A program made the translations under genes and the position numbers. From positions 1,922,001-1,986,000 of the forward strand of contig NZ_CP007141.1 in NCBI RefSeq assembly GCF_000816145.1: a DNA stretch of 64,000 nucleotides, given 5' to 3'. Of this stretch, positions 1-64,000 are shown one piece after another. How positions within the stretch are numbered: the stretch's first letter is position 1; each line of letters begins with the position of its first letter. A model generated the notes under the pieces. The model was not told where the DNA came from and made no database searches. It worked only from the letters and a program-made list of their open reading frames with translations. This DNA comes from Pseudothermotoga hypogea DSM 11164 = NBRC 106472 (GTDB lineage: Bacteria; Thermotogota; Thermotogae; Thermotogales; DSM-5069).

Positions 1-1511
1 CAGGATCGTACCAGCTGTTTGATATTTCGTCTGAACTTCTGATAATCGCTCCAACCCCCGGCTGAGGCAAGGATGCGTGGAGCTTCACTTTGAACTTTGT
101 CATAGCCGAAGATTCTACCGACTTCCTCGATGAGATCCTCCTCGATCGATATATCGGGTCTGTGAGTGGGAACGAGCACGGTCCAACTATCCTGTGTGGT
201 TCGAACTTCCATACCGAGTGATTCGAGTATGCGGAAAACTTCACCGTTTGGCACGTCGATACCAAGGACCTTTCTCAGTTTCTCTCTTCTCAACGTCACA
301 GACTTTCTTTCGATCCTTCGTGGATAGACATCGACTAAGCCTCTCGCGCTCACACCGCCTGCGACCTGCTGGATCGTGTGGATCAATAGATTCATCACGT
401 AGTCCGCGTCGTTGGGATCGACTCCCCTTTCGAACCTGTGTGACGCGTCTGATTTTATGTTCAGTGCTCTACAAGTTCTTCTTATCCTCACCGGATCGAA
501 GTAGGCCACTTCGAGGAGCAATTCTTCGGTGCTTTGCGCCACGCCAGAATCCTGCGCGCCCATGACGCCTCCAACCGCAAGGATGTTCTCACCATCCGTG
601 ATGAGCGTCTCGATGCCTGTCAATCTGTACGTTCTCTCGTCGAGCAGAACCACCTCTTCGTCCTTCTTGGAGCATCTGACGACGATTCTCCCGTCTTTGA
701 CCTTCGAATAGTCGAAAACGTGAACTGGATGTCCCGTGAGCAACATGACGTAGTTTGAGGCATCGACAATGTTGTTTATGGGTCTGACACCGCAAGCCAT
801 GAGACGTCTCTTCATCCACAGTGGACTGTCCTTCACTTTCGAAGAACGGACATAAGCTACACAGTATCTGGGACAACCTTCAACATCTTCTATCTGGACC
901 GAAACGAACTTTTCCACAGGTTCGTCAAAGATTTCAACTTTCGGCTCAGGCAGCTTCAATTTCTTGTTGAGCAGGACGGCGACTTCTCTCGCAACACCAA
1001 TGACTCCGAGACAGTCCGGTCTGTTCGGAGTGATGTCGAGATCCAGAACGGACTCATCCAATTTCCAGTGTCGGACCAGATCGACCCCCACTTCGAGATC
1101 TTCATCTATGAGGTAAACGTGGTCGGATTTTTCTTCCAGACCAAGCTCTTGAAGAGAGCACATGACCACTTCTGAGAGCACTTCTCTGATCTTAGTCTGA
1201 CGAACCTCGGTGCCATCGGCGAACCTCGTGCCGGGATAGGCTATCGCAACGAGACAATTCTCTTTCACGTTCATGTCCGAAGTGATCGTCGTGTGGTAGG
1301 CTGAGCCATCGAAGACTTTGCAAACCTTCAGTTTCTCGGCGTTGGGATGTGGACGAGTCTCAACGACGATCGCGGAAACGATCTTTCCCGAGGCGAAGGG
1401 ATTGAAAATCCTCTCGACGCTCACTCCTGCCATGGTGAGTCTGTGAGCGAGTTCTTCAACGGAAACATCTATATCGACCAGCTCTTTTAGCCATTCCACA
1501 GGCACCTGCAT
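1..1511 (-). CDS. pheT: Phenylalanine--tRNA ligase beta subunit (C-terminus outside window)
   Basis: Beta chain of the (alpha-beta)2 cytoplasmic phenylalanyl-tRNA synthetase, which charges tRNA-Phe; it carries tRNA-binding and editing modules. About 503 codons are visible and the gene runs off the left edge. The N-terminus MQVPVEWLKELVDIDVSVEEL, the EMAP-like tRNA-binding fold over roughly residues 40-150, the motif ITPNRPDCLGVIG (B3 entry) and RFERGVD (B3/B4 end) are typical. The ATG at 1511 follows a GGGTGAT ribosome site and lies 14 nt after the pheS stop, so the two subunits are co-translated. Identity is secure. Confidence 0.96.
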   Translation of the reverse strand, partial: MQVPVEWLKELVDIDVSVEELAHRLTMAGVSVERIFNPFASGKIVSAIVVETRPHPNAEKLKVCKVFDGSAYHTTITSDMNVKENCLVAIAYPGTRFADGTEVRQTKIREVLSEVVMCSLQELGLEEKSDHVYLIDEDLEVGVDLVRHWKLDESVLDLDITPNRPDCLGVIGVAREVAVLLNKKLKLPEPKVEIFDEPVEKFVSVQIEDVEGCPRYCVAYVRSSKVKDSPLWMKRRLMACGVRPINNIVDASNYVMLLTGHPVHVFDYSKVKDGRIVVRCSKKDEEVVLLDERTYRLTGIETLITDGENILAVGGVMGAQDSGVAQSTEELLLEVAYFDPVRIRRTCRALNIKSDASHRFERGVDPNDADYVMNLLIHTIQQVAGGVSARGLVDVYPRRIERKSVTLRREKLRKVLGIDVPNGEVFRILESLGMEVRTTQDSWTVLVPTHRPDISIEEDLIEEVGRIFGYDKVQSEAPRILASAGGWSDYQKFRRNIKQLVRS

Positions 1512-1525
1512 TGTCGATCACCCTT

Positions 1526-2530
1526 TCAGAAACATTCGAGAAATCTCTCGTCGTTTCTCACGAAGTCTCGGATATCTTTTATACCGTGCTTCAACATGGC
1601 TATGCGTTCGACTCCCATTCCGAAGGCGAAACCAGTGTACTTCTCTGGATCGTAACCAACGTTTCTGAACACGTTCGGATGCACCATACCGGCGCCAAGA
1701 ATTTCGAGCCAGCCGGTGTACTTGCAAGAAGGACAACCCTTCCCCCCGCATATGCCACAGGAGACGTCGACCTCGAAGCTGGGTTCTGTGAATGGAAAGT
1801 AGCTCGGTCTGAGCCTTATCTTTCTTTCAGGACCGAAGATTCGTTTTGCGAAGATTTCGAGCGTGTATTTGAGATGCGCCACGCTGACGTGCTCGTCCAC
1901 GTACAGTCCTTCCACCTGCGTGAACATTGGTAGATGCGTTGCGTCGTAGTCTCTCCTGTACACTCTTCCGGGGGAAATGATCGCGATGGGTGGTTGTTCT
2001 GAAAGCATGGTTCTTATCTGAACGGGTGAAGTGTGCGTCCTCAAGAGTTTGTCCTGCAGATAGAAAGAATCGTGCATGTCTCTTGCGGGATGCCATTCTG
2101 GTGTGTTGAGAGCATCAAAGTTGTGCCAACTGTCCTCTATTTCTGGCCCCTCCACGACCTTGAAACCCATGGAAACGAATATGGTCTCTATCTCTTCAAG
2201 AACCTTCGATATCGGGTGGGGATGTCCCACCTTTCTGATCGCGCCAGGTAATGTGACGTCGATCCAGAGTTTTTGAAGGCTCTTTTCCTGTTCCCTCGCT
2301 TCGAGGACTTTCTTTCGTTCTTCGAGTGCCTGCTCTATGGTTTGTTTCAACTCGTTGAGCACCTGACCCACCTTCGGTCGTTCCTCGGGTGGAAGCTTCC
2401 CAATCGATCTCATCTGTTCCGTCAAGATGCCTTTCTTTCCAAGATAGTTGACCCTGATCCTTTCGAGTTGAGCGATATCCTGCGCGTCGTTGATCTGTTT
2501 CAAGACATTTTCCTTCATCTCTTCGAACAT
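1526..2530 (-). CDS. pheS: Phenylalanine--tRNA ligase alpha subunit
   Basis: Catalytic alpha subunit (334 aa) of phenylalanyl-tRNA synthetase, which forms Phe-AMP and transfers Phe to tRNA. It has an N-terminal coiled-coil (residues 1-90) that normally contacts tRNA, then the class II catalytic core. Motif 2 surroundings ([12 protein letters not shown]), the four-cysteine stretch [12 protein letters not shown] and class II motif 3 ([13 protein letters not shown]) are visible. The start overlaps the end of the upstream radical SAM gene by 16 nt. pheS followed by pheT is the standard bacterial order. Length is normal for the family. Confidence 0.97.
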
Positions 2531-3504
2531 AGTACCACCTCTTTCGAGATTTCTTCAGCGTAGCTTTCGAGCGCGTCTTGCCAAGGAACAAACTCTCCCT
2601 GTGCGAGGAAACCGAACGATTTGCCCTTCGATTTGGGAACGTTGAGCTTCGAGACCCAGCTCGACTCCCTCTCGGTGTGAACGATCGAGCTGGCGTTCAA
2701 GAAGCTGTACAGCTTTTCAACCAGCCTGGTTCTGACGAGTTCGCCAAATCTCGGATGGTAAGGTCCAGCCACGACGTTCTTCAAAAGCTCTGTTGGCACG
2801 TAGAGACCGAGCCTGATGACACGCACGCCATGGCTCTCCAACACCGCGGTCATGTCACTGCAGATATCTATCGCCGTGTGCAGAGCTATCGGAACATACT
2901 CACCGCGCCGGTAAATGGACTCGAGGATCGAGCCTTTCAACACGAGCGTCGGATGGATACGACAGCTCTTGGCTTTCACCTTCGTGGTTTGCCAAGCACT
3001 CAGAATGTCCTTCATTGCCTCGTCGCCCAACAGACCGACCATGAGGTGGATGCCGAAATCTATCTCAAACTCTTTGAGAATCTCGCACGCCTTCAAAACA
3101 TCGCTTTGAGTGTAACCACGACCGTTCAGCCGCAACACTTCGTCGTCAAAGGACTGCACACCCAGCTCGACGAACTTGACGCCGTGTTCTTTCAAGAAAC
3201 GCACCCTTGGTTCGTCGATCTCGTCCGGCCTGGTGGAGAGTCTTATCCCACTACAGATGCCAGTCTGCACGTACCGGCTCGCCCAGCAAAGATAACTGAG
3301 CTGTTCAGATTCGTCCAACGCCGTGAATGTGCCTCCGTAGAAGGCGATTTCGAAGCTGTGGGTCGTCTTCAAATAATTTTGTACGAGCTCATCGAGCTCA
3401 TCGAAGCTCAAAGGTCTTTCGAAGCCCGTCACGGCCCACTGAGAACAGAAGGTGCATCTGTTTTTACAACCTCTCTGCGGGAGAAAAACGGGTAGTATCT
3501 TCAA
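2515..3504 (-). CDS. Radical SAM protein, Elp3-like family
   Basis: A 329-residue radical S-adenosylmethionine enzyme. The cluster motif C-x3-C-x2-C is at the N-terminus ([10 protein letters not shown]), followed by the GGT motif in [10 protein letters not shown] and the TRPDEID and [10 protein letters not shown] segments typical of the Elp3/HemN-like radical SAM core. It lacks the C-terminal acetyltransferase domain of true Elp3, so the reaction is unknown; a role in tRNA or cofactor modification is only a guess. Its start overlaps the rnc stop by 4 nt and its end overlaps pheS, placing it within a translation- and RNA-processing operon. Confidence 0.85.
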
Positions 3505-4223
3505 TCTTCCATCTCCTTCAGTCTTTCCAGTGCCAATCTCGCGGCGTTCTTCTCGGCGTCCTTTATCGAAGAACCCTCGCCCGTTGCGAGTGAACGACCT
3601 TTCAGTCTGACCTCGACGAAGAACTTCTTCATGTGCGCGGGTCCTTCTTCACGAACGAGAACGTATTCCGGCAAGGTCTTGTACTTCTCTTGGGCAAGCT
3701 CTTGCAACGCCGTTTTGTGATCGAAAACGATGTTTCCTGCCGCAATCTGTTCGATGTAGCGAACCATATGGGGAACGAGGATCTCCTTTACAGGCTTCAT
3801 TCCCCCGTCCAAATAGAGCGCGGCCGCCAAAGCCTCCAACGCGCCCGAGAGTATCGATTCTCTCTCCCGACCGTTGTTCAGCTCTTCACCGTGACCGAGA
3901 AAGATGTGACGGTTCAAACCGATGTCTTTAGCTATGAGCGCCAACGCATCTTCACTCGCCGCTGCAGCCTTGATCTTGGACATGACACCTTCTGGAGATT
4001 GAGGATAGTTTTTGTAGAGGTGTTCCGCGATCAAGAAATCTACGACTGCGTCGCCCAAGAATTCCAGTCTCTCGTTGGATTCGACGTCCTTTCTTCCGCG
4101 CTGTCTCTCTTCGTGCGCATAAGAAGAGTGACACAACGCGGTGAACAGCAGCTTTGGATCACAGAAGTTGTATCCGAGTTGTTTCATGAAATCGATGAGA
4201 TTTTTGATCTCTTCTTCCCTCAT
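3501..4223 (-). CDS. rnc: Ribonuclease III
   Basis: Double-strand-specific endoribonuclease (240 aa) that matures rRNA and cleaves structured mRNA. The N-terminal RNase III domain carries the signature NERLEFLGDAVVDFLIAEHLY with the metal-binding Glu/Asp, and a second conserved acidic segment near ALEALAAALYLDGG. The C-terminal dsRNA-binding domain begins around residue 165 (DHKTALQELAQEKYK) and ends SSIKDAEKNAARLALERL. Full family length. It overlaps the transketolase-like stop by 4 nt (ATGA) and the next gene likewise. Confidence 0.97.
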   Translation of the reverse strand: MREEEIKNLIDFMKQLGYNFCDPKLLFTALCHSSYAHEERQRGRKDVESNERLEFLGDAVVDFLIAEHLYKNYPQSPEGVMSKIKAAAASEDALALIAKDIGLNRHIFLGHGEELNNGRERESILSGALEALAAALYLDGGMKPVKEILVPHMVRYIEQIAAGNIVFDHKTALQELAQEKYKTLPEYVLVREEGPAHMKKFFVEVRLKGRSLATGEGSSIKDAEKNAARLALERLKEMED

Positions 4224-6112
4224 GACAGAAGCGCTGCCACCTTCTCAGCGATCTTTTTCGCGCTGAGCCCGTAGAGTTCGTACAGTGCCTCGTAAGGACC
4301 TGAGACAACGTGTTCTTCGATCGCGATTTGCTCGAAGTGCGAAGGAAAGATCTTCTTTTGCATCATGAACTTCGCGAGCAACGCTGCCAAGCCGAGTGGC
4401 GCGGCATGATCTTCGACGACGAGTACTTTCTTACCATCGCAGTACTTTCTCAACGTTGCTTCGTCGAGATCGAGCGGACAAGCAACGTTCAGCACAGAGA
4501 CTCTGCCTTTGAAGTTGTCTGCCGCAGCCACCAAGTTCTCGACGATGGCACCGCAACCCAAGAGTGTCACTTCTGCACCCTCCCTGAGCACATCGATCTT
4601 GCCGTACTCGAAGGTGTAATCGTCACCGAAGAAGGGTTTCCCATCTTCGCGCTTTATGATAGATTGCTTCGCCCTGCCCATGGCGATCAAGAAGTTCCCA
4701 TAGACCGACGCGGTATACCTCACAACACGGTCCGTCTGGTTCGGATCGGCCGGAACTATGACCTTGTAGCCGAGCCAGTTCGCCGGTGCGGAGACGTAAT
4801 CGAGTCCATGGTGCGTCTTACCATCTTCTCCAACGTTCAAACCACAGTGTGTTACGACGACCTTCAAATTCGTGTGATTTATCGCGTTCAGCCTGTGCTG
4901 GTTGTACGTTTCACTCACACCAAAGACACCGAAGTCGGCAAAGAACGTTACGATTCCGTCTGCCGACATGGCACCAGAGACCGTTGCCGCGGCGTGTTCC
5001 TGCACACCTATCTGAACGAACCTTTCAGGAACCTCTTTCATGACAAGGTCGGTTTTTACAGAAGAGGCAAGGTCACAATCCACAACGACCACAGGCGTCT
5101 CGCTGTTCTTGTTGGCCTTCACAATGTCGAGAAGAGCCTTGCCGAAAGCACTTCGATTGTCAGTCTTTTCCGTGTAAGTTCTGGCTGTGGGGACGTTTAT
5201 CTTGACCTCGTACCCGAGTTTTAAAGGCTCGTGTTTGACAAGCGGTAAATGTTTTCTCATCTCGATGTACTTGTCAACGTCATTCTCGATACCGAGTTCC
5301 GCGAGCGCCTTTTCGAGTTCTTCCTTTGTGAGGGGCTTTCCATGGTATGAGACATTGTTTTCCATGAACGAAACACCCTTACCCATGACGGTATGCGCAA
5401 GGATGGCTACCGGATTGACCTTGTCTTCAACGGCTTCTTTCAGTGCGTACAAAAGTTGTTCTATGTCGTGACCATCGACTTCAATGACTCTCCAACCGTC
5501 CGAGAGGTAGTTTTCCTTTATGTTGACAGCCATTATATCGCGAGCCCTGCCGGAGATCTGCGCATCGTTGTAGTCTATCACAACTGTGACATTTGAAAGA
5601 CCGTACTTCTTGGCGATCCTGCGAGCCTCTGCAACCTGACCCTTCGCCTGTTCGGCATCGCTCATCGCGACAAAGACGTGATAATCTTGTTCTTTGATCT
5701 TCGACGCGAGCGCGAAACCAACACCCGCAGCAAGGCCCTGACCTAAGTTCCCAGTGGACCAATCGATCCCTGGAATTCCACGAGTTACGTGGCCTTCGAA
5801 AATGCTCGAGTGGTGACGAAAGCCCGCGATGACCTGATCTATGTCAACGAAACCCAATCTGCCGAGCACGGAGTAAACTCCGGGTGAGGTGTGTCCGTGG
5901 CTGATCACGATTCTGTCGCGCAAAGGATCGAAAGGATTCTTCGGATCGACGTTCGCAAAGCTGTAGATGCTCAGAAAGATTTCCATCGAAGACATGGAGC
6001 CTCCGGGATGTCCGGAATTGGCAACGTAGGTCATCTTCAACACATCGCCACGACATATGCGTGCCAACTCTTTCAACCTTCTCACTGTTTCTTTGTCGAA
6101 TTTCTTGACCAT
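4220..6112 (-). CDS. Transketolase-family protein, divergent cofactor motif
   Basis: A 630-residue, full-length (N-terminal, pyrimidine-binding and C-terminal domains in one chain) thiamine-diphosphate enzyme of the transketolase type, expected to move two-carbon units between sugar phosphates. Visible are GHPGGSMSSMEI (residues 34-45), SHGHTSPGVYSVLG and the catalytic-Glu motif IGVQEHAAATVSGAM. The ThDP/Mg motif, usually GDG...N, reads S151-D152-A...Y-N182-D: the metal-binding Asp and Asn remain but both glycines are replaced, and the usual EGQxWEA is KGQVAEA. The substrate may therefore differ from classical transketolase. It sits between a DUF2905 membrane protein and rnc, not in a pentose-phosphate operon. 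Confidence 0.85.
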   Translation of the reverse strand: MVKKFDKETVRRLKELARICRGDVLKMTYVANSGHPGGSMSSMEIFLSIYSFANVDPKNPFDPLRDRIVISHGHTSPGVYSVLGRLGFVDIDQVIAGFRHHSSIFEGHVTRGIPGIDWSTGNLGQGLAAGVGFALASKIKEQDYHVFVAMSDAEQAKGQVAEARRIAKKYGLSNVTVVIDYNDAQISGRARDIMAVNIKENYLSDGWRVIEVDGHDIEQLLYALKEAVEDKVNPVAILAHTVMGKGVSFMENNVSYHGKPLTKEELEKALAELGIENDVDKYIEMRKHLPLVKHEPLKLGYEVKINVPTARTYTEKTDNRSAFGKALLDIVKANKNSETPVVVVDCDLASSVKTDLVMKEVPERFVQIGVQEHAAATVSGAMSADGIVTFFADFGVFGVSETYNQHRLNAINHTNLKVVVTHCGLNVGEDGKTHHGLDYVSAPANWLGYKVIVPADPNQTDRVVRYTASVYGNFLIAMGRAKQSIIKREDGKPFFGDDYTFEYGKIDVLREGAEVTLLGCGAIVENLVAAADNFKGRVSVLNVACPLDLDEATLRKYCDGKKVLVVEDHAAPLGLAALLAKFMMQKKIFPSHFEQIAIEEHVVSGPYEALYELYGLSAKKIAEKVAALLS

Positions 6113-6131
6113 GTGTACACCTCCCGATGTC

Positions 6132-6353
6132 TCATCTTCCGATCCTTGAAATTACGAAAAATAAGAATGTCAGTACCAAGCTCAAAAGCAAACTCGTCAT
6201 TATGGGAAAGTAGAACACGAACCTTTCGCGTTTTATCACGATGTCTCCGGGTAGTCTTCCAAGCGGTGTGAACCTGCCTATAACATAGAGTACCATCCCG
6301 GTTACCAGTAGCACAATACCTATGAAGATGAGGAATTTAGCTAACGCTACCAT
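6132..6353 (-). CDS. DUF2905 small membrane protein
   Basis: A 73-residue integral membrane protein with two hydrophobic helices (residues 5-24 and about 47-68) separated by the conserved loop GRFTPLGRLPGDIVIKRERF, the hallmark of DUF2905 proteins. The function of this family is unknown. The ATG at 6353 follows a strong GGAGGCGGTGAG site and is preferred over an upstream in-frame start that would lie deep inside ricT; it still overlaps the ricT stop by 17 nt, which suggests translational coupling. Confidence 0.85.
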   Translation of the reverse strand: MVALAKFLIFIGIVLLVTGMVLYVIGRFTPLGRLPGDIVIKRERFVFYFPIMTSLLLSLVLTFLFFVISRIGR

Positions 6354-7167
6354 TCTCACCGCCTCCCCGGAAGAATGAGAAAGGCACGTAGAACATGGCA
6401 TCCTCTGCCTGAGAAATGGCGAGCACCCTCTGCTTGAACACATCTATGGCTTGCACCACGCAAGTTTTACCTTCATACACGAAGGTTTCACCCTCGTCGG
6501 GAATGCCTTCTAACATTTCCTTGTAAAAATCGTACTCGTAAGTGAGACAGCAGAGTAATCTTCTGCAAGAACCGGAAATCTTCGCGGTGTTAATCATGAG
6601 CTGCTGGGCTTTCGCGTGCTTCAGTGTCACGCTGTCGAACTCGCGAAGAAACCTACTGCAACAAACTGGAAGGCCGCACAAACCTATACCACCCATGAAC
6701 TTGAGCTCGTCGCGTACACCTACCTGCCTCAACTCGATGCGGGTTTTGAATATGCGCGCGAGGTCCTTCACGAGTTCTCTAAAATCAACGCGCGTTTCGG
6801 AACTGAAGTAGAACACCAGCCTCGATCGATCGAACATGTACCTGGTGTAGAGCAGTTTCATGGGTAGATTGTGCTCCTTGATCTTCTGTCTGCATATCTC
6901 GTGTGCCTCCACGGCATCTTTCAGGTTCTGTTCGTGCTGCTTTAGATCTTCGTCGGTGAGCTTTCTGATTATAGGTTTGAGTTCCGCACCGATCTGTTCT
7001 ATGCTCAATTCCTTTGGGCCGAACATGACCCGACCCACGTCGAGTCCGAACTCACTCATGACCAGCACCAGATCGTTCGGCTTTATGTCTTCACCATTGT
7101 CTGCATAGTAATGTAACTTGCCTTTCGGTAGAAGTTCCACCGCATAGACTACAGCGACCATGTCCAC
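6337..7167 (-). CDS. ricT: PSP1 / RicT (YaaT)-like iron-sulfur protein
   Basis: A 276-residue PSP1-domain protein of the RicT/YaaT family. In Bacillus, RicT with RicA and RicF forms an Fe-S complex that stimulates RNase Y mRNA processing and the phosphorelay. Six cysteines in the family pattern are present: C164 and CC169-170 (CGLPVCC), then C201 and CC206-207 (CRRLLCC). The surrounding MGGIGLCGLPVCCSRFL and LMINTAKISGSCRRLLCCLTYE blocks are diagnostic. It follows holB by a 4-nt gap with a GGAGGTGATACTG ribosome site, as in the Bacillus yaaR-holB-yaaT cluster. No ricA or ricF lies in the window. Confidence 0.9.
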   Translation of the reverse strand: MDMVAVVYAVELLPKGKLHYYADNGEDIKPNDLVLVMSEFGLDVGRVMFGPKELSIEQIGAELKPIIRKLTDEDLKQHEQNLKDAVEAHEICRQKIKEHNLPMKLLYTRYMFDRSRLVFYFSSETRVDFRELVKDLARIFKTRIELRQVGVRDELKFMGGIGLCGLPVCCSRFLREFDSVTLKHAKAQQLMINTAKISGSCRRLLCCLTYEYDFYKEMLEGIPDEGETFVYEGKTCVVQAIDVFKQRVLAISQAEDAMFYVPFSFFRGGGENGSVS

Positions 7168-7171
7168 AGTA

Positions 7172-8053
7172 TCACCTCCTTGCAGAGCGTCTGAATTTGA
7201 TCAAGAGGTTCGCGAATGTCAGCTGAGCGTTGAAGTTCAAAAGTTTGTTTCTAAGAATCGAGTCGAACCATCTATAAACAGACAAATCGTTCACCCCGTG
7301 ATGTTCAAGAACGATCTCGCAGAGCCAAGAGAGTTCAAAGATCAACTTGTTCAGTTCGAGCTTTTTAGATTGCTCAACCAGCGCCACGTATAGTTCGACG
7401 AAACTACGATCGTCGATCTGTCCAGCTTGAAAGCGCGTGAAAAGATCATTCAGTGCGAGCAGCGCATGAACCTTGTCTTGTGGTTTTACCTCTTCGCTCT
7501 TGAAAAGAGATAGGAACGAAGAAGGCTCAAAATGAACTGCTTCTATCTCGCCAGAAGCTTCGCTGACGTACTCGGTCACATCGAAATCCGCTTTGCAAAG
7601 CTTGAGCAAAAGCTCTGGTTCGAGCGAGATCTTACGCTTCAGATCCTCGTAGAAACTTCTCGGAACGAAGAGGTCGAACACCTTGACCCTGCTTCGAACA
7701 GTCTGTGGCAATTCACGAAACTTGATTGAAGTGAGCACAACCAAACTGTGTGAGGGAGGCTCCTCCAACGTCTTCAAGAACGCGTTCATTGCCTCGATCG
7801 AGGAGCGTTCGAACTTCTCAAGCACCACGATCTTCATGCCATCACCAGAAGCCGTGTAGAGGAATTCCTCCGCTTGGCGCACCTCATCTATGGAAGGTTC
7901 TGTGAATATCAAATACTCCTTCGTGAGTTCTGCAACAACTCTCCGCACGCGTTTCAAAAGGCTCTGTTCACGCGATCTGACACACAAGGAACTTCCCACG
8001 TTCGTCTGAAGGAAACTCTTGAGACGTTCTAAGATCTCTTTCACAGCTCTCAC
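7172..8053 (-). CDS. holB: DNA polymerase III delta-prime-like clamp-loader subunit
   Basis: A 293-residue protein resembling the clamp-loader delta-prime/HolB subunit, which helps open and load the beta clamp. The diagnostic stretch is MNAFLKTLEEPPSHSLVVLTSIKFRELPQTVRSRVKVF (sensor 1/SRC-like region). The Walker A glycine-lysine loop is not recognisable (GSSLCVRSREQS at the equivalent place) and the four-cysteine zinc module of many delta-primes is absent, so it should not hydrolyse ATP itself. Location between yaaR and ricT strongly supports the call. It overlaps yaaR by 4 nt. Confidence 0.85.
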   Translation of the reverse strand: MRAVKEILERLKSFLQTNVGSSLCVRSREQSLLKRVRRVVAELTKEYLIFTEPSIDEVRQAEEFLYTASGDGMKIVVLEKFERSSIEAMNAFLKTLEEPPSHSLVVLTSIKFRELPQTVRSRVKVFDLFVPRSFYEDLKRKISLEPELLLKLCKADFDVTEYVSEASGEIEAVHFEPSSFLSLFKSEEVKPQDKVHALLALNDLFTRFQAGQIDDRSFVELYVALVEQSKKLELNKLIFELSWLCEIVLEHHGVNDLSVYRWFDSILRNKLLNFNAQLTFANLLIKFRRSARR

Positions 8054-8496
8054 CTGTAGATGTTTATCAGTAAGCCATAGATTTCTTCGACCTTCGCCGA
8101 CAGTTTGATGGCTCCGCTTTCAGCTTGAAGCAAGGCGTCGGCTATCTCGTTCAGTTTTTCGTTCACCTGACTCGCGACCACGTGAAGATCTATTCCACGC
8201 TCTCTTTCGATCTTGTAGAGCTTCTTCTCGACGAGTTTCAAGAATTGCTTGACACTTTCTCTGTACTTCTTGAAGTTGTCCTCGGTCGGCGAACGAATCA
8301 AATCGTTGCCCGTCTCGACCACGGACCTTATGGCTTTCTCCAAGAGCTGATTGTAGGTTTCTTCTTCGACCTCTTCGAGCACGTCCAAAAAGCCGGTTTC
8401 CTGACTGGCCCGAGCCGAAAGTTTACTCTTCGAAACCTTTTTGCTCTTGATCTGATGGCTCTTCATGTTGCCATCTTCCAGAGGATTTATCCTCAA
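8050..8496 (-). CDS. yaaR: YaaR family (DUF327) protein
   Basis: A 148-residue, largely helical protein of the DUF327/YaaR family, whose function is unknown. The conserved core is FKKYRESVKQFLKLVEKKLYKIERERG followed by the C-terminal helix KLNEIADALLQAESGAIKLSAKVEEIYGLLINIYR. The N-terminal 35 residues are rich in Lys and Ser and probably disordered. Placement directly upstream of holB and ricT matches the Firmicutes yaaQRholB-yaaT order, although tmk and yaaQ are missing here. Confidence 0.85.
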   Translation of the reverse strand: MRINPLEDGNMKSHQIKSKKVSKSKLSARASQETGFLDVLEEVEEETYNQLLEKAIRSVVETGNDLIRSPTEDNFKKYRESVKQFLKLVEKKLYKIERERGIDLHVVASQVNEKLNEIADALLQAESGAIKLSAKVEEIYGLLINIYR

Positions 8497-9536
8497 GGTT
8501 CAACCCCCATGATGCGTTTCAGATTGACTTCGTAGGGAGGCCTCACTATTCCTCTCTCAGTGATTATCGCGGTGACGAGATCGTGTTCTGTGACATCGAA
8601 GGCTGGATTGTACACCTTCACACCTTCGGCAGCGATCCTCAGGTCGCCAACGTGCGTGACTTCCTTGTGAGAACGCTCTTCGATGGGTATCTGTGAGCCA
8701 TCCTTGACGTTCAAATCTATCGTCGATATGGGAGCCGCAACGTAGAAAGGTACACCGTGTCTCTTGGCGAGAACTGCGAGCGTATAGGTACCTATCTTGT
8801 TGGCAACATCCCCGTTGGCAGCGATCCTGTCCGCCCCCACTATGACAGCGTTCACCTTGCCTTGTTTCATGACCCAACCTGCCATGTTGTCACAGATCAA
8901 GATCGTTTCGAGACCGAGCTGAACCAATTCCCAAGCCGTCAATCGCGCGCCCTGTAAGTAAGGCCTCGTCTCATCCACGTACACTCTCAATCTTTTACCG
9001 TTCTCCACGGCGGCACGTATGACTCCCAACGCCGTGCCGTAATCGACCGTAGCTAAGGCACCAGCGTTGCAATGGGTTAAGATCGTATCGCCATCCTTCA
9101 GCAACGTCTGACCGTGTCGGCCTATGGATCTGTTCGTCTCTATGTCCTCTCGCGCTATCTTCATGGCCTCTTCTTCGAGAGCTTTGACGAAGTCTTGGTC
9201 TTTGGCCGCGAGGAACTTCTCGTGCATTCTTTTCAGGGCCCAGAAGAGGTTCACAGCCGTGGGCCTCGTCCGAGCGATCGCATCGTGGACTTGTTGCATC
9301 GCCTTCGAGAGATGTTCACCTTTCAAGTGTGAGAACTGCTTTGCGCCGAGCACGTAACCAAAGGCCGCCGCGGCGCCTATGGCTGGTGCGCCGCGAACGA
9401 CCATGTCTTTTATCGCCTGAGCCACTTCTTCATAACTCTTACACACGACGTTTTCCACGACGTGCGGAAGCTTTCTCTGATCTATGAGGATGAGTGAGTC
9501 TCCCGTCCATTGCATCGTTATGGTTTTGAGCATCAT
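8493..9536 (-). CDS. mtnA: Methylthioribose-1-phosphate isomerase
   Basis: Isomerises 5-methylthioribose-1-phosphate to 5-methylthioribulose-1-phosphate in the methionine salvage pathway (347 aa; eIF2B-like fold). Family marks include RGAPAIGAAAAFG, the catalytic cysteine in LTHCNAGALATVDYGTALG and the catalytic Asp in IVGADRIAANGDVANKIGTYTLA. The C-terminus with NPAFDVTEHDLVTAIITERG is also characteristic. No other methionine salvage gene lies nearby. The start overlaps the stop of the upstream isomerase by 1 nt. Confidence 0.96.
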   Translation of the reverse strand: MMLKTITMQWTGDSLILIDQRKLPHVVENVVCKSYEEVAQAIKDMVVRGAPAIGAAAAFGYVLGAKQFSHLKGEHLSKAMQQVHDAIARTRPTAVNLFWALKRMHEKFLAAKDQDFVKALEEEAMKIAREDIETNRSIGRHGQTLLKDGDTILTHCNAGALATVDYGTALGVIRAAVENGKRLRVYVDETRPYLQGARLTAWELVQLGLETILICDNMAGWVMKQGKVNAVIVGADRIAANGDVANKIGTYTLAVLAKRHGVPFYVAAPISTIDLNVKDGSQIPIEERSHKEVTHVGDLRIAAEGVKVYNPAFDVTEHDLVTAIITERGIVRPPYEVNLKRIMGVEP

Positions 9537-10588
9537 TACTGCTGCGATCCCCCTTCAGTTTCAGTTCCACTCAGGAGATAAACCTTGATGTCGCTCGACT
9601 GCTTGAACTTTAGGAACTCTTCTTGGACCCATTTCTGCCACAGTTCGCTCGCCTTGGACTGCGCCAAATAGTCCCTTATATCGCCCGCGACTTCCTCCAG
9701 CTCTTGATAACCTTTGGGCTTCTTCTCCAGAACACGGTAGATCTCCCATCCACCACTCGTCTTCAACGGACCAACGATCGCACCGACTGGGCTCGCGAAG
9801 ACTTTTTCTTCGACTTCCTGATTCAGTAGACCACTGTAGCGTTCGACCCATCCCAGCTCGCCCGCCTTATCCTTCGTCAACGGATCGATCGAGACTTCAC
9901 TCGCGATCTGGGAGAAATCCTCACCCTTTCTGATCCTCTCCAAAACCTTGTTTGCCTGTTCCTGCGTCTCGACGATGATTCTCAAAAGCTTCGCGGATTC
10001 TTCGACGGTGAAGAACTCCTTGTTTTCCTCATAGAATCTCTTCACTTCTTCGTCGCTGATCGCCGAACTCTCCGTTACTTTTTGGTATATCTGCTGAAGC
10101 GTCTGTTGGACCGTGAAGATCCATCTGAGCCTGTTTTTGAACGTTTCCAGATCTCCGAGGTTTGCACTCTTGAGATACCAATCCAGATCGGTTTCTGTCA
10201 TGTTGTACTGAGAAAGAGTTTTGTTCAACTCATCCGCGACGAGCTTCTCTATCGTTTCCTTCGGAACGACGATACCCATCTTCTCACCGATCTGGACGAT
10301 CAAGATCTGATCGATCAGGTTGTTCAGCACTTCCCTCTTGTAGCGTTGAAGGAGTGCCAAACCTTCGGGCGTGCTTGTGAGCACCTGGTAGAACCTCTCG
10401 TCGAGAGACTGCAACTGCAACAAGAGTCTGTTCAGGTTTGCTTCTCTGTCGAGCTCTTCCTGTGTGACTTGTCTGCCGTTCACCTCTGCGACAACAACCG
10501 TGCTGGGTGTCGCACTGCTCGTCGTTTCCTGAGCAAAAAGGTTCAATGCCAAGAACACCATGATGACAATGATGAGAAATTTCTTCAC
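9536..10588 (-). CDS. SurA/PrsA-like parvulin peptidyl-prolyl isomerase, exported
   Basis: A 350-residue secreted chaperone/isomerase. It has an N-terminal signal peptide (MKKFLIIVIMVFLALNLFAQ), a SurA-N-like helical region (about 35-170) with NRLLLQLQSL and NLIDQILIVQIGEKMGI, and a parvulin rotamase domain near 195-300 (AKLLRIIVETQEQANKVLERIRKGEDFSQIASEVSIDP..GELGWVERYSG). The C-terminal helical tail folds back as in SurA. Likely acts in the periplasm on envelope or toga proteins (inference). It lies 1 nt after mazG. Confidence 0.88.
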   Translation of the reverse strand: MKKFLIIVIMVFLALNLFAQETTSSATPSTVVVAEVNGRQVTQEELDREANLNRLLLQLQSLDERFYQVLTSTPEGLALLQRYKREVLNNLIDQILIVQIGEKMGIVVPKETIEKLVADELNKTLSQYNMTETDLDWYLKSANLGDLETFKNRLRWIFTVQQTLQQIYQKVTESSAISDEEVKRFYEENKEFFTVEESAKLLRIIVETQEQANKVLERIRKGEDFSQIASEVSIDPLTKDKAGELGWVERYSGLLNQEVEEKVFASPVGAIVGPLKTSGGWEIYRVLEKKPKGYQELEEVAGDIRDYLAQSKASELWQKWVQEEFLKFKQSSDIKVYLLSGTETEGGSQQ

Positions 10589-10589
10589 T

Positions 10590-11360
10590 TCACTCTCCTC
10601 CCTTCACTTCTTCCCAGAGAGCATCGAGTTGTTCGAGAGTCATTTTCTTCAACTCGAGCCCACGCTTCTTTGCAAAATCCTCAACCATTGCGAACCTATT
10701 GGCGAACTTCTCAGTCGCCCTGCGCAACGCAACCTCAGGATCGACGCTCGAAAACCTCGCCACGTTGACAACGGCGAAGAGCAAATCCCCAAGCTCTTCC
10801 TCCATTGATCCTGGATCCCCCCGCTGGATAGCCTGCTCGAGCTCCCTCACTTCTTCTCTGACCTTTTCCATAGCTCCCGAGACATCTGGCCAATCGAAAC
10901 CGACCGCTGCTGCGTTCTCCTGAATCCTCCTTGCAAGGCTCAGAGCAGGTAGCGCTTTGTTCAGACTGCCAATCGCTGAAGACTTGCTTGTTCCTTTCTC
11001 CTGGGATTTGATTCGCTCCCACTGCTCGTAAGAATAGCCTGGACTGTCACCAAAAACGTGTGGATGACGTCTTACGAGCTTTTCGCTGAGCGTTCTCAAC
11101 ACGTCCAAAATGTCGAACGCGTCCCTTTCCTTAGCGACCTGTGCATGAAAGATGACCTGAAGCAACACATCTCCCAGTTCCTCGATCATCCTTGCGTCGT
11201 TCTTTTCGTCGATTGCGTCCAGTAGTTCGTAAGCTTCTTCGATCAGATAGGGCTTCAGAGATTCGTGTGTCTGACTGCGATCCCACTCGCATCCACGTTT
11301 GGAGCGCAGTGTTTCCATGATCTGAACCAACTTTTCGAATTCTTCACCCAGGATTCCCAA
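10590..11360 (-). CDS. mazG: Nucleoside triphosphate pyrophosphohydrolase MazG
   Basis: Hydrolyses NTPs and dNTPs to monophosphates and pyrophosphate (256 aa). It has two MazG units: the first over residues 15-115 (CEWDRSQTHESLKPYLIEEAYELLDAIDE.. EELGDVLLQVIFHAQ) and the second over 150-245 (EKVREEVRELEQAI..MEEELGDLLFAVVNVARF). The EExxE and ExxD metal-binding pairs are intact in both. Length matches the housekeeping, non-toxin-linked MazG type. One nucleotide separates it from DUF47 upstream and from the isomerase downstream. Confidence 0.95.
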   Translation of the reverse strand: MGILGEEFEKLVQIMETLRSKRGCEWDRSQTHESLKPYLIEEAYELLDAIDEKNDARMIEELGDVLLQVIFHAQVAKERDAFDILDVLRTLSEKLVRRHPHVFGDSPGYSYEQWERIKSQEKGTSKSSAIGSLNKALPALSLARRIQENAAAVGFDWPDVSGAMEKVREEVRELEQAIQRGDPGSMEEELGDLLFAVVNVARFSSVDPEVALRRATEKFANRFAMVEDFAKKRGLELKKMTLEQLDALWEEVKGGE

Positions 11361-11361
11361 A

Positions 11362-12012
11362 CTACACCCTCCTCTTGAGTGAGACGATCTGGACCCTGTC
11401 TGAACAGTCCTCCGCCCTGTCTGCGATATCCGCCAGACTTCTTATCAGATCCTTGAGATGCATTTTTTGACCGTGGGAGATATCCTGCAGGGAGAATATC
11501 TTTCTCAGCAGATCTCTTTCGATGCCGTCCACCTGGTGCTCTTTCACTTCCGTCGCATCGACAAACTCCATGACACGGTTCAAATCGATAAAAAGATACT
11601 CTATCGCCTGTTTGAGAGCATCGTAAGTCTCGATGGACCTGTCGAGCAACGCCTTGATTTCCTCGTTCAGGGAATCTGGAATATAGGGTCTTTCGATCTC
11701 GAGAAGATCGGCCACGTATTCAGCCTTGTTCGCGACTTTGTCGGCCGCCTCGATGATCCCGAGCAGATCACCTCTGAAGTTGGGCAAGAATGCACCGCTG
11801 TACATGATGTTTTCAACCTTTCTTCTCACAACGTCTGCCTCGTGTTCGAACTCACGAACCTCCTCGGCGAGTTCTGTAATACGATCAAACTGCTGGGACA
11901 GATAGGCTTCAAGCAGGTTCTTCAAACTCACCAGCGTCGTGCTAACCTTTTCGAGGTGCTCACGCACGAGATTCACGATTTCAAGCTCTTTCTTGCCAAC
12001 TATCCACCCCAT
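11362..12012 (-). CDS. DUF47 (PhoU-like, TIGR00153) protein
   Basis: A 216-residue all-helical PhoU-like protein of the DUF47 family, often paired with Pit phosphate transporters and thought to modulate phosphate uptake; no pit gene is visible here. The EFEHEADVVRRKVENIMY motif (metal-binding E-x2-H-E-x2-D) and the C-terminal ADIADRAEDCSDRVQIV segment are characteristic. The ATG at 12012 is chosen because AAGGAG lies 8 nt upstream; an in-frame GTG 9 nt earlier would sit on that site. It is the first gene of the large minus-strand housekeeping unit that continues to pheT. Confidence 0.87.
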   Translation of the reverse strand: MGWIVGKKELEIVNLVREHLEKVSTTLVSLKNLLEAYLSQQFDRITELAEEVREFEHEADVVRRKVENIMYSGAFLPNFRGDLLGIIEAADKVANKAEYVADLLEIERPYIPDSLNEEIKALLDRSIETYDALKQAIEYLFIDLNRVMEFVDATEVKEHQVDGIERDLLRKIFSLQDISHGQKMHLKDLIRSLADIADRAEDCSDRVQIVSLKRRV

Positions 12013-12056
12013 CGCTAACACTCCTTGTAAGAAAGGATCTCCAGGACTCCGCTTCT

Positions 12057-12062
12057 ATTATA
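12057..12062 (-). promoter_or_regulatory. Probable -10 box (TATAAT) for the DUF47-to-pheT unit
   Basis: A consensus TATAAT on the minus strand sits 45 nt upstream of the DUF47 start. The hexamer 17 nt upstream (CCGTTT) is a poor -35. It is the only good candidate promoter in the gap 12013-12183, which otherwise holds short imperfect inverted repeats and nothing recognisable. Confidence 0.5.
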
Positions 12063-12183
12063 CCGAGCTTCCGTCGTGAAACGGATGCAGGATGCGTTAA
12101 TATTTTCCTGCTTCAAGAGTAACGTTAAGTCAGGCGAATCCGCCGAGTCGATCTCGAAAAATCAAACGAAAAAGGTTTTGTTG

Positions 12184-12249
12184 TAAAATATGAGTGCGTG
12201 GAGGAGAAGAGGAGAAGACCACGTCCCAAGTTGGGTGTGGTCTTTTTTG
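12184..12249 (+). promoter_or_regulatory. glpK promoter -10 and leader terminator hairpin (putative GlpP target)
   Basis: TAAAAT at 12184-12189 is a likely -10 (weak -35). The leader that follows contains GTGGAGGAGAAGAGGAGAAG, then a hairpin AGACCAC (12216-12222) / GTGGTCT (12237-12243) with inner CCCA/TGGG pairs and a T6 tail, i.e. a Rho-independent terminator 25 nt before glpK. The same arrangement and much of the same sequence precede the minus-strand dehydrogenase unit near 17.4 kb. GlpP, encoded downstream of glpK, is known in Bacillus to stop termination at such leaders, so this is inferred to be its target. Confidence 0.75.
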
Positions 12250-12273
12250 ATTCTTTGTTGGGGGTGCGCATGA

Positions 12274-14324
<2,051 letters not shown>

Positions 14325-14333
<9 letters not shown>

Positions 14334-14693
14334 GTTGACTCTTTTCACAGTACGCGTAGCTACGACGTCCGCTCCCGTTTCGAGGACGTTCTTCAGGATC
14401 ACATCGCCCACCTTCACGGGGGCTTCGATTTGGACCTGTTTGACCAACTCCATGAATTCCGGTATCAAACGTTTGGGTATGGGCTTGGATGTCTTCACCG
14501 ACGCAAGGGGAAGTTCACCATTAACAACCTTCACACTGGTGGGAACGATCCTCTTGGGTTCTTTCAGCTCGTCCTCGAGGTAAGAAAGACCCCTTGGACA
14601 GCGGTTGCCCTCGACTGAAACTATCTTTCCATCCTCAACACTGTATTTTATTTTGCATCCCATTGGGCATAGGACGCAAACTATCTTCTCCAT
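14325..14693 (-). CDS. DUF1667 iron-sulfur protein
   Basis: A 122-residue DUF1667 protein. Four cysteines near the N-terminus (CVLCPMGC, then RCPRG) look like an Fe-S or zinc site; the rest is a beta-rich domain. Members are usually encoded with a GlpA/GlpD-like FAD enzyme and a pyridine-nucleotide-disulfide-like flavoprotein, as here, and may be an electron-transfer subunit of that complex (inference). The ATG at 14693 follows GAGGAGG by 7 nt; an upstream in-frame GTG at 14699 would be too close to that site. The gene overlaps the upstream flavoprotein stop region by none and the convergent glpP by 9 nt. Confidence 0.85.
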
Positions 14694-14695
14694 GT

Positions 14696-15913
14696 TCACA
14701 CCTCCTCGAGCTTGACTTCAATCCTGTCAAGGTTCGAGAGTTTCTGCTTCGGAATCTTCACAACGATCATCTCACTTGGGATGAGGTCCTCAAAAGTCTT
14801 TTCAAAGCCACCCACCTTCAATAACGCCTTCTCCATGGGCTTCTTGCACCTGAGATAGAGCGTGAGATCATCGACATCGTTGTAGTAGTTGGGGAAGGTG
14901 AGCATCACGTTCTCTCCGGGAACAATGGGAACACCGAGTGAGAATCTTTCTCCATTGACGTACCTCGAGGCGTACTCGCCTGCACGCTCTCCCTCTTTGG
15001 TGACGTAGTCAACAAGATCAAAGACCGCCGTGCAGTTGCCTGCGGCGAAGATCCATTCGTTCGAGGATTGACCCGTGTTGGAGCAGGCGATTCCCCTGGT
15101 TCTTTTGTCGAGCGTGACCAGACCGTTCAGCATCTCTACCTGAGGGATGAGTCCGACCGAAAGAACGAGCGTGTCCACTTTGAAACTCTTTTCAGTACCT
15201 GGAATTGGCCTGAACTGTTCATCCACGCTTGCGACGACGACTTCTTCGAGTCTTTCGCTTCCTTTGACTTCGACCACGGTGCTGGAGAGGTACAACGGTA
15301 TGTTGAAGTCCTTCAAGCACTGTATCACGTTCCTCAGCAATCCTCCCGGATAAGGTAATCTCTCAACGACTCCCACGACTTCGATGCCTTCGAGCGTCAA
15401 CCTCCTGGCCATGATCATGCCGATGTCTCCGGAGCCAACGATCAAAGCTTTCCTTCCGACCTTTCTGTTGTCTATGTTCATCAATCTTTGTGCCACACCC
15501 GCGGTGAAGATGCCAGAAGGTCTATCGCCGGGAATCATCAGAGAACCGAAGGGACGTTCACGTGCCCCAGCAGCGTACACGACCACCTTCGCTTCGAGCT
15601 CGAACACGTTCTTCGGTGAGACGAGCAGGGCCGTTCTGTCCCTGTTGAGCCTCAGTACGTGGCAGTCGTTCAACACATCTATCGCACCAGCGTATCTGCT
15701 CAGTTGCTCTCGAAAGCGCTCCGCGTATTCAGGTCCTGTCAGTTCCTCTCTGAAATAATGCAGCCCGAAGCCGTTGTGAATGCACTGATTCAAAATGCCA
15801 CCAGTGATCTCGTCTCGTTCGGCGATGACTACCTTCAAGTTCCTCTTCGCCGCCGCAATCGCCGCAGCCATACCTGCAGCTCCCGCACCGATCACGAGCA
15901 CGTCCGTCTTCAT
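14696..15913 (-). CDS. FAD-dependent pyridine nucleotide-disulfide-type oxidoreductase
   Basis: A 405-residue flavoprotein. The FAD-binding GAGAAGMAAAIAAAKRNLKVVIAE begins at residue 8, a second dinucleotide fold is at about residues 155-180 (KALIVGSGDIGMIMARRLTLEGIEVVGVVE), and FAAGNC near residue 300 closes the FAD site. The single visible N-terminal cysteine (GILNQCIHNGFG) is not a CxxxxC redox pair, so it is more like the NADH-oxidising partner found with GlpA-like dehydrogenases than a true disulfide reductase. It overlaps the dehydrogenase-like gene by 4 nt. Probable role: passing electrons from glycerol-3-phosphate oxidation to NAD(P) or another carrier. Confidence 0.85.
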   Translation of the reverse strand: MKTDVLVIGAGAAGMAAAIAAAKRNLKVVIAERDEITGGILNQCIHNGFGLHYFREELTGPEYAERFREQLSRYAGAIDVLNDCHVLRLNRDRTALLVSPKNVFELEAKVVVYAAGARERPFGSLMIPGDRPSGIFTAGVAQRLMNIDNRKVGRKALIVGSGDIGMIMARRLTLEGIEVVGVVERLPYPGGLLRNVIQCLKDFNIPLYLSSTVVEVKGSERLEEVVVASVDEQFRPIPGTEKSFKVDTLVLSVGLIPQVEMLNGLVTLDKRTRGIACSNTGQSSNEWIFAAGNCTAVFDLVDYVTKEGERAGEYASRYVNGERFSLGVPIVPGENVMLTFPNYYNDVDDLTLYLRCKKPMEKALLKVGGFEKTFEDLIPSEMIVVKIPKQKLSNLDRIEVKLEEV

Positions 15914-17349
15914 TCTCTCACCTTCCCATCGACAACCCAGCTGTTGGGGGACTTGAGAACGATCTGTGAAGCGTCTGTTTTGAGTTCTCGCTCAAGGATC
16001 TTCAGTATCTTGCTCATGCAAAAGTCACCCTGACAGCGACCGAACATAGCGCGTGTTCTGAACTTCACCCCATCCAGCGTCCTGGCTCCCCTTCTTATCG
16101 CTTCCACTATCTCCGCCTCGGTCACCTCGTTGCAGAAACAGATCATTCGACCCGCAGATGGATTCTCTTTCACAGCCCTCTGCCATTCCTCAAGGCTCAG
16201 CTCAGCGTATTTCCTTATGCCCTTTCTCTCTGGTTTGAAACCTTTCTTAGTGGTGAGATTGATTCTCATCTGCTGTTGCAACACTTCTTCGGCGATGTAT
16301 TTTGCTATCGCGGGTGCGGCGGTGAGACCGGGAGATCTCATCGCCATTGCGTTGACAAAGTTGGGGACGATCTCGCTTTTACCGATGAAGAAGTCCTTCT
16401 GCGGACTTTCTGGTCTCAATCCCGCGAAGGTCTTCACCACCAAAGAGAAGTCGATCTCTGGGACCAGTTTCAGCACGAAGTCCTTCACGGACTGAATCCC
16501 TTCGTTGGTGGTCGTCAAGTCGTTCTTCCTGTCGCTCGGAAGATCCTCTGCTGTGGGGCCGAGGAGCAAACCACCATCTATCGTGGGCAGAACGAGTATA
16601 CCCTTGGACTTCTCAGTGGGAGTGGGAAAGATAACGGATCTCACGCTGTTACCGAGTTTCTTGTCGAGCAGGATGTACTGACCCTTCCTCGGATGCAGAG
16701 GCACGTACTCGGCACCTGCAAGCTTGGCGACCTCATCGGCGAACAGGCCCGCGGCGTTGATCACCACATCGACTCGGTGAACTTGTTTGTTCGTGATGAC
16801 ACCGACGATCCTGTTTCCCTGTTTTTCGAAATCAACCACTTCTTCGTTCAGGAAAAGCTTCAGGCCGTTCTCGAGCGCATTTTCCACCGCAGCTATTGCG
16901 ACCATCCAGGGTTCCGTTATCCCCGCGGTGGGTGCCCAGAGTCCCATCTTCACTTCGGGATTGATCCTCGGTTCTCTCGAGAGGATCGTTTCACGATCGT
17001 GTATGCTCAAGTTTGGAACGCCGTTCTTCTCGCCTTGAACGAGAAGTTTGTGAAGCACGGCGGTTTCTTCATCGTTGAAAGCGAGCACGTAGGAACCCGT
17101 TCTTTTGATTTCAAAATCGAGCTCGCGAGAAAGTTCGGTGTACATAGCGTTGCCGACGCTGCAAAATCTGGCCCGAACGCTTCCGACCGGATCGTCGTAA
17201 CCAGCGTGCAGTATCGCGGAGTTGGCCTTCGTCACACCCCAGCCGACGTCCAGATTCTTTTCTATCAGCAACACCTCGACATCGTATTTGCAGAGTTCTC
17301 TCGCGATGAGTGAACCGACGACACCGGCACCTATCACAGCGACGCGCAA
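15910..17349 (-). CDS. FAD-dependent glycerol-3-phosphate dehydrogenase-like protein with BFD-type [2Fe-2S] domain
   Basis: A 479-residue DAO-fold FAD enzyme: LRVAVIGAGVVGSLIARELCKYDVEVLLIEK at the N-terminus, TKANSAILHAGYD, and GLRPESPQKDFFIG near residue 335. The C-terminal about 80 residues form a BFD-like [2Fe-2S] domain (MICFCNEVTEAEIVEAIRRG .. FGRCQGDFC). It probably oxidises glycerol-3-phosphate to dihydroxyacetone phosphate, passing electrons through the Fe-S centre to the flavoprotein downstream. The TTG at 17349 is chosen because GGAGGG lies 6 nt upstream; any longer start would run into the leader hairpin. Family could include other hydroxyacid oxidases; the glpK-glpP context favours glycerol-3-phosphate. 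Confidence 0.86.
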   Translation of the reverse strand: MRVAVIGAGVVGSLIARELCKYDVEVLLIEKNLDVGWGVTKANSAILHAGYDDPVGSVRARFCSVGNAMYTELSRELDFEIKRTGSYVLAFNDEETAVLHKLLVQGEKNGVPNLSIHDRETILSREPRINPEVKMGLWAPTAGITEPWMVAIAAVENALENGLKLFLNEEVVDFEKQGNRIVGVITNKQVHRVDVVINAAGLFADEVAKLAGAEYVPLHPRKGQYILLDKKLGNSVRSVIFPTPTEKSKGILVLPTIDGGLLLGPTAEDLPSDRKNDLTTTNEGIQSVKDFVLKLVPEIDFSLVVKTFAGLRPESPQKDFFIGKSEIVPNFVNAMAMRSPGLTAAPAIAKYIAEEVLQQQMRINLTTKKGFKPERKGIRKYAELSLEEWQRAVKENPSAGRMICFCNEVTEAEIVEAIRRGARTLDGVKFRTRAMFGRCQGDFCMSKILKILERELKTDASQIVLKSPNSWVVDGKVRE

Positions 17350-17368
17350 GACGATCCCTCCAAAAGAA

Positions 17369-17398
17369 AAAGCCACACCCCAAAAGGGATGTGGCTTT
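17369..17398 (-). terminator. Leader terminator hairpin of the dehydrogenase unit (putative GlpP target)
   Basis: Read on the minus strand, AAAGCCACA pairs with TGTGGCTTT, with an inner CCC/GGG and a 4-nt loop, and is followed by TTTTTC; it lies 19 nt before the TTG start at 17349. It resembles the hairpin before glpK (shared GGAGAA upstream, CCAC stem, CCC/GGG inner stem, poly-U). The two leaders probably share GlpP-controlled antitermination. Confidence 0.75.
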
Positions 17399-17424
17399 CT
17401 CCAGGTCTCTACCACACCGATTCA

Positions 17425-17453
17425 ATTTTAGCACAAAGATCTCGACGGTTCAA
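17425..17453 (-). promoter_or_regulatory. Promoter of the glycerol-3-phosphate dehydrogenase-like unit
   Basis: On the minus strand TTGAAC (17448-17453) and TAAAAT (17425-17430) are separated by exactly 17 nt. Transcription would start near 17418 and pass through a leader of about 70 nt holding the terminator hairpin. A good sigma-70-type promoter by spacing and sequence. Confidence 0.72.
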
Positions 17454-17546
17454 GTGGATCAATGAACGACATCGCAAAGGTTAAGAATTTTCAAACCTTC
17501 ACCGACAACATCATCCTTGGGGCAGAATAATTCTGGAGGTGAATGC

Positions 17547-17864
17547 ATGGTTTTGATCTACACCACGTTCCCGACCAAGGATGACTGCCTGAGGGTTTGC
17601 AAGCAACTACTCGAAGAAAGAAAGATCGCATGTTTCAACGCTTTCCAGATTCAATCTGGATACTGGTGGCAGGACAAGATCGTGGAAGATCAGGAGTGGG
17701 CAGCGATCCTTAAGACCGACAAGTTCAAAGAGGACGAAGTCTTCGAAGCTTTGAAAAAGCTTCATCCGTACACGACACCGGCGATCATCTCAATCGAAGC
17801 GAAAAAAGTTGACACGCAGTATCTCAGCTGGCTCGTTTCGACCATTTCATCCCAGCAAACTTAG
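17547..17864 (+). CDS. cutA: CutA1 divalent-cation tolerance protein
   Basis: A 105-residue trimeric ferredoxin-like-fold protein of the CutA1 family, linked in Escherichia coli to copper tolerance but of unsettled biochemical role. Typical blocks are YTTFPTKDDCLRVCKQLLEERKIACFNAF, QSGYWWQDKIVEDQEWAAILKT and LHPYTTPAIISIEAKKVDTQYLSWL. The ATG at 17547 follows GGAGGT by 6 nt; a longer in-frame start lacks support. The 3' end overlaps the convergent hydrolase gene by 18 nt, leaving no room for a separate terminator. Confidence 0.95.
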   Translation: MVLIYTTFPTKDDCLRVCKQLLEERKIACFNAFQIQSGYWWQDKIVEDQEWAAILKTDKFKEDEVFEALKKLHPYTTPAIISIEAKKVDTQYLSWLVSTISSQQT

Positions 17865-18638
17865 ATGAGCCATCACGAGGTTCAAGATCGTTCTCGGTTT
17901 CTCGACCACCACGGCATGACCTGAATCTGGAACGCAAACGAGGTTCGCAGCCTTTATGGACGCAGCGATCTCGTGTGAGAAACGTGGTGGCTTGATTCGA
18001 TCGTGCTCGGCACACACAACGAGTGTGGGACAATTGATCGATGGAAGTTTCTCGACCAGAGGTTTTTGTTCCATCTGGAGGAAAGAATCGAGCAGCATCA
18101 CGGCCCCGTCGTAGTTGAAATTCTGCATCCTCGAGACGATTGTGTTCAACAGATCCGGATGCGCGTCCAAGAAAGCCTCGCTGTACACGTCGGTCAGCCA
18201 ACTCAGAACGAACTTGGTAGGATCCTTCGTCTCTGCGCCCATTCTCCAGAGTAAAGCATGATTTCGGATGTACGGTGTCACGCGCGCGGTGGCGGTTATG
18301 ATCACGAGGCTTTCGACCATCTCGGGATGCTCGGCGGCGAAGAGCATTCCAACTTCTCCGCCGTAAGATGTGCCAACGAGGTGCAGTTTGTTTATTTTCA
18401 GAGCGTCACACAACTCCTTCAAATCTTGAACGTGCTTTTCGAAAGAACATTCCGCATTTGAAGACGTCCACTGGCACCTGAAGTTGTGAAGGAGCACTGA
18501 ATATCGATCTTTAAGATCTTTCAACAAGGAGTCCCAGCTTTTCATATTCATGAAAATACCGTTTAGGAGTGCGACAACGCTTCCTCGACCCGGGTGAAAT
18601 TCGTAATCGATCTCGACACCATCCGAAGTTTTGAACAT
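17847..18638 (-). CDS. Alpha/beta hydrolase, soluble
   Basis: A 263-residue single-domain alpha/beta hydrolase. Nucleophile elbow G-T-S-Y-G-G, acid in VVCAEHDRIK and histidine in PDSGHAVVVEKP form a complete triad; the oxyanion-hole strand reads VVALLNGIF. No signal peptide. The ATG at 18638 has GAGGTGA upstream and lies 10 nt after the FabH-like stop, making it the last gene of the 16-gene run. Esterase, thioesterase, lactonase or C-C hydrolase activity are all possible; substrate unknown. A second hydrolase of the same fold is fused to LivM two genes upstream. Confidence 0.85.
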   Translation of the reverse strand: MFKTSDGVEIDYEFHPGRGSVVALLNGIFMNMKSWDSLLKDLKDRYSVLLHNFRCQWTSSNAECSFEKHVQDLKELCDALKINKLHLVGTSYGGEVGMLFAAEHPEMVESLVIITATARVTPYIRNHALLWRMGAETKDPTKFVLSWLTDVYSEAFLDAHPDLLNTIVSRMQNFNYDGAVMLLDSFLQMEQKPLVEKLPSINCPTLVVCAEHDRIKPPRFSHEIAASIKAANLVCVPDSGHAVVVEKPRTILNLVMAHLSLLG

Positions 18639-18648
18639 GCCCTTCACC

Positions 18649-19632
18649 TCACACTCTGAACGCCACAGCCACCTGTTGATAACCAACACCCGAGGTGAGG
18701 AAGATGATAACTTTGCCCTCGAGGTCGTTGAGTTTTCCCTCATCGAAAGCATCGTCGTACGCCATATAAACGCAGGCAGATCCGGTGTAACCGTATTTAT
18801 GCATGATCATGTGCGCTTTTTCCTCTGCTAAGCCCATCGTTTCCATGACTTTCTGTATGGTCTTCTTTCGAACCTGAGTGAAAAAGATCATGCCTATTTC
18901 GTCTTTCGAGAAGTTGCATTTCTCCATGAGCCGGTTGAGCAACAAGGGCCAGCCTTCTTCGTTCACGGTCGCTGGGTACGCCGCGCGCAGATCGAGCTTG
19001 TGAAGTCCTCTTTCAAAACCTTGAAGATTCATCGTGCCTGCTCCCATGTAGATGCCCCAGTTGTACCACCAGCTACCATCGCACCTTGCGACGCTGCCGA
19101 GATAACCCGGTTCATCTGAGGCCGTCAGGATGAGTGCACCGGCACCGTCCGAAAACAGCGCTTCCCAGGAGTACTTCCAGCTCAAGAACTTCGTCATCGC
19201 GTACACTCCGATCACGAGCACATTTTTATAATCGCCGAGCGCTATGTAACGGGATGCGATGTCCAAGAGCAATGCGCCGTTTGCACAGGAGGCGTTAACG
19301 TTGAACGCCAGAGGTTCGGCTTTGTGCGCACCGATCAGATACTGTACTCTCGCCGCATCGGGTGGTGAAATGGCTTCGGGTGTGTCCGTGCCCACTATGA
19401 TCAGGTCGATCTCTTCAGGTTTCATGTTGATCCTCGCCAGTGCGCGCTTGGCGGCTTCGGCAGCCATGTAGGTCGGGGTTTCTTCTTCATTCGAGAGGCG
19501 TCGATGGTTGATACCGATCTGTTCTGTGAAGTAGGGATCGATGGTGAAATGGACGAGTCTTTCGAACTCTTGATTCGTCATGATCTTGCTCGGAGCGTAG
19601 AGACCAGAAGAGATTATCTTTGCGTACTTCAT
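18649..19632 (-). CDS. 3-oxoacyl-ACP synthase III (FabH)-like protein lacking catalytic His/Asn
   Basis: A 327-residue thiolase-fold protein of the FabH/KAS III type. The nucleophilic cysteine is C116 in NASCANGALL, and LFSDGAGALIL is conserved. The expected H-Q-A-N motif reads T252-Q-V-R and the G-N-T motif reads G281-Y282-T, so the His and Asn needed for decarboxylative Claisen condensation are absent. It may be an acyl-transferring or thiolase-like variant, or non-catalytic. It follows the LivM-hydrolase fusion with a 4-nt overlap and precedes the free hydrolase, tying it to the transport system. Confidence 0.8.
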   Translation of the reverse strand: MKYAKIISSGLYAPSKIMTNQEFERLVHFTIDPYFTEQIGINHRRLSNEEETPTYMAAEAAKRALARINMKPEEIDLIIVGTDTPEAISPPDAARVQYLIGAHKAEPLAFNVNASCANGALLLDIASRYIALGDYKNVLVIGVYAMTKFLSWKYSWEALFSDGAGALILTASDEPGYLGSVARCDGSWWYNWGIYMGAGTMNLQGFERGLHKLDLRAAYPATVNEEGWPLLLNRLMEKCNFSKDEIGMIFFTQVRKKTIQKVMETMGLAEEKAHMIMHKYGYTGSACVYMAYDDAFDEGKLNDLEGKVIIFLTSGVGYQQVAVAFRV

Positions 19633-21335
19633 GTTCCAACCTCCTTCAGAAAAGGTTCTATCCTCCTCAAAAAATCCTCAGTCGCTTCGACGAACGGCGT
19701 GTGGCCAACGTTGTTGAGAATAACGAGCTGGGCTTTCAACGCTCTTCGAGTTTTTTCCATCTGCTCATGCGTGAGCAACGGGTCCATGTCGCCCCACACC
19801 AGTAGCGTCTTCACACGGTAATTCTCTGTTTGACCGGTAAGGTCAAATTTACCGAGTTCTTCAGCGTGTGCGTAGATTGCTTTTGGATTCATCTTCAATG
19901 CATCGTCCACCAGTTGCTCGACGAATTTTCTGTCTTTCACATTCCTGAGCAAACCGTACAGCGATCTTCTCAGCACGGATCTGTTCCTTTTGTACAGCTC
20001 AAGATAGGGTAAATTCTCCGCGGGTGTGGGTAGACCATCGATCGGGCACGGATCGACCAAGATCAAACCCTTGAGCAAGTCTGGACGTTTCAAAGCCAGT
20101 TTCATACCTATCGCTCCACCGAGTGAGTGTGCAAGGACGATGATATCTTTCAGCTGGAGCTTTTCGATGAACTCTTCTACGGCCTTTACATAGTTGTCCA
20201 GCGTTGGAATGGTCCTGTCGGAAAAACCGAAATTGGGAAGATCGAGTGCGATCGTTTTGAAATTCGAGATTCTGCCGAGGATCGGCTTGAACCATCTGAA
20301 AGAGCCAAAGTTTCCATGGATGAGTATCAATGGTTTTCCCTCTCCCGATTCGACGTAGTGCAAACGTGCAAGGGATGTTTGGACGAACTTACCCTCAGGT
20401 TTTCCGATCCTTCTCTTGAGCCAGACGATGGGTAATTCTGCCCACCTCAACCAGAAGTTCATCGCATGGTAGGCGATGCCACGCGGCATGAACAAGACCG
20501 TGAGAATGAGTATCGCTCCAAAGATGATCGAAAGAGAAAAGCCACTCCTGCTGAAGAAGAAAGGAAGGATGGTGTAAAGCGTCGCACCAAAGAAGGGTCC
20601 GATCTCCAAAGCCAGACCCCCGATGACCACCATGGCGAGCAGGTCCAAAGATTTACCCAGCCCGAACAGGCTCGGGGCTATGTAGCCGATCGTGTGGGCA
20701 TAGAGTGCTCCAGCAAGCGCTGCTAAGGCCGATCCAAAGCTGAACGCGATGACCTTGTGGTAAGTTAGATGCACGCCAAAAATGCGTGCTACCAGTTCGT
20801 TCTCCCTCATGGCCGCAAGCGCCCTTCCGGTCTTACCTCTTACGAGGAGACGGAAAAAGTAGAAACATACCAGCAAAAGCAAAAGGTTCACGTAGTAACT
20901 CGTTGTGTCGCTTCCGAACAGCTTGATGTTCCTCAAGCCTATGTGTCCACCTGTCAACGCTTGCCAGGCCCCGAACAACTGCTCGATGGCGACGACGAAA
21001 CCCATCGTCACTATGGCCAGATAAAAGCCTTTGAGTCTCAAAGCGGGAAAACCCAGAGCCATGCCGACAACGGCGCCGAAAACGATGGCGATCAGTACGG
21101 AAATCGGTATGGGCACAGAGAAACGTTGTACCAAGATCGCGGAAGTGTACGCACCAACACTCATGAACGCCGCATGGCCTATCGAAATCTGCCCGGCATA
21201 ACCCATGATCACGTTCAAACCCATCGCAGCGATCGAGTAGATGAAAGTCAGGTTCAGCAGAGTCAGGACGAAACCACTAACTGACGGCAAGAAAGGTACC
21301 GAGAACAGAATCAAAAGCAAGAGCCATCTCATCAC
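19629..21335 (-). CDS. Fusion of LivM-type ABC permease and alpha/beta hydrolase
   Basis: One 568-residue reading frame. Residues 1-295 are a complete branched-chain-amino-acid-type permease of the LivM family (GLNVIMGYAGQISIGHAAFMSVGAY at 39-63, the EAA-like LAAMRENELVARIFGV, and IGGLALEIGPFFGATLY). After a basic linker (298-318) residues 319-568 are an alpha/beta hydrolase: oxyanion IHG at 339-341, nucleophile S404 in AHSLGG, acid D516 or D518 (WGDMDPL) and H545 (NVGHTPF). The family permease normally ends near residue 295-330 with no enzyme attached. The hydrolase should hang on the cytoplasmic side and act on the imported solute (inference). Start GTG at 21335; overlaps follow on both sides. 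Confidence 0.9.
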   Translation of the reverse strand: MMRWLLLLILFSVPFLPSVSGFVLTLLNLTFIYSIAAMGLNVIMGYAGQISIGHAAFMSVGAYTSAILVQRFSVPIPISVLIAIVFGAVVGMALGFPALRLKGFYLAIVTMGFVVAIEQLFGAWQALTGGHIGLRNIKLFGSDTTSYYVNLLLLLVCFYFFRLLVRGKTGRALAAMRENELVARIFGVHLTYHKVIAFSFGSALAALAGALYAHTIGYIAPSLFGLGKSLDLLAMVVIGGLALEIGPFFGATLYTILPFFFSRSGFSLSIIFGAILILTVLFMPRGIAYHAMNFWLRWAELPIVWLKRRIGKPEGKFVQTSLARLHYVESGEGKPLILIHGNFGSFRWFKPILGRISNFKTIALDLPNFGFSDRTIPTLDNYVKAVEEFIEKLQLKDIIVLAHSLGGAIGMKLALKRPDLLKGLILVDPCPIDGLPTPAENLPYLELYKRNRSVLRRSLYGLLRNVKDRKFVEQLVDDALKMNPKAIYAHAEELGKFDLTGQTENYRVKTLLVWGDMDPLLTHEQMEKTRRALKAQLVILNNVGHTPFVEATEDFLRRIEPFLKEVGT

Positions 21336-22214
21336 TCACACTCTCCTGATTTCTTCGCTGCCGAACAGTCCCTGTGGTCTCACCAACAGTATGCCAACGA
21401 TGATGGCCAGAGAGAGCGTCGTTTTCAGCTCGTTGCTGATGTAACCACCGATGAGATTCTCTATCACACCCAGCGCAAGACCACCACACAGTGCACCAAA
21501 AAGGCTGTCGAACCCTCCGAGCACCGCAGCTGTGAAACCCTGTATTTGATAGTAGATCATCATCGTCGGAGAAACGTACGTCCTCGGAGCGCCGAGAACG
21601 GCGACCATCGTTCCGATAGCAGTTCCAACCATCCAAGACCAAGAGATCACCTTGTTGGGGTCGATACCCATCAGCTGGGCAGCCTTTTCGTTCTCAGAGA
21701 CGGCGCGAATCGCTATACCAACTTTGGTGAACCTGTAGAGCAGAAACATTAGAAAAGACACGGCGGCGAGCACGGCGAACAAGAGCAAGTCCTGTCTTCT
21801 GAAAACGACTATGCCGAAATCACCTCTGAAGATGAGGGGCCTGCCAGATATCAATTCGGGCAACGATTTGTACTGCGTTCCCCATATCTGTGTCGCCAAC
21901 CCCTCTAAGATCATGAGCAAACCAAAGGTCACTATCAACATCGATCCATGGGAAAGCTTGCGCAGGGGCCTCAGGGTGAACCGTTCCACAGCGTATCCGA
22001 ACAGCATGCTCACAAGCAGAGTCAGAACGAGGGCCGACCAAGCTCCCAGACCCAGAGAAACGAAGGTGTAGGTGACGTACGCCATGAACATTGCCATGTT
22101 ACCGTACGCGAAATTCATCAACCCCGTTACTTTGAATATGAGCACTATACCCATGGCTGCGAGAGAATAAAAACTTCCCGTTGAGAGACCGAGGATCAAC
22201 CTGTTCAGAAACAC
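21336..22214 (-). CDS. Branched-chain amino acid-type ABC transporter permease (LivH family)
   Basis: A 292-residue polytopic membrane protein. GLSTGSFYSLAAMGIVLIFKVTGLMNFAYGNMAMFMAYVTY near the N-terminus, the coupling region IRAVSENEKAAQLMGIDPNKVISWSWMVGTAIG and AVLGGFDSLFGALCGGLALGVIENL are typical of LivH. It is the first permease of importer 1 and abuts the LivM-hydrolase fusion and livF with 0-1 nt spacing. The Liv family carries amino acids but also amides, urea, aromatic acids and short-chain acids, so the ligand cannot be read from family alone. Confidence 0.9.
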   Translation of the reverse strand: MFLNRLILGLSTGSFYSLAAMGIVLIFKVTGLMNFAYGNMAMFMAYVTYTFVSLGLGAWSALVLTLLVSMLFGYAVERFTLRPLRKLSHGSMLIVTFGLLMILEGLATQIWGTQYKSLPELISGRPLIFRGDFGIVVFRRQDLLLFAVLAAVSFLMFLLYRFTKVGIAIRAVSENEKAAQLMGIDPNKVISWSWMVGTAIGTMVAVLGAPRTYVSPTMMIYYQIQGFTAAVLGGFDSLFGALCGGLALGVIENLIGGYISNELKTTLSLAIIVGILLVRPQGLFGSEEIRRV

Positions 22215-22916
22215 TCATCTTCCCCCCAGATAGCTTTCAACCACGGAGCTGTCTTTCATGAGTCGTTCAGAAGGGCCTTCCATGACGAGTCTCCCAGTTT
22301 GAAGAACATAACCGTAATGTGAAATCTTTAGGGCAGCGTAGGCGCTCTGTTCAACCAGGAGAATCGTTACACCTGATTCGTTTATCTTCTTTATAGCCCT
22401 CATGATCTCGCTCACAAGGTTTGGTGCCAAGCCCGTCGAAGGTTCGTCGAGCATGAGCAACTTGGGTTTGGCCATCAGCGACCTCGCAATGGCGAGCATC
22501 TGCCGTTCTCCACCCGAAAGTGTGCCCGCCCTCTGTTTCAGTCTCTCTTTGAGCCTTGGGAAGAGAGTAAAAACGAGGTCGAAATCCTTGGATAGGTCTT
22601 CTCTTCTCAAATACGCTCCGGCCTGCAGATTCTCCAGGACCGTCATCTTTTGAAAGACCATCCTATTGTCGGGACACAGGACCAAACCGCGTCGAACGAT
22701 CTCGTGCGCCTCGAGTTTGTCTATTCTCTCGCCTTCGAAAAGTATTTCACCAGCCACGATTTTGTTCAATCCCACGATGGCATGCAGAAGCGACGTCTTT
22801 CCTGATCCGTTCGCTCCGAGGATCGTCGTTATGGAACTTTTCTCGACCTTCAAAGAAACATCTTTCACGGCCACCACGGGGCCGTAACTGACCGTCACGT
22901 TTCTGAGTTCAAGCAC
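22215..22916 (-). CDS. ABC transporter ATP-binding protein (LivF family), importer 1
   Basis: A 233-residue ABC ATPase of the LivF type. Walker A GANGSGKTSLL, signature LSGGERQMLAIARSLMAKPKLLMLDEPSTGLAPNLV (with Walker B) and the switch histidine-equivalent region ILLVEQSAYAALKISHYGYVLQTGRLV are visible; the Q-loop VEQ is typical for LivF. The GTG at 22916 has GGGAGAGG upstream and overlaps livG by 8 nt; a longer reading would begin inside livG without a ribosome site. Confidence 0.92.
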   Translation of the reverse strand: MLELRNVTVSYGPVVAVKDVSLKVEKSSITTILGANGSGKTSLLHAIVGLNKIVAGEILFEGERIDKLEAHEIVRRGLVLCPDNRMVFQKMTVLENLQAGAYLRREDLSKDFDLVFTLFPRLKERLKQRAGTLSGGERQMLAIARSLMAKPKLLMLDEPSTGLAPNLVSEIMRAIKKINESGVTILLVEQSAYAALKISHYGYVLQTGRLVMEGPSERLMKDSSVVESYLGGR

Positions 22917-23679
22917 TGTTGACCTCTCCCAAATAGGCACTGATCACTTTTGGATCTTTTCGCACCTCTTCGGGCTTACCCTCACTGATCTTCTTTCCAA
23001 AGTCCATCACGGTCACAACATCGGAGATGTCCATCACCACACGCATATCGTGCTCTATCAACAACACCGTTATACCCATTTCATCTCTTATTCGCCGTAC
23101 GATGCTCACGAGCTGGTTCGTCTCCGCTTCGTTGAGTCCAGCCGCGGGTTCGTCGAGCAACAAAATCTTGGGTTTCGCCATCAACGCGCGGCCTATCTCG
23201 ACGAGTTTTTGGTGAAAATAAGGGATACTGCCCGCGTAGCTCAACAACCTGCTCTTCAGACCAAGAAAGTCCGCCACGTTGAGAGCCTCTCTGTACATTT
23301 CGTAGTTTTCAAGTGACCTTCGCTTAGTCACAATCAAGTCTTTCATCAATCCTCCAGCGATCCTGTGATGGTACCCCACGTAGAAATTCTCGAGCACCGT
23401 CAAGTACTTGAAAACGACGACGTTCTGGAACGTTCTTGCAACACCGTATGAAATCACCTGGTGCGGGGCAACGTGCGTCAGTTCAACCCCATCGAGCACG
23501 ATGGTTCCAGAGTGAATCTTGACCACCCGCGTTATCGCGTTGAAGACGGTCGTCTTTCCGGCACCGTTTGGACCTATGAGAGAATGAATTTCTCCTTTTT
23601 CCACTCTCATCGAGAAGTTATCCACAGCCACAAGACCACCGAAGCGAACAATCAGTGAATCGATGTTTAAGAGTGCCAA
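22909..23679 (-). CDS. ABC transporter ATP-binding protein (LivG family), importer 1
   Basis: A 256-residue LivG-type ATPase. Walker A GPNGAGKTTVFNAI, the LivG-specific insertion after the Q-loop (ARTFQNVVVFKYLTVLENFYVGYHH), PKILLLDEPAAGLNEAETNQLV and VLLIEHDMRVVMDISDVVTVMDFGKKISEG are seen. The signature motif is degenerate (SYAGSIPYFHQKLVEIGRALMAKP instead of LSGGQ), which reduces similarity to canonical LivG but keeps the Q and the following helix; LivF carries an intact LSGGE. Positioned first after the substrate-binding protein and a hairpin. Confidence 0.9.
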   Translation of the reverse strand: MALLNIDSLIVRFGGLVAVDNFSMRVEKGEIHSLIGPNGAGKTTVFNAITRVVKIHSGTIVLDGVELTHVAPHQVISYGVARTFQNVVVFKYLTVLENFYVGYHHRIAGGLMKDLIVTKRRSLENYEMYREALNVADFLGLKSRLLSYAGSIPYFHQKLVEIGRALMAKPKILLLDEPAAGLNEAETNQLVSIVRRIRDEMGITVLLIEHDMRVVMDISDVVTVMDFGKKISEGKPEEVRKDPKVISAYLGEVNSA

Positions 23680-23699
23680 GTTTCACGCCCCCAGACAAA

Positions 23700-23722
23700 G
23701 AGGAGGGGAAGGTCCCCTCCTC
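23700..23722 (-). terminator. Intercistronic GC-rich hairpin after substrate-binding protein 1
   Basis: GAGGAGGGGA and TCCCCTCCTC form a perfect 10-bp stem with a 3-nt loop, including the first base of the stop codon of the upstream gene. A weak T-tract follows on the minus strand. Such hairpins at the 3' end of a binding-protein gene usually stabilise its mRNA or reduce read-through so that the binding protein outnumbers the permease (established for other ABC operons; inferred here). Confidence 0.65.
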
Positions 23723-24881
23723 AATCGAGTCCTATCAAATCCGTTACAGGTGTGAAGATGCCGTTCTCGATCTTCATGAAGTACATCGTCGATTTACCGC
23801 GCCTGAGACCTGGACCCCAGGTGATATCCTTGGCCAAGATTCCGTCCCAGTGATTGAACGTCTCGAGCGCCTCAACGAGTTTCTCTCTCGTCAGATCTGG
23901 CCCGGCTCTGACGAGACCTTCAACGAACACTTCGGCAGCGATGAATCCAGCCACCGCGTACGAGGACATGATCTGGTTCGGATAGCTCTCTTGGAATATC
24001 GCCACCGCCCTTTGATAGTCCCTCAGGAACTCCGGTCTGTCCGGGGTTGCCAACGGAACCCAGCCCGTCAGATAAACGCCTTCGGCATACTTACCTGCGA
24101 GGTTTATGAAACTGGGGTCAGCGTTGGCATAGGTTGTCACGATGTCAGCGTCCACCCCATAATCCTTCAACGTTTTGATCCACCTGACCGTGTCGGTGAG
24201 AAAACCGTAGATGACGATGGCATCCGGAGATACCTTCAAAACATCCACCGCGAGCGCACTGTAGTCTGTTTCGAGCGGGTTGTAAGCGATCTCGAGCGCG
24301 GGTTTCATACCGTACTTCTCGAGCCGCATCTTCACCGCCGCTAAACCTTCTTTACCGACATCGTTGGCCATGTAGATGACGCCTATCTTCTTCTTTTTCA
24401 AGTTTTCAACGAAGAACTTTGCGATCAACTGACCTTCAAGTGTGTAGTCGGGTTGAACTCCGAAGATGTAACGTTTTGGTGGCACCACGAGCAGGCTCGT
24501 TCCTGCACCTTGATAGACGAAGGGTACCTTGTTCTGCTCCAGATAATCCATCACCGCGAGACAACCGTAGGTGCCCAGTCCACCGACGATCGCGAAGACT
24601 TTGTCAGATTCCACTAATCTTTTGACCTCGACGACTGTCTTGGTTGGATTGAGCTGATCGTCCGCTATGATCAGTTCGATCTTCCTTCCGTAGACTCCGT
24701 TGTTCTTGTTGATCCAGTTGAAGTACGCCAGCATTCCTTTCGACATCTCTTGACCGATCACCGCATAAGGTCCCGACAGTGCTTGGAACGTTCCAACCAC
24801 GATCTTGTCTGGATAAACACCGACCTCTGCGAAGACGAAGAGCGCGACCGACAGTACCAGAACCACCAACAGTTTCTTCAC
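23721..24881 (-). CDS. Periplasmic substrate-binding protein, Liv type (importer 1)
   Basis: A 386-residue type I periplasmic binding protein. Signal peptide MKKLLVVLVLSVALFVFA without a lipobox, then IVVGTFQALSGPYAVIGQEMSKGMLAYFNWINKNNGVYGRKIELIIADDQLNPTKTVVEVKRLVESDKVFAIVGGLGT, the classic leucine/aliphatic-amide-binding lobe. The ligand is unknown. Encoded between fabG-like (24-nt gap) and livG, and followed by a GC hairpin. Confidence 0.9.
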   Translation of the reverse strand: MKKLLVVLVLSVALFVFAEVGVYPDKIVVGTFQALSGPYAVIGQEMSKGMLAYFNWINKNNGVYGRKIELIIADDQLNPTKTVVEVKRLVESDKVFAIVGGLGTYGCLAVMDYLEQNKVPFVYQGAGTSLLVVPPKRYIFGVQPDYTLEGQLIAKFFVENLKKKKIGVIYMANDVGKEGLAAVKMRLEKYGMKPALEIAYNPLETDYSALAVDVLKVSPDAIVIYGFLTDTVRWIKTLKDYGVDADIVTTYANADPSFINLAGKYAEGVYLTGWVPLATPDRPEFLRDYQRAVAIFQESYPNQIMSSYAVAGFIAAEVFVEGLVRAGPDLTREKLVEALETFNHWDGILAKDITWGPGLRRGKSTMYFMKIENGIFTPVTDLIGLD

Positions 24882-24905
24882 CGTACATCCCCCTCAGGGA
24901 AGATT

Positions 24906-25652
24906 TCAGAACGTCAGACCACCATCCACACCGATCACTTGACCTGTGATGTAAGAAGATTCGTCGCTCGCAAGGAACAGATAAACGTACGCGACCTCCT
25001 CCGGTTCGCCCATGCGCGCGAGCGGCGTTCTGCTCAAAACGGCTTCTATGACCTTTTCGGGGACTTTCTCGGTCATCGGAGTTCGTATGAAACCCGGTGC
25101 AACCGCGTTCACCCTTATCTGTGCACCTTTGCGCGCGAGTTCTTTGGCCCACGTCTTGGTCATAGCTATGACTCCACCCTTCGTTGCGGCATAGTTGGTT
25201 TGGCCGATGTTACCGTAGATTCCAACGACGGAAGATGTGTTGATGATCGAACCCTTCTGTGTCTTCATCATGTGCGGAGCGACAGCCTGCGTCATGTTGA
25301 AAACGCCGGTCAAATTCACGTTGATCACCGCATTCCAGTCTTGCTCGCTCATCTTGACGAGCAGGGCGTCTCTCGTTATTCCAGCGTTGTTCACAAGCAC
25401 ATCGATTTTTCCATACTTGTTCGCGATTTCATCCACTGTTTTGAACACCTGTTCTCTGTTCGTCACATCCAAGACGTAAGGATCGATCGAACCAGGTAAA
25501 TCCTTCGCCTCTTCGACGAGTTTGTCGAGAGCCTGCTGTGAGACGTCGCATGCACACACGACGGCCCCTTCCTTGGCGAACAGTAAGCTCGCTGCCCTAC
25601 CGATGCCACTCGCTGCACCCGTGATGATGCACACCTTCCCTTGCAATCTCAT
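24906..25652 (-). CDS. FabG-like short-chain dehydrogenase/reductase
   Basis: A 248-residue SDR of the 3-oxoacyl-ACP/CoA reductase type. NAD(P) motif TGAASGIGRAAS (residues 11-22), NNAGITRD, and the catalytic S-Y-K set (NTSSVVGIYGNIGQTNYAATKGG) are complete; the C-terminus GQVIGVDGGLTF is canonical. It sits between the two importers rather than with fatty-acid synthesis genes, so oxidation or reduction of a 3-hydroxy/3-oxoacyl intermediate in the operon's pathway is more likely than a housekeeping role. Confidence 0.9.
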   Translation of the reverse strand: MRLQGKVCIITGAASGIGRAASLLFAKEGAVVCACDVSQQALDKLVEEAKDLPGSIDPYVLDVTNREQVFKTVDEIANKYGKIDVLVNNAGITRDALLVKMSEQDWNAVINVNLTGVFNMTQAVAPHMMKTQKGSIINTSSVVGIYGNIGQTNYAATKGGVIAMTKTWAKELARKGAQIRVNAVAPGFIRTPMTEKVPEKVIEAVLSRTPLARMGEPEEVAYVYLFLASDESSYITGQVIGVDGGLTF

Positions 25653-25668
25653 ACGTAACCTCCCCTTT

Positions 25669-26379
25669 CTACAAGCCGAGATATGCCTTCTTGATGTGCT
25701 CGTTGTTCATGAGATTCGTTGAAGAATCTTCCAACACTATTCTACCGTTTTCGATCACGTACCCCCTCTCAACAACTTTCAATCCCTGTTTAACGTTCTG
25801 CTCTATCAACAGTATTGACACACCCTGATTCTTTATTTCCCTCAATTTCGAGAACAACTCTGATACGATCGAAGGTTGCAGTCCTACGGATGGTTCGTCC
25901 AACATCAGAAGTTTTGGGAAGGACATCAGCGCCCTCGCGACCGCAACCATCCTCTGTTGACCTCCACTCATCGTGCCGACCTTCTGCTTCAGCCGTTCTT
26001 TCAGTATGGGAAACAGTGTGAAGACCAAATCGAAGGCTTCAAGCATTCTTTCACGTGCGTGTGGTACATAGTTCGCGCCTGCCCTGAGGTTCTCTTCGAC
26101 GGTCATGTTGGGGAACAGTTCGCGTTCCTGCGGTACTAACGCTATGCCGAGCTTGACGATTTCGTGCGGTTCCATGCCAGTTATGTCTTTGTCTTGAAAG
26201 AGTACCTTCCCAGAGATGGGCTTCAAGAAGCCGATCACACAGTTGACGAGTGTGGTCTTGCCCGCTCCGTTCGGTCCAAACAGACCAACCGCCTCACCTG
26301 AACCAACGCTCAACGAAAGGTCCCAGAGGACTTTTATCCTTCCATAAGCTGCGTTCAAACCATCTATCCTCAACATCAT
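25669..26379 (-). CDS. ABC transporter ATP-binding protein (LivF family), importer 2
   Basis: A 236-residue LivF-type ATPase. Walker A GPNGAGKTTLVNCV, signature MSGGQQRMVAVARALMSFPKLLMLDEPSVGLQPSIV and SILLIEQNVKQGLKVVERGYVIENGRIVLE. It overlaps livG of importer 2 by 4 nt and is 16 nt upstream of the FabG-like gene. It differs clearly from the LivF of importer 1, so the two are not a recent duplication. Confidence 0.92.
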   Translation of the reverse strand: MMLRIDGLNAAYGRIKVLWDLSLSVGSGEAVGLFGPNGAGKTTLVNCVIGFLKPISGKVLFQDKDITGMEPHEIVKLGIALVPQERELFPNMTVEENLRAGANYVPHARERMLEAFDLVFTLFPILKERLKQKVGTMSGGQQRMVAVARALMSFPKLLMLDEPSVGLQPSIVSELFSKLREIKNQGVSILLIEQNVKQGLKVVERGYVIENGRIVLEDSSTNLMNNEHIKKAYLGL

Positions 26380-27089
26380 GCTTCCTCCCCAAGATAGGCA
26401 GTGATGACCTTAGGATCGTGTGCAACCTTTTCGTACGGTCCTTCCGCAATGATCTCACCACGATCCAGAACGATGACGCGGTCGGTCAACTGGCTTATCA
26501 CGCTCATGACGTGTTCGATCACACAAATTGTGATCTGCTTTTCTCTGAGGGATCTCACCAACTGGATAATCCTCTGCATCTCTTCGGAGTTCAACCCTGC
26601 CATGACCTCATCGAGTATCAAGAGTTTCGGTTGACAACCAAGCGCCCTTGCGATCTCGAGCTTCTTCAGCTCGAAAACCGTGAGCCTGTCCAAGCGCCTT
26701 TCAGGTTGGTCGAGCTCTACGAGCTCACATATCTTGCGTGCAGACTTGCGCGCCTCACGCAACGACTCACCTCTGGCGAAGAGGCACGATACCACGACGT
26801 TTTCGAATGCGGTGAAATCCCTCAAAGGTCTCACGAGCTGAAAGGTCCTCGCTATGCCCATGCGTGCGCGCAAGTGTGCGGGGACGAAGGTGATGTCTTT
26901 ATCTTCGAAACGAATGCGCCCCTCGGTGGGGTATAAAACACCAGATATGAGGTTGGTCAACGTCGTCTTACCGGCCCCGTTGGGACCTATTATACCGAGT
27001 ATCTCACCTTGGTTCACGTTCAAATCCACGGATTTGACGGCTACCAAACCCCCGAAGCTCTTCGTCAGTTTCTCCGTTCTCAAAAGCAC
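26376..27089 (-). CDS. ABC transporter ATP-binding protein (LivG family), importer 2
   Basis: A 237-residue LivG-type ATPase. Walker A GPNGAGKTTLTNLI, Q-loop region ARTFQLVRPLRDFTAFENVVV, and PKLLILDEVMAGLNSEEMQRII (Walker B). The signature is LTVFELKKLEIARAL, lacking the SGG of LSGGQ, a degeneration shared with LivG of importer 1. The product works with the adjacent LivF and the two permeases upstream. Confidence 0.9.
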   Translation of the reverse strand: MLLRTEKLTKSFGGLVAVKSVDLNVNQGEILGIIGPNGAGKTTLTNLISGVLYPTEGRIRFEDKDITFVPAHLRARMGIARTFQLVRPLRDFTAFENVVVSCLFARGESLREARKSARKICELVELDQPERRLDRLTVFELKKLEIARALGCQPKLLILDEVMAGLNSEEMQRIIQLVRSLREKQITICVIEHVMSVISQLTDRVIVLDRGEIIAEGPYEKVAHDPKVITAYLGEEA

Positions 27090-27102
27090 GGCACAGAACC
27101 TC

Positions 27103-28014
27103 CTATCGCTTCACCACAATCTTGTTGGCGATGGTTCCGTATATACCCCTTGGCAAGAACATGATCGTGAAGATGAGAATCAAACCATAAATTATCAGAT
27201 GCCCGTACGGCATGATGAGTTTGAGATATTCTGACGCCAAGCCGAGCACCACGGCCCCTATTATTGGACCGAGGGTAGAGTAGATTCCTCCAACGAGGGC
27301 CATTGACATCGGAAGGAGCAGAAAGTTGGCTGAGAAAGTGCTTTCAGGTTCAACGAAAGCATACTGCTGTGCGTAGAGTGCTCCGACAGCGCCCTGAATC
27401 GCCGATGTAAGCACGAAGACGAACAGAAGGTACTTGAAGATGTTCACTCCAGAACACTTTGCGGCGATCTCATCGTCCCTTATGGCATTGATCGCAAAGC
27501 GAATTCTTGTCCTTTGAAAAAGCTCAGAAATGAGGATCACTGTGAGCGCCACCGAGAGAACCAGCCAATAGATCTTGATCGAATCTCCTTTGAAGATCGA
27601 CTCGTAGAGGACTTTCCCCGCTGAACCACCGGTGAGATCGCTCAGGTTTCTCGCGAAGATCATGAAAACGCTGGAGAGCGCAAGCGTCGTTATGGCGAAG
27701 TAGATCTCTCTCAGTCTCAGTACGATCCAACCGAGTGCCAAAGCAACGAGAGCAGCGAACACCGCAGCAACGAGAATACTCCACAACGGATCGATAGAAA
27801 AGTCATCGACGGCAATGATCGAAGCGTAAGCACCGAGTCCGAAGAAACCAGCGATCCCGAACGAAAGCTGTCCTGTGCGGAGCATCATGTCCCAACTGAG
27901 AGCCAAAGACAGAAAAATCATTATCGAAGTGAGCACGTGAATCAGGTACGCACCCACGAAGAAAGGCAAAAGAAAGCAGAGAACACAAACAGCCAATATC
28001 ATGAAGTACTTCAT
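27103..28014 (-). CDS. ABC transporter permease (LivM family), importer 2
   Basis: A 303-residue polytopic permease. LSLALSWDMMLRTGQLSFGIAGFFGLGAYASII, the coupling segment INAIRDDEIAAKCSGVNIFKYLLFVFVLTSAIQGAVGALYAQ and PMSMALVGGIYSTLGPIIGAVVLGLASEYL are LivM hallmarks. The ATG at 28014 overlaps the LivH stop as ATGA and has an AGAAGG ribosome site; longer in-frame starts lie inside livH. It ends at the normal place, without the hydrolase seen in the importer 1 homologue. Confidence 0.9.
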   Translation of the reverse strand: MKYFMILAVCVLCFLLPFFVGAYLIHVLTSIMIFLSLALSWDMMLRTGQLSFGIAGFFGLGAYASIIAVDDFSIDPLWSILVAAVFAALVALALGWIVLRLREIYFAITTLALSSVFMIFARNLSDLTGGSAGKVLYESIFKGDSIKIYWLVLSVALTVILISELFQRTRIRFAINAIRDDEIAAKCSGVNIFKYLLFVFVLTSAIQGAVGALYAQQYAFVEPESTFSANFLLLPMSMALVGGIYSTLGPIIGAVVLGLASEYLKLIMPYGHLIIYGLILIFTIMFLPRGIYGTIANKIVVKR

Positions 28015-28925
28015 CCTTCTCGCCTCCCGAAGGCCCTGAACACGATCGCTGCTATGAGGACTACGAAGAAGACCAAGTCTGCCCATCCCGTGTAACCCGG
28101 TATGGACTTGACGAACTCTTCAGCGATGCCGAGTACTATCCCTGCGAGAACTATGCCTGGTAAGTTTCCCAAACCCGCCATCGCCGTCAAGCTGAAAGAT
28201 TTCATCGTAAATGGACCACCAACGTGCGGAAAGATTGAACTCCTGACGGACAACAGTGCACCAGCCAGCGCAACCAACCCAGCTGCGAGGCTGAACACAA
28301 AAGCGTAGACGAATTTGACGTTGATGCCCACAATCGCTGCACCCTTGGGGTTTTGTCCAACTGCGTAAGTCGCCTGCCCGAGCCGCGTCTTCTTCAAGAA
28401 CAACAACAATCCTGCGAGCACGAGCACCACTACGATTGTGTATATGAACTCATAGCCACCGACGTACACACCGAAGATGTTGACCGAGGTCGATGCGTAA
28501 GGCACGTAGATGTTTCTCGGTCTGGAAGTCCACCATATGTTGAAAGATTCAACCATGACTATGGAGACTCCGAAGGTGAGCAACAGGAGGTTGAGATGAT
28601 GAGTTTTCAAAGATCTCTCTATCACAAGCTTGTAGATCAAAAGACCAACCACCAAGAGAAGTGGTACTGTAAGCACGGGAGAAGACAGAGGATCCATCCC
28701 CCACTCGTTGAACAGAAGGTACGTCATGTAGAGCGACAACGTCAAGAACTCACCGTGAGCCAGGTTCAAGAGACCCACTATACCGAGTATGAGTGCGAGT
28801 GGAAGGGCGACCAAACCGTACAAGCTACCTCTCTGTACACCGTAGAAGAAAGCGTACGGTCTGAGCAAGGCGATGAGAAAAAGTGCTATGGCGAGAACTG
28901 CGTATCCAACGAAATTTTTCTTCAC
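28011..28925 (-). CDS. ABC transporter permease (LivH family), importer 2
   Basis: A 304-residue LivH-type permease: GVQRGSLYGLVALPLALILGIVGLLNLAHGEFLTLSLYMTYLLF, AVGQNPKGAAIVGINVKFVYAFVFSLAAGLVALAGALLSV and SLTAMAGLGNLPGIVLAGIVLGIAEEF. It follows the second substrate-binding protein after a 59-nt gap that holds a GC-rich hairpin, and overlaps LivM by 4 nt. Gene order here is SBP-H-M-G-F, against SBP-G-F-H-M in importer 1. Confidence 0.9.
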   Translation of the reverse strand: MKKNFVGYAVLAIALFLIALLRPYAFFYGVQRGSLYGLVALPLALILGIVGLLNLAHGEFLTLSLYMTYLLFNEWGMDPLSSPVLTVPLLLVVGLLIYKLVIERSLKTHHLNLLLLTFGVSIVMVESFNIWWTSRPRNIYVPYASTSVNIFGVYVGGYEFIYTIVVVLVLAGLLLFLKKTRLGQATYAVGQNPKGAAIVGINVKFVYAFVFSLAAGLVALAGALLSVRSSIFPHVGGPFTMKSFSLTAMAGLGNLPGIVLAGIVLGIAEEFVKSIPGYTGWADLVFFVVLIAAIVFRAFGRREG

Positions 28926-28955
28926 GCGCTTTCACCTCTTCTTGAAACAAATGAA

Positions 28956-28978
28956 CGGCTGGGCGTTCGGCCCAGCCG
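28956..28978 (-). terminator. Intercistronic hairpin after substrate-binding protein 2
   Basis: CGGCTGGGC and GCCCAGCCG form a perfect 9-bp stem with a 5-nt loop, 7 nt beyond the stop codon; a T-rich stretch (TTCATTTGTTTC) follows on the minus strand. Flanking ATGAACG/CGTTCAT can extend the pairing. Likely partial terminator or mRNA-stability element separating high binding-protein from lower permease expression. Confidence 0.65.
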
Positions 28979-28984
28979 CATCGT

Positions 28985-30211
28985 TCATTTGCCCGTCCAA
29001 CCCGGGAATGGATAGATCAGCTCGGCCGTTTGATATTCGAACGGCCAGATGACGTGCTGTACCCCGTTCTGCCACTGCAGTATCTTCTGAGCCCTGAATC
29101 CTTGGTTCTTTATGATCCTGCTTGGGGAGATCTTGAGCACGCCTCCTACAGGAGATTCATATTCGATCTCCCTCAGAGCTTTGATGATGGCGTCCTTGTC
29201 GAGTGAGCCAGCCTTCTTGATTCCCTCAACCAAGAACATGATATTCGTGTAGCCGAGCGGAGCAAAGTACGTCGCAGGTTCCTCGTTGAACTCTTTCACG
29301 TACGCGTCCCAGAAGTGCTTCGCGATCGCGCTGACATCTTTCAATGCCGGTGCCCACATACCGTAGAGTATGACACCGTGTGACAAAGGATTCTTACCGA
29401 AATCGGCAGGCCATCCCGGAGGTGCACCGACGAAGAGTTTTGGAGCGAAACCTATCTCCTTCGCTTGAATGAGGATGGGTATCGCATCGGCGTCGTAGCC
29501 AGCCCATATGAACAAATCTGGATTGTACTGCTTGGCCTGCATCAAGACTGCTCTGTAATCACCGCCTCCGAGTGCAACACTCTTGAAGGGGGCACCCCTG
29601 AGGTCTTTCATCAGTCCAGCCCAGACTCCGGTACCTTTCTTCGCGAGCTCGAACTCGTCTTGGTAGGATTTGAAGGAACTTGTTCCAAAGGCACCTTCCT
29701 CGTAAGCTATGAATATCTTCTCGATCTTCACCTGCGGATACTTCTGAGTGATCGCCCTCCAACCGTGTGCGTAGCTTTCTCCCTGCAGATAGTCCCAAGG
29801 ATGCAAATGGAAGTACCAGTCTGCGTCCGGACCGACCGCTTCTTCACATCTGTACGACGCCGCTCCAATCCATACCGTGATCTTCTGGTACTTCTTCAAT
29901 ATGGGTATCTGTGCCAGGTGCACACCGCTGGACATCCCACCGACGAAGAAGTCCACTTTTTCAACGGTCGCGAGTCGGTCGATCGCGGCGGCACCTTTCT
30001 CCGGCTTCATCTCATCATCGACGATGAACAATTCCACGGGCATACCGAGAACTCCGCCCGCTGCGTTGATTTCCTTGACGGCCAGTTTCATGGCGTTGGC
30101 CGCCTGTCTGCCCGTGATGTCAGATAGAGGCAAAACCGCACCTATTTTGATGGTTGATGCGAAGCCTAATGCCACGACCACAACCGCGAACGCCACGAAC
30201 AACCTCTTCAT
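28985..30211 (-). CDS. Periplasmic substrate-binding protein, Liv/amide type (importer 2)
   Basis: A 408-residue type I periplasmic binding protein with signal peptide MKRLFVAFAVVVVALGFAS and the lobe IKIGAVLPLSDITGRQAANAMKLAVKEINAAGGVLGMPVELFIVDDEMKPEKGAAAIDRLATVEKVDFFVGGMSSG. It is divergent from the importer 1 binding protein and contains a YRCEEAVGPDADWYFHLHPWDY segment. It is the first transport gene after the CoA-transferase (16-nt gap). Ligand unknown. Confidence 0.9.
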   Translation of the reverse strand: MKRLFVAFAVVVVALGFASTIKIGAVLPLSDITGRQAANAMKLAVKEINAAGGVLGMPVELFIVDDEMKPEKGAAAIDRLATVEKVDFFVGGMSSGVHLAQIPILKKYQKITVWIGAASYRCEEAVGPDADWYFHLHPWDYLQGESYAHGWRAITQKYPQVKIEKIFIAYEEGAFGTSSFKSYQDEFELAKKGTGVWAGLMKDLRGAPFKSVALGGGDYRAVLMQAKQYNPDLFIWAGYDADAIPILIQAKEIGFAPKLFVGAPPGWPADFGKNPLSHGVILYGMWAPALKDVSAIAKHFWDAYVKEFNEEPATYFAPLGYTNIMFLVEGIKKAGSLDKDAIIKALREIEYESPVGGVLKISPSRIIKNQGFRAQKILQWQNGVQHVIWPFEYQTAELIYPFPGWTGK

Positions 30212-30227
30212 ACTCTCACTCCTTTCA

Positions 30228-31535
30228 TCAGATTAGACCCATCTTTCTCGCTTCCGAAGTTAACACGTCTCTGAAATCTGGATGAGCTATGGATATCAAC
30301 TGGAGTGTCCTCTCCCTGATGGTTTTACCCCTCACGTGCGCCACGCCCCACTCTGTGACAACGTAATCGAGTTCCTGTCTGGGTACTGTCACGGGAGAAC
30401 CGAGTGGTAGTAGAGGCACAATGGTCGATACTGTTCCGTTCTTAGCGGTGGACCTGAGTGCGATGATACCTTTACCACCTTTGCTTTTCACAGCACCACG
30501 GTGCGTGTCCAGCTGCCCACCGGTGCCACTGTAATGCTGTGTGCCCAAAGCTTCCGAACAAACGTTACCCGTCAAGTCTACCATGAGCGCGGTGTTTATA
30601 CTGACCATCTTCTCGTTCTGGGCTACCACATAAGGATCGTTCACGTACTTGCCCCGAAGGAACATGATCGAAGGGTTATCGTCGATGAAGCTGTAGAGTC
30701 TCTTGGTTCCAAAGGCGAACGTACAGACGAACTTGCCTTTCCACAGAGTTTTCTTCTTGTTCGTTATCACCCCCATTTCAAAGAGATCGATCATGGACTC
30801 GGTGAACATCTCTGTATGCACACCGAGATCCTTCTTGCTGTGTAAAAGCTTTGCGACGGCGTTTGGGATACCACCTATTCCGATCTGTATCGTGGATCCA
30901 TCCTCTATAAGTTCGCTAACGTACTGCGCGATCTTCGACTCGACATCCGCTGGTTCAACCAGCTCGGCTTCCGGTAGATCGTAGTCAACCTCGATCAAGT
31001 AGTCGACCTCGCTGATGTGCACGTGGGTATCGCCATGCGTTCTTGGGGCTTTCGGATTGACTTCGAGCACGACTTTCTTTGCCTTCTCGATCACGTCCTT
31101 CTCGTAAACAACAGAAGCAGACAGTGTAAGGAAACCGTTTTTGTCCATGGGTGAAGCGACACCAACGAAGATGTCAACGTCTCTGCTGTCTAACAAATTC
31201 GTTCCCGCCTGGTGCAGATTGTTCGGAACGTAACTCACCGTTCCATACCTGTTCTTCACAGCTTCCCTGTTCGAGGCACCGAAGTACCAAGAAGCGTTTT
31301 GAAAGCTCTTGCTGTATTCTTCTCTCATGTAGAAGGGATAACTCTCCATGTTCAAACACGTGAACACGGTTACGTTCTCGACTCTGTCAGCGACTCTGTG
31401 AAGGTTCCTCAGAAAGAGCTTGGGTTCCATCGGAGTCATACCGACGACGATCGTTGAGTTACTCTGAACAAGTTCCAGAACCTTATCGATGTCCACCAAC
31501 TTCTTTTTGTAAACTTCTTCCCACTTCACAACCAT
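30228..31535 (-). CDS. Acetyl-CoA hydrolase/transferase-family CoA-transferase
   Basis: A 435-residue type I CoA-transferase of the acetyl-CoA hydrolase / 4-hydroxybutyrate CoA-transferase family, which moves CoA between acetyl- or another acyl-CoA and a free carboxylate. The oxyanion loop GIGGIPNAV (219-227) and the catalytic glutamate E242 in HTEMFTESMIDL are present; the C-terminus includes YVVTEWGVAHVRGKTIRERTLQLISIAHPDFRD. It lies 6 nt after the FabH-like gene and 16 nt before the importer 2 binding protein, so it probably activates the imported acid. Confidence 0.9.
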   Translation of the reverse strand: MVVKWEEVYKKKLVDIDKVLELVQSNSTIVVGMTPMEPKLFLRNLHRVADRVENVTVFTCLNMESYPFYMREEYSKSFQNASWYFGASNREAVKNRYGTVSYVPNNLHQAGTNLLDSRDVDIFVGVASPMDKNGFLTLSASVVYEKDVIEKAKKVVLEVNPKAPRTHGDTHVHISEVDYLIEVDYDLPEAELVEPADVESKIAQYVSELIEDGSTIQIGIGGIPNAVAKLLHSKKDLGVHTEMFTESMIDLFEMGVITNKKKTLWKGKFVCTFAFGTKRLYSFIDDNPSIMFLRGKYVNDPYVVAQNEKMVSINTALMVDLTGNVCSEALGTQHYSGTGGQLDTHRGAVKSKGGKGIIALRSTAKNGTVSTIVPLLPLGSPVTVPRQELDYVVTEWGVAHVRGKTIRERTLQLISIAHPDFRDVLTSEARKMGLI

Positions 31536-31541
31536 TCCTCC

Positions 31542-32573
31542 TCACCAACTTATGGGTTCTCTGATCCTTCCCCACCTCACGACGGCGGCGTTCCAGGTCC
31601 AGCCCACGCCCGCCCCCACGAGAACGACCACATCACCGTCTTTGATCCTACCAAGCTTGAGACCTTCCTGGAGAGAAAAGACCTGATCGTTCTGACCCAT
31701 GTGACCGTAGTCTTCGAGGTAGAAAGATTGATCCTCCCTCAAACCCAGTTGCGTTAGAACTTCCAAGTGTGCCGATCTCTTGAAGTGCAGTATGGCGAGG
31801 TAGGATATGTCTTTCCTTGAAAGACCACTCTTTCTCAGAGCATCGTCGATCACGAAGTAGAAGTTGTTCAGAGTGACCCTGTTCAGCTTTTCTTTGAAAG
31901 CTTCAGGATCGACCAGGTGGAAATAGTATTCATTGAGGTCTTCTGTCTTGATTGGCCACCTCTTGGTTCCCCCCACCGGCACGATACAGTCTTCGGCGAA
32001 CGATCCATCGACGATGCTCGAAACACCCAGCACAACGTTCGCACCGTGGTTCTTTTTCAGCACCAGTGCCGCTCCACTGGCGCCTATGTCGAACATGAAA
32101 GAAGTCGGTTTGTACTTGTGGTTGACCAGATCGACGTTGCGATACCCGCTCACGAGCAAGACCGTGTTCACGTTCTTCTCGCTGAGCATAAGCGATCTGG
32201 CCACCTGAAGCCCAACGATCATCGAACCGCACATGGCTTCCATGTCGAAAGCCCACGCCCTCGTCGCGTTGATCTCGTGAGCGACCTTCGTGCACGCAAG
32301 CCAGCAGGGATAATCTTTGTGCTGCGCACCGTTCCAGATGACCACGTCGATCTCGCTTGGATCGACCCCTGCGTTCTTTATGGCCTCTCTCGCAGCCATA
32401 ACACCCATATGGCTCGTCGTGTCTTCTTCGCCTGGAACGTATTTGCCCTTAACACCGAATTTCTCAACGATGACTGCTTCGTCGATTCCAGTGAGCGAGG
32501 CCAGCTCCTTGGCCGTCATATAGCGCTTTGGAAGATAGGTCCCGATACCGGCTATACCTACGTGATCTTGCAT
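31542..32573 (-). CDS. 3-oxoacyl-ACP synthase III-like (FabH-type) condensing enzyme
   Basis: A 343-residue thiolase-fold enzyme, first gene of the 16-gene run. Nucleophile C115 (MEAMCGSM), H263 (AILHFKRSAH) in place of the FabH HQAN histidine, and H291 (YGHMGQND) in place of the GNT asparagine; GHxGQxD is seen in a non-fatty-acid branch of FabH relatives. The C-terminus VLVGAGVGWTWNAAVVRW is typical. The ATG at 32573 has AGGAGGGACC upstream; a longer reading would cross the operator. It could condense, cleave or acyl-transfer an acyl-CoA; sequence does not decide. Confidence 0.85.
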   Translation of the reverse strand: MQDHVGIAGIGTYLPKRYMTAKELASLTGIDEAVIVEKFGVKGKYVPGEEDTTSHMGVMAAREAIKNAGVDPSEIDVVIWNGAQHKDYPCWLACTKVAHEINATRAWAFDMEAMCGSMIVGLQVARSLMLSEKNVNTVLLVSGYRNVDLVNHKYKPTSFMFDIGASGAALVLKKNHGANVVLGVSSIVDGSFAEDCIVPVGGTKRWPIKTEDLNEYYFHLVDPEAFKEKLNRVTLNNFYFVIDDALRKSGLSRKDISYLAILHFKRSAHLEVLTQLGLREDQSFYLEDYGHMGQNDQVFSLQEGLKLGRIKDGDVVVLVGAGVGWTWNAAVVRWGRIREPISW

Positions 32574-32611
32574 TTTGGTCCCTCCTGTAAACTGAACCAC
32601 CATTCAATCTG

Positions 32612-32659
32612 ATACATGATTCATCATGTATGATACCAGATTGTGAAACAAAAATGCAA
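32612..32659 (-). promoter_or_regulatory. Promoter and TetR-type operator of the 16-gene run
   Basis: On the minus strand TTGCAT (32654-32659) and TATCAT (32630-32635) are spaced by 18 nt. A perfect 20-bp palindrome, half-site ATACATGAT with a TC centre (32612-32631), overlaps the last two bases of the -10 and covers the start point near 32623. A repressor there would block initiation. Start codon of the FabH-like gene is 50 nt downstream. The tandem-TetR gene ends 85 nt upstream of the promoter. Confidence 0.8.
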
Positions 32660-32743
32660 CACTCGGAAAAGTCCTTTAATGATGTTGCCAATTTGTGGCT
32701 GGCGGCAGTTTCGAAATAGGCTCCGATATCTTCGCCGTACTCT

Positions 32744-33958
32744 CTATTTCTTTCTGTTGCTTTCTTTTTCTCCTTTTTTTTGTATTCCTTTGAGGAGATA
32801 CTCACTGAGGAGTGAAAGATAATCTTTGATCTGGTCCGGAGAGGTTTTGCTGTAGACAACGAGGTCTTCGCCCATGAAGTGGCCAATACCCATGAGTCCG
32901 ATGGCAAGGTTCTCAGGCTTGAGGGGCTTTATCATCTTCAACTCGATCGCCCTGTTCAACGGAGGAAGGTAACTGGCGAAGATCTTGTCGTAATAGTTAC
33001 GTGAAATGTTCGGATTGAAGAACTCAGCCTGTCTGACAACCAAGTACATGTTCGAATGATTCAAGAAAAACCTTAAGAATGCGTTGTAACCTGCTATTTC
33101 GGCATCACGTCTGTCAGTGAAGTTCTTTATCACGCTCGCTATCGTGAGCCTCAGATTTCTGTTTGTGGACATCACGAGTTCTTCGAGGATCGACTCTTTG
33201 CTCTCGAAGTACACATAGAAAGTACCCGCAGCGACACCGGCAGATTTGGTGATATCACTTATCATCGTATTTCGATAGCCGTACTTCCCAAAGAGTCTCT
33301 CCGCTGCTTGGAGCAACTTCGCTTTCGTCGAGCTGGTCTCGACCGCCAACGGTTTCACATCGACGTTGAAAACTCGTTCGTCCAGCACGTGATCGTTTGG
33401 ATCCACACCGTTCACGATGAATTCGGTGAAGTCTCTCACCGTGGATTCTTCGATCACTCTTTCACCTGAGAGCGACTTGAAGATGCCCGCGAACCTGATC
33501 GGACCGGTGACGAACCAACCAGCTACCCTCACTTCTTTTTCATCTGCGTTCGGTAAGAGTTTCTCAATGACTCTCGATCTCAGTATCTGTTCCAGTTTTC
33601 TTCTCAGGTTCCTTTTCAGATAGACGGCTTCGTGCAATATCCGAAAATGCAGAAAGTGGTTGGAAAAGAATTTGGCATACGATCTGATGAAGCTTTCCAC
33701 GATCCTGTACGAATCGCTGTCGTCGATGTTGTTCATACCATCGGAGAACAGTTCAAAGGCTTCTTCTATCAACTTTTCATAGACTGCATCCTTGCTGCTG
33801 AAATACTGGTAGAACGTGGACGGCTTGACGTTGGCCCTTCTGGAGATCATCGGGATAGAAACGCCGTGATAGCCACGCGTAGCAAAGAGTTCCAGGGCGG
33901 ATCTGAGCAGATCTGAGAAAGTCTTCTTTCCATCGGATCGCTTTGGGTCCCTTCTCAA
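32744..33958 (-). CDS. Tandem TetR-type regulator (two TetR units in one chain)
   Basis: A 404-residue protein with two complete TetR units. Unit 1: helix-turn-helix about residues 34-55 (ISRRANVKPSTFYQYFSSKDAVYEKL), ligand/dimer domain to about 195. Unit 2: helix-turn-helix about 234-253 (ITKSAGVAAGTFYVYFESKESILEEL), ligand domain to 385, then a Lys-rich tail. TetR proteins are normally about 200 residues and dimeric, so one chain could mimic a dimer. TTG start at 33958 with AGGGGG 7 nt upstream. It reads toward the 16-gene run and is its likely repressor and its own (shared operator core upstream). Confidence 0.9.
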   Translation of the reverse strand: MRRDPKRSDGKKTFSDLLRSALELFATRGYHGVSIPMISRRANVKPSTFYQYFSSKDAVYEKLIEEAFELFSDGMNNIDDSDSYRIVESFIRSYAKFFSNHFLHFRILHEAVYLKRNLRRKLEQILRSRVIEKLLPNADEKEVRVAGWFVTGPIRFAGIFKSLSGERVIEESTVRDFTEFIVNGVDPNDHVLDERVFNVDVKPLAVETSSTKAKLLQAAERLFGKYGYRNTMISDITKSAGVAAGTFYVYFESKESILEELVMSTNRNLRLTIASVIKNFTDRRDAEIAGYNAFLRFFLNHSNMYLVVRQAEFFNPNISRNYYDKIFASYLPPLNRAIELKMIKPLKPENLAIGLMGIGHFMGEDLVVYSKTSPDQIKDYLSLLSEYLLKGIQKKGEKESNRKK

Positions 33959-33974
33959 GGTCCTTCCCCCTGCT

Positions 33975-34003
33975 TGATGAATCAGTTTTCACATTGGATT
34001 ATA
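33975..34003 (-). promoter_or_regulatory. tetR promoter -10 and second operator core
   Basis: TATAAT (33998-34003, minus strand) overlaps the stop codon of the upstream radical SAM gene; its -35 is poor. The 10-bp sequence TGATTCATCA at 33975-33984 (minus strand) equals the central 10 bp of the palindrome at 32612-32631 and lies just past the predicted start point. Flanks are not symmetric, so it may be a weaker site for autoregulation. Confidence 0.6.
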
Positions 34004-35444
34004 CCGCTCTCGCCACATCGTTGATGACTCGCTCCGGTGAATCAGCTTGCTGAACTTTCATCAAGAGTTCCTCTGCTATATCTTCGTCCATACTGTTTAT
34101 GAAAAACTGAATTCTGCTGTGTCTGAGACTTTCAAAATGTACTTTCGCTCTCACTGGCAGGGATGAAGATATGATCTTCATTTTTTGTCTCAGGATCTTT
34201 TCATCCTGCATGGCGCGTTTCTCGAACTCTGTGCCACGCTTTGGTACGAGAGGGTTTATCGAGAGTTTGACTGTTTTAAAACCAAGTTCGAGCAGGTGCT
34301 TTGCCATGTCCCCGATGGCCATCAGATCCTGTTCGGATTCTTCCTCAAAACCGAACATGAAGTAGACTTTGATTTCCTCAAAGCCCGCTTTTTTCGCCAA
34401 CTGAAACGCTTTCTCGACCTGTTCTTCTGTCAAATCTTTTTTCATGATGGCTCTGATTCTTTCGCTTGGACTCTCTAAAGCAACTGTGAAACTTTTTTGG
34501 TGTTTCCTCAAGAACCTCAAGAAACGCTCACTCAGCCGGTCCATTCTGAGAGATGAAACCGAGACGGAAACTTTGCTTTCTTCAAGTAAATCAATGAGTT
34601 CATCCAACCAGGGATAATCCGTCACGTTGGAAGCAATCAAACCAACCGAATCGTGCTTCTGTGAGACGCTGGCGATTCTCTCGAGACTCAAAAATCTCGC
34701 AGGTTTTTTCAGTTTCCCCGTCATACAGTAAGCACATCTGTGAATGCAGCCTCTCTCTATTTCGACAAGAAGTTTGTGCGCGAACTCGCCAAGTCTGCAG
34801 ATCAATGGCGACACAGGAACAAAGAAATCCAGATCGGCACAGTGGGAGACACTTTCGCATTTCTTCCCAAGTATAGGTACGCTGGCGAAAGGAAGACCAG
34901 CGAAGGCTCGCAGCAGCTCTGATCTGCCAGTGGGATGGAGCACTTCGTTGAGTTGAGGCAACATGGATTCAATGTCTCCGTGGAGTATCACGTCTGCAAG
35001 GACGTTGAGCAAGGGAAGCTCAGTATAACAGAGTGCGCCACCGAACAGTATGATCGGATGTGACTGTGAACGATCGACGTTTCTCAGTGGCACGGATTTT
35101 CGCAAGAGCAATTTCATGATGTTCACGATGTCGTTTTCAAAATGGAAAGAAAAAGCCCAAATAGCGAACTGGTCGATGGGCGTTAGACTGTCAATGGAGT
35201 AAAACCTTTCAAAGCTCTCATCGAAAAAGAAGCGTTCACAGCGGACCCTTTCCAGCTGATTCAAATACTTCCAAACGAGGTTGAAGCCAAGGTTCGAGGC
35301 GGCGAGTTCGTAACCGTTCGGATAAACAAGGGCGACCATCAGGTCGCCCTTCGTTTCTATCTTCTCAACGTACCTCTCGCCCGCTTTCGAACGCGCAACG
35401 AGGTTCTGTTCCTTGAGATCTCTCGCATCACGTGGTCTTCTCAA
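33999..35444 (-). CDS. B12-binding-type radical SAM protein
   Basis: A 481-residue radical SAM enzyme. Residues 35-210 resemble the degenerate cobalamin-binding half of B12-dependent radical SAM proteins (ALVYPNGYELAASNLGFN .. ILFGGALCYTELPLLNVLADVILHGDIE), without the DxHxxG cobalamin ligand. The core starts at EIERGCIHRCAYCMTG (C-x3-C-x2-C) and includes SVSSLRMDRLSERFLRFL and VALESPSERIRAIMKKDLTEEQ. The TTG at 35444 has AGGAGG 7 nt upstream and overlaps the hot-dog gene. Function unknown; members of this class act in methylthiolation, methylation or hopanoid/quinone chemistry. Confidence 0.82.
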   Translation of the reverse strand: MRRPRDARDLKEQNLVARSKAGERYVEKIETKGDLMVALVYPNGYELAASNLGFNLVWKYLNQLERVRCERFFFDESFERFYSIDSLTPIDQFAIWAFSFHFENDIVNIMKLLLRKSVPLRNVDRSQSHPIILFGGALCYTELPLLNVLADVILHGDIESMLPQLNEVLHPTGRSELLRAFAGLPFASVPILGKKCESVSHCADLDFFVPVSPLICRLGEFAHKLLVEIERGCIHRCAYCMTGKLKKPARFLSLERIASVSQKHDSVGLIASNVTDYPWLDELIDLLEESKVSVSVSSLRMDRLSERFLRFLRKHQKSFTVALESPSERIRAIMKKDLTEEQVEKAFQLAKKAGFEEIKVYFMFGFEEESEQDLMAIGDMAKHLLELGFKTVKLSINPLVPKRGTEFEKRAMQDEKILRQKMKIISSSLPVRAKVHFESLRHSRIQFFINSMDEDIAEELLMKVQQADSPERVINDVARAV

Positions 35445-35832
35445 GGGCCGTCCTCCTGAGATAATTTCTTGAGATGACCGCCCTTACAAACTCCATCTCG
35501 AGAATTTTCTTCTCACCTTTCATGACGACTCCACGCAGTTTGATCTTGTTTTCAACCACTCCGATGACTTTGACACCCACCGCGACGGCTTCGCCAACTC
35601 TGATTGGCAAAAGGTGCCTGACGTTTGCTTCTACAACCACCGAAATTTCTTCTTCGTCAAGATACGGTTGTATCAAATCATAACCCACATGAAAAACTTG
35701 AGCGCAGAGTCCAGACGTACTCGCAAGTTCGAGAATCTCCATCTCTCGATCCTCACGCCACGCCAAGTTTTCATCAATGGTGAAATCAACTGTTTTGCTC
35801 GTTCCGAGCAACCGTTCCAAGTTTTTCACCAT
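35428..35832 (-). CDS. Hot-dog-fold thioesterase-like protein
   Basis: A 134-residue single hot-dog domain resembling FlK/YbgC-like acyl-CoA thioesterases: LAWREDREMEILELASTSGLCAQVFHVGYDLIQPYLDEEEISVVVEANVRHLLPIRVGEAVAVGVKVIGV. The central helix carries ELASTSGLCAQ. Thioesterase activity is inferred from fold only. The ATG at 35832 (GAGGAAG upstream) overlaps the 3' end of ftsH by 47 nt in another frame, unusually long for this tightly packed region. Confidence 0.75.
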   Translation of the reverse strand: MVKNLERLLGTSKTVDFTIDENLAWREDREMEILELASTSGLCAQVFHVGYDLIQPYLDEEEISVVVEANVRHLLPIRVGEAVAVGVKVIGVVENKIKLRGVVMKGEKKILEMEFVRAVISRNYLRRTALEKTT

Positions 35833-37666
35833 TCATCACTTCCTCTGTCAGCTCTTTACGCAACACCTTTCTCAATTCTTCGCCCTCTATGACTTCTCTT
35901 TCGAGCAGAAGTTCCGCCAGCTCGTCGAGCTGCTTTTTGTGCTCAAGAAGTAGCTGTTTCGCTCTCTCGTAGCACTCGGTCACTATATGTTTCACTTCCT
36001 CGTCTATCTCACTCGCGACCTCTTCGCTGTAGTTCCTCATCCTTGTGAGTTCTTTGCCCAAAAAAATCTCTTGTTCGGTCTTACCCCACACCAAAGGTCC
36101 AAGCTTATCGCTCATTCCAAGCTGACAAACCATCTTTCTGGCAAGTTCTGTGGCCCTCTCGATGTCGGACGCAGCGCCGGTCGAGATCTCGTTGAAAACT
36201 ATCTCTTCCGCGGCGCGTCCGCCGAGCAGAGCCGTTATCTGGTCGAGCAACTCGTTCTTTGTGACAATGTATCTGTCTTCAGCCGGCAACTGCAGAGTGT
36301 AGCCTAAGGCGCGGTAACCTCGAGGTATGATGGAGATCCTGTGAACCGGATCAGCATTTGGCAACAAGCTTGAAACGATGGCGTGTCCTACTTCGTGGTA
36401 AGCCACGATCCTTTTCTCCCTTGGACTGATCACACGGGACTTTCTCGCAGGTCCGGCGATGACCCTGTCTATCGCTTCTTCAAAATCGGCCATCGTGATC
36501 TTGTCTCTTCCAGCCCTCGCCGCAAGAAGCGCCGCCTCGTTCACCAGATTTTCCAGATCCGCTCCCACGAACCCTGTGGTGCGCTGTGCGAGGACTTTCA
36601 GGTCAACATCTTCGGCGATGGGTTTGTTCCTCGTATGTATCTTCAGTATCGCTTCTCTTCCCTTCACGTCTGGTACGTCCAAAACCACTTTCTTGTCGAA
36701 TCTACCGGGCCTGAGGAGCGCGGGATCGAGTATGTCGGGCCTGTTCGTGGCAGCCATCACCACGATGCCCTGGTTGATGTCGAATCCGTCCATCTCGACG
36801 AGAAGTTGGTTCAGTGTCTGTTCTCGCTCGTCGTGCCCACCACCAAGACCTGCACCCCTGTGTCGTCCGACGGCATCGATTTCGTCGATGAAAACGATGC
36901 AGGGTGCGTTCGCTTTCGCCTGGGCGAAGAGATCTCTGACACGTGCGGCGCCGACGCCAACGAACAGCTCCACAAAATCTGAACCACTTATGTGGAAAAA
37001 CGGTACGTTTGCCTCACCAGCTACAGCCCTTGCGAGCAAGGTTTTACCCGTACCCGGAGGCCCAACGAGCAATATACCTTTCGGCATTCTGGCACCTATG
37101 CGCGCAAACCTCGCAGGATCTTTCAAGAACAGGACCGTTTCCCTGAGCTCTTCTATCGCTTCGTCCACACCGGCAACGTCGTTGAAAGTGACACGTTGCT
37201 GGCCGGGCCTGACCATCTGGGCTCTGCTACGAGTGAACGTGAATGCTTGATTGTTTCGTCCGGATATGGTTCTCATCATGAAGAAGAACATGAACAGCAA
37301 GAACACTATGAAGATCACGTTACCAATGACATTGATCCAGAAAGAGCTGCTCAAGCCCTTCTCGCCGGTCACGCGTATGCCCTTTTCGCTGAGTAGTTTT
37401 ATCATCTGTGTATCCTGAGAGAACCACGGTGCATAGATTTCGTAGTACTCGCCTCGCTTAGAAATAACCCTTATCGTACCATCGTCTCTCACCACAACTT
37501 CGGCGATGCGCCCCGGGTCCGTCTCGACTATCTGTATGAAATCACTGAAACTCATCTTCGACACGTTGTTGGTAGGACTGTAAAGGGAACGAACGAGCCA
37601 GAATATCGAGAGTATGACGAGTGCGGCGAAGATGAGCGAGATGTAGTTCGGTCGATTTCCGTTCAA
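35786..37666 (-). CDS. ftsH: ATP-dependent zinc metalloprotease FtsH
   Basis: Membrane-anchored AAA+ protease (626 aa) that degrades misfolded membrane and regulatory proteins. Two transmembrane helices (about 9-26 and 109-131) flank an extracytoplasmic domain; the AAA module has Walker [17 protein letters not shown], Walker [13 protein letters not shown] and the [22 protein letters not shown]; the protease site is HEVGH (HExxH) with the distal Asp in [14 protein letters not shown]. Full length. It starts 1 nt after the tilS stop. Confidence 0.97.
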
Positions 37667-37667
37667 A

Positions 37668-39002
37668 TCATTCTTCCTCCTTTCTCAATTCAAGTATAAC
37701 TCGGAATGGATTTTCCAGCAGGTTCAGAACGAGAAAATCATCGTTTTTTAGTCTCTCATTCAACCTTTTGTCAACGTACACGTATGGTACCCACAGAATT
37801 ATACCATTCTCTTCAACTACGGGCATCTCATCACGCAGGAAACTCGGTATACGTGCCTCGATCATCAGATCCTTCAGCTTCTTTGAAGAGACTCTATCAC
37901 CGGGTTTCCTGACTCTCACCAGAATGGGGAGTTTTACGAAGATGTATTGATCACTCTCGATTCGATCGTTGAGTTTGAAGCACCAACCGTTGAAGTCGTA
38001 CAGTCCACACTCTTCAATCTTCAAAGATTCGAGTACATCGTGTTCGCGTTCGACACAGAACAGATCAAAGCCCTTCTCAAGCCAGAGTCCCTTTGCAAGC
38101 TCGATCTTCCAGGATGGACTGTGCGCACGCTCAAGAAGTTGTTGAACGTGTTCGAACTCGAGTTGTTCGCCGAACTCTTTCACACAACTTCTGAGCAGTT
38201 CCACCAGTTCGAAGTCACTCAGTTTTCTGCTCGAGAAGATGGTACGATCTCTAAATCTCACCAGCCTTTGCTTTCTTAAGAACTCTTCCACGTGCCTTTC
38301 GATCAACATGTTCGACACGTGCAACTGCAGCAGGGCTTTTTCGATCGAAGGATTGATTCTTCTCAGAGCCGGGATGACGACGTGTCGAATGTAGTTTCTC
38401 GTGTACCTGACATCGTAATTGGTCTCGTCCTCTACAAAACTCAGGTTCTTTCTCTTTGCGTACTCTTCTATTTCTGACCTCTCTATGTAAATGAACGGCC
38501 TTATCTTGTCCTGAAACCTGGGTTTCATCGCAACCAGACCGAGTGGGCCGGTCCCGCGCACGATCCTGTGCAACATGGTTTCAACCAGATCGTTCAAGTT
38601 GTGAGCAAGCGCAATCACATCGCACTGAAGTTTTCGTTTTGCGTTGTCCAAGAACTGATACCTCAGCTTCCTCGCACCTTCTTCAATGCCAAGTTTGTTC
38701 TCTTCGCAGAATTTGGCTACGTCAATTCTTTCAACACAGAGTTCAACCTTCAGTTTGGCACAGAGATCACTCACGAAGGCTTCATCCCTGTCCGCTGTAG
38801 CTCTGAGCATATGATTGAGATGGGCGGCACAGACGCGCAGGCGGTAAATTTCACGCAACTGAAGAAGCACATGCAAGAGGCTAACGGAATCGATTCCACC
38901 CGACAGTGCCACGAGGACGCTTTCACCTTTGGAGAGCAACTTCTGCGTCTGGACGAACTTGAGGACTTTGAATTCGAGAGGATCTAAAATCCTTCGCACC
39001 AC
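37668..39002 (-). CDS. tilS: tRNA(Ile)-lysidine synthase
   Basis: Modifies C34 of tRNA-Ile(CAU) to lysidine so that it reads AUA (444 aa). PP-loop ATP motif ALSGGIDSVSLLHVL near residue 32, LNHMLRATADRDEAFV, HNLNDLVETMLHRIVRGTGPLGLVAM and a C-terminal TilS domain (VRKPGDRVSSKKLKDLMIEARIP) are clear. Start is taken as GTG 39002, 13 nt past the tRNA-Thr 3' end; the ribosome site (CTGGGTG) is weak, so the exact start is uncertain. tilS-ftsH is a common bacterial pair. Confidence 0.93.
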   Translation of the reverse strand: MVRRILDPLEFKVLKFVQTQKLLSKGESVLVALSGGIDSVSLLHVLLQLREIYRLRVCAAHLNHMLRATADRDEAFVSDLCAKLKVELCVERIDVAKFCEENKLGIEEGARKLRYQFLDNAKRKLQCDVIALAHNLNDLVETMLHRIVRGTGPLGLVAMKPRFQDKIRPFIYIERSEIEEYAKRKNLSFVEDETNYDVRYTRNYIRHVVIPALRRINPSIEKALLQLHVSNMLIERHVEEFLRKQRLVRFRDRTIFSSRKLSDFELVELLRSCVKEFGEQLEFEHVQQLLERAHSPSWKIELAKGLWLEKGFDLFCVEREHDVLESLKIEECGLYDFNGWCFKLNDRIESDQYIFVKLPILVRVRKPGDRVSSKKLKDLMIEARIPSFLRDEMPVVEENGIILWVPYVYVDKRLNERLKNDDFLVLNLLENPFRVILELRKEEE

Positions 39003-39015
39003 CCAGAAAGAAAAA

Positions 39016-39091
39016 TGGAGCCAGCGAAGGGATTCGAACCCCCGACCTGCGCATTACGAGTGCGCCGCTCTGCCGACTGAGCTACGCTGGC
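39016..39091 (-). tRNA. tRNA-Thr (CGT)
   Basis: A complete cloverleaf on the minus strand: acceptor GCCAGCG/CGCTGGC, D-arm GCTC..GAGC, anticodon stem GCGCA/TGCGC with loop CTCGTAA (anticodon CGT, reads ACG), T-arm GGGGG TTCGAAT CCCTT, discriminator T and an encoded CCA, followed by a short T-run. It is 13 nt upstream of tilS. Confidence 0.95.
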
Positions 39092-39113
39092 TCACACGTG
39101 CTTCCGCCTTGAC

Positions 39114-39142
39114 ATTATACATCAACTTGTAGAATCGATCAA
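39114..39142 (-). promoter_or_regulatory. Promoter of tRNA-Thr (and possibly tilS-ftsH)
   Basis: TTGATC (39137-39142) and a consensus TATAAT (39114-39119) spaced by exactly 17 nt on the minus strand. Predicted start near 39107, 15 nt before the mature tRNA. No other promoter is evident before tilS, so tRNA and mRNA may share it. Confidence 0.8.
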
Positions 39143-39277
39143 GTGGGGCCAAAAGGGCACGTTAACTCCGGTGAAATGAGCAATATCTACAATCAGAAAT
39201 TCACGAACATCTTAGAGAAACTCACTTCGCCGATGAATTCTTGCTGAGGTCTGACGCTGAAAAGTGAATTGGCCGAC

Positions 39278-39305
39278 TTGATTTTTCTTGAGGTCGTAGT
39301 AAAAT
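39278..39305 (+). promoter_or_regulatory. Promoter of the four-tRNA cluster
   Basis: TTGATT (39278-39283) and TAAAAT (39300-39305) with a 16-nt spacer; the first tRNA begins 15 nt downstream. The gap 39143-39277 between the two divergent tRNA promoters shows nothing else recognisable. Confidence 0.7.
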
Positions 39306-39319
39306 ACATGTTGGTGAAA

Positions 39320-39394
39320 GCGGGTGTAGCTCAATGGTAGAGCATCGGCCTTCCAAGCCGAGGGTTGCGGGTTCGAATCCCGTCGCCCGCTCCA
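39320..39394 (+). tRNA. tRNA-Gly (TCC)
   Basis: Acceptor GCGGGTG/CGCCCGC, anticodon loop CTTCCAA (TCC, reads GGA/GGG), T-arm GCGGG TTCGAAT CCCGT, discriminator T and encoded CCA. The CCA is immediately followed, with no spacer, by the first base of the next tRNA. Confidence 0.96.
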
Positions 39395-39471
39395 GCGCCC
39401 GTAGCTCAATAGGATAGAGCATCGGACTTCTAATCCGAGGGTTGTGGGTTCGACTCCCGCCGGGCGCGCCA
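39395..39471 (+). tRNA. tRNA-Arg (TCT)
   Basis: Acceptor GCGCCCG/CGGGCGC, anticodon loop CTTCTAA (TCT, reads AGA/AGG), T-loop TTCGACT, discriminator G and encoded CCA. It abuts tRNA-Gly and precedes tRNA-His by 4 nt. Confidence 0.96.
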
Positions 39472-39475
39472 GCGT

Positions 39476-39553
39476 GGTGACCATAGCTCAGTAAGGTAGA
39501 GCGCCTGACTGTGGATCAGGTGGTCGCGGGTTCAAGTCCCGCTGGTCACCCCA
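39476..39553 (+). tRNA. tRNA-His (GTG)
   Basis: Acceptor GTGACCA/TGGTCAC with the extra G-1 encoded opposite C73, the identity mark of tRNA-His; anticodon loop CTGTGGA (GTG); T-arm GCGGG TTCAAGT CCCGC; encoded CCA. Confidence 0.96.
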
Positions 39554-39560
39554 GACGAGC

Positions 39561-39636
39561 GCGCCTGTAGCTCAATGGATAGAGCGTCGGACTTCGGATC
39601 CGATGGTTGCGGGTTCAAGTCCTGCCAGGCGCGCCA
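39561..39636 (+). tRNA. tRNA-Arg (TCG)
   Basis: Acceptor GCGCCTG/CAGGCGC, anticodon loop CTTCGGA (TCG, reads CGA/CGG), T-arm GCGGG TTCAAGT CCTGC, discriminator G and encoded CCA. The spoVS start lies 72 nt downstream without a clear promoter between. Confidence 0.95.
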
Positions 39637-39707
39637 GTGTCTCCTCGGTGAAAGCGACGTTGGGTACAGTGGTGGTCACAATGGCTGTTGAAAAGGAGGT
39701 AGAAGTG

Positions 39708-39971
39708 ATGGAAGTACTGAAGGTAGCATCCAATTCAAACCCCAACAAGGTGGCTGGAGCACTCGCAGGTATGATCAGAGAGCATGGAAGGGCGGAACTT
39801 CAGGCGATCGGTGCCGGTGCTGTAAACCAGGCAGTCAAGGCAATCGCCATCGCGAGAGGCTATTTGGCGCCGAGTGGGATTGACCTTGTCAGTATTCCGG
39901 CGTTCACAGATGTCGAGATCGACAAGGAAACGAGAACCGCCATCAAATTCATAGTTTTCCCGAGAAGCTGA
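39708..39971 (+). CDS. spoVS: Stage V sporulation protein S family protein
   Basis: An 87-residue SpoVS/Alba-superfamily protein, probably nucleic-acid-binding: MEVLKVASNSNPNKVAGALAGMIREHGRAELQAIGAGAVNQAVKAIAIARGYLAPSG. In Bacillus loss of spoVS alters sporulation and septation, but the family is common in non-sporulating Thermotogota and Thermus. The ATG at 39708 follows AAAGGAGG by 8 nt; longer in-frame starts reach into the tRNA. It is likely transcribed with the preceding tRNAs. Ends at a strong terminator. Confidence 0.95.
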   Translation: MEVLKVASNSNPNKVAGALAGMIREHGRAELQAIGAGAVNQAVKAIAIARGYLAPSGIDLVSIPAFTDVEIDKETRTAIKFIVFPRS

Positions 39972-39979
39972 ACTGAAAC

Positions 39980-40005
39980 GAAAGCCCCGCACCCGCGGGG
40001 CTTTC
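39980..40005. terminator. Bidirectional terminator between spoVS and the ABC-2 permease
   Basis: AAAGCCCCGC / GCGGGGCTTT stem of 10-11 bp with a 4-nt loop (ACCC). It carries A- and T-rich flanks on both sides and sits between convergent genes (spoVS stop 39971, permease stop 40013). Confidence 0.85.
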
Positions 40006-40012
40006 AATTTCC

Positions 40013-40834
40013 TCAACCGTGCCTCTTGAGCAATCCTTTCTTCTTCGCGAACCTCTCGAAGTGAATGAAGAGGATTATCCCGAGCGGCAAGAGTGTCACA
40101 CCGAGTATCATAAGCGGTAAAAGTTGAGACCAAAGTCGCTCTGTTGAAGCGCCTTCAAGGATGGCCAGCCTCATACCCCTCAAAGCGTAAGTCGCCGGTG
40201 AGAAAACAGCGATTCTCTGCATCCAGTATGGCAAGACATCGACTTCGTAGTAGACTCCGGAAAACATGAGTAAAAGCGCTTGAAATATGTGAACAACTTG
40301 CACGCCCTTTTCTGGAGAGATCAGGGGTAGGACTGCCCCAGCCATCCCGAGACCCATGAATGACACGGAAGACACCAGCAAAACCAACCCCGCTCCGGTT
40401 AAGTTTGCCCCCGAAAGATCCAGTTTGAACAACAGCGATACCAAGATTAAAATCAAACCACTTCTCAGGATTCCATAGAGCACGCTGAAAACGCACACGC
40501 TCAAAAGGTGCGTGACTCTCTCGACCGGTGCCATGAATGTGTACTCTATCGTCTCTTCCCACCTTTCCCAAGCCACTGTTTCGGCGACCACTTCAAATAG
40601 TATAGAGAGATAACCCCACATTATTGAACCTATGAGCATGTACAACACAAGGTAATTAACATCAACTGTGGAACCAAATCTCACGAATCCAACTCCTATG
40701 AATCCTATGGTCACGGTATTGGCCACAGTGTAAGCAAAAAACACCAATTCCCATTTCCAATACCTCTTGATCAGGTTGAAGTTCCGTTCCACGAAGGCCA
40801 GAGCTGCCCTTAGCTCTCTGAACCAGCCACTCAT
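40013..40834 (-). CDS. ABC-2 type transporter permease
   Basis: A 273-residue permease with about six membrane helices in the ABC-2 exporter pattern: an N-terminal amphipathic region (RELRAALAFVERNFNLIKRYWKWELVFF), TMs over residues 30-255 and the motif PISPEKGVQVVHIFQALLLMFSGVYYEVDVLPYWMQRIAVFSPATYALRGMR. The substrate is not predictable (drug, polysaccharide or lipid). It starts 1 nt before the end of its ATPase partner upstream. Ends 8 nt before the shared terminator. Confidence 0.88.
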   Translation of the reverse strand: MSGWFRELRAALAFVERNFNLIKRYWKWELVFFAYTVANTVTIGFIGVGFVRFGSTVDVNYLVLYMLIGSIMWGYLSILFEVVAETVAWERWEETIEYTFMAPVERVTHLLSVCVFSVLYGILRSGLILILVSLLFKLDLSGANLTGAGLVLLVSSVSFMGLGMAGAVLPLISPEKGVQVVHIFQALLLMFSGVYYEVDVLPYWMQRIAVFSPATYALRGMRLAILEGASTERLWSQLLPLMILGVTLLPLGIILFIHFERFAKKKGLLKRHG

Positions 40835-41617
40835 TCACTCGACCTCCTCCACGTCGGCCTCTTCGAAACTGGTCCCTGTGTATTTCAGGAAAACGTCTTC
40901 GAGTGTCGGGTTATTTTTCTCGTTTCTCAACGCTTCACTGAGTTTTTCAGGTTCTCCGAGTGCGACGACTCTTCCGTTGTGGATTATCATGACTCTGTGA
41001 CAAAGCTTCGCGGCTTCTTCCATGTCATGTGTGGAGAGAATCACGGTACTGCCATTCCTGTTCGCCTCAAGTATCAGAGACTGAACCTCACGTTTCGCCC
41101 TTGGATCCAACCCAGTCGTTGGTTCATCGAGTAACAGAAGTTTCGGTTTTGTTAGGAAAGCCCTCATTATGGCAGTTTTTTGCTGCATACCCCGCGAGAA
41201 CTCCTCAACAGGATCCTTCAACCTCGAACCATCGAATCCTAAAGCATTCGCAAGCTCCATTATACGTTTCATCGCGTGCTTTCTGCTCAAGCCGTAAATC
41301 CCAGCTGAGAAGATGAGATTTTCATAAGCTGAGAGCTTTTTGAAGAAGCTCGCATCGGTTGAAACCCTGTGAATCAGTTCTCGCACCTTTTTCGAATCTT
41401 TGATCGCGTCCAGTCCGAAGATCCTGATTGTACCTTCGTCTGGGATCAGAAGTGTTGCGATCATCCTGATGAGAGTTGACTTACCCGATCCATTCGGACC
41501 GAGTATTCCAAAGATCTCCCCTTTCATTACCTCGAAAGAGACGTTCTGTACAGCACGGATGATCCGGTCTTTCTTTTTAAAGTACTTGCTCACGTTTTCA
41601 ACGAGGACTGCTTCCAC
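40835..41617 (-). CDS. ABC transporter ATP-binding protein (ABC-2 exporter)
   Basis: A 260-residue ABC ATPase of the CcmA/DrrA type: Walker A GPNGSGKSTLIRMIATLL, signature EEFSRGMQQKTAIMRAFLTKPKLLLLDEPTTGLDPRAKRE and H-loop STHDMEEA. It pairs with the ABC-2 permease directly downstream. The start is taken as GTG 41617 after GGGGGTG; TTG 41632 or GTG 41626 are possible and add 3-5 residues. The lactate permease-like gene ends 29 nt upstream. Confidence 0.9.
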   Translation of the reverse strand: MEAVLVENVSKYFKKKDRIIRAVQNVSFEVMKGEIFGILGPNGSGKSTLIRMIATLLIPDEGTIRIFGLDAIKDSKKVRELIHRVSTDASFFKKLSAYENLIFSAGIYGLSRKHAMKRIMELANALGFDGSRLKDPVEEFSRGMQQKTAIMRAFLTKPKLLLLDEPTTGLDPRAKREVQSLILEANRNGSTVILSTHDMEEAAKLCHRVMIIHNGRVVALGEPEKLSEALRNEKNNPTLEDVFLKYTGTSFEEADVEEVE

Positions 41618-41646
41618 TCCTCTCACCCCCAAGCTCTTTGTGAGAC

Positions 41647-43185
41647 TCAGGGCAGGACGGTTCTTCTGAAAAGATAGCTCACAATGGAGGTAAAAATGGT
41701 GAGTGTCAAAACCAAAGGAATCATTGTCTTTATGACTCTTTTCTCTTCGCCAATTTGATCTATTGAAGCGGCTGCGTTTTGAAGCTTGGATGGAGATATG
41801 GCAGAGGCAAGACCGCTACCGAAAGAAACGGCTGCGGCCATCATGAAAGGCGACAGATTCAAAGTTCGTGACGTTTGAACCGTGTACACAGTGAACATCG
41901 CGGTTGCAGAAGTTTGGGTGCCCGTTATGAATCCGCCGAAGACTCCTATGAAAGGCGTTAAGAGTGGGAAAACGTTTTTGAAAAGTCTTGCTGAGTAGCT
42001 GGTCAGTGCGTTGATCATGTTCATTTCCTCGTTCAAGAGTTGAAAGCCGTCAGTGGTTTTGACAAAACCAGAGTGGAGCATCAAGTAAGCCGTCATGAAG
42101 AAAAACGAGGCGGACCAAAAGGGTTGCCAACTTCTTTTGAAGGTTTTTCTAAAAGTTATCAGCAATTCCTTTCTGCCGAATTTGTAAAAACAGACGCTGA
42201 TAAAGCTGGAGACAAAGATCCAGGTATAAGCCTGCCAAAGTAATCTCATATGAACAGGTTTCAGTGATGTGCCGAAGAAATACACTGGGAAGGACAGCTT
42301 TTCGTAAACCAGTTCTCTGATGGGTTCAAAGAGGTTGAAGAAGGATATGAAGAATATCAAAACGATCCACGGGAAAAAGGCATGAAGAAAGTCATTCAAG
42401 CGTTTTAATGATCCTGCTTCAACGGGTTTACTCCTTTTTGAGAAACTCAAAACCAGAACGATCAAAGTTCCAACGATCAAGCCGGTCAAAACAGGGGCCC
42501 TAATATAGATCGCAATGACGGCACCAAGATAAGACAAGAGTCCGACGGTCAAAGAAAAAAGATGAAGATACTTGAGAGCGAACTTCTTTCCATGTGCGGT
42601 GAGAAGGACTGCGAAAGTGATCAGGCACGAAACAACGGGCACGTAAGGTAAGAAGTACTTAGCACCGTCGATCAGATCCAGCCCAACCATGTCGCAGAAC
42701 ACGACCAAAGGAACTCCAAGGATCGAATAGGTGCAGAGAGAATCGTAACCCAGTGCCGATAGAGCTATCGAAGTCCTCGAACCGTAACCGAAGGCCACCA
42801 GGATCGGTGTGAGCACGGTGACTGGCACTGCTCCAACCGATGCCAGGATCGTTCCAATTCCTATCACCAGAGCGATTATCCTGCTTGCGGGTCGATCGCT
42901 CAGCGATTCTTTCATCAATCCAACTGCTTTGTTCATGGCACCGGATCGTTCCATTATCGAAAGTTGAAATAGCGAGGCAGGAACTATGAGAGAAACCGGA
43001 AAGGCAGCGACAAAACCAGCCACACATGATCTCAAAGCCACTTCAAGGGATGTTTCGAAGAACGTCAAAGAGACCGCAACAGCGCTGAGCAAGCCCAATA
43101 GAGCGGCCATGGACGTCGACAGATTGCTGAAAAGCATGACTCCCAAAACTACCAAAACTGGAGAAATGGAAAGCAATCCTCTCAT
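41647..43185 (-). CDS. lctP: L-lactate permease (LctP) family transporter
   Basis: A 512-residue membrane protein with about 12-14 helices. Family marks: GFVAAFPVSLIVPASLFQLSIMERSGAM, VGIGTILASVGAVPVTVLTPILVAFGYGSR, GVFGGFITGTQTSATAMF (LctP-type GxFLTGSxTS) and SPSKLQNAAASIDQIGEEKRVIKTMIPL. The family moves lactate or glycolate with protons. Substrate here is not proven, and divergence from the E. coli type is considerable. It has its own good promoter in the 84-nt gap upstream. Confidence 0.82.
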   Translation of the reverse strand: MRGLLSISPVLVVLGVMLFSNLSTSMAALLGLLSAVAVSLTFFETSLEVALRSCVAGFVAAFPVSLIVPASLFQLSIMERSGAMNKAVGLMKESLSDRPASRIIALVIGIGTILASVGAVPVTVLTPILVAFGYGSRTSIALSALGYDSLCTYSILGVPLVVFCDMVGLDLIDGAKYFLPYVPVVSCLITFAVLLTAHGKKFALKYLHLFSLTVGLLSYLGAVIAIYIRAPVLTGLIVGTLIVLVLSFSKRSKPVEAGSLKRLNDFLHAFFPWIVLIFFISFFNLFEPIRELVYEKLSFPVYFFGTSLKPVHMRLLWQAYTWIFVSSFISVCFYKFGRKELLITFRKTFKRSWQPFWSASFFFMTAYLMLHSGFVKTTDGFQLLNEEMNMINALTSYSARLFKNVFPLLTPFIGVFGGFITGTQTSATAMFTVYTVQTSRTLNLSPFMMAAAVSFGSGLASAISPSKLQNAAASIDQIGEEKRVIKTMIPLVLTLTIFTSIVSYLFRRTVLP

Positions 43186-43202
43186 TTTTTCACCAAATAC
43201 AA

Positions 43203-43232
43203 ATCATACCCCAACGCTTCCCGGTCTGGCAA
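43203..43232 (-). promoter_or_regulatory. Promoter of the lactate-permease-like gene
   Basis: TTGCCA (43227-43232) and TATGAT (43203-43208) with an 18-nt spacer on the minus strand; predicted start near 43196, about 11 nt before the ATG at 43185, implying a very short leader with a weak GGTG ribosome site. Confidence 0.6.
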
Positions 43233-43269
43233 CATTCTTGGGAAATCTCGTTTAACACCGATTGAGGAA

Positions 43270-43845
43270 TCATCGGAAAGCAAGAAACGTATTCACCAGG
43301 ACCGGCACAAGCATTGTCACAATGAAACCATGCGCGAATGCCAAAAGTGATGTCTCTCTGTCCGTGTAGTGTGAGATAGGTCCGAGCAGCGTGTCCATCG
43401 AGGTCGCACCTGCTATCGATACAACGGCAGTTTTGGAATACCTCGAGAGAATCGGTGTCAACACGATCGCATACAGTTCCCTCATGACGTTCGAAAAGAA
43501 TGCGATGGCACCGAGTTGCGTGCTGTGAAGGTTCGAAATGATGATCGCAGACAAACTGTACCAACCGAATCCGGAGGCGACGGCGAGAAGTTCAAAACGT
43601 TTCATGGGTGAGAAGAAAGAGAGAACCAAGGCTCCCGAATAAGTCCCGAGCACGGTTGCCGCGACGCTGAGCAGAACCTTCTTGATCACGTCGAATCGAA
43701 CCTTTTCCTTGCTCAGGTCCACTCCAACGAGAAAAACGATGACGTAGAGAACCGCATTGACAGACCAATCAGGAAGTCTCAAGCTGGTCCATCGGCCTGC
43801 GAATACGCCAGCCACAACAGAGCTTAAAAGCAGAAGCACCATCAC
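43270..43845 (-). CDS. LysO (DUF340) lysine exporter, C-terminal half
   Basis: A 191-residue membrane protein matching the C-terminal part of YbjE/LysO lysine exporters: DLSKEKVRFDVIKKVLLSVAATVLGTYSGALV, VASGFGWYSLSAIIISNLHSTQLGAIAFFSNVMRELYAIVLTPIL and ATSMDTLLGPISHYTDRETSLLAFAHGFIVTMLVPVLV. In E. coli one 299-residue chain carries both parts; here the N-terminal half is a separate gene overlapping by 4 nt. Both halves together total 281 residues. Lysine as substrate is inferred from the family. Confidence 0.82.
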   Translation of the reverse strand: MMVLLLLSSVVAGVFAGRWTSLRLPDWSVNAVLYVIVFLVGVDLSKEKVRFDVIKKVLLSVAATVLGTYSGALVLSFFSPMKRFELLAVASGFGWYSLSAIIISNLHSTQLGAIAFFSNVMRELYAIVLTPILSRYSKTAVVSIAGATSMDTLLGPISHYTDRETSLLAFAHGFIVTMLVPVLVNTFLAFR

Positions 43846-44114
43846 TTCTTTGACACCCTTTCAAAAATCACAGCGAAGATGAAACTTCCCAAGACGGCGA
43901 AACTCGACACCGCGAAAGATGAAAAGAGAATGCTCTCGAGCTTCGAGACTACGTCGTCGTTCGATCCAATCTCGACGCCGAGCGCAAAGAGAAGAAGGAA
44001 AGTCAAAACGATCAGAACTTTGTATTTTTTGATCCAGCCGGTTCTCAAAAAGCGCCCGACAAAGAAGCCCAAAAAGAACAACAGGATCAGAACAATCAGC
44101 AGCATTCTTAACAC
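43842..44114 (-). CDS. LysO (DUF340) lysine exporter, N-terminal half
   Basis: A 90-residue protein with three predicted membrane helices (about 4-23, 33-48, 65-85) matching the N-terminal DUF340 region: LLFALGVEIGSNDDVVSKLESILFSSFAVSSFAVLGSFIFAVIFER. It ends with ATGA overlap into the C-terminal half, so both are translated together and presumably assemble. This looks like a genuine split gene and not a frameshift, since the downstream part has its own start and signal-like first helix. Confidence 0.8.
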   Translation of the reverse strand: MLRMLLIVLILLFFLGFFVGRFLRTGWIKKYKVLIVLTFLLLFALGVEIGSNDDVVSKLESILFSSFAVSSFAVLGSFIFAVIFERVSKK

Positions 44115-44117
44115 CCC

Positions 44118-44825
44118 TCACAACTCGATGCCCACCCTTGCGGGAATGAGCCTGTCTTGGAATCTCTTTCCGAAAATCTCAACGGCTTCACGGCCCGTGC
44201 AATGGCACGGCATGATTCTCTTAACGTTCAACCTTTCTATTTCATCGACGATCCGAGATATCTCCGAAGTTTCTTTGTCCAGCAGATGAAGCCCTCCAGC
44301 TAAAAGCCCAATCGGCTTTCCAAAGCGCTCCAACACGGTCTGTACCATCTTGATCACACCTGGATGGCAGCATCCAACCAGCACGTCTACGAACTCACCA
44401 CGATCCACGACCAAGCATTGTTCGAAGATCGTCCTGTCGTTGTACCTTCCTTCGATCTGGCCAGAAGAGTGAATGCTCGGAGCTATTCGCAGCGGATCTC
44501 TGACTCTGATGACTTCAACAGAGAATCTGTCTTTGAGAGCGTCTTCAAACCTTTGGCTGAACCCTTCACAGATGTAGACCTTGATGTTCGGATTCGTCTT
44601 CAGAAGCTCTCCAAGTCCACCAACGTGGTCCCAGTGTTCGTGCGATAGAACGACGTGCTCAATTTTTGATGGATCGATGTGCAATCTTTTCATATTCCTC
44701 AGCAGGATTCGACCGCTGGAGAACGCATCGAACAGGACGTTTACACCGACCAGGAACGAAAGTCCCCAGATTTTGAAGGCGCGCTGAAGTTTCGTTGAAG
44801 CTTCGGCGACGAGGACGATGTTCAT
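44118..44825 (-). CDS. Metallo-beta-lactamase-fold hydrolase
   Basis: A 235-residue MBL-fold protein. Metal motif SHEHWDHVGG (H-x-H-x-D-H), third His in GCCHPG, and terminal His in MPCHCTGREAV. The HCTG ending is typical of the group annotated as methanopterin-type beta-ribofuranosylaminobenzene 5'-phosphate synthase homologues, but true function in bacteria is unknown. It overlaps lacI by 4 nt and precedes the split LysO genes. Confidence 0.85.
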   Translation of the reverse strand: MNIVLVAEASTKLQRAFKIWGLSFLVGVNVLFDAFSSGRILLRNMKRLHIDPSKIEHVVLSHEHWDHVGGLGELLKTNPNIKVYICEGFSQRFEDALKDRFSVEVIRVRDPLRIAPSIHSSGQIEGRYNDRTIFEQCLVVDRGEFVDVLVGCCHPGVIKMVQTVLERFGKPIGLLAGGLHLLDKETSEISRIVDEIERLNVKRIMPCHCTGREAVEIFGKRFQDRLIPARVGIEL

Positions 44826-45811
44826 GCGCTCTCCCTCACGATCAGTTCGACATCGAGAACCACCTGTTTGGGACTCGTTCGAAGGTTCGACAATCTTTCG
44901 TAGAGCATCTCGAAGGCGACGATGCCTTCCAAGAATTTGTCGATTCTGACGGTTGTGAGGGAGGGTTGAACGAACTCCGCGTACGAAATGTCGTCGTAGC
45001 CCACCACTGCCACGTCCTCTGGGACTCTCTTTCCGAGCAATCTCAGTGCCTTCAATGCGGCGATCGCAAAAACGTCGTTGAAACAGAACAAACCATCGAA
45101 ATCGATGTCTTTCAGTTCCATGATCTTGTTGAAAGCCGACTCGTAGCCTTCTTCGATCTCCACCATGGCATAAGGCTGCAGACCGAACTCTCTCAGAGCT
45201 TCCACGTAACCTTCGTACCTCATGCGGGCTACGGATTTGTACATGAACCCGTTGAGCATCAAAATCTTCCTTCTGCCTTTCGACAACAGATGTTTCGTTG
45301 CCGAATAACCACCTTTCACGTCGTTCGAGTAGACTTCGTCGAGCTCATCGTTCTCGAAGTGGACTCCGAGTATCACGAAGGGAAAGTTGAGCTTGACGAG
45401 CTTCTCGATATCCTTACTGTCGAACTGCGTTGGAGAGATGATGATACCATCCACGCGCTTCTGCAGGAGTGTGTCCACAGCCTGCATTTCGTTTATGTAA
45501 TCTCTCTCCGTGTTCATCAGAATGACCTGATAGCCGTACTTTCGTGCGCTTGTCTCGATTCCTTTGAAGACTTCCGCATAGAATGGGTTGGAACTGTCTT
45601 CGAACACCACGCCTATGGTCTTCGTCGTACCCTTTCTGAAGAGAACGGCATCGGAATTTCTAATGTAGCCAAGCTTCTTTGCGATCTCCAACACCTTCTC
45701 CTTGGTCTGCGGGCTCACGTCAGGTTTGTTGTTCAAAGCTCTGGAGACTGTGTTCACGGAAACTCCCGCTTCCTCAGCTATATCCTTTATCGTGATGAAC
45801 CTCTTTGCCAA
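44822..45811 (-). CDS. LacI-family transcriptional regulator
   Basis: A 329-residue LacI-type regulator: helix-turn-helix ITIKDIAEEAGVSVNTVSRALNNKPDVSPQTKEKVLEIAKKLGY, hinge helix following, then a periplasmic-binding-protein-like sugar domain (TIGVVFEDSSNPFYAEVFKGIETSARKYGYQVILMNTERD .. VPEDVAVVGYDDISYAEFVQPSLTTVRID). It is encoded within the operon it probably controls, 3 nt after the beta-galactosidase; a perfect palindrome typical of LacI operators lies at 50653-50674 in front of the operon. Confidence 0.93.
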   Translation of the reverse strand: MAKRFITIKDIAEEAGVSVNTVSRALNNKPDVSPQTKEKVLEIAKKLGYIRNSDAVLFRKGTTKTIGVVFEDSSNPFYAEVFKGIETSARKYGYQVILMNTERDYINEMQAVDTLLQKRVDGIIISPTQFDSKDIEKLVKLNFPFVILGVHFENDELDEVYSNDVKGGYSATKHLLSKGRRKILMLNGFMYKSVARMRYEGYVEALREFGLQPYAMVEIEEGYESAFNKIMELKDIDFDGLFCFNDVFAIAALKALRLLGKRVPEDVAVVGYDDISYAEFVQPSLTTVRIDKFLEGIVAFEMLYERLSNLRTSPKQVVLDVELIVRESA

Positions 45812-45814
45812 AGC

Positions 45815-47653
45815 TCAGACCTCCCAGCTCTCGAAAGCTCCCAAAGCGATTTTCTTGTTTGACATCCAAACCACACTCTCATGGTCCCGAACATTCAAAA
45901 GCATCAGTTTCTCCCGCGTCTGGATAGCATCCACCCCACCACCGACGAACCTTGCCGGCAAAAGATTACCCAGCAAGAATGTGTAAAAGAACTCATCAGC
46001 CACCGTGGCAACGTAATATTTGTTGCCTCGCTTGGTGACACAAGGCATTCCAACGAACGGGCCTGTTTCGAAAGAGCCCAGCACCTCCGCATCTTTGACC
46101 TTGATTTTATCACACCAGAAGTTTCCACTCAACTGTAAATTCGAAACGTTCAGGTCCACCTTCTCCGTGCCCGCAAAGTCAACGATCTCGAGACCGAGAA
46201 GTCGCTGTAAACCGTACGGGAAATCTGTTCTCATCCAGTTGTATTCGTCTTTGATCGAGGTCATGCAGGTGACCAAGACGTCACCTTGGAAAGTTTCGAG
46301 TTTCTCGATGAGTTTCTCTGGTAAATACATCGCATAGGGGACGATCAACAACCTGTAGGAGTCGATCTCGTCATCGTCAAACACGAAATCGGCGTTGTAG
46401 CCGAGTCTCCTGACGCCTTTATAGATCTCCATCACAGATTCCCAGTAATTGAAGTTGCGATTCAGATGGTTTATCCTGTGAATCCACGCGTTCTCGTAGG
46501 AGAAGTAAATGGCAACCTCTTTTTGCGGAACCACGACTCCTTGTGTTTCTCGTTTGGCCTGTGCAAACTCTTCGCACCTGTCGGTCTTTTTGCCCGCGTA
46601 ATCCAGCAACGCACCGTGGAACTGTTCTGCGCCCCATTGGATCTGATCGAACCTGAACACGAGCACACCGAGCGCGCCATGCAAGTGCGCTTGTTTTATC
46701 CACAGTCTCAAATATCCGTCGGGATACTGTTCGTTGATCGTTTTCCAGTTCACCCTCCCCGGTTGTTGTTCCATCACGAGGAATGGTTTCTTCTTCAAAG
46801 ATCTCATCAGATCGTGGTTGGCGGCCTGCCTGAGAGGATCGTAGATCTTCGTCGAAACGTAGTTGTCCCAGCTCACAAGATCTATGTGTTCAGAAAGTTT
46901 TTTGTAGTCGAGATCGAAAAAGTCTACCATGAAGTTGTGGGTTATCGGTTTTTCGGAGTACTTTCTTATAATCTCAATCTGCATGTTCATGTAATCGATA
47001 TGGATGTCGGTCGAAAACCTGAAGAAATCGAGCATCATGTGAGGATTTTCAAACGCAGGCGTGTTGATGGGCAGGACAATTTCATCCCAATCGTTGACGG
47101 TCTGGCTCCAGAATCTGTTGCCCCAACGATAGTTGAGCTCATCTATGGAAACGTATCTTTTTTTCAACCATTCGATGAACGCCCTTCGTGTCGATTCACA
47201 GTAGCAAAGCGTCGTGTCGTGACAACCAAACTCGTTGTCGATCTGCCACATGTCCGCGTAAGTTGAAAGGTGCTGAGCGTACTTCTCAACGATCTTCTTC
47301 GAGTACTCACGGTACACGTCGTTCGCAGGACAATAATGTCGCCTGCTACCCGCACCTTTCTGTCTACCGAATTTGTCGACGGGCAGTACGTGTGGATGTT
47401 TCTTGATCAGCCACATGGGTGGCGCGGCGGTGGGCGTGCCGACAATGATCTTGATGCCCGCATCTTTCAACAACTTCAAAGGTTTCTCAAGTTTTGAAAA
47501 ATCGTACCGACCTTCCTCCGGTTCAACGATCGACCAGGCGAACTCTCCAACCCTCACCCACTCAATGCCTATTTCTTTCATCATTTTCACATGGTTCTCC
47601 CAAACAGACTCATCCCAATGCTCTGGATAATAATCGGCACCGTAGATCTGCAT
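45815..47653 (-). CDS. Beta-galactosidase, glycoside hydrolase family 42
   Basis: A 612-residue GH42 beta-galactosidase hydrolysing terminal beta-galactosides. Acid/base E141 in WQIDNEFGC and nucleophile E295 in LVMEQQPGRVNW are present, with the N-terminal MQIYGADYYPEHWDESVWENHVKMMKEIGIEWVRVGEFAWSIVEP and the Zn-site cysteines around residues 108-152. No signal peptide, so it acts on imported oligosaccharides. The ATG at 47653 has GGAGGGATTCG before it; a 5-codon longer reading is less likely. It lies 11 nt after the second sugar permease gene. Confidence 0.95.
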   Translation of the reverse strand: MQIYGADYYPEHWDESVWENHVKMMKEIGIEWVRVGEFAWSIVEPEEGRYDFSKLEKPLKLLKDAGIKIIVGTPTAAPPMWLIKKHPHVLPVDKFGRQKGAGSRRHYCPANDVYREYSKKIVEKYAQHLSTYADMWQIDNEFGCHDTTLCYCESTRRAFIEWLKKRYVSIDELNYRWGNRFWSQTVNDWDEIVLPINTPAFENPHMMLDFFRFSTDIHIDYMNMQIEIIRKYSEKPITHNFMVDFFDLDYKKLSEHIDLVSWDNYVSTKIYDPLRQAANHDLMRSLKKKPFLVMEQQPGRVNWKTINEQYPDGYLRLWIKQAHLHGALGVLVFRFDQIQWGAEQFHGALLDYAGKKTDRCEEFAQAKRETQGVVVPQKEVAIYFSYENAWIHRINHLNRNFNYWESVMEIYKGVRRLGYNADFVFDDDEIDSYRLLIVPYAMYLPEKLIEKLETFQGDVLVTCMTSIKDEYNWMRTDFPYGLQRLLGLEIVDFAGTEKVDLNVSNLQLSGNFWCDKIKVKDAEVLGSFETGPFVGMPCVTKRGNKYYVATVADEFFYTFLLGNLLPARFVGGGVDAIQTREKLMLLNVRDHESVVWMSNKKIALGAFESWEV

Positions 47654-47664
47654 CGAATCCCTCC

Positions 47665-48495
47665 TCAACCCTTTATGCTACCCAAAGTGAGACCCTGAAT
47701 GAAATAGCGTTGGAAGATCAGAAAGACTATAACAGGAACGGTCGCGGCGAGCAAGGCCCCGGCGGCTATGATGTTCCAACTACTGATCCATTGGCCCTGC
47801 AAGGTCGTCAAGCCAATCGTAACGGTCTTCTTCGCATCGCTTTGAAGTAAGATCAAAGACCAAAGATAATCGTTCCATATCCATGTGAATTCGAGGATAC
47901 TCAGAGCGGCCACGGCAGGTTTCACCAAGGGCATGATGATCTTGGAGTAGATCTTGAAGGCACCGGCTCCATCGATCCTTGCAGCATCGAAGAGGCTCGA
48001 CGGTATCGTCACCATGAAGTTACGCAAGAAGAAGGTACAAAAGCCCAGCTGGAAAGCGATGTGAAACAAGATAACACCAATCAGCGTGTCGTACAAGCCC
48101 GTCACGACGGAGAATCTGTAGACGGGAATGAGCAACATCTGAAAGGGTATCAGCATACCTGAGACGAAGATCATCAAGATCGCCGTGCGCAGTTTGAACT
48201 CGTACCAAGCGAGCGCGTAAGCACTCAGACTGGACAGAAAGAGTGTACCTACAACAGAAACAGCCGTGACAATCGTTGTGTTGATGAAATATCGACCCAT
48301 TCGACCTTCAATCCAAGCGACTTTGAAGTTCTCAAACGTCCACGTTTTCGGAGGAGACCAAAAGTTTCTGAGCATGAAGATCTCGTCCATTGTCTTGAAC
48401 GCGGTGAAGAACGCCACCACGAACGGTACCATCCACAGCACCACGATCAACGTACACAGAATGTAGAAAAGCGTAGCCTTCAAAGTTTTCCTCAT
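47665..48495 (-). CDS. Sugar ABC transporter permease (MalG/LacG type)
   Basis: A 276-residue inner-membrane permease with six helices and the EAA loop SLFDAARIDGAGAFKIYSKIIMPLVKPAVAALSI. The C-terminus RYFIQGLTLGSIKG is the classic ending of carbohydrate permeases. The ATG at 48495 overlaps the stop of the upstream permease (ATGA); a much longer in-frame reading (to 48768) only reflects the other permease read in a different frame. Confidence 0.95.
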   Translation of the reverse strand: MRKTLKATLFYILCTLIVVLWMVPFVVAFFTAFKTMDEIFMLRNFWSPPKTWTFENFKVAWIEGRMGRYFINTTIVTAVSVVGTLFLSSLSAYALAWYEFKLRTAILMIFVSGMLIPFQMLLIPVYRFSVVTGLYDTLIGVILFHIAFQLGFCTFFLRNFMVTIPSSLFDAARIDGAGAFKIYSKIIMPLVKPAVAALSILEFTWIWNDYLWSLILLQSDAKKTVTIGLTTLQGQWISSWNIIAAGALLAATVPVIVFLIFQRYFIQGLTLGSIKG

Positions 48496-49361
48496 AACCT
48501 TTCCTCCCTCTTGAGCACGTTCAATACGTAGACGAGAATGAAGCCGAGGGTGATCAAGAACTGTATCACTGCGATCGCTGCGCCGTAACCCATCCTGTAG
48601 TTGTGGAAAGCTTGGATGTACATGTAGTTCGCCATGACGCTCGAAGAATAGTAGGGCCCTCCTCTGGTCATGACGAAGACGATGTCGAACGCACGGAGTG
48701 AGTCGATGATGTTCACCGTGATCGTTATCACCATCGCAGGCCTGAGCTCTGGAAGTATGACGTACCAAAACCTCTGAAACGCGTTCGCACCATCGACTAT
48801 GGCCGCTTCCACGTGTTCCCTATCGACACTCTGAAGTCCTGCGAGGAAGAGGACCATCGCGTAAGGAACCTGCCTCCACAGCGCAGCCCAAATCAGTGAG
48901 TAGGTGACGATCCTTGGATCGCTCAACCAAGGCTTGGCGAGACTTTCAAGTCCCATCCAACGCAGAAACGTGTTCACGATGCCCCCAGAAGGTTCAAGCA
49001 CCCACGACCATATCTGACCTATGACCACAAAGGAAAGTGCCATGGGCAGATACACCAAAGATTTGTAGACCTTGTGACCAGGATACTTTTGGTCCATGAG
49101 CATCGCAAAGAAAAGTCCCAAAGGTATAGAAAGTATGACAAAGCCAACCATCCACTTGAAGTTGTTCAAAAGAGAAAGGATGAAATAACGATCGTTGAAT
49201 AGTCGAATGAAATTTTCCCACCCGACGAATCTTGGTCGCGTCATACCGTCCCAACGTGTGAAACTCACTACGAAAGTTCGAAAGATAGGGTATATGACCC
49301 AGATGAAATAGAGGGCTAACGGCCCCGCGAGAAAGAGATAGGGCGCCAACTTTTTCTTCAT
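48492..49361 (-). CDS. Sugar ABC transporter permease (MalF/LacF type)
   Basis: A 289-residue permease: PYLFLAGPLALYFIWVIYPIFRTFVVSFTRWDG at the N-terminus and EAA loop HVEAAIVDGANAFQRFWYVILPELRPAMVITIT. It pairs with the next permease and the upstream binding protein. No ATPase is encoded in the cluster, so a shared MsmK/MalK-type ATPase from elsewhere must energise it (common for this transporter class). Confidence 0.95.
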   Translation of the reverse strand: MKKKLAPYLFLAGPLALYFIWVIYPIFRTFVVSFTRWDGMTRPRFVGWENFIRLFNDRYFILSLLNNFKWMVGFVILSIPLGLFFAMLMDQKYPGHKVYKSLVYLPMALSFVVIGQIWSWVLEPSGGIVNTFLRWMGLESLAKPWLSDPRIVTYSLIWAALWRQVPYAMVLFLAGLQSVDREHVEAAIVDGANAFQRFWYVILPELRPAMVITITVNIIDSLRAFDIVFVMTRGGPYYSSSVMANYMYIQAFHNYRMGYGAAIAVIQFLITLGFILVYVLNVLKREERL

Positions 49362-49372
49362 TCGATCACCTC

Positions 49373-49402
49373 AAAAAGCCCACGGGCGAGATGCCCGCGG
49401 GC
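49373..49402 (-). terminator. Hairpin and T-tract after the sugar-binding protein gene
   Basis: GCCCGCGGGC / GCCCGTGGGC stem of 10 pairs (one G-U) with a 5-nt loop followed by TTTTT on the minus strand, 6 nt past the stop codon. An intrinsic terminator in form; since the permeases follow within 17 nt it probably gives partial termination. Confidence 0.75.
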
Positions 49403-49407
49403 GAGGT

Positions 49408-50631
49408 TCACTTGCCGTAGATTCTCTTTCTCTCGGCTTCAAGTCTCTTCAATATGTCTGTGATCTTTCCAGGATTCTGCATGAACTCTATGAACGCGTT
49501 CATTCCGACTTCAGCCATCTCTGGATTGGTATCCCTGTCGTAGAACTGAGCCACACCAGCCGAGGCGAGGATCATGTCGAGACCTTTCTTTGCGTGTGCG
49601 TCAGGTGGTGCAACCGCCACGTTCGCTGCCAACCTGCCGAGATCCTTCGCGAACTTCTCCTGTGCTTCTTTGGAAGCGATGAATCTCAGGAACACGATCG
49701 CACCTTTCTTGTTGGGGGCATTCGCCGGGACCATGAAACCATCGATCGGTGTTTCCTCGTACGGTGCAACGGCTGGATCGATGATGGGGAACCTGAAGAA
49801 GTCGAGATCGTCTTTCACTTCAGTGGGCGCAACGTCTTTGATGAACTGTCCCATGTAGTACATACCAGCCTGTCCTCTGAACAGGAAGGTCGCCGCTTCC
49901 TGCCACTCGTAAGCAGTGTGGTTGGGGAGCAGGTATCCTTTGTCTATGATCTGTCTCCAGTACTCGAACACCTTCAGAAGCTTCGCATCGGTGTACGGAA
50001 CTTCTCCGGCGGTGAGGGCAATGTGATAGTCAAGTCCGTTGATCCTCAGGTTCAAGATGTCGAACCAACCTGCCGCGGTCCACGGGAACTTGGTTCCGAT
50101 GGTGATGGGAACTATACCGTTCTTTTTCAGAGTCTCACACACCTGTAAGAACTCGTCCCAGGTTTTCGGTTCCTTGATGCCGAATTTTTCGAAAACGGAT
50201 TTTCTGTAGTAAACGCCCCACCAATACCAGCTCTGCGGGATGAAGTAGATCTTGTCTTTGTACGAGCAAGTGCTCCTGAACGCTTCGGGGAAGTAGTCCT
50301 CCCACTTCGCACCTTCGAAAACTTCTTCGACTGGAACTATCAACCCCATCTCTGCGAAGTAGCGCATCCTTTCACCCGCGAACCACGTAACGACGTCCGC
50401 AGTACCTTTCGGTGAAGCGAGCCAGGTCCTCAGGAGCACCTTGAAGTCCTCGTGTGCGAACGTGTTCACGACAACCTCGTACTCAGGATACTTCTGCTGG
50501 AAAATCTCCACGAGTTCTGCAAGGGCTTTTCTCGGAGCAGGATCGGACATGTAGCTGTTGATGACGATCCTTTCCTTTGCGAAGACAAAGACCATGATCG
50601 TGGCGAGGACGAGTACGAGAAACTTCTTCAT
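49408..50631 (-). CDS. Extracellular sugar-binding protein of ABC transporter
   Basis: A 407-residue family 1 solute-binding protein with signal peptide MKKFLVLVLATIMVFVFA. The body (IVINSYMSDPAPRKALAELVEIFQQKYPEYEVVVNTFAHEDFKVLLRTWLASPKGTADVVTWFAGERMRYFAEMGLI) is typical of oligosaccharide binding. Neighbouring GH42 implies beta-galactosides such as galacto-oligosaccharides. The ATG at 50631 follows GGGGGATG; a 6-codon longer reading is possible but gives a poorer signal peptide. First gene of the LacI-controlled operon. Confidence 0.94.
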   Translation of the reverse strand: MKKFLVLVLATIMVFVFAKERIVINSYMSDPAPRKALAELVEIFQQKYPEYEVVVNTFAHEDFKVLLRTWLASPKGTADVVTWFAGERMRYFAEMGLIVPVEEVFEGAKWEDYFPEAFRSTCSYKDKIYFIPQSWYWWGVYYRKSVFEKFGIKEPKTWDEFLQVCETLKKNGIVPITIGTKFPWTAAGWFDILNLRINGLDYHIALTAGEVPYTDAKLLKVFEYWRQIIDKGYLLPNHTAYEWQEAATFLFRGQAGMYYMGQFIKDVAPTEVKDDLDFFRFPIIDPAVAPYEETPIDGFMVPANAPNKKGAIVFLRFIASKEAQEKFAKDLGRLAANVAVAPPDAHAKKGLDMILASAGVAQFYDRDTNPEMAEVGMNAFIEFMQNPGKITDILKRLEAERKRIYGK

Positions 50632-50652
50632 GTGAACATCCCCCCTCACTTT

Positions 50653-50716
50653 GTGCCGGTAACGTTACCGGCACGATGTCCAACAAGAGTTAGCCATAGG
50701 TAAATCACGATGTCAA
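50653..50716 (-). promoter_or_regulatory. Promoter and LacI-type operator of the beta-galactoside operon
   Basis: TTGACA (50711-50716) and CTAACT (50688-50693) with a 17-nt spacer on the minus strand; start predicted near 50681. A perfect 22-bp palindrome, half-site GTGCCGGTAAC (50653-50674), follows at about +7 to +28, with the central CG typical of LacI-family sites. It should be the binding site of the regulator at 44822-45811. The rest of the gap up to 50820 shows nothing recognisable. Confidence 0.85.
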
Positions 50717-50834
50717 GTCCGAAAAATCAATAAAACCGACGAAATCGTACGTCTTAGCGTTTCCGTAGGCTTTTAATCTTTAAAAGTTCAGCGAGTCTTC
50801 CTTTTGCTCCTTGTTTCGACTCAAGTTAACAAGA

Positions 50835-50855
50835 AGGGTGGGCAACGCCCACCCT
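50835..50855. terminator. Terminator downstream of phoA
   Basis: AGGGTGGGC / GCCCACCCT, a perfect 9-bp stem with a 3-nt loop, about 20 nt past the phoA stop on the minus strand. A T-run is weak on that strand (TCTTGTT) and better on the plus strand after CGATC. Confidence 0.7.
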
Positions 50856-50874
50856 CGATCCTTTTTGATCTGCC

Positions 50875-52215
50875 TCAGTAGAGAACAGGACCAGTGATGA
50901 TGGGTTCTTTTTGAATCGGATAGGTGAGAGGATACCCCATCAATCGAGCGATGATCCTTGGCACATCCGTGTTGTCAAGCCATCCTGTGAAATGTTCGGC
51001 ACCAGGTCCAAAGGCGAAGATGGGAACTGGATCGCCAGTATGGTCGAAAGTTGTCCAACCGAGCAATGCCTTGGAGCTGACGTAACGTCCGAACGCGTTG
51101 GGTAAATCGTACACACTCTTTGCAGTCTTCTTTACGTTCAAAAGCTGTGAGTACTCTTCTTCACTCATGTCAATATCGTAGAATTCCTTTACTGCCGCTA
51201 TGAATTTTTCTTTCTCTTCGATAGAGTGTCTAGATATGAACCAGTCGGTGTTGGCTTTGAATTTTCTAAGCTTGTCCACTTCAAGCATGTAGGTTCCCGT
51301 AGAGGTCGATAGGCCTCCGGTTTCGTGGTCAGAGCTAACAACGATGAGGGTGTCTGGGTTCTTTTTCGCAAATTCGAGTGCGACACCGACCGCCTTGTCA
51401 AACTCGACTACTTCTTTCCAAACCCCGTATGGATCGTTGCCGTGCGCCTCCCAGTCGATTTGAGATCCTTCGACCATCAAGAAGAAAGGTTCACCATCTT
51501 TAGACAGCAGTTCCAGCGCCTTCTCCACCATCTCATAGAGCATCGGTTGTTCCCCTGTCCTTTCGCTCGCAGGTGCAAGATGGCTCGAAGCGAACAACGC
51601 GAGTAACTTTCCGCCTTCAACCTGTGCCAACTCACTCTTCTTGGTGATCACAGTATAACCACGCTCTCTTGCCAGAGATATGAGATCTTTTTCATCCTTC
51701 CTGCTACTGCCTTTGACCGACGCGGGGAGGAAGTGTCTCATACCTCCGCCCATGATCACATCGAAGTCACTCTCGATCAGTTGTTCGGCGAGTTCGTTCT
51801 CCATGTCTCTGTCGGGAACGTGTCCGTAGAACGCCGCGGGCGTGGCGTGAGTGATTCTACACGTGACGACTATGCCAACCTTTACCCCATACAACTTCAA
51901 GATCTCAGCAATAGAAGGTACTGGCTCTTTGTTTGGAAGCATACCGATCATGCCGTTGTTCGTCTTGAAACCGGACGCGAGTGCGGTACCAGCGGCAGCC
52001 GAGTCTGTCACCCACGTGTTGGCGGAAAAGGTCTTGACGATCCCAACATGTTGGCTCTTCATCATGTTGAGCGGTCTTCCTTCAAGGATACTTGCAAGAT
52101 ACACGTGGTTGAAACCCATCCCATCACCTATGAAGTAGATGACGTTTTTCACGTAGGAAGCCAAGACGAAAGTCACGAGCAGTGTCAAGACGAGAGCGAC
52201 GAGCAACCTTCTCAT
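50875..52215 (-). CDS. phoA: Alkaline phosphatase, exported
   Basis: A 446-residue periplasmic phosphomonoesterase. Signal peptide MRRLLVALVLTLLVTFVLAS; metal and catalytic motifs IYFIGDGMGFNH (Asp-Gly-Met-Gly), VTDSAAAGTALASGFKT with the nucleophilic Ser in D-S-A, IDWEAHGND and VVSSDHETGGLS, and a late His in FDHTGDPVP. Start is taken as ATG 52215 after GAGGGGGGTG; an in-frame GTG two codons earlier cannot be excluded. Monocistronic, with a terminator after it. Confidence 0.95.
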   Translation of the reverse strand: MRRLLVALVLTLLVTFVLASYVKNVIYFIGDGMGFNHVYLASILEGRPLNMMKSQHVGIVKTFSANTWVTDSAAAGTALASGFKTNNGMIGMLPNKEPVPSIAEILKLYGVKVGIVVTCRITHATPAAFYGHVPDRDMENELAEQLIESDFDVIMGGGMRHFLPASVKGSSRKDEKDLISLARERGYTVITKKSELAQVEGGKLLALFASSHLAPASERTGEQPMLYEMVEKALELLSKDGEPFFLMVEGSQIDWEAHGNDPYGVWKEVVEFDKAVGVALEFAKKNPDTLIVVSSDHETGGLSTSTGTYMLEVDKLRKFKANTDWFISRHSIEEKEKFIAAVKEFYDIDMSEEEYSQLLNVKKTAKSVYDLPNAFGRYVSSKALLGWTTFDHTGDPVPIFAFGPGAEHFTGWLDNTDVPRIIARLMGYPLTYPIQKEPIITGPVLY

Positions 52216-52250
52216 GTTCACACCCCCCTCACAGGATTCACGGCGCCTCT

Positions 52251-52294
52251 ATTTTAGCAGAACTTACCTGAGAACCTATATGAGGGACTAAAAT
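52251..52294. promoter_or_regulatory. Divergent phoA / plsY-fusion promoter region
   Basis: On the minus strand TGC-TAAAAT (52251-52256) is an extended -10 for phoA. On the plus strand TAAAAT at 52289-52294 could serve the plsY-fusion gene, whose GTG is 20 nt downstream. Both lack good -35 boxes, and no Pho-box-like direct repeat was recognised. Confidence 0.4.
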
Positions 52295-52313
52295 TGTCAA
52301 TGGAGGGGTCGTT

Positions 52314-53501
52314 GTGGGAACCATTGTCGCCATCTTGCTCGGCTATTTGCTTGGAAGTTTCTTACCAGCGTACTTCATAACCAGAACGCTGCTCGGTGTC
52401 GACATACGTGAACTCGGTACCAAGCACGCTGGCACAACGAACGTCTACAGGAACGTTGGTCTTTGGCCGGCCGTTTTCACCGCCCTGTATGACACTTCCA
52501 AAGGTGTGCTTGCGTTCAAGTTGAGCTCGCTTTTGGGTTTGCCGGAGCACGTTTGCTTTGTCTCAGCGATGTCTGCTGTCGCTGGCCACGTGTTTCCCTT
52601 CTATCTTCAGTTCAGAGGTGGTCGTGGTGCGGCAACGACAGTAGGCATACTTTTGTACTTTCTTTGGACGGAATGGCTGAAGCTTCCGTTCAGCACTTTG
52701 CTATCTGATCTTTCAATCTTAGCGTTGATCGTTCTCGTTCTTTTCCTAACCTCAAGGAGGGGCGACGTGGTTGGCTTGTTCGTCCTGCCGGCACTCGCGT
52801 TGCTGGTCATGGTGAGGATGCCGGATCGTTCTCATTTCATCGTACTTCCAGTGCTGGTGCTCTTGACGATCAATCTTTACAACATAATCGTTTGGAGATT
52901 GATCAAGTTTCAAGAAGATATTAGGCCTTGGCGCGTGCTCATCCGGCCGGCAGCCTTTTTGCTTCTCATTCTCGGTTACCACATCGGAAAAACTTCCTTC
53001 ATGTTCTTGATGAGTGTTTTGATCGCCATCTTTCTTGTACTTGATCTGGTGAGACTCTCCCACAGAAGGGTCGAAAGGTTCTTCCACGATGAGTTCAAGT
53101 TCAAAATGTTCAAGGAAACCGAGAGGAAGCGCCTTTCTTCGATGACTCTTTTTCTGCTCGGTGTGACGCTGAGCTATCTGTTCTTCGAAGACGAGTTGGC
53201 GATCGCCGCTTGCTCTTTTCTGATCTTAGGTGATGTGGCGGCGAAGATCATCGGTATGAACTTTGGAAAGAAGAAACTCTTCCACAAAACAGTCGAGGGT
53301 ACACTCGCACACTTGGTGCTGTGTATCTACACAGCCTACGTTCTGCACGTGATGAACTTCGTACCGCTGGGGGTCGGATTGCTTGGAGCGATCGCAGCGA
53401 CAATCTGTGAGGTTTTACCGTTGGCGATCAACGACAACGTTTCCGTGCCACTGTTTTCAGGAATAGTCATGAACGTTGTGAAAGGTGTGATCAGGGGGTA
53501 A
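52314..53501 (+). CDS. Fusion of PlsY-type glycerol-3-phosphate acyltransferase and polyprenol/phytol kinase-like domain
   Basis: A 395-residue membrane protein. Residues 1-200 are PlsY-like: GSFLPAYFITRTLLGVDIRELGTKHAGTTNVYRNVG (14-49) and GHVFPFYLQFRGGRGAATTVG (91-111), the motifs of the acyl-phosphate:glycerol-3-phosphate acyltransferase. Residues 245-395 resemble CTP-dependent dolichol/phytol kinases (SEC59/VTE5): LGDVAAKIIG, KTVEGTLAH and EVLPLAINDNVSVPL (366-380). PlsY normally ends near residue 200. Together it could make lysophosphatidate and phosphorylate a lipid alcohol (inference). GTG 52314 follows GGAGGGG. Confidence 0.82.
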   Translation: MGTIVAILLGYLLGSFLPAYFITRTLLGVDIRELGTKHAGTTNVYRNVGLWPAVFTALYDTSKGVLAFKLSSLLGLPEHVCFVSAMSAVAGHVFPFYLQFRGGRGAATTVGILLYFLWTEWLKLPFSTLLSDLSILALIVLVLFLTSRRGDVVGLFVLPALALLVMVRMPDRSHFIVLPVLVLLTINLYNIIVWRLIKFQEDIRPWRVLIRPAAFLLLILGYHIGKTSFMFLMSVLIAIFLVLDLVRLSHRRVERFFHDEFKFKMFKETERKRLSSMTLFLLGVTLSYLFFEDELAIAACSFLILGDVAAKIIGMNFGKKKLFHKTVEGTLAHLVLCIYTAYVLHVMNFVPLGVGLLGAIAATICEVLPLAINDNVSVPLFSGIVMNVVKGVIRG

Positions 53502-53505
53502 AGGT

Positions 53506-54453
53506 GTGCGAGGAAGTTTTGCTCGCCCAAGGTTGGTTTTCTCGGCTTGTTTGAACTGTGAACCCGTCAGATACAACGCACGAATCATCGAAGACGAATT
53601 CTGCAAAAAGCTCGCAGAGCACGTCGATGTGGTCCCGGTCTGTCCTGAGGTCGGAATCGGTTTGAGCGTTCCTCGATCTCCCATAGTGATCGTTTTCGAC
53701 GGTGAGAAACGGTTAATGCAGAAAGACACAGGTCAAGATCTCACGAAAAGATTGGTAGAGTTCAGCGCGGATTTTTTAGAAAAACTCGGTGCGGTTGATG
53801 GATTCGTGCTCAAGAGAAAGTCTCCATCCTGCGCTCTCTCGGACGCCACGGCTTACAGATTCTCTGAAAACAAAAAGCTCGTTTTGAAGACGTCCGGCAT
53901 CTTTGCGCAGATGGCGATGGAGAAATTCTCCAAGGCCGCGTTCATAGACGAATTCAGGTTGAGGAACTTCTGGCTACGAGAGCATTTCCTTTGCAGGATC
54001 TTTGCCAGTGCGGAGATGAGAGGAATGTTCGAAGGTGGCTTTACAAAAATGGACGTCTTGAAATTTCACGAAAGGTACAAGTACTTGCTCATGGCACACA
54101 GCCCTTCGCTTTTGAAGAAGCTCGGAAGGCTCGTTTCCAATTTGAACGCTTTGACTTTGGCCGATCTTACGAGAGAGTACAGCGATCTGTTCACCATGGC
54201 TCTTACGATCAAACCAACGAAGGCTAAACATTTCAACGTGCTGCAACACATCTATGGATACTTCAAAGACAGAGTCAACGATGTTGAGAAAAGAAAACTG
54301 CTGAGCTTGCTCGACGATTTCGCAACGGGTTCGACAAGCTTGACGAAGATCAGAGCGATCTTCAGAGAATACGCGCGCAAGCTTCACATCGATTACCTTT
54401 TGGACCAGCGCTATCTGAGTCCGTATCCACTGGAGCTGGAGACAGACGTATGA
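53506..54453 (+). CDS. DUF523-DUF1722 protein (TudS-like plus YbgA-like)
   Basis: A 315-residue two-domain protein. The N-terminal DUF523 domain (about 1-140) has three conserved cysteines: C15 (SACL), C46 (CPEVGIGL) and C109 (KSPSCAL), which in TudS bind a [4Fe-4S] cluster that removes sulfur from thiouracil. The C-terminal DUF1722/YbgA domain (150-300) has FHERYKYLLMAHSPSLLKKLGRLV. This fusion order is common in bacteria. GTG 53506 after GGGGGTAAAG; 4 nt after the upstream stop, so cotranscribed. Confidence 0.87.
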   Translation: MRGSFARPRLVFSACLNCEPVRYNARIIEDEFCKKLAEHVDVVPVCPEVGIGLSVPRSPIVIVFDGEKRLMQKDTGQDLTKRLVEFSADFLEKLGAVDGFVLKRKSPSCALSDATAYRFSENKKLVLKTSGIFAQMAMEKFSKAAFIDEFRLRNFWLREHFLCRIFASAEMRGMFEGGFTKMDVLKFHERYKYLLMAHSPSLLKKLGRLVSNLNALTLADLTREYSDLFTMALTIKPTKAKHFNVLQHIYGYFKDRVNDVEKRKLLSLLDDFATGSTSLTKIRAIFREYARKLHIDYLLDQRYLSPYPLELETDV

Positions 54454-54605
54454 CTGGTCTTCAACACTCAGTGATGTAGGCTTCATAATTAAACTTACGG
54501 AAGAGCTTTGGAGAGATAATAAGATGATCAAAGATGATACTTGATCCACACTGCACATAGCCTTTTAAGTTGAAAAAACGAGCATGAGACTTTTTGTGGA
54601 TCGTG

Positions 54606-54614
54606 TGGTAATAT
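54606..54614 (+). promoter_or_regulatory. Extended -10 upstream of the DUF4382 gene
   Basis: TGG-TAATAT is an extended -10 box 21 nt before the ATG at 54636, with AAAGGAGGTGA as ribosome site between. The -35 region (GAGACT) is poor. The gap 54454-54600 shows nothing else. Confidence 0.45.
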
Positions 54615-54635
54615 TAAACAAAAGGAGGTGACGTT

Positions 54636-55463
54636 ATGAAAAGATGGTTGCTGTCTCTGATCGTTTCGGCACTGTTTCTGTCACTCGTTGCGTGCACTAT
54701 CTTGACTGGCGGTTCGAATTCTTCAAAGAGCGTTGGAGTCTACCTCACCGATGCGGTGCTTCCCATTGAACAAGTTGAAAGCATTTTTGTAACGATCGAT
54801 CGGATATTACTCTTGAGCGACGATGCGACCGTGGTCGTCAGCGACGAGGCAACGACCGTGAACCTTCTTGAACTCGTTGGAGAGGAACTTTACCTTGGTT
54901 CAGTTCCGGCTGGAATCTATGGCCAACTGCGTTTTGAGATCTCCAGCGCCACGATCACCGTGGATGGAACAGATCACTCGCTGAGGATCGATTCGGGATC
55001 TTTGAAGTACAATCTTCAAGGCTTCGAAGTCACAGAAGGCTCAAAGATCGTTCTTGACTTCGATCTTTCAAGATCCATCAAGGTCACAGGATCTGAAACG
55101 AGCAATCAACACGGACAAAACCCAGTGGAGTATCACATGACTCCCGTGATCAACGTGCGTTACGGCCAACTCTACGATGTGACAGGACGAGTTGTCGATC
55201 AAAACGGCAACGGAGTTCCTCACGTTCTCGTTGCACTCTTCGAAACAACTCAGTCAAGTTCAACGGCGGTGACGCTCACGCACAAAAGATCTGGCAAATG
55301 GCAAGAAGGTGAGTTCAAACTCTGCAAGGTGAGACCTGGTACTTACGAGTTGAAGCTGTACACCAATTGGCAATCTTCACAGGATCCCGAGCCAGCGACG
55401 ACGATCCAACTGACCGTGACGAACCAAAGAGTCGACTTGGGTGATATACAGATCAACCCATGA
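54636..55463 (+). CDS. DUF4382 lipoprotein with carboxypeptidase-regulatory-like domain
   Basis: A 275-residue exported protein. Signal MKRWLLSLIVSALFLSLVAC with a lipobox-like LVAC predicts lipidation of Cys20. Residues 32-180 match DUF4382 (VGVYLTDAVLPIEQVESIFVTIDRILLL .. LGSVPAGIYGQLRFEISSATITVDG), and residues 185-275 form a Greek-key carboxypeptidase-regulatory-like beta domain (DVTGRVVDQNGNGVPHVLVALF). Function unknown; surface attachment or envelope role likely. Single gene with its own promoter and a terminator. Confidence 0.85.
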   Translation: MKRWLLSLIVSALFLSLVACTILTGGSNSSKSVGVYLTDAVLPIEQVESIFVTIDRILLLSDDATVVVSDEATTVNLLELVGEELYLGSVPAGIYGQLRFEISSATITVDGTDHSLRIDSGSLKYNLQGFEVTEGSKIVLDFDLSRSIKVTGSETSNQHGQNPVEYHMTPVINVRYGQLYDVTGRVVDQNGNGVPHVLVALFETTQSSSTAVTLTHKRSGKWQEGEFKLCKVRPGTYELKLYTNWQSSQDPEPATTIQLTVTNQRVDLGDIQINP

Positions 55464-55470
55464 AAAAAAC

Positions 55471-55491
55471 GAAGGGGCCTTGCGCCCCTTC
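55471..55491. terminator. Bidirectional terminator, DUF4382 gene / S9 peptidase
   Basis: GAAGGGGC / GCCCCTTC stem (8 bp, 5-nt loop) between convergent genes; it overlaps the last codon of the S9 peptidase gene. The minus strand has seven T after it (55463-55469) with the plus strand followed by ATTT. Confidence 0.85.
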
Positions 55492-57487
55492 ATTTGAGAT
55501 GTTTTTCAAACCAATCGAGGATTTCTTTGAGTCTTCTCATCCTGTGAAGCGGTTTTCCACTCCTGCTCAGTTCGTGGTTTTCTCCTCTGAACATGACGAG
55601 CTTGGTTTCCACCCCATGGTATTTCAACGACGTGAACATCTGGATGCCTTCGACAAGCCAGCATCTGTAGTCTTCCTCTGAGTGAATGAACAAAGTGGGA
55701 GTCTTCACTTCATTGGCGTACCTCATCGGCGAATGCCACCACAGTTTTTCGAAGTCACTCCACGGTGTGGCTAAGTGCTGATCTTCAACGAAGAAATAGC
55801 CTATGTCCGTCGTTCCGAATTTGCTGATCCAGTTCGCGATACTCCTTTGAGACACCGCAGCCTTGAAACGATGCGTGTGCCCGATGATCCAGTTCGTCAT
55901 GAAGCCTCCGTAAGATCCACCCGTGACTCCCAACTTGCTTTCATCTATGAACGCGAAATTCTTCAGACACTCATCCACGAGCTGCATTATGTCCTCGTAA
56001 TCGATCGTTCCGTACTTACCACGGATGTCCGCGAACTCGTTTCCCCTGCCGTCGCTCCCACGAGGATTGCAGTACAAAACAACATAACCTTCGCTTGCGA
56101 GCAGTTGCATCTCGTGGAAAAAGACTTCTCCATAGACGGTCTTCGGACCACCGTGGATCTCCAAGACCGTCGGATATTTCTTCCCAGGTTCAAAGCCAAA
56201 TGGTTTCATGATCCAACCTTCGATCGTGACACCATCGTTCGCGGTGAACGTGAAACGTTCTGGCCTCGAGATGTGTCTCTCCTTTTGAACCCACTCGTTG
56301 AACTGGCTGATCTGTTTTTCTTCCCCGACAACGAGCTCGTAGATTTCTTGGAGTTTCATGTTCCTCAAACCGACAAAGAAGATCTTCCCACTCAGCACGT
56401 CGAAACCATCGACGGAGCCTTTGTTGAACGTGAGCTGTTCGATCCTTCCTGAACCATCGATCCTGTACATCTGGGCATCGTGCCACTGTGTGCTCACGAA
56501 GTATAGGTATTTTCCATCGACTTTGAAGGTTCTGTTCGAGCCGAACCTGCAGTCGCTGTTCACACTGTTGTGAAGGCTGGCATCGAAGTCTGGTGTGAGA
56601 AGCTCAACTTGTCCGCTCGAAAGATCGAGCGAGTAGAACTTGGGATTCTCGTTGATGCCATATCTTCGCATGTCGCTTCCTGCGAAGATGACCTTGCCAT
56701 CGATGAACTCTGCGAAAGTGTATCTGAAGTTGTCGGTGTGCGTGAGCTTTATCGATTCGTTCTTCTCCAAATCGTAAAGATACAGATCGTTGGATCGTTT
56801 CATCACGTGTTCGAATCGATTGGCCACGTAGAGAACTGTCCTTCCGTCCAAACTGTCTGAAAAGTGCTCAACATTTGAAAGTTCATCGCTGATGGGTACG
56901 ATCTGTCCGGTTTGAAGGTTGTAGCTGAAGAGTCTTATCCTCTTCTTGTTCGTGAAGCCAGAACCGTTGGACCAGAAAGGTATTTCGTCGAGCACCTCGT
57001 AGTCTTTCTCTTCCTTCAACGTTTTGAGTACGTTTTCTCTTTCGTCCTTGGACAACTTCCAGAAATCTTTCAGCCTGTGATCATAAACAGCTGTGAACAA
57101 GAGTGTGTTCTCGTTCAATTTCTTGATCTGCTTCACGAAAAAGGGTAGTTCGAAAGTACGTTTCGCCTCGCCTCGAGTCACGTCGATCGTGTAAAACGGT
57201 GTCAAGGGTTCTCCGTTTTCCTTTCTCTTTCTGTCCTTCTCGTCCCTCCAAGAAACAAAGAGAAGCTTTGAATCGTTCAACCAGAGCGGCGAGCTGTCTT
57301 GGTTCGACGAAGTGAGCTGAGACAGTTGAGCCGTTCGAGCATCGTAGAGCCAAATGATTGACTTGTAGTTGTTGTCGTCTTGGTTCATCTCGTGGACAAC
57401 GAAAGCTACTTTGCTTGCATCCGGAGAGATCGTTAGACTCGAAAGGAACTTGAACTTGAGAAGATCGTCCAGTTTGATTCTTTCCAA
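55490..57487 (-). CDS. S9 family prolyl oligopeptidase (acylaminoacyl-peptidase-like)
   Basis: A 665-residue cytosolic serine peptidase. Residues 1-400 form a WD40-like beta-propeller (TISPDASKVAFVVHEMNQDDNNYKSIIWLYD .. WLNDSKLLFVSWRDE); the hydrolase domain has oxyanion LEIHGGPKTVYGEVFFHEMQLLASEGYVVLYCNPRGSDGRG, nucleophile GGSYGGFMTNWIIGHT, Asp in HSEEDYRC and His in GENHELSRSGKP. The TTG at 57487 has GGAGG upstream by 8 nt and is preferred to a TTG five codons earlier lying on that site. No signal peptide: intracellular peptide turnover. Confidence 0.92.
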   Translation of the reverse strand: MERIKLDDLLKFKFLSSLTISPDASKVAFVVHEMNQDDNNYKSIIWLYDARTAQLSQLTSSNQDSSPLWLNDSKLLFVSWRDEKDRKRKENGEPLTPFYTIDVTRGEAKRTFELPFFVKQIKKLNENTLLFTAVYDHRLKDFWKLSKDERENVLKTLKEEKDYEVLDEIPFWSNGSGFTNKKRIRLFSYNLQTGQIVPISDELSNVEHFSDSLDGRTVLYVANRFEHVMKRSNDLYLYDLEKNESIKLTHTDNFRYTFAEFIDGKVIFAGSDMRRYGINENPKFYSLDLSSGQVELLTPDFDASLHNSVNSDCRFGSNRTFKVDGKYLYFVSTQWHDAQMYRIDGSGRIEQLTFNKGSVDGFDVLSGKIFFVGLRNMKLQEIYELVVGEEKQISQFNEWVQKERHISRPERFTFTANDGVTIEGWIMKPFGFEPGKKYPTVLEIHGGPKTVYGEVFFHEMQLLASEGYVVLYCNPRGSDGRGNEFADIRGKYGTIDYEDIMQLVDECLKNFAFIDESKLGVTGGSYGGFMTNWIIGHTHRFKAAVSQRSIANWISKFGTTDIGYFFVEDQHLATPWSDFEKLWWHSPMRYANEVKTPTLFIHSEEDYRCWLVEGIQMFTSLKYHGVETKLVMFRGENHELSRSGKPLHRMRRLKEILDWFEKHLK

Positions 57488-57546
57488 GAGGGCCACCTCC
57501 AATTGGTTCGCATCTGGTACTATTAGTATAGCAGGAGGTGCGATGG

Positions 57547-58107
57547 ATGATACTGTTCAAAACTGAAGGTGAAGTCAACACGGAATCGACTCTCAAGATC
57601 GCGATAGAGGAAGCTTTGAAGACCGAGTCGAAGAAACTGCTCATCGCATCTTCACGAGGTTACAGTGCAGAGAAGGCGCTGTCGATGGTTCCAGAGGGGA
57701 TCAAACTCATCGTCGTCACGCACCACGTGGGTTTCAAGGAACCAAACTGCGACGAGTTTTCGGCCGATGTGAAGAAACGCCTCATCGAGGCGGGCCACAT
57801 CGTTCACACAGCAACACATGCGCTCTCGAGTGTGGAGAGGGCGTTCAGAAGAAAATATGGGGACATACATGCGGCAGAGATAGTCGCTGACGCGCTCCGT
57901 TTGATCAGTCAGGGCTTCAAAGTGTGCGTCGAGATCTCTCTGATGGCTGCCGATGCCGGACTCGTCAGGTGCGACGAATGGGTGGTTGTGTGCGGTGGCT
58001 CCAGCAGAGGTCTCGACACCGCCGTGGTGATAAGACCCGCGAACTCTTCGAGACTGTTCGACTTGAAGATAGGAAAGATCCTGTGCATGTCGTCAGAATA
58101 CGCGTGA
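57547..58107 (+). CDS. Pyruvate kinase C-terminal-domain-like protein
   Basis: A 186-residue stand-alone protein resembling the alpha/beta C-terminal (PK_C) domain of pyruvate kinase: EGEVNTESTLKIAIEEALKTESKKLLIASSRGYSAEKALSMVP, KLIVVTHHVGFKEPNCDEFSADVKKRLIEAGHIVHTATHALSSVERAF and a C-terminal EISLMAADAGLVRCDEWVVVCGGSSRGLDTAVVIRPANS. There is no catalytic barrel, so it cannot be a pyruvate kinase; effector or nucleotide binding is possible. The ATG at 57547 follows AGGAGG by 8 nt. Divergent from the S9 gene, convergent with the 63-residue protein gene. Confidence 0.8.
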   Translation: MILFKTEGEVNTESTLKIAIEEALKTESKKLLIASSRGYSAEKALSMVPEGIKLIVVTHHVGFKEPNCDEFSADVKKRLIEAGHIVHTATHALSSVERAFRRKYGDIHAAEIVADALRLISQGFKVCVEISLMAADAGLVRCDEWVVVCGGSSRGLDTAVVIRPANSSRLFDLKIGKILCMSSEYA

Positions 58108-58127
58108 TCGACAGGGCAACGATCGAA

Positions 58128-58319
58128 TCATTCTTCGCTCAACTCGTCTTCGCTGTGTTTCGGCAACTTGGACAGTTTGATCGCGATGTAGTTTTCGTTC
58201 TTTTCAAATATCGCGAATCTGTTTCTGTTTTTCACCACGATCTCGATGAGGTTGTAACCCTCTTTCACCTTCGCCTCAATTTTCTTTCTGTCCTTCTCAC
58301 TGAATTGCACACCTCTCAT
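58128..58319 (-). CDS. Small hypothetical protein, 63 aa
   Basis: A charged 63-residue protein (GVQFSEKDRKKIEAKVKEGYNLIEIVVKNRNRFAIFEKNENYIAIKLSKLPKHSEDELSEE) with no recognised family. Its ATG overlaps the uxaC stop as ATGA, has coding-like composition and a ribosome-accessible context, so it is likely real. Fold looks like a small beta-rich unit with a helical N-terminus. Function unknown. Confidence 0.6.
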   Translation of the reverse strand: MRGVQFSEKDRKKIEAKVKEGYNLIEIVVKNRNRFAIFEKNENYIAIKLSKLPKHSEDELSEE

Positions 58320-59680
58320 CTCCCAAAGAAGAACTCTTTCGGTCTGCGATAGCTCAGTTCAAAACAGAGTTCGACAGCCTCTTTCAAAGGTACCTGACCG
58401 CGCTCAACCATGTTTCCAACGACGTCGCAGAGAACCCGTCTGAACATCTCTGTCCTGGAACCGTAAGACACGAGCTTTCTCGAATCAGTGACCATGCCGA
58501 CGAAGTTGCTCAGCAGATCCACCGAGGCGATGTATTCAAGCTGCGATCGCATACCCAAAGGACTATCGTTGAACCACCACGGGGCCCCCAGAAAGACGTT
58601 CTCAAAAGATCTCGCTATGGTCGCCATAACGGGTAAGTAGCTCATGTCCATACAGTAGAGGACGATCCCGAGCTTTCCATCGAAATCGTTGAAGAAATCC
58701 TTCATACCCCTCGCCACATCGACGAAGCCAGCGATTATGTCTCCGCCACTGTCAGGACCGAGCTCCTCGAAGAGCTTGGTCCTGTAATCCCTCATGGCTC
58801 CGATGTGCAGCTGCATCACCCAGTTCTTTTCGGCGTTCATCTCTGCAAACTTGTACATCATGAAGGACTGAAACTTCAGATGTTCTTCGTAAGATACACC
58901 TGATTTCAAAGCCTTCTCGAATATCTCCGACGCCACATTCTCATCGATCCTCTGAACGATTGGTTCGAGCAAGGCATGATCGCTGCACACACAACCAAGT
59001 TCGTCGAAGTGATCGTGAGTTTTCCTCAACGCGTCAAGAAAATCGGAAAGCTTTGCGATAGAAACGTTCGTGCGTTCCTCAAGCTGTGTGACGAAGTTCT
59101 TAAAGTTCGGCGAATGAACCTTGCAGAATCTGTCGGGGCGCCACGTCGGCAGTATCTTCGTTCCCTTAACTTTTTCGCGCGCGAGGATATGATAATAGAG
59201 ATCTTCCACTGGATCGTTCGTCGTGCACATGATCTCAACACCCATGTTCTGCAGAAGCTTCTGCGGCTTCATGTCATCGCTTTGAAGCCTTTCTTTCGCC
59301 TTGTTCCAGATGATCTGCGCGGTATCTTTCGAAATGATTTCATGGATGTGGAAGCGCCTTTTCAGATCCAGATGGATCCATTCATAGGTTGGATTGCCGA
59401 CGAATTTCGGAAAGACCTCAGCGAGCGCGAGCCATTTTTCGTAATTGCTGGCCTTTCCAGTGATCTTTTCTTCAGGAACGTTCCTTCTCCTCATCAGCTC
59501 CCACACGTAGTGGTCTGTTGCGGCCTCCGCTTCCCAAATGTCGTTCCAGCCTCTGTTCTCAACGATTTCTTTGGCATCGCTGTGGTTGTGTGCGTCCACT
59601 ATTGGAAGATCCTTCACCAAGGGATAGATTTCCCTCGCAGTTGGATTGGTCAAAAGATAGTTCTCATCCAAGAAGGCCAT
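58316..59680 (-). CDS. uxaC: Glucuronate isomerase
   Basis: Isomerises D-glucuronate to D-fructuronate (and galacturonate to tagaturonate), the first step of hexuronate catabolism; 454 residues, amidohydrolase-like barrel. The metal-binding IVDAHNHSDAKEI near residue 30, WEAEAATDHYVWELMRRR, VEIMCTTNDPVEDL, LHIGAMRDYRT, GWWFN-like GAPWWFNDSPLGMR and VGMVTDSRKLVSYGSRTEMFRRVLC are characteristic. No other uronate gene is adjacent; it follows the racemase-like gene by 14 nt in the era unit. Confidence 0.96.
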   Translation of the reverse strand: MAFLDENYLLTNPTAREIYPLVKDLPIVDAHNHSDAKEIVENRGWNDIWEAEAATDHYVWELMRRRNVPEEKITGKASNYEKWLALAEVFPKFVGNPTYEWIHLDLKRRFHIHEIISKDTAQIIWNKAKERLQSDDMKPQKLLQNMGVEIMCTTNDPVEDLYYHILAREKVKGTKILPTWRPDRFCKVHSPNFKNFVTQLEERTNVSIAKLSDFLDALRKTHDHFDELGCVCSDHALLEPIVQRIDENVASEIFEKALKSGVSYEEHLKFQSFMMYKFAEMNAEKNWVMQLHIGAMRDYRTKLFEELGPDSGGDIIAGFVDVARGMKDFFNDFDGKLGIVLYCMDMSYLPVMATIARSFENVFLGAPWWFNDSPLGMRSQLEYIASVDLLSNFVGMVTDSRKLVSYGSRTEMFRRVLCDVVGNMVERGQVPLKEAVELCFELSYRRPKEFFFGR

Positions 59681-59694
59681 TCACTCAACCTCCC

Positions 59695-60762
59695 TCACAC
59701 GTAAATCTTTTCGACGTGGGGACAAGTCATCGCTCTCAACAGGGCTGCATACGTGAGTCTGAATTTCATTGTGTCTCCCACGCGGATCGATCTGTCCACA
59801 TCGCTGATATCAACGATTGTGTGATCGCTCGATGCGTGTATAACTTCTACCTTCTCGTCCAACGGTTTTAACTGGCCCGGCACGGTGTCTTGCTCTCCGA
59901 GTGCAAGTATCGCCCTTCGCCGCCAACCTTTGTCAAAGAAGTTTGGCTTCCTACCAAAAGCATCGAAACCCGTTTCGCCCACTGGAACGGACGGTTTGGT
60001 CTTCAGCTCTATCACTTCCGCTTCAAGTATGAACGCATCTCTTTCAAGCCAGCTTATTTCTCTATTGTTCGTCACATCCGTACCCAGATAGATCGCTTCC
60101 CCCACCCTGAACTGGTTCACACCCTGTGGGAGCCTTTCCTCTTCAACCAGTTTCAAAGCCGACGTGTTGCCACCAGAAACTATGGGGAAGGACTTTTTGG
60201 TGAGCCTTTCAACGTTATCTCTGATGTTCAACAACATTCTCATGTTTTCCTCGCTCGCCAACACCCCACCGTAACAACCAAGGTTTGTCCCCACACCACA
60301 GAGCTCAGCCCAGTCACACATTTTCGCGGCTTGCACCACTTCTTCCACCGCATTTTCGTACCAGACTCCCTCCCTGAGATCACCCACGTCGACCATGTAG
60401 ATCAGCTTCGTTCTGTGTTTCTTTTCTCTGCAGAGTTCCTCTATTTTCCTCACAACATCGAGTTCAGAAACAAGGATATAGTCGCACAGACCAACAATGC
60501 TATCTATTTCGCTGAGCTGGGGTATTCTGAGCATCATGAAAGGCCCAGTCACACCACTCGAGATCAATCTTTCAACGTTTTGAATTCTCGACTCACCTAT
60601 GATCCGAACGCCAGCTTCACGTAGCACTCTTGCGATGTTTGGATCGCCCAGTGTGACCTTCGTGACTGCGACCAACTCGATTCCATGTTTCGATAGAAAT
60701 TCAAGCACTCTCTGCGCGTTCGCACGTATCTTGGAAAGGTCCACGTACAGTCTGGGTCTCAT
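59695..60762 (-). CDS. Alanine/ornithine racemase-family PLP enzyme
   Basis: A 355-residue fold-type III PLP protein of the Ala_racemase_N family. PLP lysine in [70 protein letters not shown] and [15 protein letters not shown] match ornithine racemase (Orr)-type enzymes closely. Amino-acid substrate (ornithine, lysine, alanine) is not decided by sequence; Thermotoga murein contains D-lysine, giving a possible role. The ATG at 60762 overlaps the era stop (ATGA); 19 extra upstream codons would lie inside era. Confidence 0.85.
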
Positions 60763-61652
60763 CGCAGATCGTCCTTCATCCCTATTTCGTTCAGGATTAT
60801 GAAATCTTTGTCCCGCCAATTTTTCTTGACCTTCACATGCAGATCAAGGTATATCTTTTTAGCGGTGATCTGCTCCATCTCGAGCCTGGCGAGCGTGCCG
60901 ATTTGCTTTATCATCCTACCGTCCTTGCCTATGAGTATTCCTTTCTGCGAGTCCCTCTCGACGTAGATGGTCGCGGCCACGTACATCACCCCGTTTTCCC
61001 TCTCAGTTATCTCATCCACGATCACCGCAACGCAATGTGGAACTTCGTCTCTCGTGAGCAACAGAACCTTTTCACGGATGATCTCTGCGAACTGGAACGA
61101 GAGTGGGCGGTCCGTAACCGTGTCGGGCGGAAAATACATTGGACCATCCGGCATAGCCGACTTGACAGCTTCGAACAGCTCTGCGATTCCCTCGTTTTTA
61201 ACCACACTGGTGAAGAAAACCTTTTCAAACTCGTATTTCTCCTTGGCCAGCTCCGCCCATCGATGGTAATCCTCAGCGAGGTCTATCTTGTTGATAACCA
61301 GGAACGTTCTGTTCTTGGAAGCCCTGAGGAGTTCAACGATACGTTCTTCGGGCTCTCCCAGACCCTTCGTTGCGTCCACAACGAACAGTATCAGATCCAC
61401 ACCTTTCATCGCCTGTATCGCGGCCTCGACCATGAAGTGTCCCAACCTGTGCATAGGTTTGTGGATTCCAGGTGTGTCGATGAAGATGATCTGGTGTTCA
61501 GAATCGGTGTAAACACAACGTATGCGATTACGCGTCGTCTGTGGTTTCTCAGTCACGATGAGAACCTTTCTTCCCACGAAGCTGTTGATCAGACTGGACT
61601 TGCCAACGTTTGGTCTTCCAACGAGTGTGACGAAACCAGACTTCAAATTCAT
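60759..61652 (-). CDS. era: GTPase Era
   Basis: Ras-like GTPase (297 aa) needed for 16S rRNA maturation and 30S assembly. G1 [14 protein letters not shown]3 DTPGIHKP, G4 NKID, and C-terminal KH domain ([49 protein letters not shown]) are intact. It overlaps cdd by 4 nt. Confidence 0.98.
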
Positions 61653-62035
61653 CCCTCCCTGAGTTTGAAAGCACGTGGTAGAAGCTCAGAGACTCGGGTT
61701 CTGACCACTTCTCTCCTTGTGTTGACGAGCAGAACTTCAAAATCTCCGAACTCACTCATGACCTGCCTGCATGCACCGCACGGGCTGACGGGCGAGTCTG
61801 TGTTCGCAACAACAACGAGCTTCTCGAATTGTACCTCACCTGCCGCAACAGCTGAGAATATCGCCACCCGTTCCGCACAGATGGATAGACCGAACGATGC
61901 ATTTTCCACGTTGCAACCTGTGAAGATCCTGCCAGACTTCGTCAAAAGTGCTGCACCGACCTTGAATTTGGAGTAGGGTGCGTAGGCTTTGCTCATCGCT
62001 TCAATCGCTTTTTCTATCAACTTGGTCTCGTTCAT
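61649..62035 (-). CDS. cdd: Cytidine deaminase
   Basis: Deaminates cytidine and deoxycytidine to uridine forms in pyrimidine salvage (128 aa, small tetrameric type). Zinc motifs: [23 protein letters not shown] (CAE with the proton-shuttle Glu) and [17 protein letters not shown] (P-C-x2-C). Typical length. It overlaps the CorC-like gene by 35 nt at its 5' end, and its family start [22 protein letters not shown] fits. Confidence 0.97.
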
Positions 62036-63302
62036 TCGTTTCTCCCCTCTTTATCGTCATCAAAACTCTTTCTATCTTACTCTTAGTCGCGGCGACAATC
62101 TTGAAGTGAAAGCCGTTCACGTCCAGCTCTTCGCCGACGGAAGGAATCCTCTGAAATTGTTCGAGCAGATAACCTGCAAGTGTTTCATGCTCGGTCGGTG
62201 GAAATTCGACGTCAAGTTCTCTCTCGATGTCGTTCAAAGGTGTCGTGCCCCTCACCATATAACTGTTCTCTGTCACCTTCTTTATCCCACTCGTCTCGTC
62301 GTAGTCGTACTCGTCCATGATCTCTCCTACGAGCTCTTCGAGGATGTCCTCCAGCGTTACGATGCCTGCAGTGCCACCGAACTCATCCACCACGATCGCC
62401 ATGTGCATCTTCTTCTCCTTGAACACCCTTAACAGCGTGCTCACCTTCATGGTCTCAGGCACGAATATGGGTTCTCTCATGATTTCCGAAACTTTCTTGT
62501 TTCTGGCGACTTCCCATCCCAGCTCTTCGATGAGCCCCACGGCATCCTTCACATAGCAGATGCCTACGATGTCGTCGATGTCTTCCTTGTAAACAGGGAT
62601 TCGTGAATAACCCTCTTCATTCACAAGTTTGATGAATTCTTCTATCGTGGCGCTCTCACTGATGGCAACCACGTCCACCCTGGGCGTCATGATCTCCTTT
62701 ATGTCGGTCTCGCTCATTTCGAAAGTACGCTCGACAATCATTCCTTCCTGTTTGCTTATCGTACCACCCTCGGTGCCAGCGCTCACGGCGTTGATAATGT
62801 CTTCAGTGGTTATGAACGGTGCATCCTCCATCGCCTTGCCACCCAGCAGACGCACCAACAGGTTGCTGATGTGGAGCAGCGGGTTTATCAAAGGAGCAAG
62901 AACTCGATCCAAGAATCTCAACAGCCTGTCCACGCGCTGGTACACACGTTCAGAATACTCCCTCGCGTAGATCTTCGGAGAAATCTCCCCCACCACGAGC
63001 ACGATCAGCGTGACGAAGATCGTTCCAAGCAAAGCCACGAGACCCTCATTCAGATTGCTGAACAACCTGACGAACAGCAACGTGGCGACAGACGAAAGCA
63101 TGAGATTGACGAAGTTGTTCATGATCAAAACCGCGGTCAACATACGGTTGACTCTGTGGATCGATTCTTGCTCGTTTTTCTTGATCAGTTTAAGCCTGCT
63201 CAAAGACGTCAGGGCCGTCTCCGAGGCTGAGAAAAGTGCCGAAAAGGCCAGTAGCAAGATCATTATCAAAAGCTGCAACAAACTACCGTAAGGATCCTCC
63301 AC
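62001..63302 (-). CDS. CNNM/CBS-pair/CorC_HlyC membrane protein (hemolysin-family)
   Basis: A 433-residue protein with an N-terminal CNNM transmembrane domain (about 10-190; ALFSASETALTSLSRLKLIKK .. VVGEISPKIYAREYSERV), a CBS pair (205-325; IMTPRVDVVAISESATIEEFIKLVNEEGYSRIPVYKEDIDDIVGICYVKD) and a C-terminal CorC_HlyC domain (345-425). The ELxxG DILEELVGEIMDEYD motif is present. This family is linked to magnesium/cobalt efflux and is not a haemolysin in the literal sense. First complete gene after rlmH, 18 nt downstream. Confidence 0.9.
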   Translation of the reverse strand: MEDPYGSLLQLLIMILLLAFSALFSASETALTSLSRLKLIKKNEQESIHRVNRMLTAVLIMNNFVNLMLSSVATLLFVRLFSNLNEGLVALLGTIFVTLIVLVVGEISPKIYAREYSERVYQRVDRLLRFLDRVLAPLINPLLHISNLLVRLLGGKAMEDAPFITTEDIINAVSAGTEGGTISKQEGMIVERTFEMSETDIKEIMTPRVDVVAISESATIEEFIKLVNEEGYSRIPVYKEDIDDIVGICYVKDAVGLIEELGWEVARNKKVSEIMREPIFVPETMKVSTLLRVFKEKKMHMAIVVDEFGGTAGIVTLEDILEELVGEIMDEYDYDETSGIKKVTENSYMVRGTTPLNDIERELDVEFPPTEHETLAGYLLEQFQRIPSVGEELDVNGFHFKIVAATKSKIERVLMTIKRGETNERDQVDRKSD

Positions 63303-63320
63303 CAGAAAACCACCTCCAGT

Positions 63321-63770
63321 TTAATAATGATACTTCTGGTTGCTCAGAATCTTAAAACTTCTGAAAAGTTGCTCCAGAAGAACTATCGTTGCGATTCGAT
63401 GCGTTAACGTCAGCTTTGAAAGTGAAATTCTTTCGTTTGCCCTTTTTTTCAAACTATCGTCCACACCGAGGGGCCCACCCACCAAAAAAACGAGTTTGCC
63501 TCTGGTCATGATGAGTTCAGAGATGTGATGAGCGAAGGAAATCGAGTCAAAGTCCTTACCGTGCTCATCCAGAAGGATGAGGTGATCGTCGTCTCTCAAC
63601 ATTCTGAGAACCTTCGCCGAATCTCTCTTCAGAGAGGAGGTGTCTTCGATGTTCTCGTGCCCCAGCTCGAGCAGTTTCACCTCGTGGAACTGCGAAAGCA
63701 TCTTGACATATTCGTTGGCGATCTGCGCGAAGTCCTTCAGCTTGCCCAGAACGAACACATCAATTCTCAA
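63321..63770 (-). CDS. rlmH: 23S rRNA pseudouridine1915 N3-methyltransferase RlmH
   Basis: SPOUT methyltransferase (149 aa) that methylates pseudouridine 1915 in helix 69 of 23S rRNA. The knot motif LVFLVGGPLGVDDSLKKRANERISLSKLTLTHRIATIVLLEQLFRSFKILSNQKYHY is diagnostic, ending in the conserved Tyr-His-Tyr. Length is normal. It overlaps the hutI 3' end by 11 nt. Confidence 0.97.
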   Translation of the reverse strand: MRIDVFVLGKLKDFAQIANEYVKMLSQFHEVKLLELGHENIEDTSSLKRDSAKVLRMLRDDDHLILLDEHGKDFDSISFAHHISELIMTRGKLVFLVGGPLGVDDSLKKRANERISLSKLTLTHRIATIVLLEQLFRSFKILSNQKYHY

Positions 63771-64000
63771 AAACCTGACCTCTCTTCACAACAGCTTTGG
63801 GAGTCAGGCCAATCATGTACGGAAGTGTGAGAAGATTCGCATCATCATACAGGACCAAATCTGCTTGCTTTCCAACCTCAACAGTTCCGATTCTTTCGGA
63901 AAGACCGAGCACACAGGATGCATTGAGCGTGAAAGCTGTAAGTATTTCTTCTGGGGACATTTTCAGATATCTCACGGCCAAATGCATGACGAACGTCGGC
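63760..64000 (-). CDS. hutI: Imidazolonepropionase (C-terminal end, 5' truncated by window)
   Basis: The last about 80 codons of an amidohydrolase-family enzyme reading from beyond the right edge. The text LKMSPEEILTAFTLNASCVLGLSERIGTVEVGKQADLVLYDDANLLTLPYMIGLTPKAVVKRGQVFEN matches the C-terminus of imidazolonepropionase, which opens the ring of imidazolone-5-propionate in histidine breakdown. Other cyclic-amide amidohydrolases end similarly but lack the LPYMIG-type segment. The visible ATG codons are internal. Confidence 0.8.
   Translation of the reverse strand, partial: PTFVMHLAVRYLKMSPEEILTAFTLNASCVLGLSERIGTVEVGKQADLVLYDDANLLTLPYMIGLTPKAVVKRGQVFEN

Follow-up and report, generated by a model that had tools for sequence, protein, structure and literature searches.

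A block of 15 co-directional genes in the window (the whole stretch of 64,000 nucleotides that was analysed), with a tandem TetR gene upstream, looks like a pathway not yet described. We lean towards reading it as a catabolic regulon under repressor control, spread by horizontal transfer, whose products would take up a small organic acid or ester, attach it to CoA and degrade it to acetyl-CoA. More tentatively, its two FabH-like enzymes, FabH1 (Cys-His-His) and FabH2 (Cys-Thr-Tyr), could be a new catabolic KAS III branch. Alone or paired in the manner of PqsBC, they might cleave (retro-Claisen) or transfer the acyl groups of a diketo- or oxo-acid that is imported by a permease with its own hydrolase. 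What is novel here is the putative role of the two enzymes in catabolic C-C cleavage. Literature searches for the gene set, the tandem TetR and KAS III enzymes in degradation found nothing on this system. A paper on a Kosmotoga FabH deals with the fatty-acid synthesis cluster.

Gene content and organization of the locus

The 15 minus-strand genes occupied positions 17847-32573, with gaps of -32 to +59 nt between them, and the tandem TetR gene was separated from them by 170 nt. The fabH1 start was corrected to the ATG at 32573, with GGAGG upstream, and the abh1 start to the ATG at 18638. The genes and hairpins were:

32744-33958, minus: tandem (two-domain) TetR-family regulator, 404 aa (two TetR_N domains)
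31542-32573, minus: FabH1, KAS III-fold, family NF005308/PRK06840, Cys115-His263-His291 (482 bits, cut-off 315)
30228-31535, minus: CoA-transferase, acyl-CoA:acetate-type, 4-hydroxybutyrate CoA-transferase family (domains and alignment)
28985-30211, minus: Liv-1 substrate-binding protein (SBP), sbp1 (Peripla_BP_6)
28955-28979, minus: hairpin after sbp1, between sbp1 and livH1 (hairpin scan, relatives compared)
28011-28925, minus: Liv-1 permease LivH (gene order and homology)
27103-28014, minus: Liv-1 permease LivM (gene order and homology)
26376-27089, minus: Liv-1 ATPase LivG (gene order and homology)
25669-26379, minus: Liv-1 ATPase LivF (gene order and homology)
24906-25652, minus: FabG-like short-chain dehydrogenase, Asp36, NAD-type (TIGR01830)
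23721-24881, minus: Liv-2 SBP, sbp2 (Peripla_BP_6)
23700-23722, minus: hairpin after sbp2, between sbp2 and livG2 (hairpin scan, relatives compared)
22909-23679, minus: Liv-2 ATPase LivG (gene order and homology)
22215-22940, minus: Liv-2 ATPase LivF (gene order and homology)
21336-22214, minus: Liv-2 permease LivH (gene order and homology)
19629-21335, minus: LivM permease fused to a C-terminal alpha/beta hydrolase, abh2 (BPD_transp_2 at 23-260 and Abhydrolase_1 at 334-551, one open frame)
18649-19632, minus: FabH2, KAS III-fold, Cys116, Thr252 for His, Tyr282 for Asn (profile match and alignment)
17847-18638, minus: free alpha/beta hydrolase, abh1 (Abhydrolase_1)

Gene content, strand, order and tight packing (largest gap 59 nt) were as given in the preliminary description. 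That description had also placed 16 genes behind a single promoter; the co-directional run stood, but the count became 15 plus one, the sixteenth being the double TetR, which lies upstream across the 170-nt gap and has its own operator copy. The single promoter proposed at 32.6 kb is putative. It agrees with the gene packing, with a promoter candidate TTGCAT-18-TATCAT (32659-32630, reading left, upstream of fabH1) and with a conserved operator over and beside this candidate, but the consensus scan did not rise above chance, with 10 promoter-like sites in the region against 12.1 expected. The consensus promoter and terminator scan gave nothing above shuffles apart from two GC-rich hairpins, one 3' of each SBP gene. 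In the relatives checked, the hairpins lay directly 3' of the SBP stop codons, with one weak exception. Because this position is kept, they look like the usual control of SBP versus permease expression and not like an operon end. The flanking genes (FtsH, FlK-like thioesterase, radical SAM, CutA, KsgA and MaoC) were rejected as members, as they vary between genera.

Conservation and modularity

The same gene order recurred in Pseudothermotoga. Thermotogota, Spirochaetota and Holophagaceae share a core (FabH1, CoA-transferase, NAD-type FabG, alpha/beta hydrolase, Liv importer and tandem TetR), and Bacillota have part of it. Co-occurrence was counted over non-redundant loci. Among 33 Thermotogota loci, the CoA-transferase was present in 32, fabG in 30, a Liv SBP in 32, tetR in 27 and a thiolase in 23. 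The 23 Spirochaetota loci contained the CoA-transferase in 21 cases, tetR in 22, a hydrolase in 21, fabH2 in 20 and a Liv SBP in 22. Among 18 Bacillota loci the CoA-transferase (16), a Liv SBP (13), a hydrolase (12) and fabG (10) were found. A separate conserved neighbourhood for each gene, which the preliminary description had named as grounds for refutation, was not seen: fabH1 was accompanied by the CoA-transferase in 32 of 33 loci in Thermotogota, 21 of 23 in Spirochaetota and 16 of 18 in Bacillota. The proposal that the genes form one functional unit was supported by set, order, regulator and operator conserved across phyla.

In the compact genomes of Thermotogota, where long runs of genes share one direction, unrelated genes could be stacked by chance. 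This reading is already contradicted and has next to no probability: the gene set is common to four phyla in mix-and-match form, and regulator and operator recur in three, with order and flanks changed.

The set itself was not as fixed as first described. The Liv importers were interchangeable; elsewhere, the core was usually accompanied by one or the other, and the two are alternative modules. At a few Bacillota loci the Liv genes were replaced by one for an SSF-like symporter (identified by sequence reading), next to fabH1 and the CoA-transferase gene. Some Bacillota loci had MaoC-type hydratase and acyl-CoA dehydrogenase genes nearby. The comparison itself showed which genes belong to the set, its modularity, the operator element, the tandem TetR and the active-site residues.

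Tandem TetR and probable operator

Two HTH domains were also present in 75 of 77 TetR homologues from related loci. Membership of the TetR family was evident from the TetR_N HTH and a predicted palindromic operator copy beside the regulator's own gene. The consensus operator is probably TGAGAGATGATTCA, present here as TGATACATGATTCA and TGAAAACTGATTCA:

33978-33991, minus: operator copy TGAAAACTGATTCA upstream of tetR (kept in relatives L034, L036, L037 and L074)
32605-32643, no strand assigned: inverted-repeat operator region upstream of fabH1, with TGATACATGATTCA at 32610-32623 on the plus strand (conserved in relatives)

The fabH1 operator region overlapped the candidate -10 (TATCAT) of the left-reading promoter. 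Operator density was about 70 to 110 times higher in the promoter regions of these loci than in flanking DNA: 46 copies in 28.3 kb of promoter regions and 18 in 768 kb elsewhere in Thermotogota, 62 in 23.3 kb and 17 in 743 kb in Spirochaetota, and 15 in 3.0 kb and 0 in 113 kb in Holophagaceae. A reversed-pattern control gave 0, 0 and 0 in the three groups. The whole genome contained only four exact matches, two of them at this operon; the other two (758.7 and 1148.3 kb) lay at the 3' end of, or within, unrelated genes and were taken as chance. The TetR control proposed earlier was supported, and the tandem TetR would bind the TGAnAnnTGATTCA element. The Bacillota loci largely had neither operator nor tandem TetR, and other regulator-like genes adjoined there; this counts against the catabolic regulon.

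Importers and hydrolases

Both transporters are ABC importers with SBPs, which argues for uptake rather than export. Sbp1 was 52-60% identical to its Spirochaetota counterparts. At about 20% identity, the structure matches of the SBPs were scattered among proteins that bind pyroglutamate, leucine, urea or hydroxybenzoate, and the SBPs scored 76 and 60 bits against the branched-chain amino acid model PRK15404 (cut-off 477). The LivM-hydrolase fusion recurred in other phyla. Its hydrolase part had a conserved Ser94-Asp208-His235, and abh1 a Ser91-Asp213-His241 conserved in 35/35. The NCBIfam hydrolase model and the PDB chain closest to the fused hydrolase were those of intracellular short-chain PHA depolymerases (NF050089, 8ynv); the fused hydrolase scored 101 bits and the free hydrolase 76 against the NF050089 cut-off of 300.

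CoA-transferase, FabG and thiolase

The CoA-transferase exceeded the cut-offs of PF02550 and PF13336 and aligned to 4-hydroxybutyrate CoA-transferases, as a family I enzyme; it was below the equivalog cut-off for butyryl-CoA:acetate CoA-transferase TIGR03948 (296.5 against 674.8 bits). Its Glu242 (in GVHTEM) was invariant (72/72). Intact hydrolase triads and Glu242 counted for the catabolic regulon. FabG exceeded the TIGR01830 (3-oxoacyl-ACP reductase) cut-off, with 318.8 against 297.75 bits, and also scored with acetoacetyl-CoA reductases. Its catalytic Ser/Tyr154/Lys158 were conserved; because Asp36 is invariant (61/61), it is read as NAD-type, and predicted use of NAD suits oxidation. Operons of relatives carried an AtoB-like thiolase, and an 84% identical gene lay beside atoD and atoA elsewhere in this genome. 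This changed the reading: a canonical thiolase would belong to the pathway in relatives and be encoded outside the operon here.

The simplest candidate substrate is 3-hydroxybutyrate oligomers. If 3-hydroxybutyrate or its oligomers came from polyhydroxybutyrate, the hydrolase would cut the oligoester, the CoA-transferase would form 3-hydroxybutyryl-CoA, FabG would yield acetoacetyl-CoA and the thiolase two acetyl-CoA. The depolymerase-like matches of the fused hydrolase, the AtoB-like thiolase, the acetoacetyl-CoA reductase matches of FabG and the hydratase and dehydrogenase genes near some Bacillota loci agree with this. It is nevertheless rather unlikely, as the hydrolase is far under the family cut-off, the extracellular PHB esterase family PF10503 was not found in this genome, and no role would be left for the best-conserved parts, FabH1 and FabH2.

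FabH1 and FabH2

FabH1 exceeded the cut-offs of PF08545 and PF08541, in keeping with a KAS III fold, and that of the curated 3-oxoacyl-ACP synthase family NF005308 (PRK06840), whose name is annotation only. In place of the KAS III Cys-His-Asn triad, its Cys115-His263-His291 was invariant in 93/93 homologues, and the invariant site was unusually polar (Q84/K86/D87/H291/Q294/N295/D296). FabH2 likewise departed from the triad, with Cys116-Thr252-Tyr282 in 30/30 across phyla. The KAS III fold was also seen in an AF2 model (pLDDT 85), with FabHs as the best PDB matches (TM 0.80-0.84 by query length). FabH2 Asp83 may parallel the catalytic Glu of HMG-CoA synthase; this apparent Glu/Asp correspondence is only a lead.

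FabH-fold enzymes mostly build C-C bonds, and this was counted against the catabolic reading, as were the score of FabG as a 3-oxoacyl-ACP reductase and the scattered SBP matches. PqsC, CerJ and ChlB3 are biosynthetic KAS III enzymes with altered triads, and they appeared among the matches. FabH1 and FabH2 might accordingly condense acyl-CoAs to a polyketide-, pyrone- or lipid-type product, with importers supplying starter acids. The set held no ACP, malonyltransferase, export or tailoring gene, and its NAD-type FabG, up to two importers and, in relatives, AtoB-type thiolase make biosynthesis very unlikely.

Separate roles for FabH1/FabH2 and the thiolase would follow if the substrate were a beta-diketone or a 3,5-dioxo or 3-hydroxy-5-oxo acid (phloroglucinol-, triacetate- or lactone-type), split by the FabH pair and thiolase in two successive C-C cleavages. 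The polar, invariant FabH1 site would suit this, and the classical pathway for such acids likewise relies on CoA transfer, an SDR and thiolysis. The operon, however, lacks a ring reductase or cyclohydrolase, and the genome's only gene for BKACE, the family of the triacetate-cleaving enzyme, lies at 1103 kb, 0.85 Mb off and in an unrelated neighbourhood rather than the same cluster. This substrate is quite unlikely.

Predicted pathway and significance

For the catabolic regulon, the most likely substrate is a hydroxy-, oxo- or diketo-acid that arrives as an ester, an oligoester or a lactone. The earlier proposal that an acid is imported and then activated with CoA was supported; we infer the direction of the pathway, the order of its steps, the CoA donor and the inducer as follows. 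One or two Liv-type ABC importers would take up the small carboxylic acid, its ester, oligoester, lactone or diketone, and the alpha/beta hydrolase domain (permease-fused or free) would open it at the inner membrane face. The CoA-transferase would shift CoA from acetyl-CoA to the freed acid, and the NAD-type FabG would convert 3-hydroxyacyl-CoA to 3-oxoacyl-CoA. Thiolase (from the operon in relatives, from the ato cluster here) and the two modified KAS III enzymes would split the product to acetyl-CoA. At the operator sites, the tandem TetR would repress the operon and its own gene; it would be released by a pathway intermediate, probably an acyl-CoA.

The pathway is spread among largely anaerobic bacteria, most groups of which also have its repressor and DNA site, and therefore probably feeds many such bacteria on a common compound that nobody has tied to them. 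If the FabH pair acts in the breakdown direction, this would overturn the habit of assigning all KAS III proteins to fatty-acid synthesis, and the operator, the SBP ligand and the tandem TetR inducer would be handles for finding the compound. The permease-hydrolase fusion offers a way to test whether import and processing are coupled.

Relation to known systems

The locus shares a CoA-transferase, thiolase and acid uptake with atoDAEB acetoacetate/short-chain fatty acid degradation, and the thiolase of relatives is of the AtoB type. It differs in that its CoA-transferase is a single chain and belongs to the 4-hydroxybutyrate CoA-transferase family, and in having ABC importers, FabG, a pair of FabH-like enzymes and hydrolases. 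Hydrolase, activation, NAD-linked oxidation and thiolysis are common to 3-hydroxybutyrate/intracellular PHB degradation, whereas here no depolymerase family match was over cut-off, and a FabH pair and a TetR operator system are added. The Liv/HAAT (branched-chain amino acid family) importers are complete (SBP, two permeases, two ATPases) and present twice, but in one of them LivM is fused to an alpha/beta hydrolase, and the neighbours are acid-pathway genes. With KAS III/FabH enzymes (including PqsC, PqsD and BioZ), the fold and nucleophilic Cys are shared; FabH1 instead has His for the triad Asn, FabH2 has neither His nor Asn, and their genes adjoin importer and CoA-transferase genes rather than those of fatty-acid synthesis.

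Layout and conservation of the operon

The Pseudothermotoga hypogea genome is a single contig of 2,165,416 bases. On its minus strand, 15 genes spaced by -32 to +59 nt extend from the start of fabH1 to the end of abh1, and the double TetR gene, which has the same orientation, is separated from fabH1 by 170 nt on the upstream side. The gene order, including two KAS III-fold genes (fabH1 and fabH2) and the substrate-binding proteins (SBPs) of two Liv importers (sbp1 and sbp2), was as follows:

32573 to 17847, minus strand: fabH1, CoA-transferase, sbp1, livH, livM, livG, livF, fabG, sbp2, livG, livF, livH, livM-hydrolase fusion, fabH2, abh1 (free alpha/beta hydrolase)

Next to the operon, 14696-17415 encodes an FAD oxidoreductase, which joins a DAO to a BFD-like 2Fe-2S domain, together with a pyridine-nucleotide oxidoreductase; the two are similar to a glycerol-3-phosphate oxidation pair. 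An FlK-like hotdog protein (fluoroacetyl-CoA thioesterase family) was encoded at 35428-35832, with FtsH on one side and a radical SAM gene on the other.

Among named records the nearest was a Pseudothermotoga MAG, with a FabH1 that is 93% identical. FabH1-like genes occurred in 48 of 82 good Thermotogota genomes (E <= 1e-20), with a true orthologue count slightly below 48 since a handful of matches were only 24-27% identical, and in 29 of 299 sampled Bacillota genomes. A named-genome scan confirmed 149 relatives; Thermotogota, Spirochaetota and Holophagaceae, together with a few Bacillota MAGs, supplied the best 80. Gene order matched in seven more Thermotogaceae genomes over the sequence taken, two of them (G058 and G065) traced to the operon end; in genome G057 a thiolase replaced importer 1.

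Co-occurrence was counted in non-redundant loci extending at least 6.5 kb to either side, their phyla labelled manually on the basis of record titles and search sets. In these, fabH1 had a CoA-transferase nearby in 32/33 Thermotogota, 21/23 Spirochaetota, and 16/18 Bacillota loci, and a Liv SBP in 32/33, 22/23, and 13/18, respectively. The 11 kb span used for counting misses fabH2 and abh1 in Pseudothermotoga, which has a longer operon.

Within this operon type, a Spirochaetales MAG (L082:10001-13300) carried two adjacent FabH1-type genes either side of an SDR. In four Bacillota loci (L183, L185, L187, L189), a gene read as oligoendopeptidase F-like immediately followed fabH1-CoA-transferase-fabH2. 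The Spirochaete cluster form also occurred in a MAG labelled Brachyspira murdochii (L114), a species label that looks doubtful.

Importers

The importers are modules. Thermotogota loci contained only the sbp2-type importer (14), only the sbp1-type (11), or both (7). The hydrolase was usually fused to LivM with the sbp2-type importer (Thermotogota, Spirochaetota, and Bacillota) and usually a free gene with the sbp1-type. A few Bacillota loci (L184, L186, L191) had a gene read as SSF symporter-like near fabH1 and the CoA-transferase, and the Liv set was absent. The relatives checked had a stem-loop just 3' of the stop codon of the SBP gene; L046 was the one weak exception.

Predicted operator, regulator and history

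Of 77 homologous regulators, 75 had two HTH domains. In Spirochaetota and Holophagaceae, the tetR/fabH1 intergenic regions shared a near-identical element, TGAGAGATGATTCA, often in two copies and inside an imperfect 23-bp palindrome. In P. hypogea, one copy, TGATACATGATTCA, sits just upstream of fabH1 inside a longer inverted repeat, and another, TGAAAACTGATTCA, upstream of tetR; these are two of four exact matches genome-wide. In related loci, the density of the pattern in these promoter regions exceeded that in the remaining sequence about 70-fold in Thermotogota and 115-fold in Spirochaetota, an enrichment that is descriptive because the pattern was derived from some of the loci counted. 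The reversed-pattern control gave 0 matches in those promoter regions. Two Bacillota MAGs (L115, L134) had a variant, TTGAGAACCTATTCATC (and TTGAGAACATATTCA), in the tetR-fabH1 gap; the strict pattern leaves out both forms.

The FabH1 tree (simple model, short search) interleaved phyla, with at least four forced label changes for Thermotogota and four for Bacillota, which suggests horizontal transfer; regulator and operator appear to have moved along in three of four groups. One clade, with SH-aLRT support of 100%, joined two Bacillota sequences to Pseudothermotoga and a close relative.

Enzymes and pathway

FabH1 belongs to family NF005308. Cys115, His263, His291, Q84, G293, Q294, N295, D296, and Q297 were invariant in 93 homologues. 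His291 aligned with the triad Asn of FabH, so the FabH1 triad is Cys-His-His, that of KAS I/II. The confidently predicted structure (pLDDT 85) resembled FabH, BioZ, PqsD, and PqsC. FabH2 kept Cys116, with Thr252 at the His position and Tyr282 at the Asn position (30/30).

The CoA-transferase matched 4-hydroxybutyrate CoA-transferases and kept Glu242. FabG had Asp36 in 61/61; such a residue in SDRs favours NAD. Ser-Asp-His triads were intact in both hydrolases (about six rows gapped in the alignment of the LivM-fused one).

Many relatives had an AtoB-like thiolase inside the operon, often between CoA-transferase and importer. In P. hypogea an 84% identical thiolase lies outside it (276285-277484), adjoining two-subunit 3-oxoacid CoA-transferase genes and the gene of a transporter whose sequence reads as AtoE-like. 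This ato-like cluster (host contig ~275001-278830; L235:8939-12830) comprised AtoA, AtoD, the AtoB-like thiolase, and the transporter, the last of which reads as two overlapping open frames and may be frameshifted. The sole BKACE-family gene (1103117-1103920 of the host contig, 380 bits) had a neighbourhood without obvious pathway partners.

The set of parts is more in keeping with breakdown than with synthesis: importers, a CoA-transferase, an NAD-type dehydrogenase, an AtoB-type thiolase, and hydrolases, with no ACP. We infer step order and substrate. 3-Hydroxybutyrate oligomers would account for most parts but leave the FabH pair without a role, which a diketo or dioxo acid would give it, though nothing specific points to such an acid. 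Since neither fits in full, the operon is classed as a variant of acid-catabolic operons, with the FabH pair still to be explained.
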